In this document: positions 1-64,000 of the stretch, piece by piece
Numbering within the stretch: the first letter of the stretch is position 1
Layout: every line of letters begins with the position of its first letter
Assembly (NCBI GenBank): GCA_024516035.1
Contig: CM044965.1
Location: 25,299,493-25,363,492 of the forward strand
Direction of reading: 5' to 3'
Source of the DNA: Bactericera cockerelli
Lineage: Eukaryota > Arthropoda > Insecta > Hemiptera > Triozidae
Length of the DNA stretch: 64,000 nucleotides
Notes under the pieces: model-generated
The model's input: the letters and a program-made list of their open reading frames with translations, nothing else
The model's database searches: none
What the model was told of the DNA's origin: nothing
Made by a program: the position numbers and the translations under genes

Positions 1-1050
1 TTTAGCCTCAGCTAAAGAGTATTACTATACAAAAGATTCTTTTTCATTCTAAAATTATTTAACTTTGTTTTTTTTTTACAGATCTAACGAATCAGAACTC
101 CACAAACAAAGCAGAAGCATTTCCTTGGGCTCTTATATGCAGACTTACACAGTCCTCCGATCAATTCCGAATAATACCGAACACCTCCGAATATTTCCGA
201 ACACTTCCGAAGTCACCTTTCCGAGACTAACAAACAACATGGAAGAACTACATGAAATTTTGTTCTTCCATAATCCTTGTATGAGTTTCAAAATCTGATT
301 TTATTATTATTTCTTTCATAACATAATATTTAAGTACCTTTTTTATTATTTTTATAAGAAATATATCATTCTGAAGATATTTTTTTCTCAATGTTATTTT
401 ATGTTGAGTGTAAAATCTCAAAAATCTCACTTATGAATCTGTAAAACCTATAATTTTTATAATTATTGAAATCTATCATCCAGAAAATAATTTTTTCTCA
501 ATATAATCAATATGCTCAGTGTTCAATTTCAAAAATGAATCTGTAAAACCTATATTTTTTATAATTATTGAAATCTATCATCCAGAAGATAATTTTTCTC
601 AAATATTTTTAATTAAATATTTTTAAATAAATAAGGCTAAACGTTTAAAAGTTTCATACATTTGCTTGAAAATAAATAATAAAGCTTCTTAAAAAATAAA
701 GACTATTTATAGCAGGATTTTCATTCAAAGAGGGACCTAAAAATAAATAAGTATCAAATTATATAAAAGCGATAGAAAATTTTTTAGACACAGATTTTTT
801 TTCTTCAATAAATATTAAAATAAATAAGGTTTGTTATTATAAATATATTTTCTTTTCCCTGAAAAAGATTTTGAGTGGCGGATTTTTTTTCTAAAAAAAC
901 CAATCTACTGTCTCTGAAAACAGAACATTGTATGGGCTCGAAAGTCCATGTACTCCCTATATACAATAAATGATAGCTCAATCATTCTCAGATGTAAAGC
1001 TTAAAAAGCACGTTTTGTATAGAAGTACATGTTTCACAGATGATATAGTA
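1..1050. other. AT-rich stretch, no gene recognised
   Basis: Nothing here is recognisable as a gene. A pyrimidine tract ending in acag at 67-80 precedes 80-300, which has several spaced tccgaa motifs and could resemble an exon start, but no family is recognised. An approximately 102-bp direct duplication (433-500 and 535-600, both beginning atgaatctgtaaaacc) is the only clear structure. Confidence 0.6.
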
Positions 1051-1051
1051 A

Positions 1052-1162
1052 GTTATCATATTTGTGTTCATCACTTTCGTGATACGCTGAAACCTGGACT
1101 TGAACCACCGACCTCCAGGTTCCAAGTCCGCAGACTTATCGATCAAGCTACTGAGATTGGTT
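1052..1162 (-). mobile_element. SINE family A (tRNA-derived), partial
   Basis: Family A is the commonest SINE in the window. Read in its own direction it starts ccgacctcagtagcttgatc, has a tRNA-like A box, a ggttcaagtcc B box and an anticodon-like cttgtaa loop. It continues with tttagtaaagcgagtttgag and ends gtgattaacacaaatatgat. This copy lacks much of the central part (tgtgatatcacg to tagtaaagcgag). Confidence 0.85.
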
Positions 1163-1526
1163 AAAAATTGTATGGTATATAATATAGTATTTAGGTATTT
1201 AAGGTTATTATTTACCACATAAATAGGTATATAGCCAATGTATATTTAGGCACATAATACAGGTACAATCCCCTAGGCTACGGCCTAATTTTGCCAAGAT
1301 TTTTACAGATAATATTTTTATTTTTTTTACATTTTTTGACTTTGTACATGAAATGCAATTTCAAAATAAATTGGTGACAATTTTGTCACTTTCAATTTCA
1401 TAAGTCCATTTTTTTTTTTTTTTTTTTTTTAAATTTTTCGACGTTCTTCCCGATGTACAACTGATGTGAAATCCAGTCCCATCAGAATAATAATGAACAT
1501 TAATTACATTCCTCATTTAATTAACA

Positions 1527-1652
1527 TATTTGTGTTAATTACTTTTGTGATAGCACAACTACTCAAACTCGCTTTACTAAATCCACGCTGAAACGACTTG
1601 AAACACCGACCTCCAAGTCACAAGTCCGCCGCCTTATCGATCGAGCTACAGG
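1527..1652 (-). mobile_element. SINE family A copy
   Basis: Minus-strand copy with the tail (aacacaaatatg), the agtaaagcgagtttgag body and the tRNA-like head. The head has lost a few bases relative to other copies. Confidence 0.82.
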
Positions 1653-1903
1653 TTGTTAAATGTGACCTATCTTTCCAAAGATACAGGGTCTCCGTACGAC
1701 CCGTTCAAATGACACCAACATGAACGTATAGATACAGAGTTTATTCACGGTAATTCCTAGAAGAAGAGTGAGTTTTTGACTTTATTTCGGGTATGCGGTC
1801 TCAATAATATCAATTTTGAATACAGCGTGATCAGAGGGCTTCATACCATTTGGCCCATTCTATTCGAAAAACGTTAGAATTTTATACAGGGTACATGCTT
1901 AAA

Positions 1904-2060
1904 CCTGGCTGGGGGACTATAAACAGGGAGTAGACCAGCATTGGCTTGGTTCTGGGGGACCTTGTCAATTATTAGCCTCCTTGTAAAGACAGTGGTAGAA
2001 GTGCTGAGTCATTCCTCCACTGTCTGGCTATCATCGTTCACGATAACGCCACCCTATGAT
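1904..2060 (-). repeat. Dispersed repeat family J
   Basis: Reverse-complement copy of a repeat also found at 14023-14207 and 45972-46204. Shared landmarks are the hairpin-like gtcatcgtgaacgatgg, ccactgtctttac and the ctccctgtttatagtccccc block. The block is single here and tandem in the other copies. No coding capacity was recognised. Confidence 0.75.
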
Positions 2061-2164
2061 GCATAAACCTATTAACGGTCGTTTTTTAAATGCACGATGT
2101 CACGTCATTTGTTGCGGTCTGTCGATGACGTCACGAATATACAGGGTGTTTCAGAAGGCACTGT

Positions 2165-2239
2165 TTAGATTCCCTTGTAGGACTTGTACGCGAGAACCGC
2201 ACTCACAATGTAGAGGGCGGATACGATGAGACCCAAGAC
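2165..2239 (-). CDS. MARVEL-domain protein, exon 4 (C-terminus and stop)
   Basis: The acceptor is ctctctttcag before GTCTTGGGTCTC. The 24 codons encode most of the last membrane helix (VLGLIVSALYIVSAVLAY) and the cytosolic tail KSYKGI, followed by TAA. No duplicated junction is visible for this exon, unlike the other three. Intron 3 (2240-2857) carries retroelement remnants. Confidence 0.92.
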   Translation of the reverse strand, partial: VLGLIVSALYIVSAVLAYKSYKGI

Positions 2240-2270
2240 CTGAAAGAGAGAGAAGAAAAATTTATAAATA

Positions 2271-2720
2271 ACTAGCCGTTTGCCCGTACTTCGCAAAGGG
2301 ACTAAATTTCAAATTAACTAAGGCATGGCCGTACTGCTGGACAGTCATGCCTTTTTGAACTTTTTATAATTTTTCTGGGTAATGCGATAATGGTGTTGGG
2401 GGGGGGTCGATTCTCATGAAAATGTTGATACCTGTTACCTTTTGGGCTGTGGTACTTACTTTACTTTCCGAGTCCATGTGTGATGTCATGGTGGTGGAAG
2501 GATTGATATGGGTGAACCCGTTGGACGCCCAGAACCATTGTTCTGGGCTCCTTCCATGTCCAGTGTGTAGTGTATGGTGTATGTGTAGTTTGTTGAAATT
2601 ATGCACTTAAAACTGACAATTTTAGAAATATTTCTTAAAATTTGATTGGAATTCTAAATGGGCTGTGGTATTGTAAACAGACACCCCCTAATAGATACAT
2701 AGTCAGCTGTAGCCAAGCTG
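2271..2720 (+). mobile_element. Decayed retroelement fragment with nested repeat H
   Basis: Starts aactagccgtttgcccgtac, a motif typical of degraded RTE/Penelope-type ends. Similar starts occur at 23852 and 54763. The tcatgaaaatgttgatacc to gggctgtggta block recurs at 24218-24260. It is split by repeat H (2454-2640), whose near-identical copy is at 9367-9543; the interrupted phrase gggctgtggta resumes after it. Class assignment is tentative. Confidence 0.5.
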
Positions 2721-2857
2721 GCTACAACAACAAGTTCTGGGCTTAATAGCTTTACTTATAAAACTTTGCCCTTATAAGATTTTCTATTATTATTATTAAC
2801 AACAATTAAACGTTTAGAAAGGCCTCAACCATGCTGATGGCAGGAAACAATACTCAC

Positions 2858-2977
2858 GGAGATGACGAAGTAAGGTCTCTGGTAGTGGGTGTTATACTTG
2901 TCGTTGCTGACCTCCAGGAGGAGAATGCAGGAGGCGATGAGGTAGAAGATGAAGGCACCTCCATGATAGATGAATTC
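2858..2977 (-). CDS. MARVEL-domain protein, exon 3
   Basis: Forty codons between a pyrimidine-rich acceptor (tttctgtctcgccag) and a gtgagt donor. They encode the third hydrophobic helix (YHGGAFIFYLIASCILLL), a short polar loop with NDKYNTHYQRP, and the start of helix 4. The acceptor plus about the first 75 nt of this exon are the source of the 97-bp array at 7161-7930. Confidence 0.93.
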
Positions 2978-3095
2978 CTGGCGAGACAGAAATAAACAAG
3001 TTTAATAATAATGTTTGATATCCATACCCATGTTCAAGGAGAAAATTCCTGGAGAGAAGGAAATAAACAAGCTTAATAATAATAATAATAATAAT
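2978..3095 (-). repeat. Partial exon-3 acceptor copy and (TAA)n run
   Basis: Positions 3012-3072 repeat the acceptor-side sequence (aattcctggagaga, aataaacaagc) joined to a short foreign stretch, tttgatatccatacccatg. The same stretch recurs once at 7268-7287. The copy ends in (TAA)n, where the LINE inserted, so this piece and the array at 7161-7930 were contiguous before insertion. Confidence 0.8.
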
Positions 3096-3283
3096 CCGCG
3101 TAAAATTCTGAAATTTTTCCAATTTAAAACTTCTGAATACTGTTTTTCTCAACTTTTCTTTGGTTTTATCGTGTTTGTTGGTTTGTTATTACCTATATAC
3201 AAGTGAAATCAAGGTAAAACAAGTGGATAATACTACCCATCAACTGTTTCTAGAATGGGTAATGTATTGTTCCATGCTTAAAT

Positions 3284-6200
3284 ATGTCACAATCACAACA
3301 AACATCGACTGGGAACAGAGGTTTTGCAAGGGGAATAACAACAAGAGATCATCGGTACTTGCGGCCCACATTCCAGTACCATCATGGTTCATCCTCAGAA
3401 TCCGAACCATCCTCATCAGACGACAATTACTCACCGCGGAGAAGCAATGTCGTAGCCAGCAATGCTTTGCTACCGACAACCACAACCTCTACTTTAGACA
3501 TATCTACTACCCGTTACTCAAACAACAATAGACCTGACAATCCGAATGATTCACCCTATGGACATTCCTTGTCGGTGTTATCTTCACCTGAATGTACCTC
3601 ATCACCCAGTACAACATGTCACCGTAATGAAAAAACGGGCCGTATGCGTTGGACTAAAGAATTAAATAAAAAGTTGTTATACGCATACTATCAATCCACT
3701 GAAGTAGAGACAAATAGGAAAAACTACCTATCAAGACTTGAAAATTACTGGCTTTTGCTTTGTCCTTCCTTGAGTTTCAATAAAAACAAGTTAGCTGGAC
3801 AAGTTAGATCAATTCTTAAGAGACAAGTGTTTACGACCCACGAACTTGACATCATAAAATCAAAAGTAAGGGAAGAATTTTTCCAGCCCGTTACTCAAAA
3901 CAACACAATAAACAATGATAATGATAATGACCAATCAAATCCCATAAATCAGGATCTTGAAGATAGTGTAACAGAATTAAACAATGTATCTGAAAATAAT
4001 GAAAGGAACCAAAATGAAAATAATAATTCTGCTGATATTATCGCCAAGTTTGATTCTTTTGTTGTACAATACAAAAATGTTCACATTGATGTAAAACCTA
4101 ATATTCCCAAAGTACCTTATGGAAACAAAACTTTGAAGACCGTTTTAGAGGTAAATGAAGCACTGAAAACCAAATTCAATTCAAGTAAAACTATATCTGA
4201 AACTCACAACTTAATTTACTGTGCTGCCCTAACTGTCTGTTTCTTACTCAATATTAAAACTCATGAAGGTAACCAACCTAACAAACAAACTAAAAGAACA
4301 CCACCATGGCTATTTAGACTTGAGAATCAAATTAAAAATATGCGAAGTAAAATTGGTACACTGACACACTACTTCAAAAACAATTGTCAAGTGTCATTTT
4401 CTGTAAAACACAAAATTAAAATGATAGCCCATGAGTTGAAAGTTAAATTTTGGACACCTGATTATAATGAAAAGTTAAAAGTTCAACTTGAAATATTGAA
4501 ACAAAGGTCAGCTGCTCTCGGATACAGAATCAGAAAATACAATAAAAGAAAGAAGAAGTACGAACAGAATAAATTATTTAGAAAAAATCAGAAGAAATTT
4601 TACACAAGTCTAAATAAAGAGAAAGTATCGGAAAAATCGGTCCTCCCCACAGCTCAAGACTTGTTTTCCTTTTGGAATAGCTTGTGGGGAGAAAGAAATG
4701 TTCATAATGAAAGTGCTGCTTGGATTAACGAAGAAAAAACAAGAATGACAAATACAAACAAAATGGATTCTATTAAGATCACACGAGATGATGTAACTCA
4801 AGCTGCTAAATATCTCAAGAACTGGAAGAGTCCCGGTCAAGATAAAATTCAAAACTATTGGTTGAAAATGTTCAGCAATTGTCATTTTATATTGGCAAAA
4901 CAATTTCAAGATTGTTTGACTAATCCTGACATGTTACCTGATAGTTTTACAAAAGGCATTACTTACATGATACCTAAAAATAAAAACACACATGATCCTG
5001 GTAGCTACCGACCCATTACCTGTCTTCCAAACATATACAAACTCTTGTCATCTATAATTAAAAGTAAAATATATCAACATGTCTATACAAACAATATTCT
5101 AGCAAAAGAACAGAACGGAATTAAGAAAAAGGCAAGAGGAAGCAAAGAGCTCCTAATAATCGATCGAATCATAACGAATCATGCTAAAAATAATAAACGT
5201 AATTTGTCAGTTGGTTGGATTGACTACCAAAAATGTTATGATTCTATTCCTCACACCTGGATTTTGCAAATACTCGACATCTATAAAGTAGATCCACTTA
5301 TTACCAAGTTTCTTCAAAGTACAATGAACAGTTGGAGTACGAAATTAACGTGTAAACTTGGAGAAAATACGGCTGAGATACGAACAGAAAAAATATTTTT
5401 CAAGCGCGGAATTTTTCAAGGGGATCCGTTGAGTTCGTTATTATTCTGCCTTTGCCTTAACCCTTTAAGCAATATATTAAACAACTCTCCGTTTGGTTAT
5501 AAAATAAACATGAAAGATAACTTCCAACTGAACCATTTATTTTACATGGATGACCTAAAGTTATACGCCAATGGTCCTGATCAATTGGAACATCTCATCG
5601 AACTAGTAACGATGTTTAGTGAAAATATATGTATGAAATTTGGTATAGAAAAGTGTAATGTACTTCATGTTAAAAGAGGAAAAGTATGTGATCCTGTAAA
5701 CATGACGCTTTCCAACAAAATCACTATTAAAAGTTTAAATAAAGGTGAATCATACAAATACCTTGGCTTAAAACAAAATTTTAACATTAATGATACAAAT
5801 ATGAAACAAGAGTATGAAAATATATTCATGAAAAAAGTAAACACTGTCTTGACAACTGAACTAAATGCTAAAAACAAGATTCAAGCCATCAATTCATGGG
5901 CTATTCCGTTTTTGATGTATACTTTTGGAATCCTCACCTGGTCCAAGACTGATCTTCAAAACCTCAACCGGAAAGTACGAATGGCCTTATACAATAACCG
6001 CTCACACCATATTCACTCTGCCACAGAGAGGCTCTATCTACCCAGGAAAGAAGGTGGGCGAGGCTTACTGGACCTACAAATGCTATACTATAAACAAGTA
6101 AATAAGTTCAGACAATATTTCATTGAAAACAAAACACCGTTCATGGAATATTTTAAAAGATCAGATTTCTTCACACCATTAAATTTAGCAAAAGCAACTT

Positions 6201-6505
6201 ACTCGATTTCGCTACCAAGAACACAGGAACAATTGAAAACAGATTTACTTGCTGGACCAATGAAAGGGAAATATCCTAAGTCACTTTACAATGACCCCTT
6301 TGTAGACAAAAGTCTCTCGACAGCGTATCTCACTGACGGTTACCTTATGTCAGAGACTGAGGGATTCATCCATGCTATACAGGATCAAGTGATGAAGACA
6401 CGAAACTACATGAGATATGTGATGAAAGTACCAATTGAAACAGATCTATGTCGTCTCTGTAACCGAGTCACGGAATCCATCCAACACACTCTCATCTGGT
6501 TGTAG
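3284..6505 (+). CDS. LINE polyprotein part 1: reverse transcriptase
   Basis: 1073 codons from ATG 3284. Residues about 1-110 are low complexity (Ser/Thr/Asn). About 118-195 form a basic Trp/Leu-rich block (RMRWTKELNKKLL) common in this LINE group. The reverse transcriptase spans about 510-860, with catalytic Asp 647 in IDYQKCYDS, QGDPLSS near 711, and Asp 756/757 in FYMDDLKLYA. A knuckle begins at Cys 1056/Cys 1059 with His 1069. The last Cys expected for a CCHC knuckle falls in the +1-shifted frame, so a one-base frameshift at about 6490-6497 ends this frame early at TAG. The protein would copy LINE RNA at the nicked target. Confidence 0.88.
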   Translation: MSQSQQTSTGNRGFARGITTRDHRYLRPTFQYHHGSSSESEPSSSDDNYSPRRSNVVASNALLPTTTTSTLDISTTRYSNNNRPDNPNDSPYGHSLSVLSSPECTSSPSTTCHRNEKTGRMRWTKELNKKLLYAYYQSTEVETNRKNYLSRLENYWLLLCPSLSFNKNKLAGQVRSILKRQVFTTHELDIIKSKVREEFFQPVTQNNTINNDNDNDQSNPINQDLEDSVTELNNVSENNERNQNENNNSADIIAKFDSFVVQYKNVHIDVKPNIPKVPYGNKTLKTVLEVNEALKTKFNSSKTISETHNLIYCAALTVCFLLNIKTHEGNQPNKQTKRTPPWLFRLENQIKNMRSKIGTLTHYFKNNCQVSFSVKHKIKMIAHELKVKFWTPDYNEKLKVQLEILKQRSAALGYRIRKYNKRKKKYEQNKLFRKNQKKFYTSLNKEKVSEKSVLPTAQDLFSFWNSLWGERNVHNESAAWINEEKTRMTNTNKMDSIKITRDDVTQAAKYLKNWKSPGQDKIQNYWLKMFSNCHFILAKQFQDCLTNPDMLPDSFTKGITYMIPKNKNTHDPGSYRPITCLPNIYKLLSSIIKSKIYQHVYTNNILAKEQNGIKKKARGSKELLIIDRIITNHAKNNKRNLSVGWIDYQKCYDSIPHTWILQILDIYKVDPLITKFLQSTMNSWSTKLTCKLGENTAEIRTEKIFFKRGIFQGDPLSSLLFCLCLNPLSNILNNSPFGYKINMKDNFQLNHLFYMDDLKLYANGPDQLEHLIELVTMFSENICMKFGIEKCNVLHVKRGKVCDPVNMTLSNKITIKSLNKGESYKYLGLKQNFNINDTNMKQEYENIFMKKVNTVLTTELNAKNKIQAINSWAIPFLMYTFGILTWSKTDLQNLNRKVRMALYNNRSHHIHSATERLYLPRKEGGRGLLDLQMLYYKQVNKFRQYFIENKTPFMEYFKRSDFFTPLNLAKATYSISLPRTQEQLKTDLLAGPMKGKYPKSLYNDPFVDKSLSTAYLTDGYLMSETEGFIHAIQDQVMKTRNYMRYVMKVPIETDLCRLCNRVTESIQHTLIWL

Positions 6506-7040
6506 TGTACTGGCACCAAAGGAGTATACAAATCGTCATAATCTTGTGGGAAACATCTTACATCAAGAACTACTGAAGAAGGTGACATCCAGTAACAAAA
6601 CACAAATTCCTCATTACCTCTACAATCCAGCTCCTGTCATTGAGAATGAACATGTAAAGATTTGTTGGAATTTACCTTTACAAACAGAAGTCAACATTAT
6701 CCACAATAGACCAGATATTTTATTTGTGGATAAAAATACTAATACCATCAATATTATCGACGTCACAATACCACTTGACGATAACCTGGCCCCAGCGTAC
6801 TCGCAGAAAATAAACAAATATGAAGAACTCAGGAGACAGTTGAAACATATATACAATACAAATCATGTAACAATTTTACCCATTGTCATTTCTTCAAATG
6901 GACTAATCCACAAAAACAATGTCAAAAATTTACAAAAGCTCCAAATTGAAAATCCGAATGCTGTTATAAGGAAATGCCAGAAATCCGTGATTCTATCTAC
7001 CACTAACATCATAAGAAAAATCTTGTCAGAAGAAATGTAA
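6435..7040 (+). CDS. LINE polyprotein part 2: restriction-like endonuclease (frameshifted)
   Basis: Continuation of the LINE protein in another frame. The useful part starts near 6497 with the missing knuckle Cys. The PD-(D/E)xK-type nuclease core reads RPDILFVDK then NIIDVTIP, followed by a Tyr/Lys helix (KINKYEELRRQLKHIY) and VTILPIVISSNGL. The upstream ATG at 6435 overlaps part 1 in the wrong frame and is probably not a real start. The stop at 7040 is followed by a 120-base 3' UTR. Confidence 0.82.
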   Translation: MKQIYVVSVTESRNPSNTLSSGCSVLAPKEYTNRHNLVGNILHQELLKKVTSSNKTQIPHYLYNPAPVIENEHVKICWNLPLQTEVNIIHNRPDILFVDKNTNTINIIDVTIPLDDNLAPAYSQKINKYEELRRQLKHIYNTNHVTILPIVISSNGLIHKNNVKNLQKLQIENPNAVIRKCQKSVILSTTNIIRKILSEEM

Positions 7041-7160
7041 CAAACGATTCATACCAAGTCTTTATTACCGTCATCTATGTTGCTTTGTAGCCCATAGACT
7101 GACGTATTACCTTTATTTTACATGTATTATAATGTATGTATCAATAAAGTGAAATCTCTT

Positions 7161-7930
7161 ATAATAATAATAGGAGAATGCAGGAGGCGATGAGGTAGAA
7201 AATGAAGGCACCTCCATGATAGATGAACTCCTGGAGAGACAGAAATAAACAAGTTCAATAATAATAATGTTTGATATCCATACCCATGTTCAAGGAGAAA
7301 ATTCCTGGAGAGAAAGAAATAAACAAGCTTAATAATAATAATAATAATAATAATAGGAGAATGCAGGAGGCGATGAGGTAGAAAATGAAGGCACCTCCAT
7401 GATAGATGAATTCCTGGAGAGACAGAAATAAACAAGTTTAATAATAGGAGAATGCAGGAGGCGATGATGTATAAGATGAAGGCACCTCCATGATAGATGA
7501 ATTCCTGGAGAGACAGAAATAAACAAGTTTAATAATAATAATAGGAGAATGCAGGAGGCAATGAGGTAGAAGATGAAGGAACCTCCATGATAGATGAATT
7601 CCTGGAGAGACAGAAATAAACAAGTTTAATAATAATAATAGGAGAATGCAGGAGGCAATGAGGTAGAAGATGAAGGCACCTCCATGATAGATGAATTCCT
7701 GGAGAGACAGAAATAAACAAGTTTAATAATAATAATAGGAGAATGCAGGAGGCAATGAGGTAGAAGATGAAGGCACCTCCATGATAGATGAATTCCTGGA
7801 GAGACAGAAATAAACAAGTTCAATAATAATAATAATAATAATAGGAGAATGCAGGAGGCGATGATGTAGAAGATGAAGGCACCTCCATGATAGATGAATT
7901 CCTGGAGAGACAGAAATAAACAATTTTAAA
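7161..7930 (-). repeat. Exon-3-derived tandem array with acceptor copies
   Basis: Seven units starting near 7173, 7356, 7447, 7544, 7641, 7738 and 7844, with a basic period of 97 bp. On the minus strand each unit has the pyrimidine tract, a ctccag acceptor, about 75 nt of MARVEL exon 3 and a (TAA)n linker of variable length. None has the exon-3 donor. The array lies in intron 2, 5' of the true exon 3, so each unit is a potential decoy acceptor. One unit (7258-7330) is a composite with the foreign stretch also seen at 3014. Confidence 0.95.
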
Positions 7931-8075
7931 ATAATAATAATGCTCGGTATACGGGTACAATGGTACATTTACTAACGGAACAATACCTAAATAAGGGGCA
8001 AGGACTTCGATTGTTATAGACCTACCTCTCTTTAAATAAATGTTCATACAGTACCTAAATAAAGAGGTGCTTTGT

Positions 8076-8148
8076 TAAACTGTTGGCATAATGGGACTAC
8101 CTGTCTTGCGCTGACAGTCTAAATAAAGCACTACTTATACTTATACCT
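8076..8148 (+). mobile_element. Retroposon tail family K
   Basis: The block tgttggcataatgggactac, then ctgtcttgcgctgaca, then aataaagcactacttatac recurs at 22760, 26703, 29838 and (minus) 34203. The head is not present. It is probably the 3' end of a 5'-truncated retroposon. Confidence 0.7.
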
Positions 8149-8365
8149 TTATACAAATTATTATACATGTCAAAAAACAAATTGAGAGGAACAATGTAAA
8201 CACAATTTAGAGAGAGAGAGAGGGCTGGATGATATTTTTTAAATTAAAAACTATCGAGTGGGGTATTGAATGAAATGGGTATTGATGTCCTCATGCCTGA
8301 TTGAACATTTATAAATTGATAGTTGAATCTGTGTGAGGTCTACAGTTCACAGAACTACTAGTTAT

Positions 8366-8863
8366 TATGCTGACTCAACTTACAAATGTGGTCTTAGCTA
8401 TGATGGAGGCTGTGCTGATCGATATGAGGCATGTCACGAGCAGCGAAAAGGTGCTCAGATACCCATCTCACACACAGGGAATTATTAATATGCTGACTCA
8501 ACTTACAAACGTGGTCTTAGCTATGATGGAGGCTATGCTGATCGAGAGAAGGCATGAAAGGAGCAGCAGAAAGCTGCCCAGATGCCAATCTCACACACAC
8601 GGAAATATTATTATGCTGATCCAACTTACAGAAAGCTGCAAAGGCGGTGAAATAAATGAATGAATAGCAGGATTTTGCTGACTAAACTTACAAACGTGGT
8701 CTTGGCTATGATGAAGGCTATGCTGATCGAGATAAGGCATAAAAGGAGCAGCAGAAAGCTACCCAGATGCCAATCTCACACACACAGAAATATTATTATG
8801 CTGATACAACTTACAGAAAGCTGCGAAAGCGGTGAATTATATTAATGAATAGCAGGATTTTGC
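8366..8863 (-). repeat. Exon-2-derived partial copies (donor side)
   Basis: Three degenerate copies (about 8369-8475, 8491-8590 and 8675-8775) of the 3' half of MARVEL exon 2 together with its gtaagt donor, each followed by a divergent spacer with cacacacac. They lie in intron 2 immediately 3' of the true exon. The flank tgctgactcaacttacaaa is repeated with them. Substitutions between copies show that the duplication is not an exact assembly echo. Confidence 0.9.
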
Positions 8864-8876
8864 TGACTAAACTTAC

Positions 8877-9065
8877 AAACGTGGTCTTGGCTATGATGGA
8901 GGCTGTGCTGATCGAGATGAGGCATGACAGGAGCAGAAGAAAGCTGCCCAGAAAGAAGGCGGTGGCTATGCAGATGAAGAAAGCCTCGGGTCGGTTGGAG
9001 GTGAAGTTGTGAAAGTAGACGTCTGAGTTGTAAATGTAGATACCGAGGATGATGGCACCGATTAT
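8877..9065 (-). CDS. MARVEL-domain protein, exon 2
   Basis: The acceptor is ctttcag before ATAATCGGTGCC, and the donor is gtaagt after ACCACGTTT. The 63 codons encode helix 1 (IIGAIILGIYIY), an extracellular-type loop with NFTSNRPE (an N-F-T sequon), and helix 2 (FFICIATAFFLGSFLLLL), ending SISTASIIAKTTF. Phase 0 at both ends. Confidence 0.94.
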
Positions 9066-9135
9066 CTGAAAGCAATGGAAAAGAAATAAAATTAACCAAA
9101 AACCACCAATACTTTTTATTTATAGTTTTTAAACT

Positions 9136-9322
9136 GATAACCACCAGGCGAGGTTAATGCTCAAAGCATTTTCTACCACCTAACCTTCAGAGTCTTATTA
9201 TTATGTGGTCACAAACTCAAATTGATGAGGAAAAATTCATGCACTGGGTGGAATTCGAACCAACGGATCCCTACGGTCCCTGGAATGCCAGACTAGCGCG
9301 TTAACCACTTGACTACCAGTGC
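9136..9322 (-). mobile_element. SINE family B (tRNA-derived)
   Basis: Family B in its own direction starts gcactggtagtcaagtggtt, then aacgcgctagtctgg, a gttcgaatccc B box and cccagtgca. Those ends can pair as an acceptor stem. A body follows (cataataataagactctgag, gcattaacctcgcctggtgg), ending in an att-rich tail. This copy is nearly full length with a mutated anticodon arm. Confidence 0.85.
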
Positions 9323-9366
9323 ACAAGTAAGATTCCAATAGACATTTCTTGGCTCTGGATAAATAT

Positions 9367-9543
9367 GAGTTATTTACTTTACTTTCCGTGTCCATGTGTG
9401 ATGTCATGGTGGTGGAAGGATCGATATGGGTGAACCCTTTGGACACCCAGAACTAGTGTTCTGGGCTCCTTCCGTGTGTCCAGTGTATGGTGTATGTGTA
9501 ATTGTGTAGTGTGTTGAAATAATGCACTTAAAAAATAACATGA
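9367..9543 (+). repeat. Dispersed repeat family H
   Basis: Close copy of 2454-2640: starts ttactttccg, contains gtgatgtcatggtggtggaa and gttctgggctccttcc, and ends atgcacttaaaa. No protein homology was recognised. At 2454 it interrupts another repeat, which suggests a mobile sequence. Confidence 0.7.
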
Positions 9544-10097
9544 GTTTAACATAATAATCCGATTGTTTTTTTTTTTTTTTTGGTTGAAGGGAAAAATCTT
9601 TTAAAGACACCCAGGTCATCCTGACTTGGGGTGTGGGATTTCACCCAATAAAAACCCACATTCTCAAAGAGCTAACCGCACCTGGATCCGAAAAATATCA
9701 TGACTTCCAGTGCTCCGAAATTTACACTCAATAAGTTTGTGAACACTGAACACTGAACTTGAACAGCACTGATATAATGAAATATGTATCACACATTGCA
9801 TACACAATAGTTGACAGGCGAACATACGATTATAATATTTCTTTATTATAATAAATATAAATATCTATAAAAAATGTATTTAATTTGTATGCACATAGGT
9901 AATTCCTCATTGGCTTCAAATTTACCGTGTACTTTGTTAAAGGTATCCGATGTATGATACGAGTGACACAGTGATAAGACTACCACTCGTATATGACCCT
10001 ACTGACTCAACTCATATTATCCTGCACACCTTGTACCTAGGACCTATGACTCATGGCGTGAGTCACAGAGTAGGCACTGGGCAGTTCCTCCCGAGAC
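9544..10097. other. No gene recognised
   Basis: A T-run at 9569 and a block 9590-9690 (acccaggtcatcctgacttg) look like a decayed element, but no second copy was recognised. The remainder is AT-rich. Confidence 0.5.
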
Positions 10098-10475
10098 CTC
10101 CGTGGCTCAGTGGTCAAGAGCACTGGTTACTGACCGGAGGTTGCGGGTTCGAATCCCGGCCAGAGCGGAAAATTCTGACCGAGTTTTTGAATTTTGAAAA
10201 TTCTGTGCACCATCATTTATTTATTTTTTCTTAATTTTATATTATTATTGAATTCTTTAAAAATAGGACATATTATGTACAAACAGGGAATGATAAAAAT
10301 TAAAATACAAAATTGAGAACAATATAAACAGAAAAAAAATAATCAACATACATAAAATATATACAAATGTGCTAATTTAAGGACGGAGTTATTGCCTATG
10401 GATATCTCTTCCACCTAACCATATTGCCTGTTTCAATCACTTCCACCTAACCATTTATACTGTAAATATTGTACA
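10098..10475. mobile_element. SINE family C head followed by inverted family F tail
   Basis: 10098-10170 (+) is tRNA-like: cctccgtggctcagtgg, then gcgggttcgaatcccgg as B box. A second copy is at 58560. It is followed by an inverted family F sequence (about 10235-10460). Family F in its own direction has ggttgggtggaagagattgc, then caataaccccgccctttagt, an AT-rich tail, an AATAAAG-like signal and trinucleotide repeats. F recurs at least nine times in the window and may be a LINE 3' end or a SINE. Confidence 0.65.
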
Positions 10476-10818
10476 TTACTTTGTCCTCCTAATAAATATT
10501 TAAATAACGAGCTGGTCAGATGTTTTGTGGTGCAGTTAGACCGAAAGGGTTTTTCGTTATGACGCCATAATCACATGAATATATTAGTTGGAGAGTTACA
10601 CTTATGCATGTGGGCGTGGCCCGTGTATACATTACTGCGTTTCCTCTCGAGAACATGAAATAATAAAAAAACGAAATAAAAAATCTGCTACTCTCCTAAA
10701 TACACTGTTCTCGTCCATGGCAAATCTTGTTCACAGATTGAAATTTTGAAGGTTGATATTTGGATTATCCTCTCAAAATCTACATATACATATATTATAT
10801 TAAATACACATAAGTAGT

Positions 10819-11150
10819 CACTGTGGCAGAGTGAGTTAGCGCGCTAGGCATTGCACGCACGGTGACCTGGGTTAGATAACCATCAGCGGGGCAGGAATTT
10901 TTCTGCTCTGTAATTGGATGTTCGGGGTCCACTCATACCTCGTGAGGAAAAATGAGTAGGCACTTGTATGAGTAACGACCAGTGGCGTCTTTACCAGATT
11001 AAAAAGAAATTAACGTAAAAGAATAATTCTGAAAGTAAAGGAGGCTCTTAGTAATGTTACGCTACCCACAAAATTGTCAAGAGGCCTTGTGCAAGGCGGA
11101 TAAGTCAAAAACAGGAGCCGCTCCCCCAAATAAAGCTAGATAAACCTTAT
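10819..11150 (+). mobile_element. Possible tRNA-derived SINE, single copy
   Basis: The head gtggcagagtgagttagcgc, with an attgcacg anticodon-like loop and a damaged B box (gggttagataacc), resembles tRNA-Ala. The downstream segment ends ccccaaataaagctag. No second full copy was seen here, so the SINE call is tentative. Confidence 0.4.
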
Positions 11151-11302
11151 CTAGCATTTTCTAGAAACAGTAAAGTTGCAATTATTATTATTTGCTACAG
11201 AGACCTTGTGCTTCACCACAAATAAAACCATACATACATACATATTGAATATACGTACATCTACTCAAAATACACATACTCGTATACTGCTGGAGTAAGT
11301 AA

Positions 11303-11441
11303 CCGACCTCAGTAGCTTGATCGATAAGACGGCGGACTCGTAACCTGGAGGTCGGTGGTTCAAGTCTCAAGGTTAAGCAAAAATTTAGTAAAGCGAGTTT
11401 GAGTAGTTGTGATTAACACAAATATGATAACTTTGTTAAGT
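11303..11441 (+). mobile_element. SINE family A copy
   Basis: Plus-strand copy with intact head and tail. The palindromic gtgatatcacgaaagtga segment of other copies is shortened to gtgattaacac. Confidence 0.88.
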
Positions 11442-11974
11442 AGGTATAGTCTTAACTATCTGAGTGTTAAATACCTCTTTTTAACTAAATATGCAATTTT
11501 GTAGATGTCTACTAAATAAATGAATATTTTTGGTTTTTTTTGGCAAAATTCATAAAACAAATCCACAAGTTCGAGCCAGTTCTTAGATTTACAAATACAA
11601 TATAAAAATATGAAAAAAATTGAAGTCGGAGCAAATAAATATTTTTTTTTACAAAAACAAACACAATACTTCCGATTTCTAATATTAGAATTCATCGGAA
11701 GTAATACCATTCAAAAATACGCATGTAAAACTTGATTGAGTTGCTCCAAGAAAAGGCGAAATTTTCAAACAAATTCCAGAATATTTCTTAAACAACTCCC
11801 AGAATATCAGTGGCGGATTTCACAACTGAAAGCAACACTCTGGTTTCTTAACCATCTTATTATTATTATTCCTCTTCGTCTACTTAGACAGGGATAATCA
11901 CGGATAAAAAATTATTCCAGATTTAACTCTTTAACTCCTCTCTGCTAAAGATGATTTCACAAGAATTTGGGTAG
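11442..11974. other. No gene recognised
   Basis: AT-rich. Contains ttactaaataaatgaat and a segment near 11640-11700 (ttttacaaaaacaaacacaa, cggaagtaata) that recurs at 28752 and 38700, probably part of a decayed retroelement end. Confidence 0.5.
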
Positions 11975-12080
11975 ACAAAGAGAGAGTGAGTGTGTGGGAG
12001 AGAGAGGGAGAGTGAGTATGTGTCTGTGTGTGTGTGAGTGTGAGAGAGAGAGTGATAAGAGAGAGAGACTGAGAGAGGGA

Positions 12081-12122
<42 letters not shown>

Positions 12123-12254
12123 AAGAGGAGAGAGAGAAAAGAGAGAGAGAGAGAGAGAGAGATAGACAATGAGTGAGTAGATACATAAAAAAGAAAACAA
12201 GTTTGACCTAAATTTTTGTTCAATTTTATGGACATAAGTTTCTCTATGTCCCTT

Positions 12255-12310
<56 letters not shown>

Positions 12311-12765
12311 TTATCCGGTGCATATTGGGAGAGGAAGAGTTATTGAGGAAAAGTGAGAGAGAGAATATAATAGGATAAAAAGAGAGAATGGGACAAGGAT
12401 AGAGAGAAAAAGAGAGGTAGAGGAGGAAGAAAAGAGAGACGATATAGAGGAAAGGAGAGAGAGAGAGTGAGAGAGAGGGATAGAGGAGAGAGAGAGAGAG
12501 AGAAAGTGGGATAGAGGAGAGAGAGAGAGAGAGGAGAGAGAGAATGAGAGAGAGAGAATTAGAGAGAGAGTGAATGAGAGAGAGAGAATTGAATTGAATT
12601 GAATACTTTTATTTATTTGTACAAGATTATTATTAACAATACATCTCCTATAAGCTAAGTCTAACTTCTGAGGAGTTAGACTTAACTGAGAGAGAGAGGG
12701 AGAGAGATAGGGAGAGAGATAGGCGAGAGAGAGAGAGAGAGAGATAGGGAGAGAAAAAGGAGGTA
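11975..12765. repeat. GA/CT-rich low-complexity region
   Basis: Long purine runs on the plus strand (11975-12175 and 12335-12760) enclose a pyrimidine run (12247-12310). Purine and pyrimidine blocks face each other and could form a large imperfect hairpin. All long open frames here are low-complexity artefacts. Confidence 0.95.
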
Positions 12766-12936
12766 CTTGGCATTATAATTAGAACGAGGTGACCCCGTTT
12801 TCTCTTCTCTTTACTCTCACTCACAAGAATTGTGAAGCAATTGCCCTTATTATCTTGGTTTTATTTTTGGATTACTTTCTTCATCTTGAATACCATAATC
12901 CACATCATTTAATATTTACTTAAAAAAAAAACCAAA

Positions 12937-13071
12937 CGTGACTTCAGTAGCTTCATCGATAAGGCGGCGAACTGTGTAACCTGGAGGTCGATGTCCTAAG
13001 TTGAGCGAATAAATTTAGTGAATCGAGTTTGAGTAGTTTCGACACATCACGAAAGTGATTAACACAAATCT
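12937..13071 (+). mobile_element. SINE family A copy, diverged
   Basis: Head and tail are present. The B box is damaged (gatgtcctaagttg in place of ggttcaagtcc). Confidence 0.75.
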
Positions 13072-13072
13072 T

Positions 13073-13310
13073 ATGTATTTCCTTAAAATCCCATCATTTC
13101 CTCCAAAATACTTATTATTTCCTCAAAATCCCATTATTTCCTCAAAAATACCAATGCTGATATATCCTCTAGGAGGATATATTGCTGATATATCCTCTAG
13201 GAGGATATATCAGCAATAACTGATGTGTACTTATATTGAACTCATATTAATTCCTCAAAATCCTATTATTTCCTTAAAAAAAACTTATTATTTCATCAAA
13301 ATGCTAATTA
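13073..13310. repeat. Short tandem repeat with inverted-repeat core
   Basis: Degenerate repeats of atttcctcaaaatccca (about 17-30 bp) enclose 13151-13215, where tgctgatatatcctc and gaggatatatcagca are exact inverted complements separated by tag. The left half is itself duplicated. Confidence 0.75.
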
Positions 13311-13538
13311 AATAATTAACAAGACCCATAAATAACCGTCCCTCGCATATTCATGGCGTGTTGTACAATCCCCCCCCCCTGATACCTCTTAGCACAAAGG
13401 TAACAAAGGAAATGTAAAGTTTGACCCCCGCCCCTCCTATTTTCAAAGGTCAATAGCCATTAACCTGACGATAACCTACAGGAGCGGACATTTTTGAAGG
13501 GAACAAAACGCAGTCGAAATAGTGAAGCGTTGAGGAGC

Positions 13539-13642
13539 CGACCTCAGTAGCTTGATCGATAAGGCGGCGGACTTGTAACCTGGAGGTCAGTGGTTCGAGA
13601 CCCAGTTTCAGCGTGGATTTAGTAAAGCGAGTTTGAGCAGTT
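13539..13642 (+). mobile_element. SINE family A copy, 3' truncated
   Basis: Good head with B box ggttcgagacc. The copy stops after gagtttgagcagtt and is followed by a second partial copy of the body (gtagatttagtaaagtgag). Confidence 0.8.
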
Positions 13643-13679
13643 CAGTGTAGATTTAGTAAAGTGAGTAACAGTTCCAGGG

Positions 13680-14020
13680 TACTGAGATTAGAAAGAGAAG
13701 AGGATGTTTAGTGGGTATGGCACATGGTTTTCAGTGCCTAAACCTCACACTGTCCACCAGAGCCAGAGATGGTCCTGGTGTTCGTCTTGAATAGCAAGAA
13801 GATTGACCTCCTCTGTAGAAAGAAATGGCTACGAAAAAAGGCCATAAAATACTCATTTTTTTCTTCTTTTTTTTTTTCTTTTTTGAAGGTTTGCGATACC
13901 AACATTCATAGTAAGGACATGAGGATTTCGAAAAACATTCATATTGAACCTTTTGAATAACTGCCAACTTAGTCCTTCTGTAGGTAGGTAGTATACTGTA
14001 GGTATCTACTATCATCATCA
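13680..14020 (+). mobile_element. Family D 3' extension and associated repeat
   Basis: 13685-13830 matches the sequence that follows the SINE D copy at 30800-30893 (gcgggtatggc-like block, cttcgtcttgaa-like block, gaagattttgcctcctct-like block). 13870-13985 matches the inverse of 25128-25225 (ttcatagtaaggacatgagg). No gene. Confidence 0.55.
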
Positions 14021-14022
14021 TC

Positions 14023-14207
14023 ATAGGGTGGCGTCATCGTGAACGATGGTAGCCAGACAGTAGAGGAAGGACTCAGCACTTCTACCACTGTCTTTAGAAG
14101 GAGGCTCATAATTGACAGAACCAAGTCAATGCTGGTTTACTCCCTGTTTATAGTCCCCCAGCCAGACTGCTGGTCTACTCCATGTTTATAGACCCCCAGC
14201 CAGACTA
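14023..14207 (+). repeat. Dispersed repeat family J
   Basis: Copy with two tandem ctggt(t/c)tac-type blocks of about 43 bp. It is preceded by a short (atc)n run. Confidence 0.75.
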
Positions 14208-14545
14208 AAGTTCTCATTAGTAATCAATATTCGATTTTGCAATGATGAAAACAACTCATCACATATTCCACTTTATAATCAATAATAAAAATTGGTAATC
14301 AATATTCCTTCCAACATACTACCCCCCATGCTGATTTCACTGATTTGGCTCATTTCACTTATTCGGCTCACTTCAGAGAACAATACACTGTAGGTAGCTA
14401 AACGAGTCATTATAGTTCCATAATAGATAAATTATTAATATTTAATTGATTGATTGTGCAATATACAGGATGTCAAATTATTTGTTTGTCGCCAATTCTT
14501 GTTCTGAGCAGGGTGGACAGTGTTTAACTTCAGTGCTAATAATAA
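14208..14545. other. No gene recognised
   Basis: AT-rich. No repeat family or coding signal was recognised. Confidence 0.5.
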
Positions 14546-14750
14546 TAATACTCTTTAATGGAAGGTAACCACCAGGCGAGGTTAATGCTCAATCATTTTC
14601 GACCACCTAACCCTCAGAGTCTTATTATTATGTAATCACAAACTCGAATTAATGAGGAAAAATTCATGCACTGGGTGGGATTCGAACCAACGGATCTCTG
14701 CGCTAGCTGGATTACCAGACTAGCGCGTTAACCACTTGACTACCAGTGAT
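14546..14750 (-). mobile_element. SINE family B copy
   Basis: Near-complete minus-strand copy, including the full tRNA-like head and the body, ending in a (TAA)n run at 14539-14549. Confidence 0.88.
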
Positions 14751-14802
14751 CAGATGAGAGAGGGTTTTATTTAACGTGCCATTTTGACTAGCTGTCAAGT
14801 TA

Positions 14803-15118
14803 TTTCGTTTTTCTTCTTTTTTTAAACGTCGCTTTCAACTGCATGGTCATATCACGACGGCGTTTTACATTTGCAGAAACTCACAAACCTGCTACTCACA
14901 TTAACCTCACCCAGCCTGGGTTGGGCCGGAATGCAGAAGTCTATTTTTTATTTTATTTATAAGATGTTTCACAGCCGTTTTTATTTTGTAGCCTTATAAG
15001 AGGAGCTACTGTAGACGATTGTGGTCTGTATCGTAGCCTACCCATCCCGTAGTAAAGCCTCCCCTCTGATGGGCGAGATGTGACACAATACTTCCCATTT
15101 AGGTGCTGGGTCAACACG
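14803..15118 (-). mobile_element. SINE body M and SINE family D tail, both inverted
   Basis: 14803-14938 is the inverted body module (gttaatgtgagtagcagg, tgatatgaccatgcagttga) shared by the 5S-headed SINEs. 14961-15118 is the inverted 3' part of SINE D (ggtctg, tagtaaagcctcccctctga, gtgacacaatacttcccatt). Both lack heads. Confidence 0.78.
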
Positions 15119-15794
15119 TCAATTCGGTTCTCACTTTCTTTTTTTTTTTTGCTGAAATCAAGGTGTAATACATATGTATATCCTCGTTGTATACCTACTT
15201 CCATTGTTATTTCTCTATCCATCTTGTTGTTGTTGTGATAAAATGTTTGTTCTGCTGTTGTTGTAGATGTTTATGTTGTTGATTTTGTTGTTGATGTTGT
15301 TAATAATAATAATATTTGTGTTGTACATAGGTATATTATTTGTTAATATTTTGCGATCCGAACCACTCCAAGACAAACCTTAAATAGTCAACGACATTCT
15401 TGTAGCATCTACTCATGAATATACTGGGTGTGCTGGATGCAGAAACTTTTGTAATGTCCTCCAAAATAACGCGGGCATCAGTTGGTTCGAATCCCACCCA
15501 ATGGTTGAGTTTTTCTTCAGTCATTTGAGACTTGACCACATGATAATAGCACCAAAGCAACTGCAGGAATACATAATGTAACTCTTTAGTTAAAGTTATC
15601 ATATTTGTGTTAATCATCTTTCGTGATATCACAACTACTCAAACTCGCTTTACTAAATCGACGAAGATTTTGAGTAGGCATAACGTTTTTTTTTTTTTTT
15701 TTTTTTGTTTTTTTGTTGAAGATCAGTGAATGTACTTTTATTTCTCTCATGCTGTTCCTGTCACATGCGGTTATGTGGTTTCTTAATAATAATA
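15119..15794. other. SINE A tail fragment in AT-rich DNA
   Basis: 15594-15668 is an inverted SINE A tail and body (atatttgtgttaatcatctt to aactcgctttactaaat). Elsewhere there is only (TTG)n-rich and T-run sequence; no gene seen. Confidence 0.6.
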
Positions 15795-15984
15795 ATAACC
15801 ACCAGGCGAGGTTAATTCTCAAAGCATTTTCTACCATTTTATATCAGAGTCTTATTATCATGTAGTCACAAACTCAAATTAATGAGGAAAAATTCATGTA
15901 GGTACTGGGTGGGATTCGAACCAACGGATCCCTACGCTTCCTGGATTACTAGACTAGCGCGTTAACCACTTGACTACCAGTGCA
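15795..15984 (-). mobile_element. SINE family B copy
   Basis: Near-complete inverted copy. The head has a small gtagg insertion next to the acceptor-stem sequence. A head fragment of the same family is at 16328-16382. Confidence 0.87.
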
Positions 15985-16650
15985 CGGTTTTGTATAACTT
16001 TAACCACACACTGTAGTCAACTATGGTGCTAGGATTGGAACAAGAAGGTCATTTACAGTAAGGTCACAGTCATAAAGCCAAATATACAGTCATATTATAT
16101 TACCCATTCAATTGCTTACGTATTACTATGCAGTGAACAGTTGGAATCCAATCGCACTTCATTCCAAGAAAAGCTTATAATTCAATTATTGAATTATCAG
16201 TTATCAAGGACCAATGGAACATTTACATTATTATTAAATTATTTATTAGATATAAAAGACATACGGATAGTACAAATAAATATTACAAAAATTAAAAAAA
16301 TGGAAACAATATAAAAAAATGTTCATCCGTTGGTTCAAATCTCTGCACTACCTGGATTACCAGGCTAGCGCGTTAACCACTAAACTTGATACAATTAATG
16401 GAACAAACGTAATAAAATTAGTAAGTATAGGTAATCCGTGTGCGAGTAAGTATAAGTGTGCGAGTAAGTATAAGTGTGTGAGTAAGTATAAGTGTAATAT
16501 TCTCGACCTAGCAATGCACCAGCAGGTTTTCCTTTGAAAGATGACTAATAGTAATAATTTTACTAGTACTGAAGCGATAAGGTATTTTCTCAATTGCCAC
16601 TTGATAAGGCGTTAGTACTGAACGAACGTTAAACAGATCCTGTACCAGTT
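15985..16650. other. No gene recognised
   Basis: AT-rich. Contains the family B head fragment (16328-16382) and four 15-bp units of gtgcgagtaagtata at 16440-16495. Confidence 0.5.
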
Positions 16651-18216
16651 ACAACTTGTGCCAGCTTGAGTAGGCCGGGCAGAGTCTTGAGGTAGTCTAT
16701 TCTATTCTATTCTACTTACAACTTGTGCCAGCTTGAGTAGGCCGGGCAGAGTCTTGAGGTAGTCTATTCTATTCTATTCTACTTACAAATTGTGCCAGCT
16801 TGAGTAGGCCGGGCAGAGTCTTGAGGTAGTCTATTCTATTCTATTCTACTTACAAATTGTGCCAGCTTGAGTAGGCCGGGCAGAGTCTTGAGGTAGTCTA
16901 TTCTATTCTATTTACTTACAAATTGTGCCAAGCTTGAGTAGGCCGGCAGAGTCTGAGGTAAGTCTATTCTATTCTACTTACAACTTGTGCCAGCTTGAGT
17001 AGGCCGGGCAGAGTCTTGAGGTAGTCTATTCTATTCTATTCTACTTACAATTGTGCCAGCTCGAGTAGGCCAGGCAGAGTCTTGAGGTAGCCTATTCTAT
17101 TCTACTTACAACTTGTGCCAGCTTGAGTAGGCCGGGCAGAGTCTTGAGGTAGTCTATTCTATTCTATTCTACTTACAAATTGTGCCAGCTCGAGTAGGCC
17201 AGGCAGAGTCTTGAGGTAGCCTATTCTATTCTACTTACAAACTTGTGCCAGCTTGAGTAGGCCGGGCAGAGTCTTGAGGTAGTCTATTCTATTCTATTCT
17301 ACTTACAACTTGTGCCAGCTTGAGTAGGCCGGGCAGAGTCTTGAGGTAGTCTATTCTATTCTATTCTACTTACAACTTGTGCCAGCTTGAGTAGGCCGGC
17401 AGAGTCTTGAGGTAGTCTATTCTATTCTATTCTACTTACAACTTGTGCCAGCTTGAGTAGGCCGGGCAGAGTCTTGAGGTAGTCTATTCTATTCTATTCT
17501 ACTTACAACTTGTGCCAGCTTGAGTAGGCCGGGCAGAGTCTTGAGGTAGTCTATTCTATTCTTTTCTACTTACAACTTGTGCCAGCTTGAGTAGGCCGGG
17601 CAGAGTCTTGAGGTAGTCTATTCTATTCTATTCTACTTACAACTTGTGCCAGCTTGAGTAGGCCGGGCAGAGTCTTGAGGTAGTCTATTCTATTCTATTC
17701 TACTTACAACTTGTGCCAGCTTGAGTAGGCCGGGCAGAGTCTTGAGGTAGTCTATTCTATTCTACTTACAACTTGTGCCAGCTTGAGTAGGCCGGGCAGA
17801 GTCTTGAGGTAGTCTATTCTATTCTATTCTACTTACAACTTGTGCCAGCTTGAGTAGGCCGGGCAGAGTCTTGAGGTAGTCTATTCTATTCTATTCTACT
17901 TACAACTTGTGCCAGCTTGAGGAGGCCGGGCAGAGTCTTGAGGTAGTCTATTCTATTCTATTCTACTTACAACTTGTGCAGCTTGAGTAGGCCGGGCAGA
18001 GTCTTGAGGTAGTCTATTCTATTCTACTTACAACTTGTGCCAGCTTGAGTAGGCCGGGCAAGTCTTGAGGTAGTCTATTCTATTTATTCTACTTACAACT
18101 TGTGCCAGCTTGAGTAGGCCAGACAGAGTCTTGAGGTAGTCTATTCTACTCTACTTACAACTTGTGCCAGCTTGAGTAGGCCGGGCAGAGTCTTGAGGTA
18201 GTCTATTCTATTCTAT
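16651..18216 (-). repeat. Exon-1-derived minisatellite, block I
   Basis: About 23 units of 62-67 bp. On the minus strand each carries the last ~42-45 nt of MARVEL exon 1 (CTACCTCAAGACTCTGCC onward to CACAAGTT), the intact donor gtaagt, and a tagaa-type pentamer linker (two to four repeats). Units differ by linker length and point changes such as gaggagg for gagtagg. The block lies in intron 1, downstream of the authentic exon. Confidence 0.95.
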
Positions 18217-18459
18217 AAGTGGCCTAACAATGCTTTGCCATTATTGGCAGCTTCAACTGCATGTTCGTAATTTTTATTTTATTAAGTTATTTTTTACATT
18301 TTTAATTTATCATGAAGATGAAAGATTTGTTCAGCTGAAAAAAGCCCCACTCAGGCTGGGTGAGGTCAATGTGAGTAGCAGGTTTGTGAGTTTCCTGCGA
18401 ATGGAGGGTAAAACCCCCGTCGTGATATGACCATGGCAGTTGAAAGCGACGTTAAACCC

Positions 18460-18500
<41 letters not shown>

Positions 18501-18600
18501 ATCTTTTGAAAGGTACTAAAAAAAAAAAAAAAAAAAAAACTTACGACTTGTGCCAGCTTGAGTAGGCCAGGCAGAGTCTTGAGGTAGTCTATTCTATTTT
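18217..18600 (+). mobile_element. Headless SINE body M with long A-tail inside the exon-1 array
   Basis: 18336-18452 is the body module (ggctgggtgaggtcaatgtg, gaatggagggtaaaaccccc, tgatatgaccatggcagttg) followed by long A runs to 18538. Its insertion splits the minisatellite; one further exon-1 unit follows at 18540-18595. Confidence 0.8.
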
Positions 18601-18675
18601 AACTACATTTTTTGACACTGTGATATATTTAATTTTATTGACATATTTTTTTACCTTTATTGATGTGTTTAAGTA

Positions 18676-19544
18676 TACAGGGTGGGGCAAAAGTCTGGAA
18701 ACCCCTGAATAACTTTCGAATGGCTTCTTCGGTAAAATTAAAATTTTGTAAGGTAAACCGGGCTAATAAGACCTTCTTTTAGAGTGGGGTCAATTTTTGT
18801 TACCGGTCCCCATGTCGGGGCCAGGGGGGCCAACTTCATTTTTTTAAATACGAACCCCCACCTTGCGATACATTTTTGGAAAGGTCTTTAAATAAGAAAT
18901 ACATTGGTGCAAATTTTATTTTTTTAATATTAACTGTTTGCAAATGGCGTCCAACATTGTGTATGCAGTAAAGTCTGGAAACCCCTGAATATCTTTTGAA
19001 AGGGCTTTCTCAGTAAATTTAAAATTGTACACGGTAAGTCGGGGCAGTTAGACCTTTCCAAAAATGTATCGCAAGGTGGGGTTTTGTATTTGAAAAAATG
19101 AAGTTGGCCTCCCTGGCCCAGACATGGGGGCCGGTAAAAAAAAATCGGTCCCATTCTAATATAAGGTCTAATTACCAAGGATTACCGTACACAATTTTAA
19201 ATTTACTGAGAAAGCCATTTCGAAAGATATTCAGGGGTTTCCAGAATTTACTGCATACAGAAAGTTGGACGCCATTTGCAAACAGTTAATATTAAAAAAA
19301 ATAAAATTTGCACCAATGTATTTGTTATTTAAAGACCTTTTCAAAAATGTATCGCAAGGTGGGGGTTCGTATTTAAAAAAATGAAGTTGCCCCCCCTGGC
19401 CCCGACATGGGGGCCGGTAACAAAAATCGACCCGACTCTAAAGGAAGGTCTTATTAGCCCGGTTTACCGTACAAAATTTTAATTTTACCGAAGAAGCCAT
19501 TCGAAAGTTATTCAGGGGTTTCCAGACTTTTGCCCCACCCTGTA
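18676..19544. mobile_element. Long inverted-repeat DNA element (TA target site)
   Basis: 869 bp beginning tacagggtggggcaaaagtc and ending with its complement. The arms are several hundred bases long and imperfect, and include further internal inverted copies (cctgaatatcttttgaaagg). Flanking TA dinucleotides at 18674-18675 and 19545-19546 fit a Tc1/mariner-type target site. No transposase is encoded. It lies inside the exon-1 array in intron 1. Confidence 0.88.
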
Positions 19545-19620
19545 TATTGACATTTGTAAATAGGACTAGCTCGTTAATTAACACCTGTTTACCGGGCTTA
19601 TTATTATTTATTTATTCTAA

Positions 19621-20275
19621 TACTTACGACTTGTGCCAGCTTGAGTAGGCCGGGCAGAGTCTTGAGGTAGTCTATTCTATTCTATTCTACTTACAAATTG
19701 TGCCAGCTCGAGTAGGCCAGGCAGAGTCTTGAGGTAGTCTATTCTATTCTATTCTACTTACAACTTGTGCCAGCTTGAGGAGGCCGGGCAGAGTCTTGAG
19801 GTAGTCTATTCTATTCTATTCTACTTACAAATTGTGCCAGCTTGAGTAGGCCGGGCAGAGTCTTGAGGTAGTCTATTCTATTCTATTCTACTTACAACTT
19901 GTGCCAGCTTGAGGAGGCCGGGCAGAGTCTTGAGGTAGTCTATTCTATTCTATTCTACTTACAACTTGTGCCAGCTTGAGTAGGCCGGGCAGAGTCTTGA
20001 GGTAGTCTATTCTATTCTATTCTACTTACAACTTGTGCCAGCTTGAGGAGGCCGGGCAGAGTCTTGAGGTAGTCTATTCTATTCTATTCTACTTACAAAT
20101 TGTGCCAGCTTGAGTAGGCCAGGCAGAGTCTTGAGGTAGTCTATTCTATTCTATTCTACTTACAACTTGTGCCAGCTTGAGTAGGCCGGGCAGAGTCTTG
20201 AGGTAGTCTATTCTATTCTATTCTACTTACAACTTGTGCCAGCTTGAGTAGGCCGGGCAGAGTCTTGAGGTAGCC
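19621..20275 (-). repeat. Exon-1-derived minisatellite, block II
   Basis: About ten further 67-bp units, contiguous on the right with the genuine exon 1 at 20231-20355. The unit adjoining the exon is the genuine exon end itself, which shows the direction in which the array grew. Confidence 0.95.
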
Positions 20276-20355
20276 GGTGTTGAGGATGATGGCGGAGGTG
20301 GTGGTGGAGGTGGTGGTGCGAGTCACGGTGACGGTGTGGGACATGTTGGCGTGAT
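20231..20355 (-). CDS. MARVEL-domain protein, exon 1 (start codon)
   Basis: The acceptor cctccacag precedes 11 nt of 5' UTR (ATCACGCCAAC) and ATG at 20344-20342. The 38 codons start MSHTVTVTRTTTSTTTSA and end TLPGLLKLAQV, with donor gtaagt. The Thr-rich start is hydrophilic and likely cytosolic. No alternative upstream ATG lies within the exon. Both edges of this exon have been amplified: the donor side at 16651-20275 and the acceptor side at 20345-20880. Confidence 0.94.
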
Positions 20356-20885
20356 CTGTGGAGGTGAAGAGGAGAGTATGCGCATGAACCACCCTGTATT
20401 TTTCATAGATTTAAAAACAAATTAAGTTAAAAACAAGTGCACTGGTTAGTCAAGTGTTTGGCGTGATCTGTGGAGGGGGAAGAGAGAGAGTATTCGCATG
20501 AACCACCCTGTATGTTTCATAGATTTAAAAACAAGTGCACTGGTAGTGACGATGTGGGGAAGAGGAGAGTATTCGCATGAACCACCCTGTATTTTACATA
20601 GATATAAATACAAGTGCACTGGTAGTGACGATGTGGGAAAGAGGAGAGTATTCGCATGAACCACCCTGTATTTTTCATAGATATAAATACAAGTGCACTG
20701 GTAGTGACAGTGTGGGAAAGAGGAGAGTATGCGCATGAACCACCCTGTATTTTTCATAGATTTAAAAACAAATTAAGTTAAAAACAAGTGCACTGGTAGT
20801 CAAGTGTTTGGCGTGATCTGTGGAGGGGGAAGAGGAGAGTATTCTCATGAACCACCCTGTATTTTTCATAGATTTTTCAAAACAA
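20345..20885 (-). repeat. Exon-1 acceptor-side minisatellite
   Basis: Six units of about 80-115 bp with gaggagagtattcgcatgaa and ccaccctgtatttttcatag. The first and two others keep the ctccacag acceptor and nine bases of 5' UTR without the ATG. Several units also contain gtgcactggtagtcaagtg, the exact 5' end of SINE B, so a SINE head was captured and co-amplified. Confidence 0.88.
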
Positions 20886-21059
20886 AGTTAAAAAAAATCT
20901 GGTGTAAACATCACACGACTTTCCTTATCCCCCAAAAAGGACTCGAATTCCGCCACTGGTGACTCAACAGTAACAGATAACTAAAAATAAATGCCGAATT
21001 CGTAATCAGCACTTCAAAATCATTGAATTTGATATGTCACAACCCCCAACTAGGATGAA

Positions 21060-21545
21060 TAATAAAAATGTTAGTCAAAGTGGGTCCCTCCAAAATACCG
21101 GTAAATTGGAGCCGAGGTCCAAAAAGTTCAAGATATCAAAAAAATGATCAGAATAGACCCCTATTATTTTTGCATTCTAAGAAAATGTTGTTCTACAACT
21201 TTTTTTTTTGTATCTTTAACCAATTCAAAGAAGCGGCGCTTGCGGCTAATATTTGCGGCCCTGCGGCCGTGGAATGCGGCCGATTTCAACCAAAAGTTTC
21301 GTGGTTCGTCTGGTGTATAAAATTAATTTCCATACAAAATTTCAAGTCTCTATCTCTTACCGTTCTCGAGATATACTGTTCACACACAGACACACAGACA
21401 GACAGACAGACGCACGGACCAATGGCTGAAAACAACTTTTTTGGTATCCTGAGGCTATGATTCGTCCAGAAATGTGAAAACCTGGGTAGGTCAAATTTTC
21501 GACGAATACAATACTTTCCTTATTATAGGATAAGGAAAGTAACAA
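21060..21545 (+). mobile_element. Probable retroelement 3' end with (CAGA)n
   Basis: Reads tttcaagtctctatctctta, ccgttctcgagatatactgt, then (cacagaca)n and ctgaggctatgattcgtcca. Stretches of this style recur at 36545-36840 and 38380-38660. It fits a LINE or Penelope-type terminal region, but no RT domain is left. Confidence 0.5.
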
Positions 21546-21689
21546 GTGCACTGGTAGTCAAGTGGTTAACGCGGTAGCCTATTATAATATTGTTACAAAC
21601 TTAAAATAATAGGATAGTACCCTTTCTCAAAGTTAAAAAAAATAAAAAACTGTGTTCAGAAATTTCTAATACTACTATACCATTTCTAA

Positions 21690-21925
21690 TAGAGCCGTCG
21701 AACCTGGATATAAGAGAACTCAAGTGACCGGAATTTTTCTCCCTTATATCCAGGTTTTTCTTATAAAGAGGTTCACTGGTAGTCAAGTAGTTAACGCGCT
21801 AGTCTGGTAAGCCAGGTAGCGTAGGGATCCGTTAGTTCGAATCCCACCCAGTGCATGAATTTTCCTCATTGGAATTTTCCTCATTTCCTTAGAGGAGATA
21901 CCGTGAGCAATGATAATAATAATAA
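21690..21925 (+). mobile_element. Small hairpin repeat plus SINE family B head
   Basis: 21697-21760 has cctggatataagaga opposed by cccttatatccagg (an imperfect hairpin related to 41345-41590). 21771-21875 is a SINE B head ending after gcatgaattttcctcatt; the body is absent. Confidence 0.72.
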
Positions 21926-21930
21926 TAAAA

Positions 21931-22075
21931 AGTTATTATTTTTGTGTTAATCTCCTACGTGATATCACATCTACTCAAACTCGCTTTACTAAATCTACGC
22001 TGAAACCGGGACTTGAACCACCGACCTCCAGGTTACAAGTCCGCCGTCTTTTCGATCAAGCTTTTGAGGTCGGTT
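21931..22075 (-). mobile_element. SINE family A copy
   Basis: Full-length inverted copy preceded and followed by TAA runs. Confidence 0.88.
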
Positions 22076-23097
22076 AATAATAATAATAATAATGTGTTAG
22101 TCACTTACAACCCCTGACGGCGCTGATATTACTCATGTTTCTCAGAAGTCTTTTACAAATTTTAATGTAACAGAAAAGAAGAAAATCTCTTTGGTTTTAT
22201 CAGTTTTTTTATCAGTATCTACTTGAATAAAAAAAAAGTTTTTCTCTCTCACAATTTATAAAAGTTCATATTACTCTTGTAATACTTAATTGTAAATACA
22301 ATGAAACATAATATTTATTATACAAATACATTTTCCCACCGGCCGCGCCTTATTATCAGGTAAATATGTTTTTTAAATGTTCAAATTACACGTAATAAAG
22401 TTTCCGAAAGAAACCGCGGATTCTCTTCTTGAGTAATTAACAATGGTTTTAATATTTAATAATTCTTTTTTTTTTGTTGCTAATTTTACCCTAAATTACA
22501 CGTCACCACGGAAAAAACGATAATTTTACAAAAAAAAGCTGGGTTCCCTTTAATTTATATTCAAGATTGTATATATTGTAATTAATTTATATTGTAACAT
22601 ATATATTGTAACATTTAATTTATATTGTAGATTGTTTTTCACAAAAACGTTAGGTAAGTATTGTGAGCTATAACTATTTGTAAAAACCACTTTTAAAGTA
22701 AACAAACAGAAAAAAGCACCGAGAAAATCACAGAATAATTTAATTACATAGGTATATTATAAACTGTTGGCATAATGGGACTACCTGTCTTGCGCTGACA
22801 TTCTAAATAAAGCACTACTTATACTTATATCGCTGATCTTTACCGAGAGAAAGTTACTTTCCTTAATAAAGTGTAATAATGATAATGTTCAATCATATAC
22901 TTGTTTTTGTTATAGGTTATTAATTAGTCCACTCAAAATAAGAAAAAAATTGTTCACTGTCGGTGAAATCCTGGACCCTGCGCTATTGAAAAATCGTGAG
23001 GCACATTTATGAGAGAACTAACATTATCGGTCGTAACTGATAACTTTAATTTATTTATTTTTAATTTTAACTAAAAAAAAATGTTAAAAGTTTTCAT
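22076..23097. other. AT-rich, one family K tail
   Basis: Family K tail at 22760-22830. Otherwise AT-rich with local direct repeats of tatattgtaa near 22565-22630. No gene seen. Confidence 0.55.
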
Positions 23098-23236
23098 AAA
23101 AATATTTGTGTTAAATACTTTCGTGATATCACAACTACTCAAACTCGCTTCATTCTACGCTGAATCTGGGGACTTGAACCACCGACCTCCAGGTTACAAG
23201 TCCACCGCCTTATCGATCAAGCTACTGAGGTCGGTT
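23098..23236 (-). mobile_element. SINE family A copy
   Basis: Near-full inverted copy with one short gap in the body (cgcttcattctacg). Confidence 0.87.
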
Positions 23237-23851
23237 TTTAATTTTAATTTTATTTATTTATTTTCTTTATAAAGAAACTTTTATACAAAGGTACTTCTCC
23301 TAAGCTTTGAAGGGCTTCTAACAGTGATAACTTAAGGAATATATTTAATTAAGAAAATATTTGACGACTGACTCAGGAAATATTGACGACTGATAAAATA
23401 ATATTGACGATATTTTTGACCTTCGATAATGGTTATTTAAGTTAGAGGTTCTACATATTTAGAACGGTATATTTTTTCAATATTATTTTGATGTTATTTT
23501 AATGAATGTATTTTGACTTGTGTTAACAATTTATGTAAATTGATAAACATTAATAAAGCCTTGATTTGATTTGATTTGACTGAGGGAAGAAATGTTGATG
23601 ACTATGCTTAATATTGAAAATATTGACGACTGCTTGAAAAACTTAAGTTGACGCGTGAATGAAATATTGGAATGGATTATCGAGAATAGAAAACTGAATT
23701 CGCAAATTCCTCAGTGTCCTATATGTTTTATTCGCCTGTATGTATTGTTTGTTTAGTATGCATATTTTGTGATGTATTAATCTGTATACGATAACACACG
23801 TATTGATAAGATTTGTGTAGAGGTATAAGTACATAATTGTGTTATGTATAC
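23237..23851. other. No gene recognised
   Basis: AT-rich with degenerate repeats of atattgacgact (23360-23640). Nothing else was recognised. Confidence 0.5.
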
Positions 23852-23904
23852 AACTAGCTGTTTCACCCGTGCTTCGCCACGACGTTTTCTTCTTCTTCTT
23901 CTTC

Positions 23905-23942
<38 letters not shown>

Positions 23943-24320
23943 GTAAGCTTTATTAGGTAGAACAAAAATATATACAGCAAAATACAATGAAATTATAAAG
24001 AAAAACAAAAAGAGTAAAGATACAGTAACAAAAAAAAAAGAGAATGAAGTTAATGTCCTACCTAAAGGGCGGGGTTATTGCCTGTGGCAATCTCTTCCAC
24101 TCAACCCTTATCTTACTGAATCATTATTTTACCAGAAATATGTTGTGAATGGTAATAGATATTTTAATTTTGATGATTATCTCGGTAGTATGACGGTGGT
24201 TTAGGGGAGGTCAACTCTCATGAAAATTTCAATATCTGTTACCGTTTGGGCTGTGGTATTTTAAACAGACAACCCCTAAGAGGGACATAGTCCTAAGAGG
24301 ACATAGTATAAGTATATAGA
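23852..24320. mobile_element. Decayed retroelement start interrupted by inverted family F
   Basis: Starts aactagctgtttcacccgtg (compare 2271). A (TTA)n run and an inverted F copy follow (23905-24115). The interrupted element then seems to resume at about 24170 with aactctcatgaaaatttcaa, matching 2413 onward. This is a nested structure. Confidence 0.55.
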
Positions 24321-24509
24321 GATATTTATACACATTGTACATTGGTATGATTTGTATATAGGTATCTGGTAAACCGATATTGTGTACATATTATGTTATG
24401 TATACAATAATAATAAGTATACACAGTGGTACTATTTGTTATTTGTATAGTGACCGTGTTATTTACGTAAAAGTAGCAGCTCTGAGATTAATGCCTTAGT
24501 ACTAGGTGA

Positions 24510-24612
24510 CCTATTGTGAGTTCGATTCCACAGGTCGTGGGTTTCGAACCCACGAACTCTGGAACCTCTGGATTCACAGAGTGCCGCCTTTACCACTGAG
24601 CTACCGAAGATA
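24510..24612 (-). mobile_element. SINE family G head, rearranged
   Basis: In its own direction: cggtagctcagtggtaaagg, cggcactctgtgaatccaga, then a gtgggttcgaaacccac B box, which is a strong hairpin. Better copies of G are at 56055 and 58253. A tail block gctggaataatgggacttaa characterises G. Confidence 0.6.
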
Positions 24613-24733
24613 AGGGACGAACGTCCCTAGTTCGAGATATGGTGAGCTGTGATTGGTGGAGAATACAACTTGAGGGGTGAGGGGAGGACTACGCTTATCT
24701 TTGTTGTATTTTTATTTTATAATTTGGCCCTAA

Positions 24734-24885
24734 ACCGACCTCAGTAGCTTGATCCATAAGGCAGCGGACTTGTAACCTGGTAGTCGTGGTGGTTGAAGTC
24801 CCGGTTTCGGCGTAGATTTTGTAAAGCGAGTTTGAGTAGTTGTGATATCACGAAAGTGATTAACACAAATATGATAACTTTGGTT
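24734..24885 (+). mobile_element. SINE family A copy, full length
   Basis: Complete from ccgacctcagtagc to aatatgataacttt, including the palindromic tgatatcacgaaagtga segment. A few point changes in the head. Confidence 0.9.
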
Positions 24886-25127
24886 TATATAATTTGGTCC
24901 TAAGTGATGTTCGGCAATTTGATAACTAACTTTGCAGTGGTTGGTAACCTTGAAGTGAGCGGTACTCTATTGATGAGAATATAATAATATTTTTAAGACC
25001 TTGGTAACTTCTACAGATGTGCAATTAATTGTAGACTTACTGTACCAAATACAATAATACTCATTATATTACTCTTATAGTAGATAGGTACCTAATACCT
25101 ACAGTCCTACACTACCTATGTACCTTA

Positions 25128-25440
25128 ACAAGGACCAAGTTGGCAGTTATTCAAAAAGTTCAGTATGTTTCCTAAAAATATGTTCATAAATTCTTATGTC
25201 CTTACTATAGATGTTGGTACCTTCAAAAAAGAAAAGAAAAAAAAAAATGATGAATCCTTTTTTCGGCCTTTTTTTCGTAGCCATGAAATAGCAGCAATTT
25301 ATAATTGTAAAAGTATGTGATCTGTGTTGTAGCTTGCCCACCCCGTAGTATGCATCTATGCACTTACACTGTGTTTCCCCTCTGATGGGCGAGAAGTGAC
25401 ACAATGTGTCCTTCCCATTTGGATGCTGGGTCAAGTTATG
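25128..25440 (-). mobile_element. SINE family D tail, inverted, with linked repeat
   Basis: 25300-25436 resembles the D tail (cccctctgatgggcgagaag, gacacaatgtgtccttccc) with a local tandem insertion. 25128-25225 matches 13870-13985 inverted. Confidence 0.6.
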
Positions 25441-25499
25441 ATATCTGTGTGTTAATCTCAATGGTCAACGGTGATATCACAATTGATAATTTACTGAAA

Positions 25500-25710
25500 C
25501 TTGCTTTATTAATTTTTTTTTTTAAAGCTTTATTAGGAGTACAAAGTACAATCGTAACAGTATAAAATTAAGAAAAGAAAAAAAAAAACAAACAAACAAA
25601 TGACAAAATAAATAAGTAAAAAAAGAAAATAACAATAATGTCCTACCTAAAGGGCGGGGTTATTGCCTGTGGCAATCTCTTCCACCCAACCCTTATTTCA
25701 CCATTCTAGA
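25500..25710 (-). mobile_element. Family F copy, inverted
   Basis: Contains aaagggcggggttattgcct and gtggcaatctcttccaccc, preceded by the AT-rich tail. Similar in quality to 36050-36225. Confidence 0.7.
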
Positions 25711-25847
25711 GAGTAAAACCAAGAACCTCTAGATTACAAGTCCGCCGCCTTATCCATCGAGAGGTCGGTGGTAAGGTGAGGCACTACATTGAACATCAAC
25801 AACTATGGGGTAACACCACCACCAACACCACCACCACCACCAACACC

Positions 25848-25878
<31 letters not shown>

Positions 25879-26177
25879 AAAATATCATATTTGTGTAAGT
25901 CACAACTACTCAAACTCGCTTTACTAAATTTTTGCTTAACTTGGGACTCAAACCACTGACCGCCAAATTATAAATCCGTTCAAGGTCAGTTCAACCACCC
26001 AGTATAATATCTCTTATCAACTTCTCATCCACATAGGTTCCCTGTATATCAGCAAGCCTTGCTCCAGCCTTGTTTACGTCTGTCAGTTATGAATGAGTCA
26101 AGACTATTGAGAACATGTTATAAGTGTTATATTAATAATATGTTTGGTATAACAATTATTAATATACCTACATATTT
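25711..26177. mobile_element. SINE A fragments and (CCA)n microsatellite
   Basis: 25718-25770 is an inverted A-type head. 25810-25866 is (cca/aac)n. 25890-25995 is a diverged inverted SINE A. The remainder to 26177 shows no gene. Confidence 0.6.
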
Positions 26178-26885
26178 ATGTATACAGAGTGTCTCAAAAG
26201 TCCTAGCAGGAGACATAACTTTTGAGCGACAAGGAATTTTGAAGTTTCAAACTTAAGACTGTTTATACTAGCAACTAGCTGCTATGTTATATTTTAATAT
26301 AATAATTATGTTTTGCAAGATAAAATTAATATATATAAGACAAAGGTACCTACCAAATTTCAGCTTCCTAGGACTTACCAGTTCGGAGAAACAGTAATGA
26401 ATCAGTCAGTCAGTCAGTCAGTGAAATTCTCTTTTATAATTATAGATTTTTTTGTATACAGTGTGTCCCAAAAGTCCTAAGGGAGGACCTCTGATTTTTA
26501 AAGGCTAGGAATTAATGTATATGTTATAATAAATAGGTATGTACAATATGTTTTGTATAAAAAATAATAATATACATAGGTACACATTTATATGTATACA
26601 GAGTAACCAAAAGCCCTAGCAGAAGACTTATAATAAGTTTCAAACTTAAAATTCTTAAGAGTATAGGTATGTTTTAATAAATACAATTTGTTTTGTATAT
26701 AACTGTTAGCGTAATGGGACTTCCTGTCTCGAGCCGACATTCCGAATAAAGCACTACTAATACTAAAAATTAATAATATAATTATTTATGTATACAGTGT
26801 ATCTCAAAGGTCCTAGCAGAAGACTAATAACTTTTGCACGGCTAGGAAACTGTCTCAAACATGATGAACCACCCTGTATAATTTA
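26178..26885. repeat. Degenerate tandem repeat with tgtatacag units
   Basis: Four diverged units, each beginning tgtatacag(a/t)gt followed by caaaagtccta-like text, near 26178, 26455, 26595 and 26788. A family K tail (26703-26765) is inserted between units three and four. (cagt)n lies at 26404-26423. Confidence 0.6.
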
Positions 26886-27059
26886 CGTCGTATGAATATG
26901 TACGCATAATACACGTCTTTATGTATATACTTTTTATATAGGTATATGTACCTCTCCAAATACATACTATCAACTTGAACATAACAAAAGTGAGTCAGTG
27001 GGCAGAAATATACTTTTCCAGTAAAAAATAATGAATGCATACAACATCACATGTACTGT

Positions 27060-27260
27060 GGGTAGGTACCAGGCGCGACCGGTTTAGGGGTACTGCCACA
27101 TAAACCGGACTAAAATGGGATTTATGGAGGGTTTAAGTTTGTTTATACATTCCAATCATAATAATTATGCATTAAATATTCTAGAAAATTAAAAATGTTT
27201 GATGATTTTCATTGTGTACGACCTAAGACTTGAGAAAATCCTGTCTTTTTTATTTTTATT
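27060..27260 (+). repeat. Dispersed repeat pair member (with 35565-35750)
   Basis: Shares cacataaaccggactaaaat and ccaatcataataattatgca with 35565-35750. The two differ by indels. No coding sequence recognised. Confidence 0.65.
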
Positions 27261-27262
27261 TT

Positions 27263-27634
27263 TTAAAGATGAGTGTTTCACAGCCGTTTTTATTTCGTAG
27301 CCATGAAACAGGAGCTACTGTAGACGCTTGTGGTCTGTGTTGTACCCAACCCATCCCGTAGTATGCCTCCCCTCTGATGGGCGAGAAGTGACACAATACT
27401 TCCCATTTAGGTGCTGGGTCAACACGAGCGCCTTTGGCTGTATGGAATGGCCTTGCCTACCAATGCCAGAAAAAAAAAAAAAAAAAAAAAAAAAAACACG
27501 AGCGCACCGGAAGGTATCTCTTACAAACAATTGTAACCAAATTTTTAATACAAATTTTTGTCGGCACGGGGGATCGAACCCGGGACCTTCCGCATGGCAA
27601 GCGAGTTCTTAACCACTGAGCTAATCGCGCGCTC
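27263..27634 (-). mobile_element. SINE family D, full length, with internal retroposed insert
   Basis: Family D in its own direction: cgattagctcagtggttaag, ctcgcttgccatgcggaagg (tRNA-Gly-like loop), gggttcga B box, then a 200-bp body (gtgttgacccagcacctaaa, gtgacacaatacttcccatt region inverted) ending ggctgtgaaacactcatctt. This copy is interrupted at 27432-27494 by a short poly(A)-tailed insert flanked by an 11-bp duplication. Confidence 0.88.
27432..27494 (+). mobile_element. Tiny poly(A)-tailed retroposed fragment with TSD
   Basis: About 38 non-A bases (ctttggctgtatggaatggc, then cttgcctaccaatgccag) plus about 25 A residues, flanked by aacacgagcgc at 27421-27431 and 27495-27505. This is the signature of target-primed retroposition. 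The source RNA was not recognised. Confidence 0.75.
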
Positions 27635-27834
27635 TTTTTTTTTTCTTTTTCGTCTGGGGGTGCTGCAGTTCCGCAGCTCCTTAGCACCGGCCACGGTACA
27701 CTCCCAAATATGCAAAATACAGAGAAGTCATTAGAGCGCTTATTTATACTCCCCATTGTCCAAAATAGTTTTGGAAAGGAGGATTGATTTGTTTACAAAA
27801 TGTAGGCCGAAAAGGGTGGTCCCATTTTCGGCCA

Positions 27835-28290
27835 ACATTGGTTGTCGATTGCACATCTCATCAGGAGGGAAAAAGTTATCGTATCTGTCTCAATTTTGAT
27901 GTGAAATCATTGCACTCAAAAGTGAGGGGGCTAGGATGCTCTAGCCCCTTGATAAAGGGTGGCAAAAGATGTCAGTTTTTAACCTCATCCTGCTCCTTCT
28001 AGCGTAGGTGTAGGGGTAAAAAAAGGGGTTTAGTTAATCTTGTGATGTGATATCACGATTACATTTGGTGGTCAATTTTGCACTTAAAAATAGGGGCCCA
28101 AGAGGCACTTATCTGATGGAAAAAAGTTATCACATTTGTGGTTATCTCGCTGTGTTAAGTGATGTATCACAATTACTAAAACTCGCTTTCCTAAATCATT
28201 GCTGAACTAGGGATTCGAAACCACGATCTCTAAATTATCAGACCAACGTTTGGACCACTGAGCTACCGGAACATGTGTAATTGTGTATTT
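27835..28290. repeat. Local duplication and diverged SINE A-like copy
   Basis: 27842-27930 and 28020-28135 are diverged copies (gtgcaattt/gcactcaaaa blocks, gaaaaagttatc). 28126-28270 is an inverted tRNA-like SINE resembling A in body, but with a different head ending gagctaccgg. Confidence 0.55.
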
Positions 28291-28434
28291 CTTATCATAT
28301 TTGTGTTTATCACTTTCGTGATATTCACAACTACTTAAAATTGCTTTACTAAATCCACGCTGAATCTGGGGACTTGAACCAGCGACCTCCAGGTTACAAG
28401 TCAGCCGGCTTATCGATCAAACTACTGAGGTCGG
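28291..28434 (-). mobile_element. SINE family A copy
   Basis: Full-length inverted copy with few differences from the family pattern. Confidence 0.88.
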
Positions 28435-29201
28435 TAATTGTGTAGATATGTTTCAAACAATATGCAAAATACTATAGATCTGCCACTGATCAATAATTGG
28501 AATTAACAGGTAATAATATATAATGTTTGGCATTTCTGGGAACGTCGGAAACCAACTTGGAAAACCAAATTCTGACGGACCTACTTTGGTTTCCGACCAC
28601 CCACCATATTCCCGTATTGGCAAGAAATGTAGGACGAGTGGTTTGAGTGCGAGAGTGGTATTCTATCAAGCATTGGGACGCCCGAGTTCGAATCGCAATG
28701 GTGATAATTTTTTTTTAATTAAAAATTGACCTCATAACTATTTTTTTAAATACAAAAACGAACACAATAAATACTTCCGGTCTCTAATATTACAAATTTA
28801 TCGGAATTAAAATCCGGACCACGGTGAAGGCAAGCCTCAGGCGTTCTCTGCCACTTAACCCCGATACGATACAACATGTCATAGGGCACGTTCACAACAA
28901 TGTCGTAGGGCACGTCCACATCATTCAGATAACTCATGTAGAATAGTAATTAATTGTTTTGCGTAACAGAGCAGGTAAGAACTACCAGACTTATGCCTTA
29001 AGAGTAGAGAAGTCCTTTTGTCCTTCAAGAGATGTCTATCGTATACGTGCTGATCTATAAACTGTACTTAAAATTTTTCTTACTTTTTCTTTCTTAATTG
29101 CTTGTTTTATTATTATCTGACCTGGTTGCAGGGTTTTCAGTGAAACTCTAAAAAATAACACTGCGAACTAATGAGATCTATTGTGACCAGTTGATTCTAT
29201 T
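28435..29201. other. No gene recognised
   Basis: 28640-28710 looks tRNA-like (gagtgcgagagtggtattct, gagttcgaatc). 28745-28810 repeats the facaaaaacgaacacaata-type segment seen at 38700 (tacaaaaacgaacacaata). No other structure recognised. Confidence 0.45.
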
Positions 29202-29549
29202 TGGTTTTAACGTCCTGATGGAGATAGATAGTCAGGACGGAGGTTTTACCCTCCATTCGGTTGGAATCTGATTGACCAGCTACTCAAATTAACCTCACCC
29301 AGCCTGAGTGGGGCCGGGAATAGCCGGCATCACTGTCCATCCCTTAGTATGTTTTCCCTCTGAATCCTCTGATGGGCGAGAAGTGACACAATACTTCCGA
29401 TCTAGGTGCTGGGTCAACACGAGCGCAGGTATCCCTTACAACCAAATGAAACCAAATTTTGAATACATTTTTTTTTGTCAGCGCGGGGGTTCGAACCCAA
29501 GACCTTCCGCATAGCAAGCGAGTGCTTAACCACTGAACTATTGATTTTT
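29202..29549 (-). mobile_element. Body M tail joined to SINE family D, both inverted
   Basis: 29202-29319 is inverted body M, with the cgtcctgatg end seen in the tRNA-headed version at 41829. 29336-29549 is inverted SINE D, shortened in the body. Confidence 0.75.
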
Positions 29550-29837
29550 TTTAAACGCGAAGAGGCGTCTGAAGGGCTAGGATGACCTCAGAGTTCTGAA
29601 TTGAAGCATGGGCGTATATGATGTCATCTGGAGAAGTGGAATTTAGTAGAATGAGCAATAAAACTAAAACTCGATTCCAATTTGTTGTTCAATTTGTATT
29701 TTTCTGCCGGATTCTGACTGATCTTGAGATATTCAAGATCTTTATCCTCTCAAAAACGCATGTTGTGTGGTGAAATGTGCCAAGAAAATGATGTAAAATC
29801 GATTAGTCTATTACATTGATTCATCATGGATTATTCT

Positions 29838-29905
29838 ATTACCAGTTGGCATGATGGGACTACCTGTCTTGCGCTGACAGTCTAAATAAAGCACTACTTA
29901 CCGAT
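29838..29905 (+). mobile_element. Retroposon tail family K
   Basis: Nearly identical to the copy at 8076. Starts within ttggcatgatgggactacct and ends aagcactacttacc. Confidence 0.7.
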
Positions 29906-30192
29906 TGATCTATTATCAATTGATCTGTTTTTTTTATATATACATATATATATACGTATAATTATTATTATTAGGATTTCCAAGTTACCACTTACGTACC
30001 ACTTACGTTACTTAGTTTTTTTTATAAGCAGAGGAATGTTTTATTTAGTTTTATTAAATATACTTGTCTACCTAACCTTATCTTGTAAACCGAATTTTGT
30101 GCATTAAGACATTTATTAAAGTGAATTGATTATACAAACTATAATCCTATTTGCTGTTTAATTTTTATTTTTCCAAGTTTTTCTAGGATTAA

Positions 30193-30310
30193 ATTATAAA
30201 ACAGGATTAAAGTTAAGACAAGCCAGACTGTCCCTCAACCAATCACAGCACACTATAGCCCTAGTTGAGGGCGTGTCTGGTTTATCTCAACTTTAATTCT
30301 GTTTCATAAT
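30193..30310. mobile_element. MITE-like hairpin element
   Basis: 118 bp with about 45-base imperfect inverted arms: attataaaacaggattaaag at the left matches ctttaattctgtttcataat at the right. A central loop holds caatcacagcacactatag. No clear target duplication was read. Confidence 0.75.
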
Positions 30311-30506
30311 GTACCCCTGAGGCCCAAATTCGGTCCTTAGGTAACTATCTTACTAGTTGACTAGTTATCTTCCCATTTTGGGTTTTTTATGATATAACAA
30401 TATCACAGGGTTACTGCTGGAATAATGGGACTTAATAGTCCTAAACGGGCAATACAAATATGATAGTATGATTATTAATATTATCTTTAAAAAAAAACAG
30501 TAAAAA

Positions 30507-30893
30507 AGCACACGAATAGCTCAGTGGTTAAGCATTCGCTTGCCATGCGGAAGGTCCCTGGTTCGAACCCCCCCGCCGACAAAAAATTGTATTCAAAATT
30601 TGGTTACAGTTGTTGTAAGGGATACCTTCCGGCGCGCTCGTGTTGACCCAGCAACTAAATGGGAAGTATTGTTTCACTTCTCGCCCATCAGAGGAGAGGC
30701 ATACTACGGGATGGGCAGGCTGCAACACAGACCACAAGCGTCTACAGCAGCTCCTGTTTCAAGGCTACGAAATAAAAACGGCTGTGAAACACCGTGATGG
30801 AGAGGAGGGTTTTAGCGGGTATGGCGCACTGTTTCCAGCGCTGGAACCCCGCACTTCGTCTTGAAACATAGAAGATTTTGCCTCCTCTCACAA
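30507..30893 (+). mobile_element. SINE family D, full length plus 3' extension
   Basis: Best plus-strand copy. Head 30507-30585 (ctcagtggttaagcattcgc, ggttcgaacccc), body to 30797, then a gatggagaggagggttttag extension related to 13685-13830. The body has single-base differences from 27263-27634. Confidence 0.9.
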
Positions 30894-31142
30894 GAAAAAA
30901 AAATCTTAAAAAAGAAAATATTTCAAACTAACGTGTTTTATTCTCATAAATTTCGCAACAACTTTTTAGACCTCCTGTCGCCAGCGCACACTTCATCGCT
31001 ATGCTAACCTTGTCTCATGACATCATAGACCAGTGATTCCTTATTTGGGCCGCCTGACCTACTTACAGGGACGAGATGTTGATGTTGCTTCTACTGATGG
31101 AGCTAGTGATGACGAAGATAGGGTGCATGTATACCAATTATT

Positions 31143-31770
31143 GGACACTGGTAGTCAAGTGGTTAACCTAACCTCGCCTGGTGGTTAACTTCCACTGAAA
31201 AGTATTAATTTGTTAATTCGTCGGTGAGAAAAGCGACCATAATTTTCAACACTTTTCAAACTTCATGAAATTTTACACTAAGAAAATACAAAGATAAGCG
31301 ATCTCTGAGTCGATAGCGATCTCTTCTTATATGAACAATAGCAATAATAAAACTCTTTAGTGGAAGGTAATCACCTGGAGAGGTTAATGCTTGAAGCATT
31401 TTCTACCACCTAACTTATTATTATGTGGTCACAAAATCAAATTAAGTTGAAGTTTCAACCAATCACAGTAGGTACCTACACTATAACACGAGTCAAGACA
31501 TAGTGTCCAATCATCTTAATGTAGATAATGTCTAATCTCTATGTAAGTTTTTCTTTTTCTTTGTATTTATGATATTTTGTGTAAAAATAATAACACTCTT
31601 TAGTGAAAGATAATCACCAGGTGAGGTTAATGCTCGAAGCACTTTCTACCACCGAACCCTCAGATTATTATGTGGTCACAAAGTCAGATTAATGAGGGAA
31701 ATATTAATGCACTGGGTGGGATTCGAACCAACGGAACCCTACGTTAACCACCTGACTACCAGTGCACTGG
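31143..31770. mobile_element. Three SINE family B copies
   Basis: 31143-31200 (+) joins the head directly to the tail, deleting everything between gtggttaacc and tcgcctggtggtt. 31345-31440 (-) is body only. 31588-31770 (-) is near complete with a shortened anticodon arm. The direct head-to-tail join shows an internal deletion. Confidence 0.8.
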
Positions 31771-31784
31771 TAGATGTTTCCTAC

Positions 31785-32600
31785 TCTCTCTCTCTCTCTC
31801 TCTCTTCTTGTTTAGCTCCACTTAATAGATGTTGCAAGACGTAAGAGGTATGTATAAATGCCTAATGAGTGAGAAAGAAAGTGAGATGATATTAATTAAC
31901 TGTTACGAAATTATAAATGAAGAGAGACATAGTGTGAGAAAGAGAGAGGGAGGGACAGTGAGAGGGAGGGAGAGGAGGAGAGAGAGAAGGAGGGAGAGAG
32001 GGACAGTGAGAAGGAGGAATGGGAGGAGAGAGAGAGAGGGAGGGAGGAACAGTGAGAGGGAGGGACAGTGAGAGGGAGGGAGAGGAGGAGAGAGAGAAGG
32101 AGGGAGAGAGGTACAGTGAGAGGGAGGAATGGGAGGAGAGAGAGGGAGGGAGAGTGGGACAGTGAGAGGGAGGAAGAGGAGGAGAGAGAAGGAGGAAGAG
32201 GTAGACATAGTGAGAGTGAATTTGTAGGAGTGAGGGAGAGAGAGTGAGTGAGTGAATATGTAGGAGAGAGGGAGGGGCAGAAAGGGGGAGAGGAGAGAGA
32301 AGGAGGGAGAGGTAGACACAGTGAAAGTGAATGTGTAGAAGAGAGGGAGGGAGATAGAGAGAGGGAGAGAGAGAGAGAGAGAGAGGAGAGGACAGGAGAG
32401 GGAGGGAGGAAAGGAAAGAGGAGGAAAGAGGGAGGGAGAGAGAGAAAAAGAAAGAGTGAGAGTTAATGTGAAGGAGTGCGAGAGAGAGAGGGAGACATTG
32501 TCAGAGGGGGGATGGAGAGAGAGAGAAAGTGAAAGTAAAAGAAAGAGAGAGTGAGCGAAAAATTAGAGAGAGTTAAGAGTGTGTAAGAGAAGGGAAAGAT
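31785..32600. repeat. GA-rich low-complexity region
   Basis: (CT)n at 31785-31805, then (gagaggga)n-type repeats with a recurring gacagtgagagggaggaa unit of about 70-75 bp. No coding sequence is credible here. Confidence 0.93.
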
Positions 32601-32899
32601 AATTGCATTAATTTTACATGTCTAATGACACGTTCAGATCTTGGCCTTGTTCTAACATTTCATAAATCTGGGTAGAGAATAATATATCGTGGGCGATGGC
32701 CTAATTCTTAGAAAAAAAAATTAAATACTCGAGACCAGTAATTAATTTTTAGTAGAATTTTGGGAAAGACCTTTCATGTGTTCCAATATCAATCTTTTGC
32801 TTTACAAAAAAACATTATATTATTATTATTATTTAACACTTTATTGGTAAACCACATGATACATACATACATACATAGGACATGAAATAAAAAAGAACA

Positions 32900-33160
32900 C
32901 AATAGAATATGTAGTGAACCAAGGGGCAAGGTTGAAGCCTGTGGCTTTCTCTTCCACCGAAACCCATTGAATGCAAGGTTCTCGTAGAATCGCCAAAGTT
33001 AAGCAACGTCCAGCGAAGTGATCTACATGGTCATATCACGACGGGGGTGTTACCCTTCTCATTCGTATTAGGAAACACACTAACCTGATGCTACCCACAT
33101 TAACCTCACCCAGCCTGGGTTGGACCGGACTGCCAACATCACGAAGTCTTCACCTCGCTC
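32900..33160. mobile_element. 5S-headed SINE with internal inversion
   Basis: Follows an inverted family F end (32900-32965). 32970-33014 (+) is a 5S rRNA-like segment (gttctcgtagaatcgccaaa, gttaagcaacgtccagcg). From 33015 the remaining SINE, from after the head to the end, is present in the opposite orientation and ends at 33152 with the complement of gtgaagacttcgtgatg. The head is therefore + and the body is -. Confidence 0.78.
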
Positions 33161-33216
33161 GAGGTTGCTTTACTCTTCTCTGAGGAGTGTATTTTTTTTT
33201 TTTTTTTCTTTTTTTT

Positions 33217-33496
33217 AAAGATGAGTGTTTCACAGCCTTTTTTGTTTCGTAGCCATGAAACAGGAGCTACTGTAGACGCTTGTGGTCTGTGTTGTAGCCT
33301 GCCCATCCCGTAGTATGCCTCCCCTCTGATGGGCGAGAAGTGACACAATACTTCCCATTTAGGTGCTGGGTCAACACGAGCGCACCGGAAGGTATCCCTT
33401 ACAAACAACTGTAACCAAATTTTGAATACAAATTTTTGTCGGCGCGGGGGTTCGAACCCGGGACCTTCCGCATGGCAAGCGAGAGTGCTTAACCAA
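33217..33496 (-). mobile_element. SINE family D copy
   Basis: Full-length inverted copy with intact head (cttgccatgcggaaggtccc inverted) and body. Confidence 0.9.
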
Positions 33497-33599
33497 TATA
33501 TTTCATCCTAAAATATATTGGTCTCCTCTCCATTATTCCTCTCTTTGCCGGCCTCGGTGTAAAAGTTTTACTACCCGTGCGAGACTGATGGCATTATAC

Positions 33600-33700
33600 A
33601 AGCAGGGGGGAGGGGTTAGGAGGAGGTTGGGGGAGGAGTGGGGGAGGTAGGGGAGGAGTGGGGAGAACTGGGGGAGGTAGGGGAGGAGTGGGGGCATATA
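33600..33700. repeat. G-rich minisatellite
   Basis: Units of gggggaggtaggggaggagt (about 24 bp). The many G-runs on the plus strand could support quadruplex formation. Confidence 0.75.
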
Positions 33701-34553
33701 GGCGCCACGACGCCACACTATGGGGGGAGAGAAACTGAGTCATACATTTATACCTACTCGTTCCTCCTCCCATTATTCACTCCTCGGTGAAATACTGAAT
33801 GTTTTCTTCTTCTATTTGGCCTTGAATATTGTAGATAATACTGAATGATTTCTCATTCTATTTGGCCCTGAATATTGTAAATAATACTGAAACTCATTCT
33901 ATTTGCCCCTGAATATTGTAAATAATACTGAATGTTTTCTTCTTCTATTTGGCCCTGAATATTGTAGATAATACTGAATGATTTCTCATTCTATTTGGCC
34001 CTGAATATTGTAGATCATACTGTTTCTCATTCTATTTGGCCCTGAATATTGTAGATAATACTGAATGTTTTCTTATTCTATTTGGCCCTGAATATTGAAA
34101 GTAATACTGAATGTTTTCTCATTCTATTTGGCCCTGAATATTGTAAATAATACAGAATGATTTCTCATTCTATTTGGCCCCGAATATTGTGAATAAGAAC
34201 TATAAGTATAAGTAGTGCTTTATTTAGACTGTCAGCGCAAGACAGGTAGTCCCATTATGCCAACAGTTTAACAAAGCACCTCTTTATTTCTGTATGATAC
34301 TGTATTGTTTTCTTAAACTTACATATACTTGAAATAATACTGAATGTTTTCTTATTCTATTTGGCTCTGAATATTGTAAATAAGACTGAATGTTTTCTCA
34401 TTCTATTTGGCCCTGAATATTGTAAATGATACTGAATGTTTTCTTTTTTTATTTGGCCCTGAATATTGAAAATAATAGTGAATGTTTTCTCACTCTATTT
34501 GGCCCTGATTATTGTAATATTGTAAATAATACTGAATATTTTCTTATTCTATT

Positions 34554-34660
34554 ATATCACAACTATGACTCAAACTAGCTTTATGAAATTTTTGCTGAAC
34601 TTGGTATTTGAACCACCGACCTCCAGGTTACAAGTCCGCCGCCTTATCGATCAAGCTACG
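34554..34660 (-). mobile_element. SINE family A copy inside minisatellite
   Basis: Inverted, body slightly diverged (gctttatgaaatttttgctg). Its sister at 35186-35303 shares these variants, and both follow the same minisatellite phrase ttcttattctattatatcac-like, so the SINE was probably duplicated with the array. Confidence 0.82.
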
Positions 34661-34799
34661 TTATTACATTGATTGGAAATTCATATAATAACGAAGTTTT
34701 CGCAGGTTCAATGAGTACCTACATACACCTATATTTTTACCAGATACGCCTGACCCCACAAATACGGCCTTGGCTTTGCTGAAATATATAGTTTTCAAA

Positions 34800-34869
34800 A
34801 TTGGAACTCGAACCACCGACCTCCTGATTGCAAGCCCGCCGCTTTATCGATCGAGCTACTCAGGTCGGT
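34800..34869 (-). mobile_element. SINE family A head
   Basis: Inverted head only, ending ctcaggtcggtt. Confidence 0.78.
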
Positions 34870-35185
34870 TGCCAGTATGAATCAGTCAGTGAGTGTCTAT
34901 TTTCTGATGTTATCTGTACAAGTAAATTAAATTTACATGAACATTTAGATGATTTAACCATGTTGATGATGAATAAAGTGATGAGTGATGAGAAGGCTAT
35001 GTTTAGGTGCTCCGGAAATCTTCTCAATATAAACGGTGATGAGTTTTGCTTCGAAAAAAATTGCAGTAAAAATATAATTTTTCATTTTTCAACTTATAGA
35101 TAAAATAATACTGAATGTTTTCTCATAATATTTGGCCCTGATTTTTGTATAATTGAAAATAATACTGAACATTTTCTTATTCTAT

Positions 35186-35303
35186 TACATCAAAACTATT
35201 ACTCAAACTAGGTTTATGAAATCTTTGCTGAACTTGGGACTCAAACCACCGACCTCCAGGTTACAAGTCCGCCGCCTTATCGATCAAGCTACTGAGGTCG
35301 GTT
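35186..35303 (-). mobile_element. SINE family A copy inside minisatellite
   Basis: See the copy at 34554. This one keeps the end of the head (gctactgaggtcggtta) that the other lacks. Confidence 0.85.
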
Positions 35304-35781
35304 AATTTTTTTTTTTGTTAATAACATAGCACTAACATTATTAATATAGATGACTCCATGGGCTGTGTCGCTAGGTCGTTTAAGTAAATAATTCATATTT
35401 TATGCACACATTTTCCAAGATTCTTGTTCAAAATACTCGTATGACGTTATAGCGTTTTAGTGCCCCGCGGCGCTTTAAGTATAGTGAGATCATGACATAC
35501 ATAGGTAGGTATATAATACTGTGTACATATAATTATGTATGTACTTTGTACTATGTACGAGTTTGTCAGGGGTGGCCGGTAGAAAAATGTTTTGGGGGTG
35601 CTGTCACATAAACCGGACTAAAATGGCATTTATAGAGTCGCTCTTTCAATATGTAAAGAGTTAGAGTTTTTTTTTAACATGCCAATCATAATAATTATGC
35701 ATTAATTATTATTCTAGAAATGTGTGATAATTTTCCTTATCATTACCTATTATTATTTTACACATTATTAATAAGGACATA
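35304..35781. repeat. AT-rich DNA with dispersed repeat at 35565-35750
   Basis: Second member of the pair described at 27060. No gene seen. Confidence 0.55.
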
Positions 35782-36048
35782 GCCAGCGTCGATGGCATGT
35801 TGAATACACCGGTTCCCTTCAGAACACCGAAGTTAAGCGACATCCAGCGAGGTTAAGACTTGGATGGGTGACCATTCAAATTCTAATTCTCGTGACGCTG
35901 GCTTTTCCCGGCCTCACTCAGGCTGGGTGAGGTCAATGTGAGTAGCAGTTTTGTGAGTTTCCTGCGAATGGAGGGTAAAACCCCCGTCGTGATATGACCA
36001 TGGCAGTTGAAAGCGACGTTAAACCCCACTTAAAAAAAAAAATAAAAA
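35782..36048 (+). mobile_element. 5S rRNA-derived SINE (family E), full length
   Basis: The head resembles 5S rRNA in order: gccagcgtcgatggc, acaccggttcccttcagaac, cgaagttaagcgacatccag, gacttggatgggtgacca. Body M follows (ggctgggtgaggtcaatgtg, gagggtaaaacccccgtcgt) and an A-rich tail. The gacttggatgggtgacc part retained here is the 5S internal promoter region, which other copies have lost. Confidence 0.92.
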
Positions 36049-36049
36049 A

Positions 36050-36225
36050 AAAAATAAGGACATATATATACAAAAATTACAACAAAGATAATTATAAATT
36101 AATATACAATATAAAAGAATTAAAAAGAAGAAAAAATGAAGAAAAAAATAATAAATATATACATATGTCCTAACTAAAGGGCGGGGTTATTGCCTTAGGC
36201 AATCTCTTCCACCCAACCCTTATTG
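36050..36225 (-). mobile_element. Family F copy, inverted
   Basis: AT-rich tail then gtcctaactaaagggcgggg and ttgccttaggcaatctcttc. It directly abuts the A-tail of the SINE E copy. Confidence 0.72.
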
Positions 36226-37114
36226 TGTACGAGCTAGAAAATTATCTCTTATTCGTCTGGGGGTGCTGCAGTTCCACAGCTCCTTAGCACCGGCCGCGCC
36301 TGGTGTATGTAAATGTGTAGGATGATGTCTTTGGTTTGGGGGTGGTGTCACGTATAATGATAAATTAATAAATTCCAAGTAGTATGACTTTGTACTTGAA
36401 TTCTGTCCATGATATCTAGAGTTGGTCTATCTCAAGATTCTGAAGGTTGGATCGACCAAATTACCCGACCCTATTAAGGTTGATAATAACAACCCACTGA
36501 TAATAATAACCCGATAAATTTTACTTCCGATAAATTTCTAATATTAGAAATCGGAAGTATTGTGTTCGTTTTTCTGTGTTCTCCAAAAAAAATTATATTT
36601 CTGGACGTTTCATATCCTCCTGAGCAATTTTGGTTTTGCATCTGTCTGTCTGTGCTCCGATTTCAAATTTTTCATATTTCGTTTCATAACCTCCTGAGCA
36701 AATATATGATTTCTGAGTCCGTCTGTCTGTTAAATACATATCTTGTGACGCGCGAATCTCAGAAAGTACTGAAAGGATTTTGACGAAATTTTTGTTGTGA
36801 AATATGTAGGTACAGCCAAAATTCGTCTGATGAGGCATGGGCATAGCTAGGGAGGGGGCAGCTATGGTGGAGCAGCTTTCCTAGCCAAAATCCTGGCTAC
36901 TTACATGTAATGAGGTGTATTGAATTTTTATTAATTATAATGATGTACACAATTTAATAGTGACAAATATCTAATGCTGCTACCCCACACAAAGGGGATA
37001 CAGTCCTCTTGTTCTGTGGGGTAGTTCTTACCTGGCCATTCAGAGGGGCAATGCAGCCAGCATTGCGGGCTCATTCCCTTTTACAAATTCTCTGAATGAA
37101 GTGTTTGTAATATA
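36226..37114. mobile_element. Decayed retroelement ends
   Basis: 36245-36303 shares gtctgggggtgctgcagttc with 27652-27690. 36540-36840 has tail-type text (ctcctgagcaa twice, gtctgtctgt twice, tctcagaaagtactgaaagg). 36965-37085 contains cacaaaggggatacagtcct and attgcgggctcattcccttt with no recognised family. No gene. Confidence 0.5.
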
Positions 37115-37461
37115 CACTTGAGAGCAACAAAAGCGAATCAAACTTTTTCCTCCACCAAATCTGCGATATCTTCGAAATTACTATTTCTATCGAGTCGTAA
37201 GATATCTCAAAATGCTGTAAATTTTGTTTTCTACAATTTCATAATTTGATTGTTAAAAAAACACCTACCAGAAGCCGTAAAATTCAAATTTTCCTACAGG
37301 GTGTCAAAAAAGAAGAAAAACATGATTTTTTTATGTTTAACAAAAGAAGTTATAACATGAGAAATCAACAAGATTCATTCGTAACAATGGTGAATCAGTA
37401 TTTTGTGTTGTCTCCCCGAGCTCTAATCACAGAATTCATTCGATTTGGCATTGACTGGATC

Positions 37462-39094
37462 CAGTGTTGTAACGGGTACATTTTTTTTGGTACCCGGTAC
37501 GGGTACGGGTATTCAGGGGCAATTTGTACCCGGTACGGGTAAGAGGTACTTTTTAAAAACAGTACCCGGTACGGGTACCGGGTAATGAAAAAATGTACCG
37601 GGTATTTTACGGGTACTTTTCGGGTACATACCTACTTATAAAATTTCTCTTTGTTCGGTTTGGTAAGCCTCGGTAAGTTTGGTAAGCCCAACAGCTAAAA
37701 GCGATTTGAAGTAGGTACCTACACCATTTGTCAGTAAAGGTTGGGTGGAAGAGATTGCCATAGGCAATAACCCCGCCCTTTAGTTAGGACATATGTATAT
37801 ATTTTGTTTTTTTTTCTTCTCGTGTTTATAATATTAATATTGTCAATTTTTATATTCACCTAATTTTTACCATTATTTGTCTGTATAAATGTTCTACTAA
37901 TAAAGAGTTTCTAAATAAATAAATAGAAATAGATGCCTTTCATTAAAGGAAACCTTATTAAATATTTAGGTTGGTATTTTTTTTTATTACTGAAGCAAAA
38001 TTATTATTATTGCAGCAAAAAAAAAAAAACACTGCCAATTATGGACACAAAACTTCCTCGTGATTGCTTCACATTGTAAACACGTGCCAATTTTGAGATT
38101 TTATAGAAAATTACTTGTATCTCCAAAACGGCTCAACCGATTTTCTTCAAATTTGTTTTATATAGTAGAATATCGTTTTTTCTACATTCTTGATTCCACA
38201 AAAAATTCTGTATCGGCAAGTCGTGGTCCTTATTTTTTTACTTTTTTGTCCAAAATTTCGGAATTTCTTAAATATCAGAGTTAAATTATAATTATTTTGA
38301 AAATACATATAAATAACCTATGTAAAACAATTATATGCATATTCTTACAAAATTTCATCGAAATCGGGTGTACCGTTCACAAGATATAAGCGTTTAAGTA
38401 AAAAGTTAGTGGTCAGGCGCATGGTCTCTTTCACCCAGAACCGCTGGTATGAATTCGATGAATTTAAAATGGGACCATCTACAGAATGTCTCCTAGATGT
38501 GTGCAAAATTTCAACAAAATCGGTCGAGTAGTTTCCGAGATTTGCGCGTTACAAGGAATCGTTTTAACAGACCGACGGATCGACGGATCGACGGACCGAC
38601 AGACCGACAGACGGACACAAAACCAAATTTACTCAGTAGGTTATGAAACGTCCAGAAATATGAAAAAAAATTGAAATCGTAGCAAAAAAATATTTTTTTT
38701 TACAAAAACGAACACAATACTTCTTTCTAATATTAGATTTCTAATATTAGAAATTTCTCGGAAGTAAAAAAATATTGATCGGACAAAAACTAAAAGAAGA
38801 AGTCTAGCAAAAACTGAACTGAGAACCTTGAAAAACAAGGTTTCACTTTTTTTTTTGAAAAACGTTCCAAAATGAAAAACAAGGTTTCAATTTTTTAGAA
38901 CAAATTCTTGCTACTTAAGAACAAAAAAGTACCCGTAAAGTACCCGCTTTTCGGGTACCGGGTACAGAAAAATAGTACCCGGTACGGGTATTGGGTACTA
39001 ATTCACAATCTGTACCCGGTACGGGTATCGGGTACTCAAAACTGTACCCGGGTACAGTACCCGGGTACAAGTACCCGGGTACATTACAACACTG
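37462..39094. mobile_element. hAT-type non-autonomous element
   Basis: Ends cagtgttgtaa and ttacaacactg with an 8-bp target duplication actggatc (37454-37461 and 39095-39102). Subterminal regions are arrays of cccggtacgggta-type palindromic motifs on both sides. The interior (37620-38930) holds an F copy (37735-37920), decayed retroelement tails with (gaccgacgg)n, and no transposase. Confidence 0.93.
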
Positions 39095-39129
39095 ACTGGA
39101 TCAAAATAACCACAATACCTTGGGGCAAC

Positions 39130-39740
39130 CTCTACCATTCTTCGGTGAGGGTGATCTTGAGCTCTGCTACAGTTTGGGGAGCCGATATTCTGCCTCAAAC
39201 ACTTCGTTTGAGTCGGTCTCAAAGATTCTCGATCGGGTTGAGGTCGGGACTAAGAGAGGGCGAGTCCAAAGTGTCAATATTCTCCTCATCCAGGAACTCC
39301 CGAACACAATTAGCCGCATGTGGGCGGGCATTGTCGTGCATGAGGAGGAACTGGTCGCCCATACTTTGAGCGAGAGGAACAACATGGGTCTGCAGGATGT
39401 TAACAATGTATCTCTGATTGTTCAGGTCACCTCCCGCACAGCATGTGGTGAAAACCAATTCAGTCTTTCTTTCAGTTGAAATCCTACCCCGCACCATACA
39501 GGAACCACCACCGAAACTGACAGTTTCTGTGATGCATCACTCAGCATACCTTTCTCCCGCTCTTTTATAGACTCTTTTCCTTCTGTCATTACCAAACAAA
39601 CACACCCGGCATTCATCAGTGAAGAGAACAGAGCGCCATTGCTGGGGTATCCAATCCACGTGTTCTATGGCGAATCTGAGTCTCCTTTCCCTGTGCTCTC
39701 TGGAGAGTTTGGGTCCATTTGAAGCTCTCTTTGGTTGAAT
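39130..39740 (-). pseudogene. Tc1-like DDE transposase remnant (minus strand)
   Basis: Read on the minus strand, a broken frame shows WRSVLFTDE (first catalytic Asp), GGSCMVWG, then HDNARPHAAN (second Asp) and SPDLNPIENLW, with Glu at the third catalytic position. This fits the DD34E Tc1 group. It is interrupted by stops and a frame change near 39480-39530, and the N-terminal half is missing, so it is inactive. This is the more complete of the two copies in the element. Confidence 0.82.
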
Positions 39741-39990
39741 TCCAGCTTCTCGAAGTCCTGCAGACCCATGTGGTTCCTTTCGCTCATAGTATGGGCGACC
39801 AGTTCCTCCTCAGGCACGACAATGCCCGCCCACATGCGGCTAATTGTGTTCGGGAGTTCCTGGATGAGGAGAATATTGACACTTTGGACTGGCCCTCTCT
39901 TAGTCCCGACCTCAACCCGATCGAGGATCTTTGAGACCGACTCAAACGAAGTGTTTGAGGCAGAATACCGGCTCCCCAGACTGTAGCAGA
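39735..39990 (+). pseudogene. Inverted partial copy of the same transposase
   Basis: The plus strand repeats the C-terminal half (RHDNARPHAANCV, LSPDLNPIEDL), the mirror image of 39130-39420. This is part of the right arm of the foldback element, not a separate gene. Confidence 0.85.
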
Positions 39991-40397
39991 GCTCAAGATC
40001 GCCCTCACCGAAAAATGGTAGAGGTTGTCCCAAGATATTGTGGTTATTTTGATCCAGTCAATGCCAAATCGAATGAATGCTGTGATTAGAGCTCGGGGAG
40101 ACAACACAAAATACTGATTCACCATTGTTACGAATGAATCTTGTTGATTTCTCATGTTATAACTTCTTTTGTTAAACATAAAAAAATCATGTTTTTCTTC
40201 TTTTTTGACACCCTGTAGGAAAATTTGAATTTTACGGCTTCTGGTAGGTGTTTTTTTAACAATCAAATTATGAAATTGTAGAAAACAAAATTTACAGCAT
40301 TTTGAGATATCTTACGACTCGATAGAAATAGTAATTTCGAAGATATCGCAGATTTGGTGGAGGAAAAAGTTTGATTCGCTTTTGTTGCTCTCAAGTG

Positions 40398-41084
40398 TAG
40401 TAAATGTTAAAAAAAAAATCAATTCTATATTCGCAAGGCAACTACAATTTTTAGCACTTCGTTAAAAAATACATATATTTTAATTGTTTCTCTCTACTTT
40501 TCTACAGTATTTACCTGGCTTGGTTGAAAAATAATATCCGATGTATTAACGCCTATTTTTGGGTTTCTATTAAAAATCAAGCAAAAATAAAAAATATTCA
40601 AACACGCAACGAACCAGAATTTCCGGAATATTATTTCAATTTTATTTTTATTGTTATTTTATTACCTATTATTATTATTATTATTTTGTGGTAGATACAT
40701 TTTTTTTTTGCTTCTAAGCTAATAATGAGGAGACATTTCAGTAATTCAGTCTATCTGACTAAAACTATTATCATTATTATTTCGAGGTAGATACATTTTT
40801 TATTATTATTATTATTACAGGATCACGAGATGCAACGGATGCATTTCGGGCATGACACCAGCCAACGAATTATTAACTCGGTTCAGGAATCTTCAGGATA
40901 TGTCCTGGTATGAACTTTGGTTTCTGGTGTCTACTTCTTCAATCCTCTTGGGATCTGAGAAATATAAAAAGTTATCATATTTGTGATATCACAACCATTT
41001 AAATCACCATGAAGTACTGGTATAAGTAAGTAAGTATTATACTACATATTTAGGAACTTCATTTAATCATTTCATTATTTTAAT
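40398..41084. other. No gene recognised; one exon-like stretch
   Basis: AT-rich. Positions 40826-40916 are less AT-rich, preceded by ttattattattattacag and followed by ctg/gtatga, and are open in one frame for about 30 codons. No family was recognised and it may be chance. Confidence 0.35.
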
Positions 41085-41323
41085 AATAATAACACTCTTT
41101 AGTGGAAGGTTACCACCAGGCGAGATTAATGCTCACAGCATTTTTTACCACCTAACCCTCAGAGTCTTATTATTATCTAAGTGTAAAGTTATCATATTTG
41201 TGTTAATCACTTTCGCGACGTCACAACTACTCAAACTCGCTTTACTAAGTCTACGCTGAACGCTGAAGCAGCGACCTCCAGGTTACAAGTCCGCCGCCTT
41301 ATCGATCAAGCTACTGAGGTCGG
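41085..41323 (-). mobile_element. SINE B body and SINE A copy, adjacent and inverted
   Basis: 41090-41170 is SINE B body (gttaccaccaggcgagatta). 41186-41323 is a SINE A copy with a short gap next to the B box (gctgaacgctgaagcagcga). Confidence 0.8.
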
Positions 41324-41344
41324 TGTATATGAAAAATACGCTAG

Positions 41345-41590
41345 TGCTGTCGAACCTGGATTTAAGAGAAACTTGGATAAAAGAGAAACCTGGATATAAG
41401 AGAAACTTGGATAAAAGATAAATCTGGATATAAGAGAAACCTGGATATAAGAGAAACCTGGATATAAGAAAAACCTAGATAAAATAGAAACCTGGATACA
41501 AGAGAACAATTTTCAGGTCCCAGTTACCCCGCTATGTATAAGGGAAAATAACCTCTTTCTGAAAGTAACCTGGATATAAGAGAAAAAAGA
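41345..41590. repeat. 18-bp minisatellite
   Basis: Repeats of cctggatataagagaaa (17-18 bp) with variants ggataaaag, beginning tgtcgaacctgg. Related singletons occur at 21697 and 57295-57335, always next to a tcgaacctgg or its complement, so a dispersed repeat seeded the array. Confidence 0.85.
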
Positions 41591-41604
41591 AAAATTAAAA
41601 TTTG

Positions 41605-41797
41605 GGTTGGGTGGAAAAGATTGCCATAGGCAATAGCCCCGCCCTTTAGTTAGGACATTTGTATTTATTTTTTTATTTGTCTCTTTATTTTGTTTATATG
41701 TAGGTATTGTTTAGATTTAAAAAAAATATAATAATATTATTTGTACTGTACATATTTCTTTATATCTAATAAAGTATTTAATTATTATTATTATTAC
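41605..41797 (+). mobile_element. Family F copy
   Basis: gggttgggtggaaaagattg, caatagccccgccctttagt, an AT-rich tail, then ctaataaagtatttaatta and (ATT)n. The 3' end is well preserved. Confidence 0.75.
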
Positions 41798-41828
41798 GTG
41801 TCCAGATTTGACGTATTTCGTCTCCAGA

Positions 41829-42183
41829 GCAGCCTCCGTGGCGTAATGGTTGTGGCTACTGCCCGTAGTCCAGAGTTCCCGAGTTCAACTCCCGGCTGGG
41901 GCAGACTTTTCGAAGAAAATTCTGTTCCATCCAAACACGTGAGGCTGGCTTTTCCGGCCCTACCCAGGCTGGGTGAGGTTAATGTGGGTAGCTGGTACGA
42001 TTCCCAGCGAATGGAGGGTAAAACCCCCGTCCTAATCCAGGACGTTAAATCCAATAGAATCGTTGGCATTAGGAAGGGCATCCAGCCGTAAAATATGTGC
42101 CAAAACCAATCAACCTCAACCATGAGGTTGAACAACGTCAACCCTGCTTGAGCGGGATAAGAGAGAGTAAAAGAAGAAGAAGA
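41829..42183 (+). mobile_element. tRNA-headed SINE carrying body M
   Basis: Head cctccgtggcgtaatggttg with B box gttcaactcccgg, then body M (ccaggctgggtgaggttaat, agcgaatggagggtaaaacc), then a 3' section (ggcattaggaagggcatcca, ccgtaaaatatgtgccaaaa) ending aagaagaagaag. An inverted copy of the 3' section and body is at 62743-62945. Confidence 0.85.
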
Positions 42184-42364
42184 TTTGACGTATTTAATAA
42201 TGATAATATACATAGAAAGACACAGCGCGGCAGAGTGTAAGGTAATTATACTGGACTGAGTTAGGTCAGATACTGAAGAGTTTATAATTATCCCCACGTG
42301 GTAGGCTGGTAGCTAGGTGTATCAGGAGAACCACAAGAAACAATAGTCCTGCCTGCATCCTGTC

Positions 42365-42396
<32 letters not shown>

Positions 42397-42499
42397 ATCG
42401 TTTCATCTCTATAATTATTATTATTATTCTTAGAAGCAAAATAAAAATGCCTTAGGATGGGTCCTCTGTATAGAAAAAGAAATGAAAAATAAAACAAAT

Positions 42500-42815
42500 G
42501 ATTTATTATTATTCACTTTATTAGTAAGGACATATTCATTAAAACAGATAATTACAAATTAATATACAAAATGGGAAACAGTATAAGAAAAATAAAAAAC
42601 AGAAAAAATGGAAAAGAAAAAAAAAATATATGCTTATACGTCTTACTAAAAGGCGGGGTTATTTCTATAGTAATAAACTAATAATACTCTTTAGTGAAAG
42701 ATGGTTCCAGGCGAGGTTAATGCTCAAATATGCACTGGGTGGGATTCGAACCAACGGATCCCTACGCTACCCGGATTACCAGACTAGCGCCTTAACCACT
42801 TGACTACCAATGCAA
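42500..42815 (-). mobile_element. Family F and SINE B, inverted
   Basis: 42510-42665 is F (taaaaggcggggttatttct end). 42675-42814 is SINE B with much of the body deleted (ctcaaatatgcactgggtgg join) and a complete head. Confidence 0.8.
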
Positions 42816-42816
42816 T

Positions 42817-43085
42817 ATTTTTCTCTCTTTCTCTGTCTCCTTTTATCTTTTTCTCACTTTCTAGTTCTCTCTCTTTCCTTTTATCCCTCTTTCTCTCTCT
42901 CTCTTTCTTTATCTCCTTCTCTTTCTCTATATCTCTCTCTCTGTTTCTTTTTCTCCTTCTCTTTGTCTATCTCTCTCTATACTTTAATCAACCTTTCTTT
43001 CACTCTCCTTTCATATTTATTTTCTCTCTCACTCTACTTTTATATTTATTCTCTCTCACTTTCTTTTTATCTCTCTCCTTAATCA
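42817..43085. repeat. CT-rich low-complexity region
   Basis: Pyrimidine-rich on the plus strand (ctctctttctctgtc-type). Open frames here are compositional artefacts. A short tgtgcaagggtg minisatellite follows at 43200-43275. Confidence 0.92.
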
Positions 43086-43408
43086 TTCAACCCTCGAATA
43101 AAAGTTGGCGCACCCCATTCCACAAGGGTGAGGAGAGCTGAGTGAGTGAGCTTTTGTCTGAATGAGTGAGAGCACGCGATCTATTAATCAATTTCATCAG
43201 TGAATGGGTGTGCAAGGGTGTGTATGCTTGTGCAAGGGTGTGCATGGGTGTGCAAGGGTGTGTAAGGGTGTGCATGTTGCCAAGATAGGCATGGACGGGT
43301 CTGTTTTTTGAACTTACTAATGACTTGGGAATGCCCAAAACATCGAACAAAAGTACATTACCTACATCTATAAGATCCACGGGTAGATAGATGCTTGGGT
43401 AAAAAAAA

Positions 43409-43570
43409 GGGTTGGGTGGAAGAGATTGCCAAAGGCAATGACCCCGCCCTTTAATTAGGACATAATGTATGTATATATTTATTTTTTCTTTATTTTTTTC
43501 TCTTTTTACTTATCTTATATTGCAAATTAGTTTGTAACTATCTGTGTTGTATATAATATGTCCCCAAATC
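43409..43570 (+). mobile_element. Family F copy
   Basis: gggttgggtggaagagattg, then aatgaccccgccctttaatt, then the AT-rich tail. 5' truncated. Confidence 0.72.
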
Positions 43571-43768
43571 AATGGCTGAAATAATCACCATTGCAGCAAT
43601 TCGTGGCTCTTACAAATTATCCACCACCACCTGTATAAAAATCATTAAAAAAAAAGATAAAATTGTTTGAAAATATGACTGTGTCGCCTGGCAAGCATCA
43701 CTGAGATGTCAGTTAAATAAATATAATATAATAAATAAATCTGAGTAGTTGAGTAGATAACAATAATG

Positions 43769-43983
43769 CCAGCGTCGATGGCGCGTTGAATCCACCGGTT
43801 CTCGTAGGAACACCGAAGTTAAGCAACGTCCAGCGAAGTGAATACTTCGTGATGCTGGCCTTCCGGCCCAACCCAGGCTAGGTGAGGTTAATGTGGGTAG
43901 CAGGATTCTGTTCCTACGAATGTACGGTAACACCCTCGTCGTGATATGACCATGCAGTTGAAAGCGACGTTGAACCAAAAAAA
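43769..43983 (+). mobile_element. 5S rRNA-derived SINE (family E)
   Basis: gccagcgtcgatggcgcgtt, ccaccggttctcgtaggaac, cgaagttaagcaacgtccag, then body M. The 5S promoter block around gacttggatggg is replaced by gaatacttcgtgatgctgg. Confidence 0.92.
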
Positions 43984-43994
43984 GTATTAATATT

Positions 43995-44190
43995 AATAAC
44001 AATATCTCCTTATTTATACTGTCTGACTAAGACTAATAAGTCCCATTATTCCAGCAGTAAGCCCAAGACGTATTATTATGTGGTCAAAATCCCAAATGGG
44101 AGGATGTCGTGTTCTGGTTAGGTTTTGAACCCGCGACCTCTTGATTAGCAGTCAGACGCCTTGACCAATGGGCTACCGTGATAGCCTGTA
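43995..44190 (-). mobile_element. SINE family G-type copy, inverted
   Basis: Tail gctggaataatgggacttat (inverted) and head cggtagcccattggtcaagg with gcgggttcaaaacc B box. The head differs from the copies at 56055 and 58253, another sign of head exchange over a common tail. Confidence 0.78.
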
Positions 44191-44298
44191 CCTGAAGGTG
44201 AAAATAAATCTCCCTATTCAGTTTAAGCCTTAAATTCCTCAGATATAATATAAGCATGGGAAAAAAATACAAGCATGAAAATTAGAAAAAAAACTTAC

Positions 44299-44600
44299 CA
44301 ACAACTTTCGGGGAGAGATCACAAAAAACTCACAAAACAGTGGAACTTCACACGAAAAAAACAGAAAAATTCCGAACTTCACAAAAAAATTACCGACTAG
44401 ATTTCAACAAAGTTCAATAGAAGCGACCTACGAACACTATGAAGTGTATCTGAAAATAAAACTTAGTCAACCAACGCACTAGAGTATTTTTTGCTAGAGA
44501 AATTATACGGCGAAGAGAAAAATGTTTGAGAGATATGGTGAGTCTAGCTGGTGAGATGATTTCACGATACACTGCCCACCCAACTTTGACACACAAACAA
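44299..44600 (-). promoter_or_regulatory. Candidate first (5' non-coding) exon
   Basis: Non-repetitive stretch ending at 44299 with a strong donor on the minus strand (GAAAGTTGTTG/gtaagt). It has no good open frame. It may be a promoter and 5' UTR exon for the MARVEL gene, whose ATG exon has an upstream acceptor. No TATA box or initiator can be assigned with confidence. This is inference only. Confidence 0.28.
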
Positions 44601-45519
44601 ACAGTTTTTTTTAACACAAAATAAATAAAAATATTTGCTATGAGAAGAGGGACGAGAATGAACGCGATTTGATTAAAAAACAAGAGAGAAATTACTTGAT
44701 TTTTTTTTTAATTTTACTTGATTTAAAATAAAAAAAAATATTTGTTTATATTCTACTTGTTTCTTTGTTGATATTCAGATAAATATGATTTTTTCTTTCT
44801 TTTGTTGGATGCTGTGTAGAATAAGGGTTGTGCGAAAGAGACTGTCGCAGGCAATTACCCCGCGCTTTAGTTAGGCCATTAGTATTCTTTTCTTCTTTGT
44901 TATTTATTTTTTTTAAATCTATTTTATTTATTTTTTTTTCTTAATTTTATACTGTAAATATTGCACATTACTTTGTCCTCCTAATATAGATTTATTTTAA
45001 TTAAAAAATAAGAGTTTAAAACGGCTGTAATTCGACAGTCAAATAATATAAAGGAAAAAGTATTATCTATTTGTTAAATAATTCTTTTGAACATTTTCCG
45101 CTTCTTTTTCTGTACATACATATGAACAATTGTACCTACATACATACACATTGAAGTATAAAGAATAAAAAACTGCCGTAACATGATAATAAAAGAATAT
45201 ATTTAGAAAAGAGTATTTAAATCTATTTGTTTAATTCTCTTGAACATTTTCCACTTCTTTTTCTGAACATAGCGGTACAAAAATTATAAAACGGGTGTAA
45301 CATGATGATCGAAAAAAGTAATTAGATGTAGGTACCTACTTCAAACTATTCAATGTTTTTTTGTGTGTTAAAGAAATACGTCAATTTGAAATTGAAAAAA
45401 TAGATTTTTTTAATAACATTTTTTTTTTTAATTACGGTCATCGTTACAAAACGCGATTTTTTTTTTTTTTTTTTTTTGATTTTATGATTTCAAATTTTCT
45501 GCAAGACACGTTATTGTTT
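44600..45519. other. AT-rich DNA with family F and a local duplication
   Basis: Family F at about 44820-45000. A degenerate duplication of about 165-bp period (ttgaacattttcc(g/a)cttc at 45088 and 45247). A T-run at 45457. No gene. Confidence 0.55.
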
Positions 45520-45705
45520 TAAGGGTTGGGTGGAAGAGATTGCCACAGGCAATAACCCTTTAGTTAGAACATTAGCTTATTTCTCTCTTTTTTTGTTGTT
45601 CTAGTATCTTTGCTCAATCTTTTTGTTTTTCTTTATAATTTCATTGTATTTTACTGTATATATTTTTGTTCTACCTAATAAAGCTTACTATAATAATAAT
45701 AATAA
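45519..45705 (+). mobile_element. Family F copy with 3' end
   Basis: gggttgggtggaagagattg to ctacctaataaagcttacta followed by (TAA)n. The inverted twin at 23905-24115 has the same 3' end. Confidence 0.78.
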
Positions 45706-45971
45706 TATATTGTTCAGTAGAAAGTGAATTTATATTTGCATGTGTCATAAAAAATATGACCTCTCATTAAGTTGTGGTTATTTGTGATGTAATGTCTCTG
45801 AATAACGCATTGGCATATCTCAAATTCTTTGCATGCTACCTATCAAGTTCTTTTTTTGGGTAGTTTTTTTCGAATTCAACTATGGAATTTTCCAATATCC
45901 AAGTAGGGTCAAACATTAGAACATGTAGCTATCCAGGTATTCCAATTAAAAAAAAAACATCATCATCATCA

Positions 45972-46204
45972 TAGGGTAGCGTCATCGTGAACGATGGTAG
46001 CCAGACAGTGGAGGAATGACTGAGCAGTTCTACCACTGTCTTTACAAGGAGGCTAATAATTGACAAGTGCCCCCAGAACCAAGCTAATGCTGGTCTACTC
46101 CCTGTTTATAGTGCCCCAGCCAGACTGCTGGTCTACTCCCTGTTTATAGTCCCTCAGCCAGACTGCTAGTCTACTCCCTGTTTGTAGTCCCCCAGCCAGA
46201 CTAA
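45972..46204 (+). repeat. Dispersed repeat family J with tandem block
   Basis: Begins tagggtagcgtcatcgtgaa and contains three tandem 43-bp units (ctggtctactccctgtttat). This copy has the most units of the three seen. Confidence 0.78.
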
Positions 46205-46605
46205 CATCATTTAGTTAAAATAAGTAAATAAAAAGATAAGTACAAAATTATTGAAAAATGTGTACCTAAATAAATAAAAGATATGCTTTTTTGGTAAAAA
46301 ATAAAATGGTAAAATATTTATTTGAGTATAAAAATATATAAAAAGCATTGCAACATATGAAATAGTAAGCCTTCTGTACACATAATCTCACTCAAACTAC
46401 AAAGGAAATAATTTTAAGGTACTATCATGTATAATGGGTTGATTCTGTCTATTTCATTAAAAAAAGAAGGATTTACATAAATATATTTCTAAGCCGTACA
46501 CTGGTAGTCAAGTATACTGGTAGTAAATTTTTGGTAATTTTAGCATCTCCACTAATAGTACTCTTACTAATATTAACCCATCAGTAGCTAGATCCTGTGA
46601 CTAGT
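46205..46605. other. No gene recognised
   Basis: AT-rich. Two short SINE B head fragments (acactggtagtcaagta at 46498) precede the full copy. Confidence 0.5.
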
Positions 46606-46812
46606 GTACTGGTAGTCAAGTGGTTAATGCGCTAGTCTGGTAATCCAAATAGCGTAGGGATCCATTGGTTCGAATCCCACCCAGTACATGAATTTACCTC
46701 CTTCATTTGAGTTTGTGACCACATAATAATAAGTCTCTGAGGGTTAGGTGGTAGAAAATGCTTTGAGCATTAACCTCGCCTAGTGGTTACCTTCCACTAA
46801 AGAGTATTATTA
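46606..46812 (+). mobile_element. SINE family B, full length
   Basis: Best plus-strand copy: head 46606-46688, body to the tggttaccttccactaaaga end, and an (ATT)n tail. Confidence 0.92.
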
Positions 46813-46917
46813 TTATTATTAATAATATCGAGGTTTCTCTTATAGGTTCAACTGTTGTTTTTCTCTATATATTTTTTTTATTATTATTATTATTTTTTTC
46901 AGTCTCGAACATTCGTT

Positions 46918-47250
46918 AGCGAAATTAATAGACAAAATCGATAACATAAGTCATTGCTTAGCATCGGGTTTCCCCATCTAAGATAGCACGCAATCCACGA
47001 CTTAGCGCCACAGAGGTATTACAAAAACGTCTATTAATTTCACACTGTTCCTGTTAGTGCATTTAAGTTTAGCAACAACTAGCATGGTTAAAAAGTAAGA
47101 GGAACGTCCCAAATCGCTAACAATTTCTGGCGAAATCAGTAGAAAAAATTGAGATCTTAAGTCATGACTTAGCTTTGGTTTTCCCCATCCAAGACAATAC
47201 ACAAAATCTAGAATTAGCTTCACAGAGGAATTACAAAAACGTCTAATAAT
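46918..47250. mobile_element. MITE-like element and a degenerate second copy
   Basis: 46918-47042 begins cgaaattaatagac and ends gtctattaatttc, inverted with respect to each other. The inside has tctaagatagcacgcaatcc and cgccacagaggtattacaaa. 47126-47250 is a diverged second copy. A third, in reverse orientation, lies inside a SINE A at 56299-56428. Confidence 0.8.
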
Positions 47251-47341
47251 GGATAAAAAACGTCTAAATGGACACAGTACTGTAGCTGTTGTGTCGCTGA
47301 AATATACAAAAGGCTTCAATTTAGAGGTACATAATGAGTAA

Positions 47342-47563
47342 TAGTTATCATATTTGTGCTAATCACTTCTGTGATATCACAACTACTCAAGCTCGATTAA
47401 CTAAATCCGCGCTGAAACCGGGACTTTGAACCACCGACCTTCAGGTTACAAAGAAAAAAATAACTGAGGAAAAATTCACGCACTGGGTGGGATTCGAACC
47501 AACGGATCCGTACGCTACCTCGATTACCAGACTAGCGCTTTAACCACTTGACAACCAGTGCAC
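47342..47563 (-). mobile_element. SINE A fragment joined to SINE B head, inverted
   Basis: 47342-47452 is SINE A without its 5' end, fused to 47461-47563, a SINE B head and acceptor stem region. The junction is aaagaaaaaaataactgagg. Confidence 0.78.
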
Positions 47564-47882
47564 ATTATTTCAATTTTCATGTATTAAATTTTCTTTTCAG
47601 AATTCATAACACGAGTACAGTTTTTCCTTAAATTATTAGAACTTAAGAATAATTATGTAAAAGAAACAATGTTCTTATACAACCAGAAATGTTATCAGCT
47701 CAATTTGTAAAAAAGTGACCGATTACAGTACTTTCTATACCTTATAGGTAATAAAAAAAAAAAATAGTTAATTAAAAAATAGCTTAAACAGAAGCGTCTT
47801 TGACGCGTAGGATAAAGCTTGGTAAAATATAAACAAACGAGTTACTGAAGCATTAATATCATTTACAACTATTTTTTTTATA

Positions 47883-48639
47883 TACAGGGTGTCCCGTATA
47901 CAGATGCAAATATTTTGAGGGTAGGTTCAGTCTACCGTGGACTATCATATGAGCGAAACTTGCAGTGGGGCATTTTGCTTCGTTAAAGAGTTATGGCCAA
48001 AACCCTGTTTTTCCCACAGGTCTAGAGGTCACTTGGATCGATGCACGTTTTTAAAGAAATGATAGCCAGTAAGTAATTTTTGACTTCATGTATGGATAGT
48101 CATGCATATTTCCCTTCAAATGCAGTTGGTTGCATGAACAAATAATGAAAGACTAGAGAGATATTTAATCATAAGTTCATTATTTTTCTACTATTTGATT
48201 TTTCCCTTTTTTCCCTTTCGTGAATTTAAAGTACTTCTACAATTGCAATACTGCGTATCACTAGTTAAAAAAATACCCTCTGCTATTTTGTTTCAATAAA
48301 TTCCAAGTTCTTCCAGACGCATGAAGGAACGGATGAGATACGACCTATTAAACGGCACCAGAAGGAGAGAAACACATCTTTCAAATTTTGAATCTGGGCG
48401 CTATTGCATTTTGAAGAACACTCGATGCCTGAAGCGGTCTGTGTGACCATTTTTGTGCCAACTGCAAGTTATAAATGAAAATTTTCTGAGTGCAAATAGA
48501 CCTGTGGGAAAAAACAGGGATTTGGCCATAACTCTTTAACGAAGCAAAATGCCCCACTGCAAGTTTCGCTCATATGATAGTTCACGGTGGGCTGAACATA
48601 CCCTCAAAATATTTGCATCTGTATACGGGACACCCTGTA
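47883..48639. mobile_element. Long inverted-repeat DNA element (TA target site)
   Basis: 757 bp beginning tacagggtgtcccgtataca and ending with its complement. The arms are about 160 bases at high identity (agcgaaacttgcagtggggc, cgttaaagagttatggcc). Flanked by TA on both sides (47881-47882 and 48640-48641). The centre is AT-rich and non-coding. Same outer motif style as 18676-19544 (tacagggtg), but otherwise different. Confidence 0.9.
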
Positions 48640-49027
48640 TAGAAAAATAATACGAGAAAACATAGGTTTGTTCTCAAATTATTTTTATAAGAATTTTTTT
48701 ATGTTAAAAAATATTGGTTAAAGTTTGGAGTTTTGGTTATTTGGTTAAAATGTTCTCATATTATTTTTATGAGATTTTTTTATGTTAAAAAATATGAGAA
48801 AATATTGGTTAAAGTTTGGAGTTTTGGTTTTTTTTTAAACTGATAATGTAACTTTAGCCCCGGGCGCTAAATTTTTTCGAAAGATACGAAATGTGTGCGT
48901 TAGAATTACAATTTTTCCCTGAGAATACATGCATCATTACTTTAAGAAAATTCAAAATCTTGATGCTTTGAAGAAAGGCGCTTGACTGCATTTTTTTTTT
49001 TTTTTCGAAGTAAAGACAGTTTTAAAA
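48640..49027. other. No gene recognised
   Basis: A tandem duplication of about 100 bp around 48650-48830 (ggttaaagtttggagttttg twice). AT-rich remainder. Confidence 0.55.
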
Positions 49028-49255
49028 AAGTTATCATATTTGTGTTGATCACTTTCGTGATATCACAACTACTCAAACCAGCTTTATTAAATACTAAGTC
49101 TTTTATTAACCGACCTCAGTAGCTTAATTGATAAGGCGGCGGACTTGTAACCTGCAGGTCGGTGGTTCAAGTCCCGGTTTCAGCAAAGATTTAGTAAAGC
49201 GAGTTTCAGTAGATGTGATATCACATAAGTGATTAGCACAAATATGATAACTTTA
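49028..49255. mobile_element. Two SINE A copies in inverted arrangement
   Basis: 49028-49093 is an inverted tail and 49107-49252 a full plus-strand copy. Together they form a hairpin-prone pair separated by about 14 bp. Confidence 0.85.
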
Positions 49256-49912
49256 AAAAAAGTATTTTATTAGTCCTTACGATGGTTGATTGCACAAAGA
49301 AATATGTATATGATTCAGGACAGCCAACTTTGGAATAAAGTTGGCTGGAGACTATCATTCTCCCTTCTTGGCTACAACTACAACAATAACTATAGTAAAT
49401 TCCCTTACTGGCTTCTGTTATTATCGTACGTTATCTGGCTTTCGTTTAAGATTACGATATCATGCTAATCAAAAAGTTAAAAAAAAGATATCATATTTGT
49501 GTTGATCACTTTCGTTATATCACAACTACTCAAACTCGCTTTACTAAATCCAAGCTGAAACGGGGACTTGGACCACCGACCTCCAGGTTACAAGTCCGCC
49601 ACCTCATCGATTAAGGTAGGATGAGGTGCCTGAGGTGGTAATACTAATACAATCTTACTTTTTTTTTTTTTTTTTTTTTCAATCTTACTAGATTAATAAA
49701 AAATCAAGTAATCTAGAGCCTTATCGATCAACCTACTGAGGTCTCGGTTATTCTCGGAAGTAAAAGAGACTTTCGTGATATCACAACTACTAAAACTCGC
49801 TTTACTGTATCCACGCTGAAACGGGACTTGAACCACCGACCTCCAGGTTACACGTCCGCCGCTTTATCGATCAAGCTACTGAGATCTCGGTTATTCTCGG
49901 AAGTAAAAGAGA
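49256..49912 (-). mobile_element. Tandem SINE A copies
   Basis: Inverted copies at 49487-49615 and 49768-49885, plus a head end at 49717-49750. The phrase ggttattctcggaagtaaaa follows both head ends, so a unit of SINE plus flank has been duplicated just before the satellite. Confidence 0.82.
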
Positions 49913-52900
49913 CCGCGCGGCAGAGTGGGGTTACCTAAGCCACGGAAGGAGTGGACAAGGCATTCTCCCGCATGATAGCAGTGGCAGAGTGGGTTACCTA
50001 AGGCATTCTCTCCCATGATAGCAGTGGTAGAGTGGGTTACCTACGCCACGGAAGGAGTGGACAAGGCATTCTCCCGCATGATAGCAGTGGCAGAGTGGGT
50101 TACCTAAGGCATTCTCTCCCATGATAGCAGTGGTAGAGTGGGTTACCTAAGCCACGGAAGGAGTGGACAAGGCATTCTCCCGCATGATAGCAGTGGCAGA
50201 GTGGGTTACCTAAGGCATTCTCTCCCATGATAGCAGTGGTAGAGTGGGTTACCTACGCCACGGAAGGAGTGGACAAGGCATTCTCCCGCATGATAGCAGT
50301 GGCAGAGTGGGTTACCTAAGGCATTCTCTCCCATGATAGCAGTGGTAGAGTGGGTTACCTACGCCACGGAAGGAGTGGACAAGGCATTCTCTCGCATGAT
50401 AGCAGTGGCAGAGTGGGTTACCTAAGGCATTCTCTCCCATGATAGCAGTGGTAGAGTGGGTTACCTACGCCACGGAAGGAGTGGACAAGGCATTCTCTCG
50501 CATGATAGCAGTGGCAGAGTGGGTTACCTAAGGCATTCTCTCGCATGATAGCAGTGGCAGAGTGGGTTACCTAAGGCATTCTCTCGCATGATAGCAGTGG
50601 CAGAGTGGGTTACCTAAGGCATTCTCTCCCATGATAGCAGTGGTAGAGTGGGTTACCTACGCCACGGAAGGAGTGGACAAGGCATTCTCTCGCATGATAG
50701 CAGTGGCAGAGTGGGTTACCTAAGGCATTCTCTCGCATGATAGCAGTGGCGGAGTGGGTTACCTAAGGCATTCTCTCACATGATAGCAGTGGCAGAGTGG
50801 GTTACCTAAGGCATTCTCTCGCATGATAGCAGTGGGAGAGTGGGTGACCTAAGGCATTCTCTCGCATGATAGCAGTGGCAGAGTGGGTTACCTAAGGCAT
50901 TCTCTCGCATGATAGCAGTGGCAGAGGGGGTTACCTAAGGCATTCTCTCGCATGATAGCAGTGGCAGAGGGGGTTACCTAAGGCATTCTCTCTCATGATA
51001 GCAGTGGCAGAGGGGGTTACCTAAGGCATTCTCTCGCATGATAGCAGTGGCAGAGGGGGTTACCTAAGGCATTCTCTCGCATGATAGCAGTGGCAGAGGG
51101 GGTTACCTAAGGCATTCTCTCTCATGATAGCAGTGGCAGAGGGGGTTACCTAAGGCATTCTCTCGCATGATAGCAGTGGCAGAGTGGGTTACCTCAGGCA
51201 TTCTCTCGCATGATAGCAGTGGGAGAGTGGGTTACCTAAGGCATTCTCTCGCATGATAGCAGTGGTAGAGTGGGTTACCTAAGGCATTCTCTCGCATGAT
51301 AGCAGTGGCGGAGTGGGTTACCTAAGCCACGGAAGGAGTGGACAAAGCATTCTCCCGCATGATAGCAGTGGCGGAGTGGGTTACCTAAGCCACGGAAGGA
51401 GTGGACAAAGCATTCTCTCGCATGATAGCAGTGGGAGAGTGGGTTACCTACGCCACGGAAGGAGTGGACAAGGCATTCTCTCGCATGATAGCAGTGGCAG
51501 AGTGGGTCACCTAAGGCATTCTCTCGCATGATAGCAGTGGGAGAGTGGGTTACCTAAGGCATTCTCTCGCATGATAGCAGTGGCAGAGTGGGTTACCTAA
51601 GCCACGGAAGGAGTGGACAAGGCATTCTCTCGCATGATAGCAGTGGCAGAGTGGGTCACCTAAGGCATTCTCTCGCATGATAGCAGTGGGAGAGTGGGTT
51701 ACCTAAGGCATTCTCTCGCATGATAGCAGTGGCAGAGTGGGTCACCTAAGGCATTCTCTCGCATGATAGCAGTGGGAGAGTGGGTCACCTAAGGCATTCT
51801 CTCGCATGATAGCAGTGGCAGAGTGGGTTACCTAAGGCATTCTCTCGCATGATAGCAGTGGCAGAGTGGGTCACCTAAGGCATTCTCTCGCATGATAGCA
51901 GTGGCAGAGTGGGTCACCTAAGGCATTCTCTCGCATGATAGCAGTGGGAGAGTGGGTTACCTAAGGCATTCTCTCGCATGATAGCAGTGGCAGAGTGGGT
52001 TACCTACGCCACGGAAGGAGTGGACAAGGCATTCTCTCGCATGATAGCAGTGGCAGAGTGGGTTACCTAAGGCATTCTCTCGCATGATAGCAGTGGTAGA
52101 GTGGGTTACCTAAGGCATTCTCTCGCATGATAGCAGTGGCAGAGTGGGTCACCTAAGGCATTCTCTCGCATGATAGCAGTGGCAGAGGGGGTTACCTAAG
52201 GCATTCTCTCGCATGATAGCAGTGGTAGAGTGGGTTACCTAAGGCATTCTCTCGCATGATAGCAGTGGGAGAGTGGGTTACCTAAGGCATTCTCTCGCAT
52301 GATAGCAGTGGCAGAGTGGGTCACCTAAGGCATTCTCTCGCATGATAGCAGTGGCAGAGGGGGTTACCTAAGGCATTCTCTCGCATGATAGCAGTGGCAG
52401 AGGGGGTTACCTAAGGCATTCTCTCGCATGATAGCAGTGGCGGAGTGGGTTACCTACGCCACTGAAGGAGTGGACAAGGCATTCTCTCGCATGATAGCAG
52501 TGGCAGAGTGGGTTACCTAAGGCATTCTCTCGCATGATAGCAGTGGTAGAGTGGGTTACCTAAGGCATTCTCTCGCATGATAGCAGTGGTAGAGTGGGTT
52601 ACCTAAGGCATTCTCTCGCATGATAGCAGTGGCAGAGTGGGTTACCTAAGGCATTCTCTCGCATGATAGCAGTGGTAGAGTGGGTTACCTAAGGCATTCT
52701 CTCGCATGATAGCAGTGGTAGAGTGGGTTACCTAAGGCATTCTCTCGCATGATAGCAGTGGCAGAGTGGGTTACCTAAGGCATTCTCTCGCATGATAGCA
52801 GTGGTAGAGTGGGTTACCTAAGGCATTCTCTCGCATGATAGCAGTGGTAGAGTGGGTTACCTAAGGCATTCTCTCGCATGATAGCAGTGGCAGAGTGGGT

Positions 52901-52950
52901 TACCTAAGCCACGGAAGGAGTGGACAAGGCATTCTCTCGCATGATAGCAG
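49913..52950 (-). repeat. TMEM245 terminal-exon-derived satellite
   Basis: About 3 kb of 43-bp units (gcattctctcgcatgatagc, agtggcagagtgggttacct) mixed with 63-bp units that also hold ccacggaaggagtggacaag. On the minus strand the 63-bp unit carries the last codons and stop of TMEM245; the 43-bp form lacks 20 bp between two aag triplets. Between 49939 and about 50515 the two forms alternate as a 106-bp higher-order unit; later parts are mainly 43-bp. The right end merges with the genuine exon E. Confidence 0.96.
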
Positions 52951-53069
52951 TGGACATGTTGACGATGACGAAGAGACAGCAGAGGAGCAGAGGTCCTATG
53001 ATGGCGCCTTCCATCCCCAGCCAGAACACACCCCCCGCCACTGACAGGCCGGTCAGGTAGGGGTGCCCT
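52904..53069 (-). CDS. TMEM245, exon E (C-terminus and stop)
   Basis: The acceptor cttgcag completes a split Gly codon from exon D. It encodes GHPYLTGLSVAGGVFWLGME, then GAIIGPLLLCCLFVIVNMST and AIMRENALSTPSVA, then TAG at 52906-52904. A gtaacc directly after the stop looks like a donor, but the stop is in frame either way. The last ~45 bases are the template of the satellite that follows, so the 3' UTR probably runs into repeated copies of the coding end. Confidence 0.92.
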
Positions 53070-53214
53070 CTGCAAGATGAACACAGAAATAATTAATAAT
53101 ATGTATCAGCGGTCTAAAAGAATGTGGTATATCTAATGCTAACTACTTATTAGAAGAAGCACAAAAATCTGTATTAATATAGACTACCTCCATCATAAGA
53201 AAATGCCTCGGCAT

Positions 53215-54346
53215 TAGGGAATCCAATCCCGGGATTGGATTTCAGTTTCGGGATCCCGGGATTAGAAATGATCAATCCCGGGATCCCGGGACCAAGGGAT
53301 TAGTAAAATTTTCAATTTTTTTACGTTTTAGTACCCTTAGAGCCCCATTTTACGCTAATATTATTTGATAAAAGGCGTTATATAAGATGTATTACTATAG
53401 ACTAAAATTATAGTATACTCAGAAATTCAATAGAAAACAATTTGTTTAAAAGAAAATTTGTACTTCTTAAGAAAGTAGGCTCTTAGAAAAATAAGGCTAT
53501 CGATGGTTTCATCGCCTAACCTACTTCTCAGCTTATTCTGAATGTATCCAGCAGCAGAAAAGGCCCTTTCCGATTCAACACTAGTTGGTGGAATGCTGTG
53601 AAAATAGATCTTAGCTAGTGTAAGGTGTAAACCTCTATCACCTCCATTTTCATACAGCGCCATCTCCCTCTTTAATGTGGTGTTTAGGTCATGTTTTGCC
53701 AATCTCATTGGTTTTGACTGTTTGGATTTTGCAATTTCTTTTTCCAAAATCGATTCAAGTGTAACTTGGTGTGCTAGAACTTTGAGGATTGTCCACATCT
53801 TGCTCTTCTTCTAAATCTGATTCTCTTGAATTAGGCACTTTTAAAATTCTTTGAAGAAGGTTTATAATTTCTTTTCTTACTGCATTTGTTGTGGGTGGTT
53901 CAAAGATCATCTCACTTTCATTCGTGTTGAATTCGGGATTCTGCAGATAGTTAGCCACTCTTGAGAGAGTAGGAGATCTGGGTTCTCTAATGCGTTGTGT
54001 CAAAGCAAGTTTCATTTTGGAAGAAAGTTTTGAATCCTGACGACACAGTGCTTCCACGGCTAATTTGACGGGTGATAACTGTTCTCATTATAGGCCGCAA
54101 CATAGTCAATGCTCAGGAGACTCACGTATCCCTCCCACACAGTGCTAGATTAGACCCTTAGATTCCTTGAAACAGTTTCTAATATAAAAATATATATCCT
54201 AATAGCGAAATAATTCTTTAATCATTAAAATTGTATGCAAATTGTCAATCCCGAAAATCCCGGGATTCGAAAATCCAAATCCCGATCCCGAAATGAAAAT
54301 TCAGTCCCGGGATCCCGGGATTTCAATCCCGGGATTGGATTCCCTA
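53215..54346. mobile_element. hAT element with transposase remnant
   Basis: Ends tagggaatccaatcccggga and its complement, with target duplication ctcggcat at 53207-53214 and 54347-54354. Subterminal regions are filled with aatcccgggatt palindromes. It lies in intron D-E of TMEM245. Confidence 0.94.
53427..54057 (-). pseudogene. hAT transposase C-terminal remnant
   Basis: Two overlapping minus-strand frames (54057-53755 and 53798-53427). The second ends with the hAT C-terminal dimerisation region: HSIPPTSVESERAFSAAG followed by NKLRSRLGDETIDSLIFLRA. The first carries a plausible upstream region (LSRVANYLQNPEFN). A frame change near 53780 and the loss of the N-terminal catalytic domain mean it is inactive. 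Bounded by the inverted ends of the same element. Confidence 0.88.
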
Positions 54347-54499
54347 CTCGGCATACAATGAGTACTATAAGTCAATAAATCATGAAAAAAATAACATGAA
54401 AAGAGAAGTATATGTCTTGTCTCTCCTGCACCTCCACCATCTCTTCCTCCTCATCGCGTGAAGTCACTGTCTCAATATGTCGCAACTATAAATTTATTT

Positions 54500-54580
54500 T
54501 ATCAATGAACAGTAATACATTGTCAGTTAGACCTGTTGTATCTGTATATACCTAATAAAGTGAATATCCTTATAATAATA
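54500..54580 (+). mobile_element. 3' end resembling the RLE LINE
   Basis: acctaataaagtgaatatcc then ttataataatag closely parallels the LINE end at 7140-7172 (atcaataaagtgaaatctct, tataataataatag). Probably a severely 5'-truncated relative, again at a TAA run. Confidence 0.55.
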
Positions 54581-54762
54581 GCCTTACTTAAGCCGTAAAG
54601 AATTCGTAAAGGAGGTTGGCAAAAGTATGAGTCATCAGGAGAGAAAAGGTCAACCTCCTTTTTGAAACAGAGGATTTCTCTGTGTATCCAGAGAGGAAAT
54701 GCAGCAGCTGTGATGGGCACAGTGCCTCGTTCCTCAGACTTGGAAGGCTTTTTTTATATTTT

Positions 54763-55650
54763 ACTAGCGGGTTACACCCGCCGCTTCGCCAGCCCATCAA
54801 ACACACACAACGCACACACACACCCACCCACACACACACATCCACACACACACATCCACACACACCCACACACACGCACACACCCACACACCACACACAC
54901 ACACATACCACACCACACACACACACCACACACACCATACACACACACACACACCACACACACACACACACACCATACACACACACACCACACACACACA
55001 CACCACACACACACACAAAATGTCATTTAGGTTTGAAAAAAAACCTGAATATTTTTTGTCGCCCATCTATTTTCTGGCCTTCCCCGGCGTAGCTCAAGAA
55101 TGGCTCATCAGAATTTCGCGATCAATATGTCAAATGAAAGCCTAAACCCTTGCCTAAAACTTTCTCGCTCTGAGTTGATAGGTCGTCACTTCAAATTTCG
55201 AGAAAAAATGTCATTTAGGTCAAAAAAACGTGAATATTTTACATGTTACCCATCCATTTTTTTACCTTACCCGGCGTAGCTCAAGAACGGCTCATCAGAA
55301 ATTCGCGATCGATATGTCAATTGAAAGCTCAAGCCCTTGCCTAAAACTTTCTCGCTTTGAGTTGATAGGTCGTCGCGACAAATTTCGAGAAAAAATGTCA
55401 TTTATGTCAAAAAACGTGCATTTTTTTGCGTCACCCATCCATTTTTATCTTTACTCATTGTAGCTTAACCTCAGGGAGATATAATCTAGCCTAGAAGAAT
55501 TTCCTGATCCAAGCGGACCTATGTGCAAAATTTCAGGTTTCTCGGTCAAACGGTGTGGATTTGTATAAAGAACATACATACACACATACATACATACACA
55601 CATACATACATACACACATACAGACAGCTTTCTTTTATAGATATAGATAA
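54763..55650 (+). mobile_element. Decayed retroelement with (CA)n and tandem 188-bp units
   Basis: Starts actagcgggttacacccgcc (compare 2271 and 23852). A (CA)n tract at 54793-55018, then about 2.3 units of 188 bp (ggcgtagctcaagaa, cgcgatc, tgcctaaaactttctcgct) at 55019-55450, and a 3' end with aaatttcaggtttctcggtc and (acat)n. This style is typical of RTE or Penelope-type element ends. Open frames in the CA tract are artefacts. Confidence 0.6.
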
Positions 55651-56054
55651 ACAGTTAAAAACATTTTTTGTTATCTTAATAATAAATATTCCATATGGGT
55701 AACAAATTATGTACCTATTCATAAATTTCTGTTACCTTAAGCCGTATTTTTCTTTCTAAACTGGAATTTAGATTCAACTGGTGGATTCAATTGGAATAAA
55801 ATGAACGAACTGGAAAAGAGTCATTTTTATTTTGGAAGAGGAAATATCTTCTTCCAGTTTGGTTAACCAAAGTGGATTTATAAAATTCTTGCTTCCATTT
55901 CTTTTATAGGTTTCATTGTTTATCTTTAAAAGTACAGTTTTCTTTCACGAATAGTGGGGAAGCTAAACTGGAATATTTGGAATAAAATGGAAATATTTGG
56001 AAATACCGAACCTGGAATTTTTTTATCCAAAAGAAAAATACATCTTTATACTGC
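55651..56054. other. No gene recognised
   Basis: AT-rich with imperfect repeats of aactggaat(t/a). No repeat family identified. Confidence 0.5.
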
Positions 56055-56215
56055 CCGATTAGGACTATTAAGTCCCATTATTTCAGCAGTAAGCCCAAGA
56101 CGCATTATTACGTAGAGAATAACTTATCCCAAATAAGAGGATAACTTGTCATGTCCCGGCTGGGTTTTGAACCCGCGATCTGTGAAACCTCTGGATTCAC
56201 AGAGTACCGGGATTC
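56055..56215 (-). mobile_element. SINE family G, inverted
   Basis: Tail (tactgctgaaataatgggac in its own direction) and head (gaatccagaggtttcacaga, gcgggttcaaaacccag). The aggattcacagagt phrase is duplicated at the 5' end. Confidence 0.82.
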
Positions 56216-56234
56216 ACAGAATTAAAAGTTAAAA

Positions 56235-56475
56235 AGGTTATCATATTTGTGTTAATCACTTTCGTGATATCACAACTAATCAAACTAGCTTTACTAAGGG
56301 CGAAATTAATAGACGTTTTTGTAATACCTCTGTGGCGCCAAGTCACGGATTGCGTACTGTGTAAGATAGGGAAAATCGACACTTACCAACGACTTAAGTT
56401 ATTGATGTTGTCTATTAATTCCTCCCTAAGTCTACGCTGAACCCGAGACTTGAACCAACGACCTCTAGGTTATTA
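56235..56475 (-). mobile_element. SINE A interrupted by a MITE
   Basis: SINE A tail 56235-56298 and head 56425-56475 are separated by the MITE at about 56299-56423 (gaaattaatagacgtttttg to gttgtctattaattc). The SINE phrase ctaag flanks both sides, an apparent 5-bp target duplication. The 5' end of the SINE head is lost at the boundary with exon-D copies. Confidence 0.82.
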
Positions 56476-56982
<507 letters not shown>

Positions 56983-57294
56983 TTAGAGATAAAAAAAAGA
57001 AAAAAAAGTAGACCAATTCCCTAAAAGTACACATACTACTTAGAGCAAAGTAATTTATAAATATTAAAACATTGTAGATAAATAATAAAATTCATTATTA
57101 TCATTATTATTATTATAATAGAAGTTGAATATTAAAGTGGGTAATATTTTTTACGAAAGTAGCAGGAGTTTTATTATCCTGTGCTAGGTATAGATCTAGA
57201 TCCCACCCAATGCATGAATTCGAATTACAGCCAATGCATGCATTTTCCTCATAAATTTGAGGTTAATCGGACCTGGAAATAGTTCTCTTATGTT

Positions 57295-57798
57295 GTGGTT
57301 TCTCTTATATCCAATTCTCTTACATGCAGGTTCGACTGTACTAGTCATGCTCAGTGTAGCTTAGCAAAGTAATCTCACCTGAAGGTATGTAAACCAGTTG
57401 CACTTGGAACAGGATATGGATCAGCCAAGTCCACAGGCCATAGAATAGAGCCAGCTTAACAATCCTGTGATACTAGTCATGCTCAGTGTAGCTTAACTTC
57501 AGAGCAAAGAGATCTCACCTGAAGGTATGTAAACCAGTTGCACTTGGAACAGGATATGGATCAGCCAAGTCCACAGGCCATAGAATAGAGCCAGCTTAAC
57601 AATCCTGTGATACTAGTCATGCTCAGTGTAGCTTAACTTCAGAGCAAAGAGATCTCACCTGAAGGTATGTAAACCAGTTGCACTTGGAACAGGATATGGA
57701 TCAGCCAAGTCCACAGGCCATAGAATAGAGCCAGCTTAACAATCCTGTGATACTAGTCATGCTCAGTGTAGCTTAACTTCAGAGCAAAGAGATCTCAC
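57295..57798 (-). repeat. Exon-C-derived 140-bp array (donor side)
   Basis: Three partial copies of exon C (boundaries near 57341, 57473 and 57613) plus the unit ending in the true exon at 57753 onward. Period 140 bp (132 for the first, which lacks acttcag). Each has about 85 nt of exon C 3' end (GTTAAGCTGGCTCTATTC onward), the donor gtgaga and about 45 nt of intron. The copies are nearly identical, suggesting recent amplification. Confidence 0.95.
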
Positions 57799-57929
57799 CT
57801 GAAGGTATGTAAACCAGTTGCACTTGGAACAGGATATGGATCAGCCAGGTCCACAGGCCATAGAATAGAGCCAGCTTAAACGAGGCAGTTAGAACCTCAT
57901 GCACAGCTGTTTCTATGGCAACGGCTAGT
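57799..57929 (-). CDS. TMEM245, exon C
   Basis: The acceptor ctcttttccag completes Lys from exon B, and the donor is CCTTCAG/gtgaga. It encodes LAVAIETAVHEVLTASFKLA then LFYGLWTWLIHILFQVQLVY and IPS. This is an amphipathic segment followed by the FYGLWTWL helix that is diagnostic of the family. Only the unit furthest 5' (57929) has the complete exon. Confidence 0.95.
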
Positions 57930-57944
57930 CTGGAAAAGAGAAGA

Positions 57945-58230
57945 GAAGACCCTGCTCAAGAGGGAAGACAGAGTAAAAGAAGAAGAAGAATTATTTAAAG
58001 AGAGGTCTGCCAGCGTCGATGGCGCCTTGAATGCGCCGGTTCTCGTAGGATCACCGAAGTTAAGCAACGTCCAGCGAATTGAAAACTTCGTGATGCTGGC
58101 ATTCCAGCTCAACCTAGGCGGGGTGAGGTTAATGTGGGTAGTAGGTTTGTGAGTTTCCTTCGAATTGAGGGTAACATTCCCGTCGTAATCTGACCATTTA
58201 CTTGAAAGCGACGTTAAAGTCCCCGAAAAA
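57945..58230 (+). mobile_element. SINE tail and 5S-headed SINE (family E)
   Basis: 57945-57992 is the 3' end of the tRNA-headed SINE (ccctgctcaagagggaagac, aagaagaagaa). 58009-58225 is a complete E copy (gccagcgtcgatggcgcctt, ccgaagttaagcaacgtcca, body M). It lies in the small intron between exons B and C. Confidence 0.9.
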
Positions 58231-58252
58231 ATGTGCTTTAATGTTCCTGTTC

Positions 58253-58435
58253 CAGCTCAGAGGTAAAGGCGGCACTCGGTGAATCCAGAGGTCGCGGGTT
58301 CAAAACCCAGCCGAGACATGACAAGTTATCCTTCCATTTGGTATTTTTACTACATATTAATACGTCTTGGGCTTACTGCTGGCATGATGGGACTTAATAG
58401 TCCTAATCGAGCAGTAGAAATAAAGCATATTTATT
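58253..58435 (+). mobile_element. SINE family G, full length
   Basis: Head cagctcagaggtaaaggcgg, cggtgaatccagaggtcgcg and ggttcaaaacccagc; body aatacgtcttgggcttactg; tail gatgggacttaatagtccta then aaataaag. Confidence 0.88.
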
Positions 58436-58559
58436 ATTAAATATTATGTGACAGCGTTCTCAAACTTCTGGTATTTTTTCGAACTTGAACAAACCTTCGT
58501 CTTTTAAGGTTCTAATTACTAAAATAAATAATTATTAATAATAATTCTCAGTTTGTGCC

Positions 58560-58710
58560 GACCTCCGTGGCTCAGTGGTTAAAAGCATTGGTTGCGGGTT
58601 CGAATCCTGGCCTGAGAAAATTCTGAACAAGTTTTTTAGTTTCCGGAATGGCATGAGTGTAAAGGTAAAGTGACCTGAAGTAATACGAAAGCGGTTCCGG
58701 GGCACAATTA
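58560..58710 (+). mobile_element. SINE family C copy
   Basis: ccgacctccgtggctcagtg, a shortened anticodon region, gcgggttcgaatcctgg, then aaaattctgaacaagttttt. Matches the head at 10098. Confidence 0.75.
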
Positions 58711-58737
58711 CCTTTTAAAAAAATTCTTAGTTCTTAC

Positions 58738-58838
58738 TTGTTTCCATAGACAGGACTCACTGATGTGATGATCTGAACTGGTTTATACAACTTTCCACTG
58801 GAGCTGAGCAGGTAGAATAGACCCGTCAGGAATACAAC
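58738..58838 (-). CDS. TMEM245, exon B
   Basis: The acceptor gtctgccag precedes GTTGTATTC, and the donor is AACAA/gtaaga. It encodes VVFLTGLFYLLSSSGKLYKP then VQIITSVSPVYGN. No tandem copy of this exon was seen. Confidence 0.94.
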
Positions 58839-58899
58839 CTGGCAGACACAGTGAACAGAATTTAAAATTACAAAATTATATTTAGTACAACTTTTTTTG

Positions 58900-59523
58900 C
58901 TGGTTCTAGGAATCCAAATTCCGAAACAAGGACCCCCAAAACAAGGTTATTGAAAGTCTGATATTTCCACTTCTATTCTGACTTTGAATTACATATACAT
59001 TACAAAAGAAAAAAAAAGTAAATATGTTTTGTTTTGTTTTTTTTTTTTTTTTTTTTTTTTTTTTGTACTCAAGTATTGAATAGTATACTGTGTTTTTAGT
59101 AACTCTGAAAAAGAGTAGTATCATTTGTAAATAAATAAATTGTTTGTCTCTTCTCTCTTACGATGTTGACCCTCAATTTTACTTCTTTTTTCAAAAGAAA
59201 AAAGAAGTAAAATTGCTTTTTTGTACTACAAGTATTGAATTTAGTACTACAAAGTTTTAGTAAGCCTGAAAAAGAGTAGTATCATTTGTAAAATAAATAA
59301 ATTGTTTGTCTCCTCAGAAGTTAGACTTAGCTTATAGGAGATGTATTGTTTGTATTGTATACTATGTATACAATACAAACAATTTAAAATCAATCAAAGA
59401 CATTGTATACTATGTATACAATGTCTATGTATACAATGTCTTTGTTTGATTTTCCAGTAGGTTTTCTTTTTTTTTGTACTCAAGTATTGAATAGTATACT
59501 GTGTTTTTAGTAACTCTGAAAAA
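58900..59523. repeat. Intronic direct repeats from the exon-A downstream flank
   Basis: The phrase tactcaagtattgaatagta, then ctgtgtttttagtaactctg, then aaaaagagtagtatcatttg recurs near 59065, 59225, 59475 and 63302. The same phrase lies immediately 3' of exon A on the minus strand, so these are copies of the exon A flank without exon sequence. 59340-59450 is a set of gtatac palindromes. Confidence 0.8.
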
Positions 59524-62247
59524 CAGTGGCGGCTCCTGACTTCAAGACTAGGTGAAGACAAATTATACCCAGAAGTATTGAAAAAATAAAATTATTAATT
59601 TATCAGATCTTAGTTCTTAAATATGGTCTCATAAACACAGCCCATTGTAAGTTATGGCTGTTTCCCTGCAAAGCATGATTTTCTCTCATACCAGTTTTGC
59701 ATCATATAAGTTTTTATAGGTACTTTTTTTGGAGAACACTTGGTACTTAATAAATAAACAAGGCCAGCAGAACAATTTGTCAACACTTGAGCTGGTACAC
59801 AGCCATTCATTTTTCATAAGCCATTCAGGCTTGAACTGTATGGCTGTGGGGCAGGCATTTGCTTTACTTTTTTAGTGGTGGTTAGAAATTGGACATCCAG
59901 TAATCATAATATCTTTCATATCCTCATTACTTCTTAATCTGAATGGGGTTACTTTTAATGTTTGAACCCCATGATTTTGTGGGAATCTCATTGTTTCTTT
60001 GAAATGTTGTTATTAATTATTCATCTTAATAAAAATTATTAACTAAAAGTTGGTAAAAAGGAATTAAAATAAAAATATTAGGATTATACCTCAGTAGATA
60101 GGTAGGTACAACATTTTAAAGAGGGGTTAGAACTGGGAAGGAAAGAAAGTTAGTTGAAGACTAAAAATTACAATCCAAAACTGGAAGAAAATCCACCACC
60201 AGATTACAAAATAAATCTAAGAAAACATACTTACTACAAATATAAAATCAGCTTAAATTTGTGTTACCATTGATGTTTAAATGACTATTTATGAAAAACA
60301 CAGATATTGCCTTATAATTTTAAGTACTTCACTGGAAGCTGTGTGCTTAGCTACTTGCAACCTGCATAATTATAATATTATTTCTGACACTGAAAGAAGT
60401 ACATAGCTACTTCATATTCAACTTATTATGAAAAGCACAGGTCAGATCAGGTAGGAATAATGTTTCTATCCTGTATCAAATACTGGGAAATAACTTTATT
60501 AACTAGTTACACCAATTAAAAGTCACTTAATTACCGTTGAGAAGATTTGAAAATCTAATAAAATTTAGGGATGGGTAAATATTGAGCGAGTCGACTCGAA
60601 GAGTCGACTATTTCTGAAGAGTCGTATGAATCGACTCTCGAAGTTCTAAAAAATCGACTCTCGACTCACCGCTCATTTCCTTGTCTGGTTTAACCCACTA
60701 GCACTAGCCATTAGAAATAGGTCTGTTACCCACTGACGTCATCACTCAACATCTCATCGCATCGGTCCCGTCCTATAGGGACCGTCAGGGACGATTTAAG
60801 AATATAATCTTTCAAACTCTTGAATAGGATTGACTATGGCTTTATCCTTTGAAAACAAGTCTGTTACCCACTCAAAATTAATTTCTTTCTACTAGCTTCT
60901 TAATGTGATATCAGGGGATAAGTGAGAACTAGATGTAGGGGAGGACAATATGAATATTCAATATGAATCTACAGAACCGAATATTCTAAACGAGTCGAGA
61001 ATCCCATCCATACTCCCTAGACTACCTACTGAATCGACTACCCCCATTATCTAAGGTGAAACAAATTATACAGAATTTCAAAGAACCGCGACTCTTAAAG
61101 AGTCGACTCACTGAGTCGACTACTTCTGATGAACTGAGTCTACTGAATCGAATATTCTAAACGAGTCGAGAATCCCATCCCTAATAAAATTTGAAAAGTG
61201 CAAGTTTTGTTTACATTCTAAAGATAAGAGATACAGTGTTGCCAAGTTAATTTCATAGCTAAATTTCTACAAACTTCAAGAGCTATATTTTAAATTTAAA
61301 GAAATCCCTCAAATCATGTTGTAAGACGTATATTTATTTAAAAAAATAATACTACACCGCCTGAACAGAATTTTCTCTTGAGAATTTCATTTCAACACGT
61401 CTAATTTCATGATTTTTTTTAAAGTGGTTCCATAGTCAGGATCTTAAACAGGACCACCATTGTCCCTATTTAAAAACTTCTTGGAACAACTAGATACCAG
61501 ATTATCTTATTTGGCTCAATTTCGGTACCTACATTAAATAATTATCTCCGAGATTTGACTTCAATCGAGATGTCCTTTTTAAGACTATAGTTGACAAGAT
61601 ACATAAATAGTTAAAATTTATTGGTATCGGCTATCGTTTAGTAACTATGTACAAAACTAGAACCCAAAAAATGAAAATAATATCCAAAATTCCTGACACA
61701 AAATCCTGCTTTCCTAACGCCTACGTTATTATTATTATTATTATTTTTTTTAATATTACAAGATTGTGCTAGATATGGGAGGCTAAATCATTGACTGGTT
61801 TCCTAGGTCTGGCATAATGCTACTGGCAACAATGTTAATATCAAAAACACATGACATCGCACATGGTGGCTTCGTGACATTTCGTATGAGGTCGTGTAGA
61901 TAATGTAAACTGAATACAACTGAAGACTGTCCTCAGTAGCATATTACATAGATATAGTTCTTGCCTAATATTTCATGATACCTACTTGGAAATACTCAAC
62001 TCTGATTGGTTGATTCAAGGACAACTGAAGACAATTTCGAATTGTCTTCACATTTGGTGTTCTCCTTGGAAAGTAACATGAAATGTTAAGGAGCATTGAT
62101 CTATTTTACACAAAGCTTACTCTTTTTTTTTTTTTTTTCTTTGAGTTGGATCAATTGTGCCATGTTCAAGGGATTATGAGTAGTGTTTTCACTGTTCAAA
62201 ATTAGGTGAAAATGTCTTCAGTGTCTTCACCCGACGAGCCGCCACTG
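59524..62247. mobile_element. Large decayed hAT element
   Basis: Ends cagtggcggctcctgac and gagccgccactg, with 8-bp duplication ctgaaaaa at 59516-59523 and 62248-62255. The internal 2.7 kb holds short-range inverted text near the ends (ggtgaagacaaatt, aattgtcttcac), another hAT (60566-61183) and no readable transposase. Confidence 0.9.
60566..61183. mobile_element. Small hAT element nested in the larger hAT
   Basis: 618 bp with ends tagggatggg and cccatcccta and target duplication ataaaatt (60558-60565 and 61184-61191). Both subterminal regions carry gagtcgactc-type palindromes and gtcgagaatcccatcc. Non-coding. Confidence 0.93.
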
Positions 62248-62295
62248 CTGAAAAAGAGCAGTATCATTTGTAAAAAAAAAAAAAAAAAAAAAAAA

Positions 62296-62438
62296 TCGCT
62301 TACGATGTTGATGAAGAAGTTGAGCACCGCGAAGCCGCTCTCACACACGAGAGACACGAGAGTGGTGAGCGCCTGGATGGCGAGGCCAATGTTGGCTTTC
62401 ATCAGGAGCCACAGGGACTCGAGGCCAGAGCTCAGCAT
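62296..62438 (-). pseudogene. Truncated second copy of TMEM245 exon A
   Basis: 140 bp nearly identical to 63382-63520, including the gtaag donor but lacking the acceptor and the first ~45 bases. Two to three substitutions (ctggatggcg for ctggagggcg, caatgttgg for caaggttgg) change Leu to Ile-type residues but keep the frame open. Without an acceptor it cannot be spliced in as a normal exon. Confidence 0.9.
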
Positions 62439-62460
62439 TCATTGTATTTTACTGTATATA

Positions 62461-62712
62461 TCGTCGTCCCAAACACGAAGTGGCGTATCTCCAAAATACA
62501 AACTTTAGTAGCGTAAATCGAGATACGTCAGCTCGTTCTTTGAAAGAAATATTCGAAACAATATACGCCGAAATTAAATATACTCATAAAATTGGAACGC
62601 TTTGAGATACGCCACTTCGTGAGGTGATAAAAAACCATGATTAGAACTAGATACGCCAAAAATCTCAAATGTCCATTTTTTGAGATACGCCACTTCGTGT
62701 TTGGGACGACGA
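62461..62712. mobile_element. MITE with 33-base inverted ends
   Basis: 252 bp beginning tcgtcgtcccaaacacgaag and ending with its complement; gtggcgtatctc continues the repeat. Flanked by TA at 62459-62460 and 62713-62714. It carries several internal gagatacgccacttcg copies in both directions. It separates the exon A copy from the SINE at 62743. Confidence 0.92.
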
Positions 62713-62742
62713 TATTTTACTTTGTCTTACCTGTATCTTCTT

Positions 62743-62945
62743 CTTCTTTTACTCTGTCTTATCCCGCTCAAGCAGGGTCGACGTTGTTCAACCTCATGGT
62801 TGAGATTGGTTGTTGGTTTTGGCACATTTTTTACGGCTGGAAGCCCTTCCGAACGCCAACGATCCTATTTGATTGAACGTCCTGGATTAGGACTGGGGTT
62901 TTACCCTCCATTCGCTGGGAATCGTACCAGCTACCCACATTATAT
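62743..62945 (-). mobile_element. tRNA-type SINE carrying body M, headless, inverted
   Basis: Inverted counterpart of 41960-42183: ttcttcttcttttactctgt, then ggatgccctt-like block, then body M to agctacccacatta. 5' truncated within the body. Confidence 0.85.
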
Positions 62946-63381
62946 ATTACAAAAAAAAGTAAATTTTCTTTTTTTTGTACTCAAGTATTTTTTTTTTTTT
63001 TAATACTCTTTATTTTTAATTTTATAATACAAAATACAATATTTCTGAAATAAACAAGTATAGATAAAGTAAAAAAAAAGAAATATACAAGAAATAAATT
63101 TATAAATAGAGTTATAGAAGAGTCCATGTGTGCTTAAAGCATGTGTTGGACTCTTCCGTCATAAAAAGTCTTCTAATTATATTATATTTTCAACCAACAA
63201 CGGAATAGTAATATATTATATTTTGTCATCAAAAAATGTATTTTCTGTGTAAAGGTATTTTTTTGCTTTTGTTTCTCTTCTAGTTCTATAATGTTTCTCT
63301 TCTAGTATTGAATAGTATACTGTGTTTTTAGTAACTCTGAAAAAGAGTAGTACCATTTGTAAAAAAAAAAAAAAATCTTAC
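62946..63381. other. Intronic AT-rich DNA
   Basis: 62990-63120 resembles a family F-type tail inverted. 63300-63378 is the exon A flank phrase also copied at 59065-59520. No other feature. Confidence 0.5.
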
Positions 63382-63566
63382 GATGTTGATGAAGAAGTTG
63401 AGCACCGCGAAGCCGCTCTCACACACGAGAGACACGAGAGTGGTGAGCGCCTGGAGGGCGAGGCCAAGGTTGGCTTTCATCAGGAGCCACAGGGACTCGA
63501 GGCCAGAGCTCAGCATAGCCATGTTGTTGTTCAGGAGGAGGGAGATGGTCCTCATGTTCATCAGCT
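63382..63566 (-). CDS. TMEM245, exon A
   Basis: The acceptor ttctgttcctcctcag precedes AGCTGATGAACATG, and the donor is AACATC/gtaaga. 61 full codons (LMNMRTISLLLNNNMAMLSS, GLESLWLLMKANLGLALQAL, TTLVSLVCESGFAVLNFFIN) end in phase 0 and fuse to exon B. Two hydrophobic segments. The first two bases complete a codon begun upstream of the window. Confidence 0.93.
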
Positions 63567-63715
63567 CTGAGGAGGAACAGAAGTACAGGGGGTCGCCATT
63601 ATTGTTTATTTATTTAACTTAATTAATTGGACATATTATATACAACACAGATAATTACAAATTAAATTAAAGTTCTGAGGAGGAGCAGAAGTACAGGGTC
63701 GCCATTATTGTTGGC
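63567..63715 (-). repeat. Exon-A acceptor-side duplication
   Basis: 63565-63602 (tctgaggaggaacagaagta, cagggggtcgccattattg) is repeated at 63674-63713 with an agg/gg difference. The two are separated by an inverted F-type fragment (63603-63668). The duplicate carries a second ctgctcctcctcag acceptor 5' of the true one. Confidence 0.85.
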
Positions 63716-63744
63716 TGGAATAATTATTTAATCCTATAAACAAC

Positions 63745-63912
63745 TCACCCATTATCTCCCTCTCACACCCTTTCTTTCTCAGTCCTCTCTCCCTCCTCCC
63801 TCTCTCTCTCTCTTCTTTCTCTCTCTTTCTTTCCCTCTCTCTTTCTTTCCCTCTTCTCTCTCTCTCATTCTCTCACTCTCTCTCTATCTCTCTCTCTCTC
63901 TCTCTCTCTCCA

Positions 63913-63943
<31 letters not shown>

Positions 63944-64000
63944 TCTCTATCCTCTCCTCTCTCTCTCCTCTCTCCTCTCTTTCTCTTTCTCTTTCTCTCC
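63745..64000. repeat. CT-rich low-complexity region
   Basis: Pyrimidine-rich on the plus strand to the window edge, within the TMEM245 intron upstream of exon A. On the gene strand it is GA-rich. Confidence 0.93.

What the first reader, a model, noticed from the sequence alone, without database searches (positions are those of the whole stretch)
2858..63715. Exon-intron junctions of two genes have repeatedly been turned into tandem repeats
Seven of nine exons (MARVEL exons 1, 2, 3 and TMEM245 exons A, C, D, E) have extra copies of one or both edges in the adjoining intron or 3' flank. The true exon is always at the exon-side end of the array. Unit sizes differ (about 43/63, 67, 97, 140 bp), so these are independent events. 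MARVEL exon 4 and TMEM245 exon B show none. I know of no named process that systematically seeds minisatellites at splice junctions. This may be a genome-wide property of the species.
Basis: seen in the sequence. Interest (0 to 1): 0.92.

Follow-up and report, generated by a model that had tools for sequence, protein, structure and literature searches.

The report
Tandem-repeated splice sites across psyllid genes
In this psyllid (plant-louse) genome the edges of exons, above all the start signals of introns, have often been copied head-to-tail into repeat arrays inside the intron, more often than chance gives, which is a new genome-scale pattern in how genes and their splicing signals evolve.

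Summary
Seven of nine exons in the window have tandem copies of an edge. Junction-spanning copies occur at 7 of 16 splice junctions; the array at TMEM245 exon E spans the stop codon. The window lies in a 565-Mb chromosome-scale assembly; the best named protein hits are psyllids.

I extended the test. In 264 kb (CAD, MARVEL, TMEM245; 69 junctions) repeat arrays contain 10/34 donors (0.83 expected, P=2e-8) but 1/35 acceptors (0.85 expected). In myosin-head exons from eight contigs they contain 3/22 donors and 4/22 acceptors (1.1 expected over 44, P=2e-4). Genome-wide, CAGGTAAGT pairs 15-45 bp apart occur 793 times, against 14 for the backwards motif and 24 with GT changed to CT; many rows fall in a few arrays.

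Arrays span donors rather than lie near them. None lies wholly inside 6.9 kb of coding sequence. Copies keep GT/AG (0/340 positions changed). One paralogue pair shows a site before and after duplication.

Best reading: recurrent short tandem duplications of exon ends survive where a splice site hides the extra copies. The cause of the roughly tenfold donor excess is unproven.

The parts
20231..20355 (-). MARVEL exon 1 (5'UTR end + ATG; donor GTT|GTAAGT)
16649..20273 (-). Donor array of MARVEL exon 1: about 30 copies of a 67-bp unit (43 exon + 24 intron bp incl. TAGAA repeats), broken by a dispersed SINE-like repeat and a hairpin element
20346..20897 (-). Copies of the acceptor side of MARVEL exon 1 (79-bp unit; two extra copies carry CTCCACAG|ATCACGCCAA)
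8877..9065 (-). MARVEL exon 2 (donor TTT|GTAAGT)
8362..8952 (-). Donor array of MARVEL exon 2: four donors including the true one, units 123/185 bp
2858..2977 (-). MARVEL exon 3 (acceptor CGCCAG|GAATTC)
2919..3095 (-). True acceptor edge of exon 3 plus intron, matching the array at 7161-7941
7161..7941 (-). Acceptor array of MARVEL exon 3: 97-bp units (about 60 exon + 37 intron bp incl. TAA repeats), parted from the exon by a retrotransposon
3096..7160 (+). Non-LTR retrotransposon (RVT_1, 108 bits) sitting in the TAA repeat of the exon-3 array
2165..2239 (-). MARVEL exon 4 (no copies)
63382..63566 (-). TMEM245 exon A
62248..62438 (-). Second copy of the 3' part of exon A with donor ATC|GTAAG and following intron
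59051..59527 (-). Further pieces of the exon-A donor-side intron repeat (59051-59116, 59217-59315, 59462-59527)
59524..62247 (.). DNA transposon inserted between the exon-A copies: ends CAGTGGCGGCTC, 8-bp target duplication CTGAAAAA
63676..63715 (-). Copy of the intron side of the exon-A acceptor (exon part about 1 nt, not counted as junction-spanning)
58738..58838 (-). TMEM245 exon B (no copies)
57799..57929 (-). TMEM245 exon C
57339..57879 (-). Donor array of exon C: 140-bp unit, 3 extra copies of CAG|GTGAGA
56789..56963 (-). TMEM245 exon D
56426..56801 (-). Donor copies of exon D (3 extra AAGG|GTAAG-type copies, two joined to a fragment of a dispersed repeat)
52904..53069 (-). TMEM245 exon E, last coding exon (stop TAG, then GTAACC)
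49922..52956 (-). Array of 43/63-bp units spanning the end of coding, stop codon and the GTAACC that follows (about 50 copies)

Best explanation
Short head-to-tail duplications (units about 22-190 bp) that straddle the end of an exon keep arising in this psyllid genome and grow into arrays. The exon-side copy of the splice site keeps working. The other copies lie in the intron as decoys, so the protein is unchanged. Shown: the arrays, their number, their position across donors, no array found inside the coding sequence examined, and one site before and after duplication. Inferred: (a) births are local duplications needing little homology, followed by unequal exchange or slippage; (b) selection removes duplications inside exons but not those containing the splice site, because the true donor is transcribed first and used first; for acceptors the decoys come first, which would explain fewer acceptor arrays; (c) exchange keeps moving decoys into the working position, which would keep their GT/AG intact. 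What makes exon-ended units roughly ten times commoner at donors than at other positions (a birth bias for exon sequence, or some benefit of extra donors) is open.
For: Donors in arrays 10/34 vs 0.83 expected. Myosin sample: 7/44 junctions vs 1.14. Genome-wide donor pairs 793 vs 14 and 24 for controls. Without annotation: strong donors in 10/86 array units vs 2.5% of matched single-copy segments. Junction-specific: after donors, inner array edges 50-400 bp into the intron number 1 vs about 4.7 expected. None of 92 arrays wholly inside 6,895 bp of coding sequence, where 2.2 are expected at the intron rate; exon part shorter than one unit in 18 of 18; 4 of 18 units divisible by 3, so no sign that extra copies are translated. 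L035 has a single acceptor junction where its paralogue L034 has a 38-bp x3 array with a 2-bp AT match at the ends; L039 and L041, paralogous exons, carry arrays on opposite edges. Decoy GT/AG changed at 0/222 and 0/118 positions vs 66/1996 and 57/1055 within 10 nt.
Against: A survival filter alone cannot produce an excess over neutral introns, so step (b) needs an added birth or retention bias that is not shown. Acceptors are not enriched in the three-gene sample (1/35), and strong acceptor motifs are not enriched in units (3/86 vs 5.1%). A coverage-based null gives a smaller donor effect (10/28 vs 9-13% of random positions) and none for acceptors (2/29); the shift test in the window alone is not significant. 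Arrays that start 0-50 bp inside the intron are slightly over expectation too (2 vs 0.67 after donors, 3 vs 0.69 before acceptors). Zero exon-internal arrays against 2.2 expected is weak by itself. No RNA data: use of the first donor is inferred from the protein match only.
Confidence: 0.6

Rival explanations
1. The arrays are kept by selection: extra 5' splice sites bind more U1 snRNP, help exon definition or shield long AT-rich introns from early polyadenylation, so donor arrays persist longer than other arrays.
For: Donor excess without an excess 50-400 bp further in; all scored decoys keep GT/AG; the two terminal coding exons with arrays also carry donor-like sites at or after the stop.
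Against: Donor strength is the same with and without arrays (8.79 vs 8.96), so arrays do not mark weak sites. At array level the GT/AG conservation is modest (0/52 vs 49/468) and turnover could explain it. Acceptor arrays exist too.
Confidence: 0.2
2. Ordinary minisatellites born uniformly; overlap with exon edges is chance plus a reader's eye.
For: The genome is rich in arrays: 92 in 264 kb. A circular-shift null in the window alone is not significant.
Against: Founder-level tests in two samples, the annotation-free donor test and the genome-wide motif pairs.
Confidence: 0.05
3. A general hot spot near exons (GC-rich, open or transcribed DNA) for tandem duplication, with no link to the junction itself.
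For: Exon edges are GC-rich (0.52) against introns (0.33-0.38); arrays starting within 50 bp of a junction are somewhat over expectation.
Against: Arrays 50-400 bp beyond donors are not in excess (1 vs 4.7), nor before acceptors (5 vs 4.85); edges with arrays are not richer in GC than edges without (0.514 vs 0.524). A hot spot confined to the exon itself remains possible and is part of the best explanation.
Confidence: 0.1
4. Assembly artefact: collapsed or expanded repeats from long-read consensus.
For: No raw reads could be checked here.
Against: A DNA transposon with an 8-bp target duplication, a hairpin element with TA borders, a dispersed repeat and a retrotransposon sit inside arrays; copies differ by point changes; arrays are on several contigs; paralogues L034/L035 differ in a clean filled/empty way.
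Confidence: 0.03
5. Exon edges are carried and multiplied by mobile elements or retro-copying.
For: Some units contain pieces of dispersed repeats or simple repeats (TD donor, M1 acceptor).
Against: Copies are tandem, in the same orientation and next to the source; the filled/empty pair shows a plain duplication. Whether units also occur elsewhere in the genome was not tested.
Confidence: 0.03

Closest known systems
Human IFI6 (6-16) minisatellite with multiple splice donor sites (Turri et al. 1995)
   Same: A minisatellite whose repeats offer splice donors (only the title seen, as a reference entry in PMC4526556; details recalled)
   Different: A single gene; here a sizeable share of donors in four gene families, and donor pairs genome-wide
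[quoted passage not shown] potato RdRp, PMC4974935; AGGT repeats in two fission yeast genes cited there)
   Same: Tandem duplication of a segment crossing an exon-intron boundary or holding AGGT; splice signals inherited from the copy (abstract and introduction read)
   Different: There a new intron arises, in single cases; here existing introns grow at one end
Tandem (NAGNAG-like) alternative splice sites
   Same: Several competing splice sites next to each other (recalled; PMC3250501 seen in a search listing only)
   Different: Those sites lie a few bases apart; here whole 22-190 bp edges are repeated, up to about 50 times
Ordinary minisatellites (VNTRs)
   Same: Unit size, head-to-tail order, copy divergence
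   Different: Found across donors about ten times more often than elsewhere in the same DNA

Membership tests
Minisatellite | Head-to-tail units of roughly 10-100+ bp, several copies | tested here: met
Minisatellite | Copy-number variation between alleles | not testable with these tools
   One assembly only; paralogues L034/L035 differ in presence of an array
Minisatellite providing multiple splice donor sites (IFI6-like) | Each repeat carries an intact donor | tested here: met
   0 of 222 donor GT positions changed in 111 scored copies of 16 arrays; copies under 80% identity or not spanning the junction were not scored
Minisatellite providing multiple splice donor sites (IFI6-like) | Several of the donors are used in transcripts | not testable with these tools
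   No RNA data; 4 of 18 units divisible by 3 gives no sign of use
Intron gain by tandem duplication | A new intron absent from relatives | not tested
   Intron positions were not compared with relatives' gene structures; only proteins of relatives were available
Whole-exon tandem duplication (mutually exclusive exons) | Complete exon with both splice sites repeated | tested here: not met
   Exon part shorter than one unit in 18 of 18 junction arrays. Whole-exon copies (muscle-myosin-like loci L036, L037, L048) were not counted as arrays. L023 holds a 77-bp array that may contain a whole small exon; not resolved
Assembly artefact | Arrays without independent history | tested here: not met
   Elements inserted into arrays, diverged copies; raw reads not available

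The most novel reading that the evidence does not exclude
Psyllids (or this lineage) have a genome-wide process, mutational or selective, that targets 5' splice sites and turns a large share of them into tandem donor arrays, so intron starts grow by repeating the splice signal; splice sites would act as duplication seeds and arrays as reserves from which the working site is renewed.
Probability: 0.35. Interest if true: 0.9.

Novelty: new variant of a known kind. Interest (0 to 1): 0.78.

Why it matters
Intron growth is usually put down to transposons, and tandem duplication across splice sites is known from single cases. A genome in which about a quarter of sampled donors (13 of 56) sit in an array of copies of themselves is a natural experiment: it shows how a cell picks one donor among many identical ones, how short duplications arise at exon ends, and how far purifying selection shapes where minisatellites can live. 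It also warns gene annotators that exon-like, ORF-bearing repeats in such genomes can be decoys.

Tried and rejected
Circular-shift test inside the window: P 0.06-0.30. Kept as a result against a strong claim from the window alone; it is conservative because array length, not array birth, drives it.

Coverage control on 264 kb: donors 10/28 within 500 bp vs 129/1426 (outside junction arrays) or 192/1500 random positions; acceptors 2/29. It agrees for donors, not for acceptors.

Idea that arrays mark weak donors: rejected, scores equal. Idea that GC-rich DNA in general is the seed: not supported. Idea that TMEM245 exon E has an ordinary donor: withdrawn after the D. citri protein.

Counting errors corrected: the M1 donor was set one base off and two off (true exon end 20231); TB donor at 58761 and TE end as a donor; final counts are. 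The c20 donor was placed after its array had been seen, though the D. citri protein supports it; the myosin edges were placed by eye from motif and frame after the arrays had been seen, so that sample is not blind. Edges that could not be placed were left out: CAD c2 donor, c3, c4, c6 and c7 donors, c8 acceptor, c20 acceptor, c23 donor, c24, c25 and c27 acceptors, and exons in withheld stretches. In the myosin sample five close-paralogue loci (L022, L025, L035, L040, L049) were dropped before the count; none of their 10 scored junctions lies in an array, so with them the count is 7 of 54. Edges not counted there: L023 donor, L029 donor, L036, L045 and L048 acceptors, L050 donor. In one search six arrays of one 38-bp family were dropped.

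Wanted but not obtained: kinesin exons, a genome-wide count of single CAGGTAAGT, and an acceptor pair pattern; the genome search did not complete. In single-copy DNA of the 264 kb the relaxed donor motif occurs 8 times against 5, 19 and 16 for three controls, the exact motif 2 against 0 and 0: small numbers, but no sign that the pair excess merely reflects more single motifs.

Papers: 10 searches. None listed a genome-wide report of splice-junction minisatellites. Read: abstract and introduction of PMC4974935; one reference entry in PMC4526556; otherwise listings only.
Full report
WHERE THIS IS. The window is G000:C11:25299493-25363492 of a 565-Mb assembly in 1032 contigs. The closest named relatives are psyllids: MARVEL to Cyamophila willieti (79%), with a partial Diaphorina citri hit at 89% over 44% of the query; CAD to D. 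citri (90%); TMEM245 to D. citri (88%). The species is therefore taken to be a psyllid; the data do not name it.

WHAT IS IN THE WINDOW. MARVEL (4 exons) and the last five exons of TMEM245 lie on the minus strand. By a strict rule 7 of 16 splice junctions have local copies spanning them. The TMEM245 exon E array spans the stop codon, with GTAACC directly after it. Several arrays were later entered by other elements: a retrotransposon in the TAA repeat of the exon-3 array, a DNA transposon with ends CAGTGGCGGCTC and an 8-bp target duplication inside the exon-A repeat, and a hairpin element and a dispersed repeat in the exon-1 donor array.

CHANCE. A shift test within the window is not significant. 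The proper comparison counts founding units. In 264 kb of contiguous DNA (window plus 100 kb on each side) Tandem Repeats Finder gives 92 arrays after filtering (unit >=18, score >=60, not simple). I placed 69 splice junctions of CAD, MARVEL and TMEM245 using relatives' proteins. Arrays contain 10 of 34 donors (0.83 expected, P=1.9e-8) and 1 of 35 acceptors (0.85 expected, P=0.57); together 11 of 69 against 1.68, P=1.6e-6. With gapped or interrupted copies within 6 kb the counts are 11 of 34 and 5 of 35. A coverage control for such looser hits gives 225 of 1426 to 291 of 1500 random positions, so only the donor figure stands out there.

OTHER CONTIGS. A myosin-head search gave 77 exon matches; 30 loci of about 3.2 kb were read. 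After dropping five close-paralogue loci, 44 junctions on contigs C1, C2, C3, C4, C7, C8, C9 and C11 were scored: 7 lie in arrays (4 acceptors, 3 donors) against 1.14 expected, P=1.8e-4; with direct copies 5/22 acceptors and 6/22 donors. With the dropped loci it is 7 of 54. The edges were set by eye, not blind. Further arrays in these loci seem to carry edges of neighbouring myosin exons (L023, L026, L027, L044) and were not counted.

WHOLE GENOME. Two exact CAGGTAAGT motifs with 15-45 bases between them occur 793 times; the backwards motif 14 times; the same motif with GT changed to CT 24 times, its backwards form 15. Rows are not independent: the 100 rows listed, all on C1 up to 44 Mb, fall in 7 places, at least three of them one array family; the 24 control rows fall in about 10 places over the whole genome, none in that part of C1. 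By separate places the excess is therefore smaller than by rows; extrapolating 7 places per 44 Mb would give some 90 against 10 (rough arithmetic, not a count). The single motif could not be counted genome-wide; in held single-copy DNA it is not clearly overfrequent. Without any annotation, 10 of 86 array units in the 264 kb hold a strong donor against 2.5% of matched segments; strong acceptors are not enriched.

ANATOMY. In 18 arrays the exon part is always shorter than a unit and its share is spread evenly (KS P=0.50); 4 of 18 units are divisible by three; no array lies wholly inside 6,895 bp of coding sequence in 33 exons (2.2 expected). Around donors the excess is mainly in arrays that span the site: 10 against 0.83; arrays starting 0-50 bp into the intron number 2 against 0.67, and 50-400 bp 1 against about 4.7. 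Before acceptors the figures are 1 against 0.85, 3 against 0.69 and 5 against 4.85. Scored decoy copies keep GT or AG in every case: 0 changes at 222 and 118 positions against 66/1996 and 57/1055 within 10 nt; by array 0/52 against 49/468. Donor strength does not differ with arrays.

BEFORE AND AFTER. L034 and L035 are paralogous myosin exons on C1. L035 has one acceptor junction; L034 has three 38-bp copies (26 intron + 12 exon bases), with only AT shared at the ends, so no long homology was needed. L039 and L041 carry arrays on opposite edges of a paralogous exon.

HOW IT MOST LIKELY WORKS. Short duplications are born at exon ends and expand. Those inside coding sequence are lost; those that include the splice site are hidden in the intron. 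Because the exon-side donor is made first, donor arrays would be tolerated better than acceptor arrays, whose decoys are made first (inferred). Exchange within the array would renew the working copy and so keep decoys intact (inferred). Why units with an exon end are about ten times commoner at donors than elsewhere is not explained by this filter; biased birth or a benefit of extra donors must be added. I give 0.6 to the duplication-plus-shelter reading, 0.2 to selection for donor arrays.

COMPARISON. Human IFI6 has a minisatellite with multiple splice donors (reference title in PMC4526556). Intron gain by tandem duplication across a boundary is described in potato, and AGGT repeats in fission yeasts (PMC4974935). 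Those are single cases. I found no report of a genome-wide pattern in ten searches of an open-access library (listed in Tried and rejected), which does not cover most subscription journals.

LIMITS. One genome, no RNA, no raw reads, three genes plus one domain family for the junction tests, and a tool that mostly did not answer for the genome-wide controls.

Noticed in passing
window 3096-7160 (+): Non-LTR retrotransposon with reverse transcriptase (RVT_1) seated inside a TAA repeat, as recalled for Dong/R4-type elements; the reading frame is interrupted near 6503.
   Followed up: partly
window 59524-62247: DNA transposon with ends CAGTGGCGGCTC and an 8-bp target duplication, hAT-like by recall.
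   Followed up: partly
window 18677-19543: Hairpin-like element with inverted ends (ACAGGGTGGGGCAAAAGTCTGGAAACC) and TA at the borders.
   Followed up: no
window 14130-14206 and 46088-46202, and further arrays in the 264 kb: A 38-bp repeat family (CTGGTCTACTCCCTGTTTATAG), six arrays, that seems to sit inside a dispersed element.
   Followed up: no
C1 near 53.9 and 54.0 Mb, C3 near 29.0 and 29.2 Mb: Duplicated myosin gene pairs (longer matching pieces 85-98% identical), useful for dating array gains.
   Followed up: partly
25.20-25.29 Mb of C11 (left of window): CAD gene; its last coding exon carries an array with a very strong donor (GACAG|GTGAGT) about 50 bases after the stop codon, suggesting an intron in the 3' untranslated region.
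   Followed up: partly
L023:1-561: A 77-bp x7 array in a myosin gene that may contain a whole small exon with both splice sites.
   Followed up: no
G000:C1:29182930, 29309237, 29415196: The same 48-bp donor array (CAGGTAAGT...) at three places about 100 kb apart, pointing to a duplicated gene carrying its array along.
   Followed up: no
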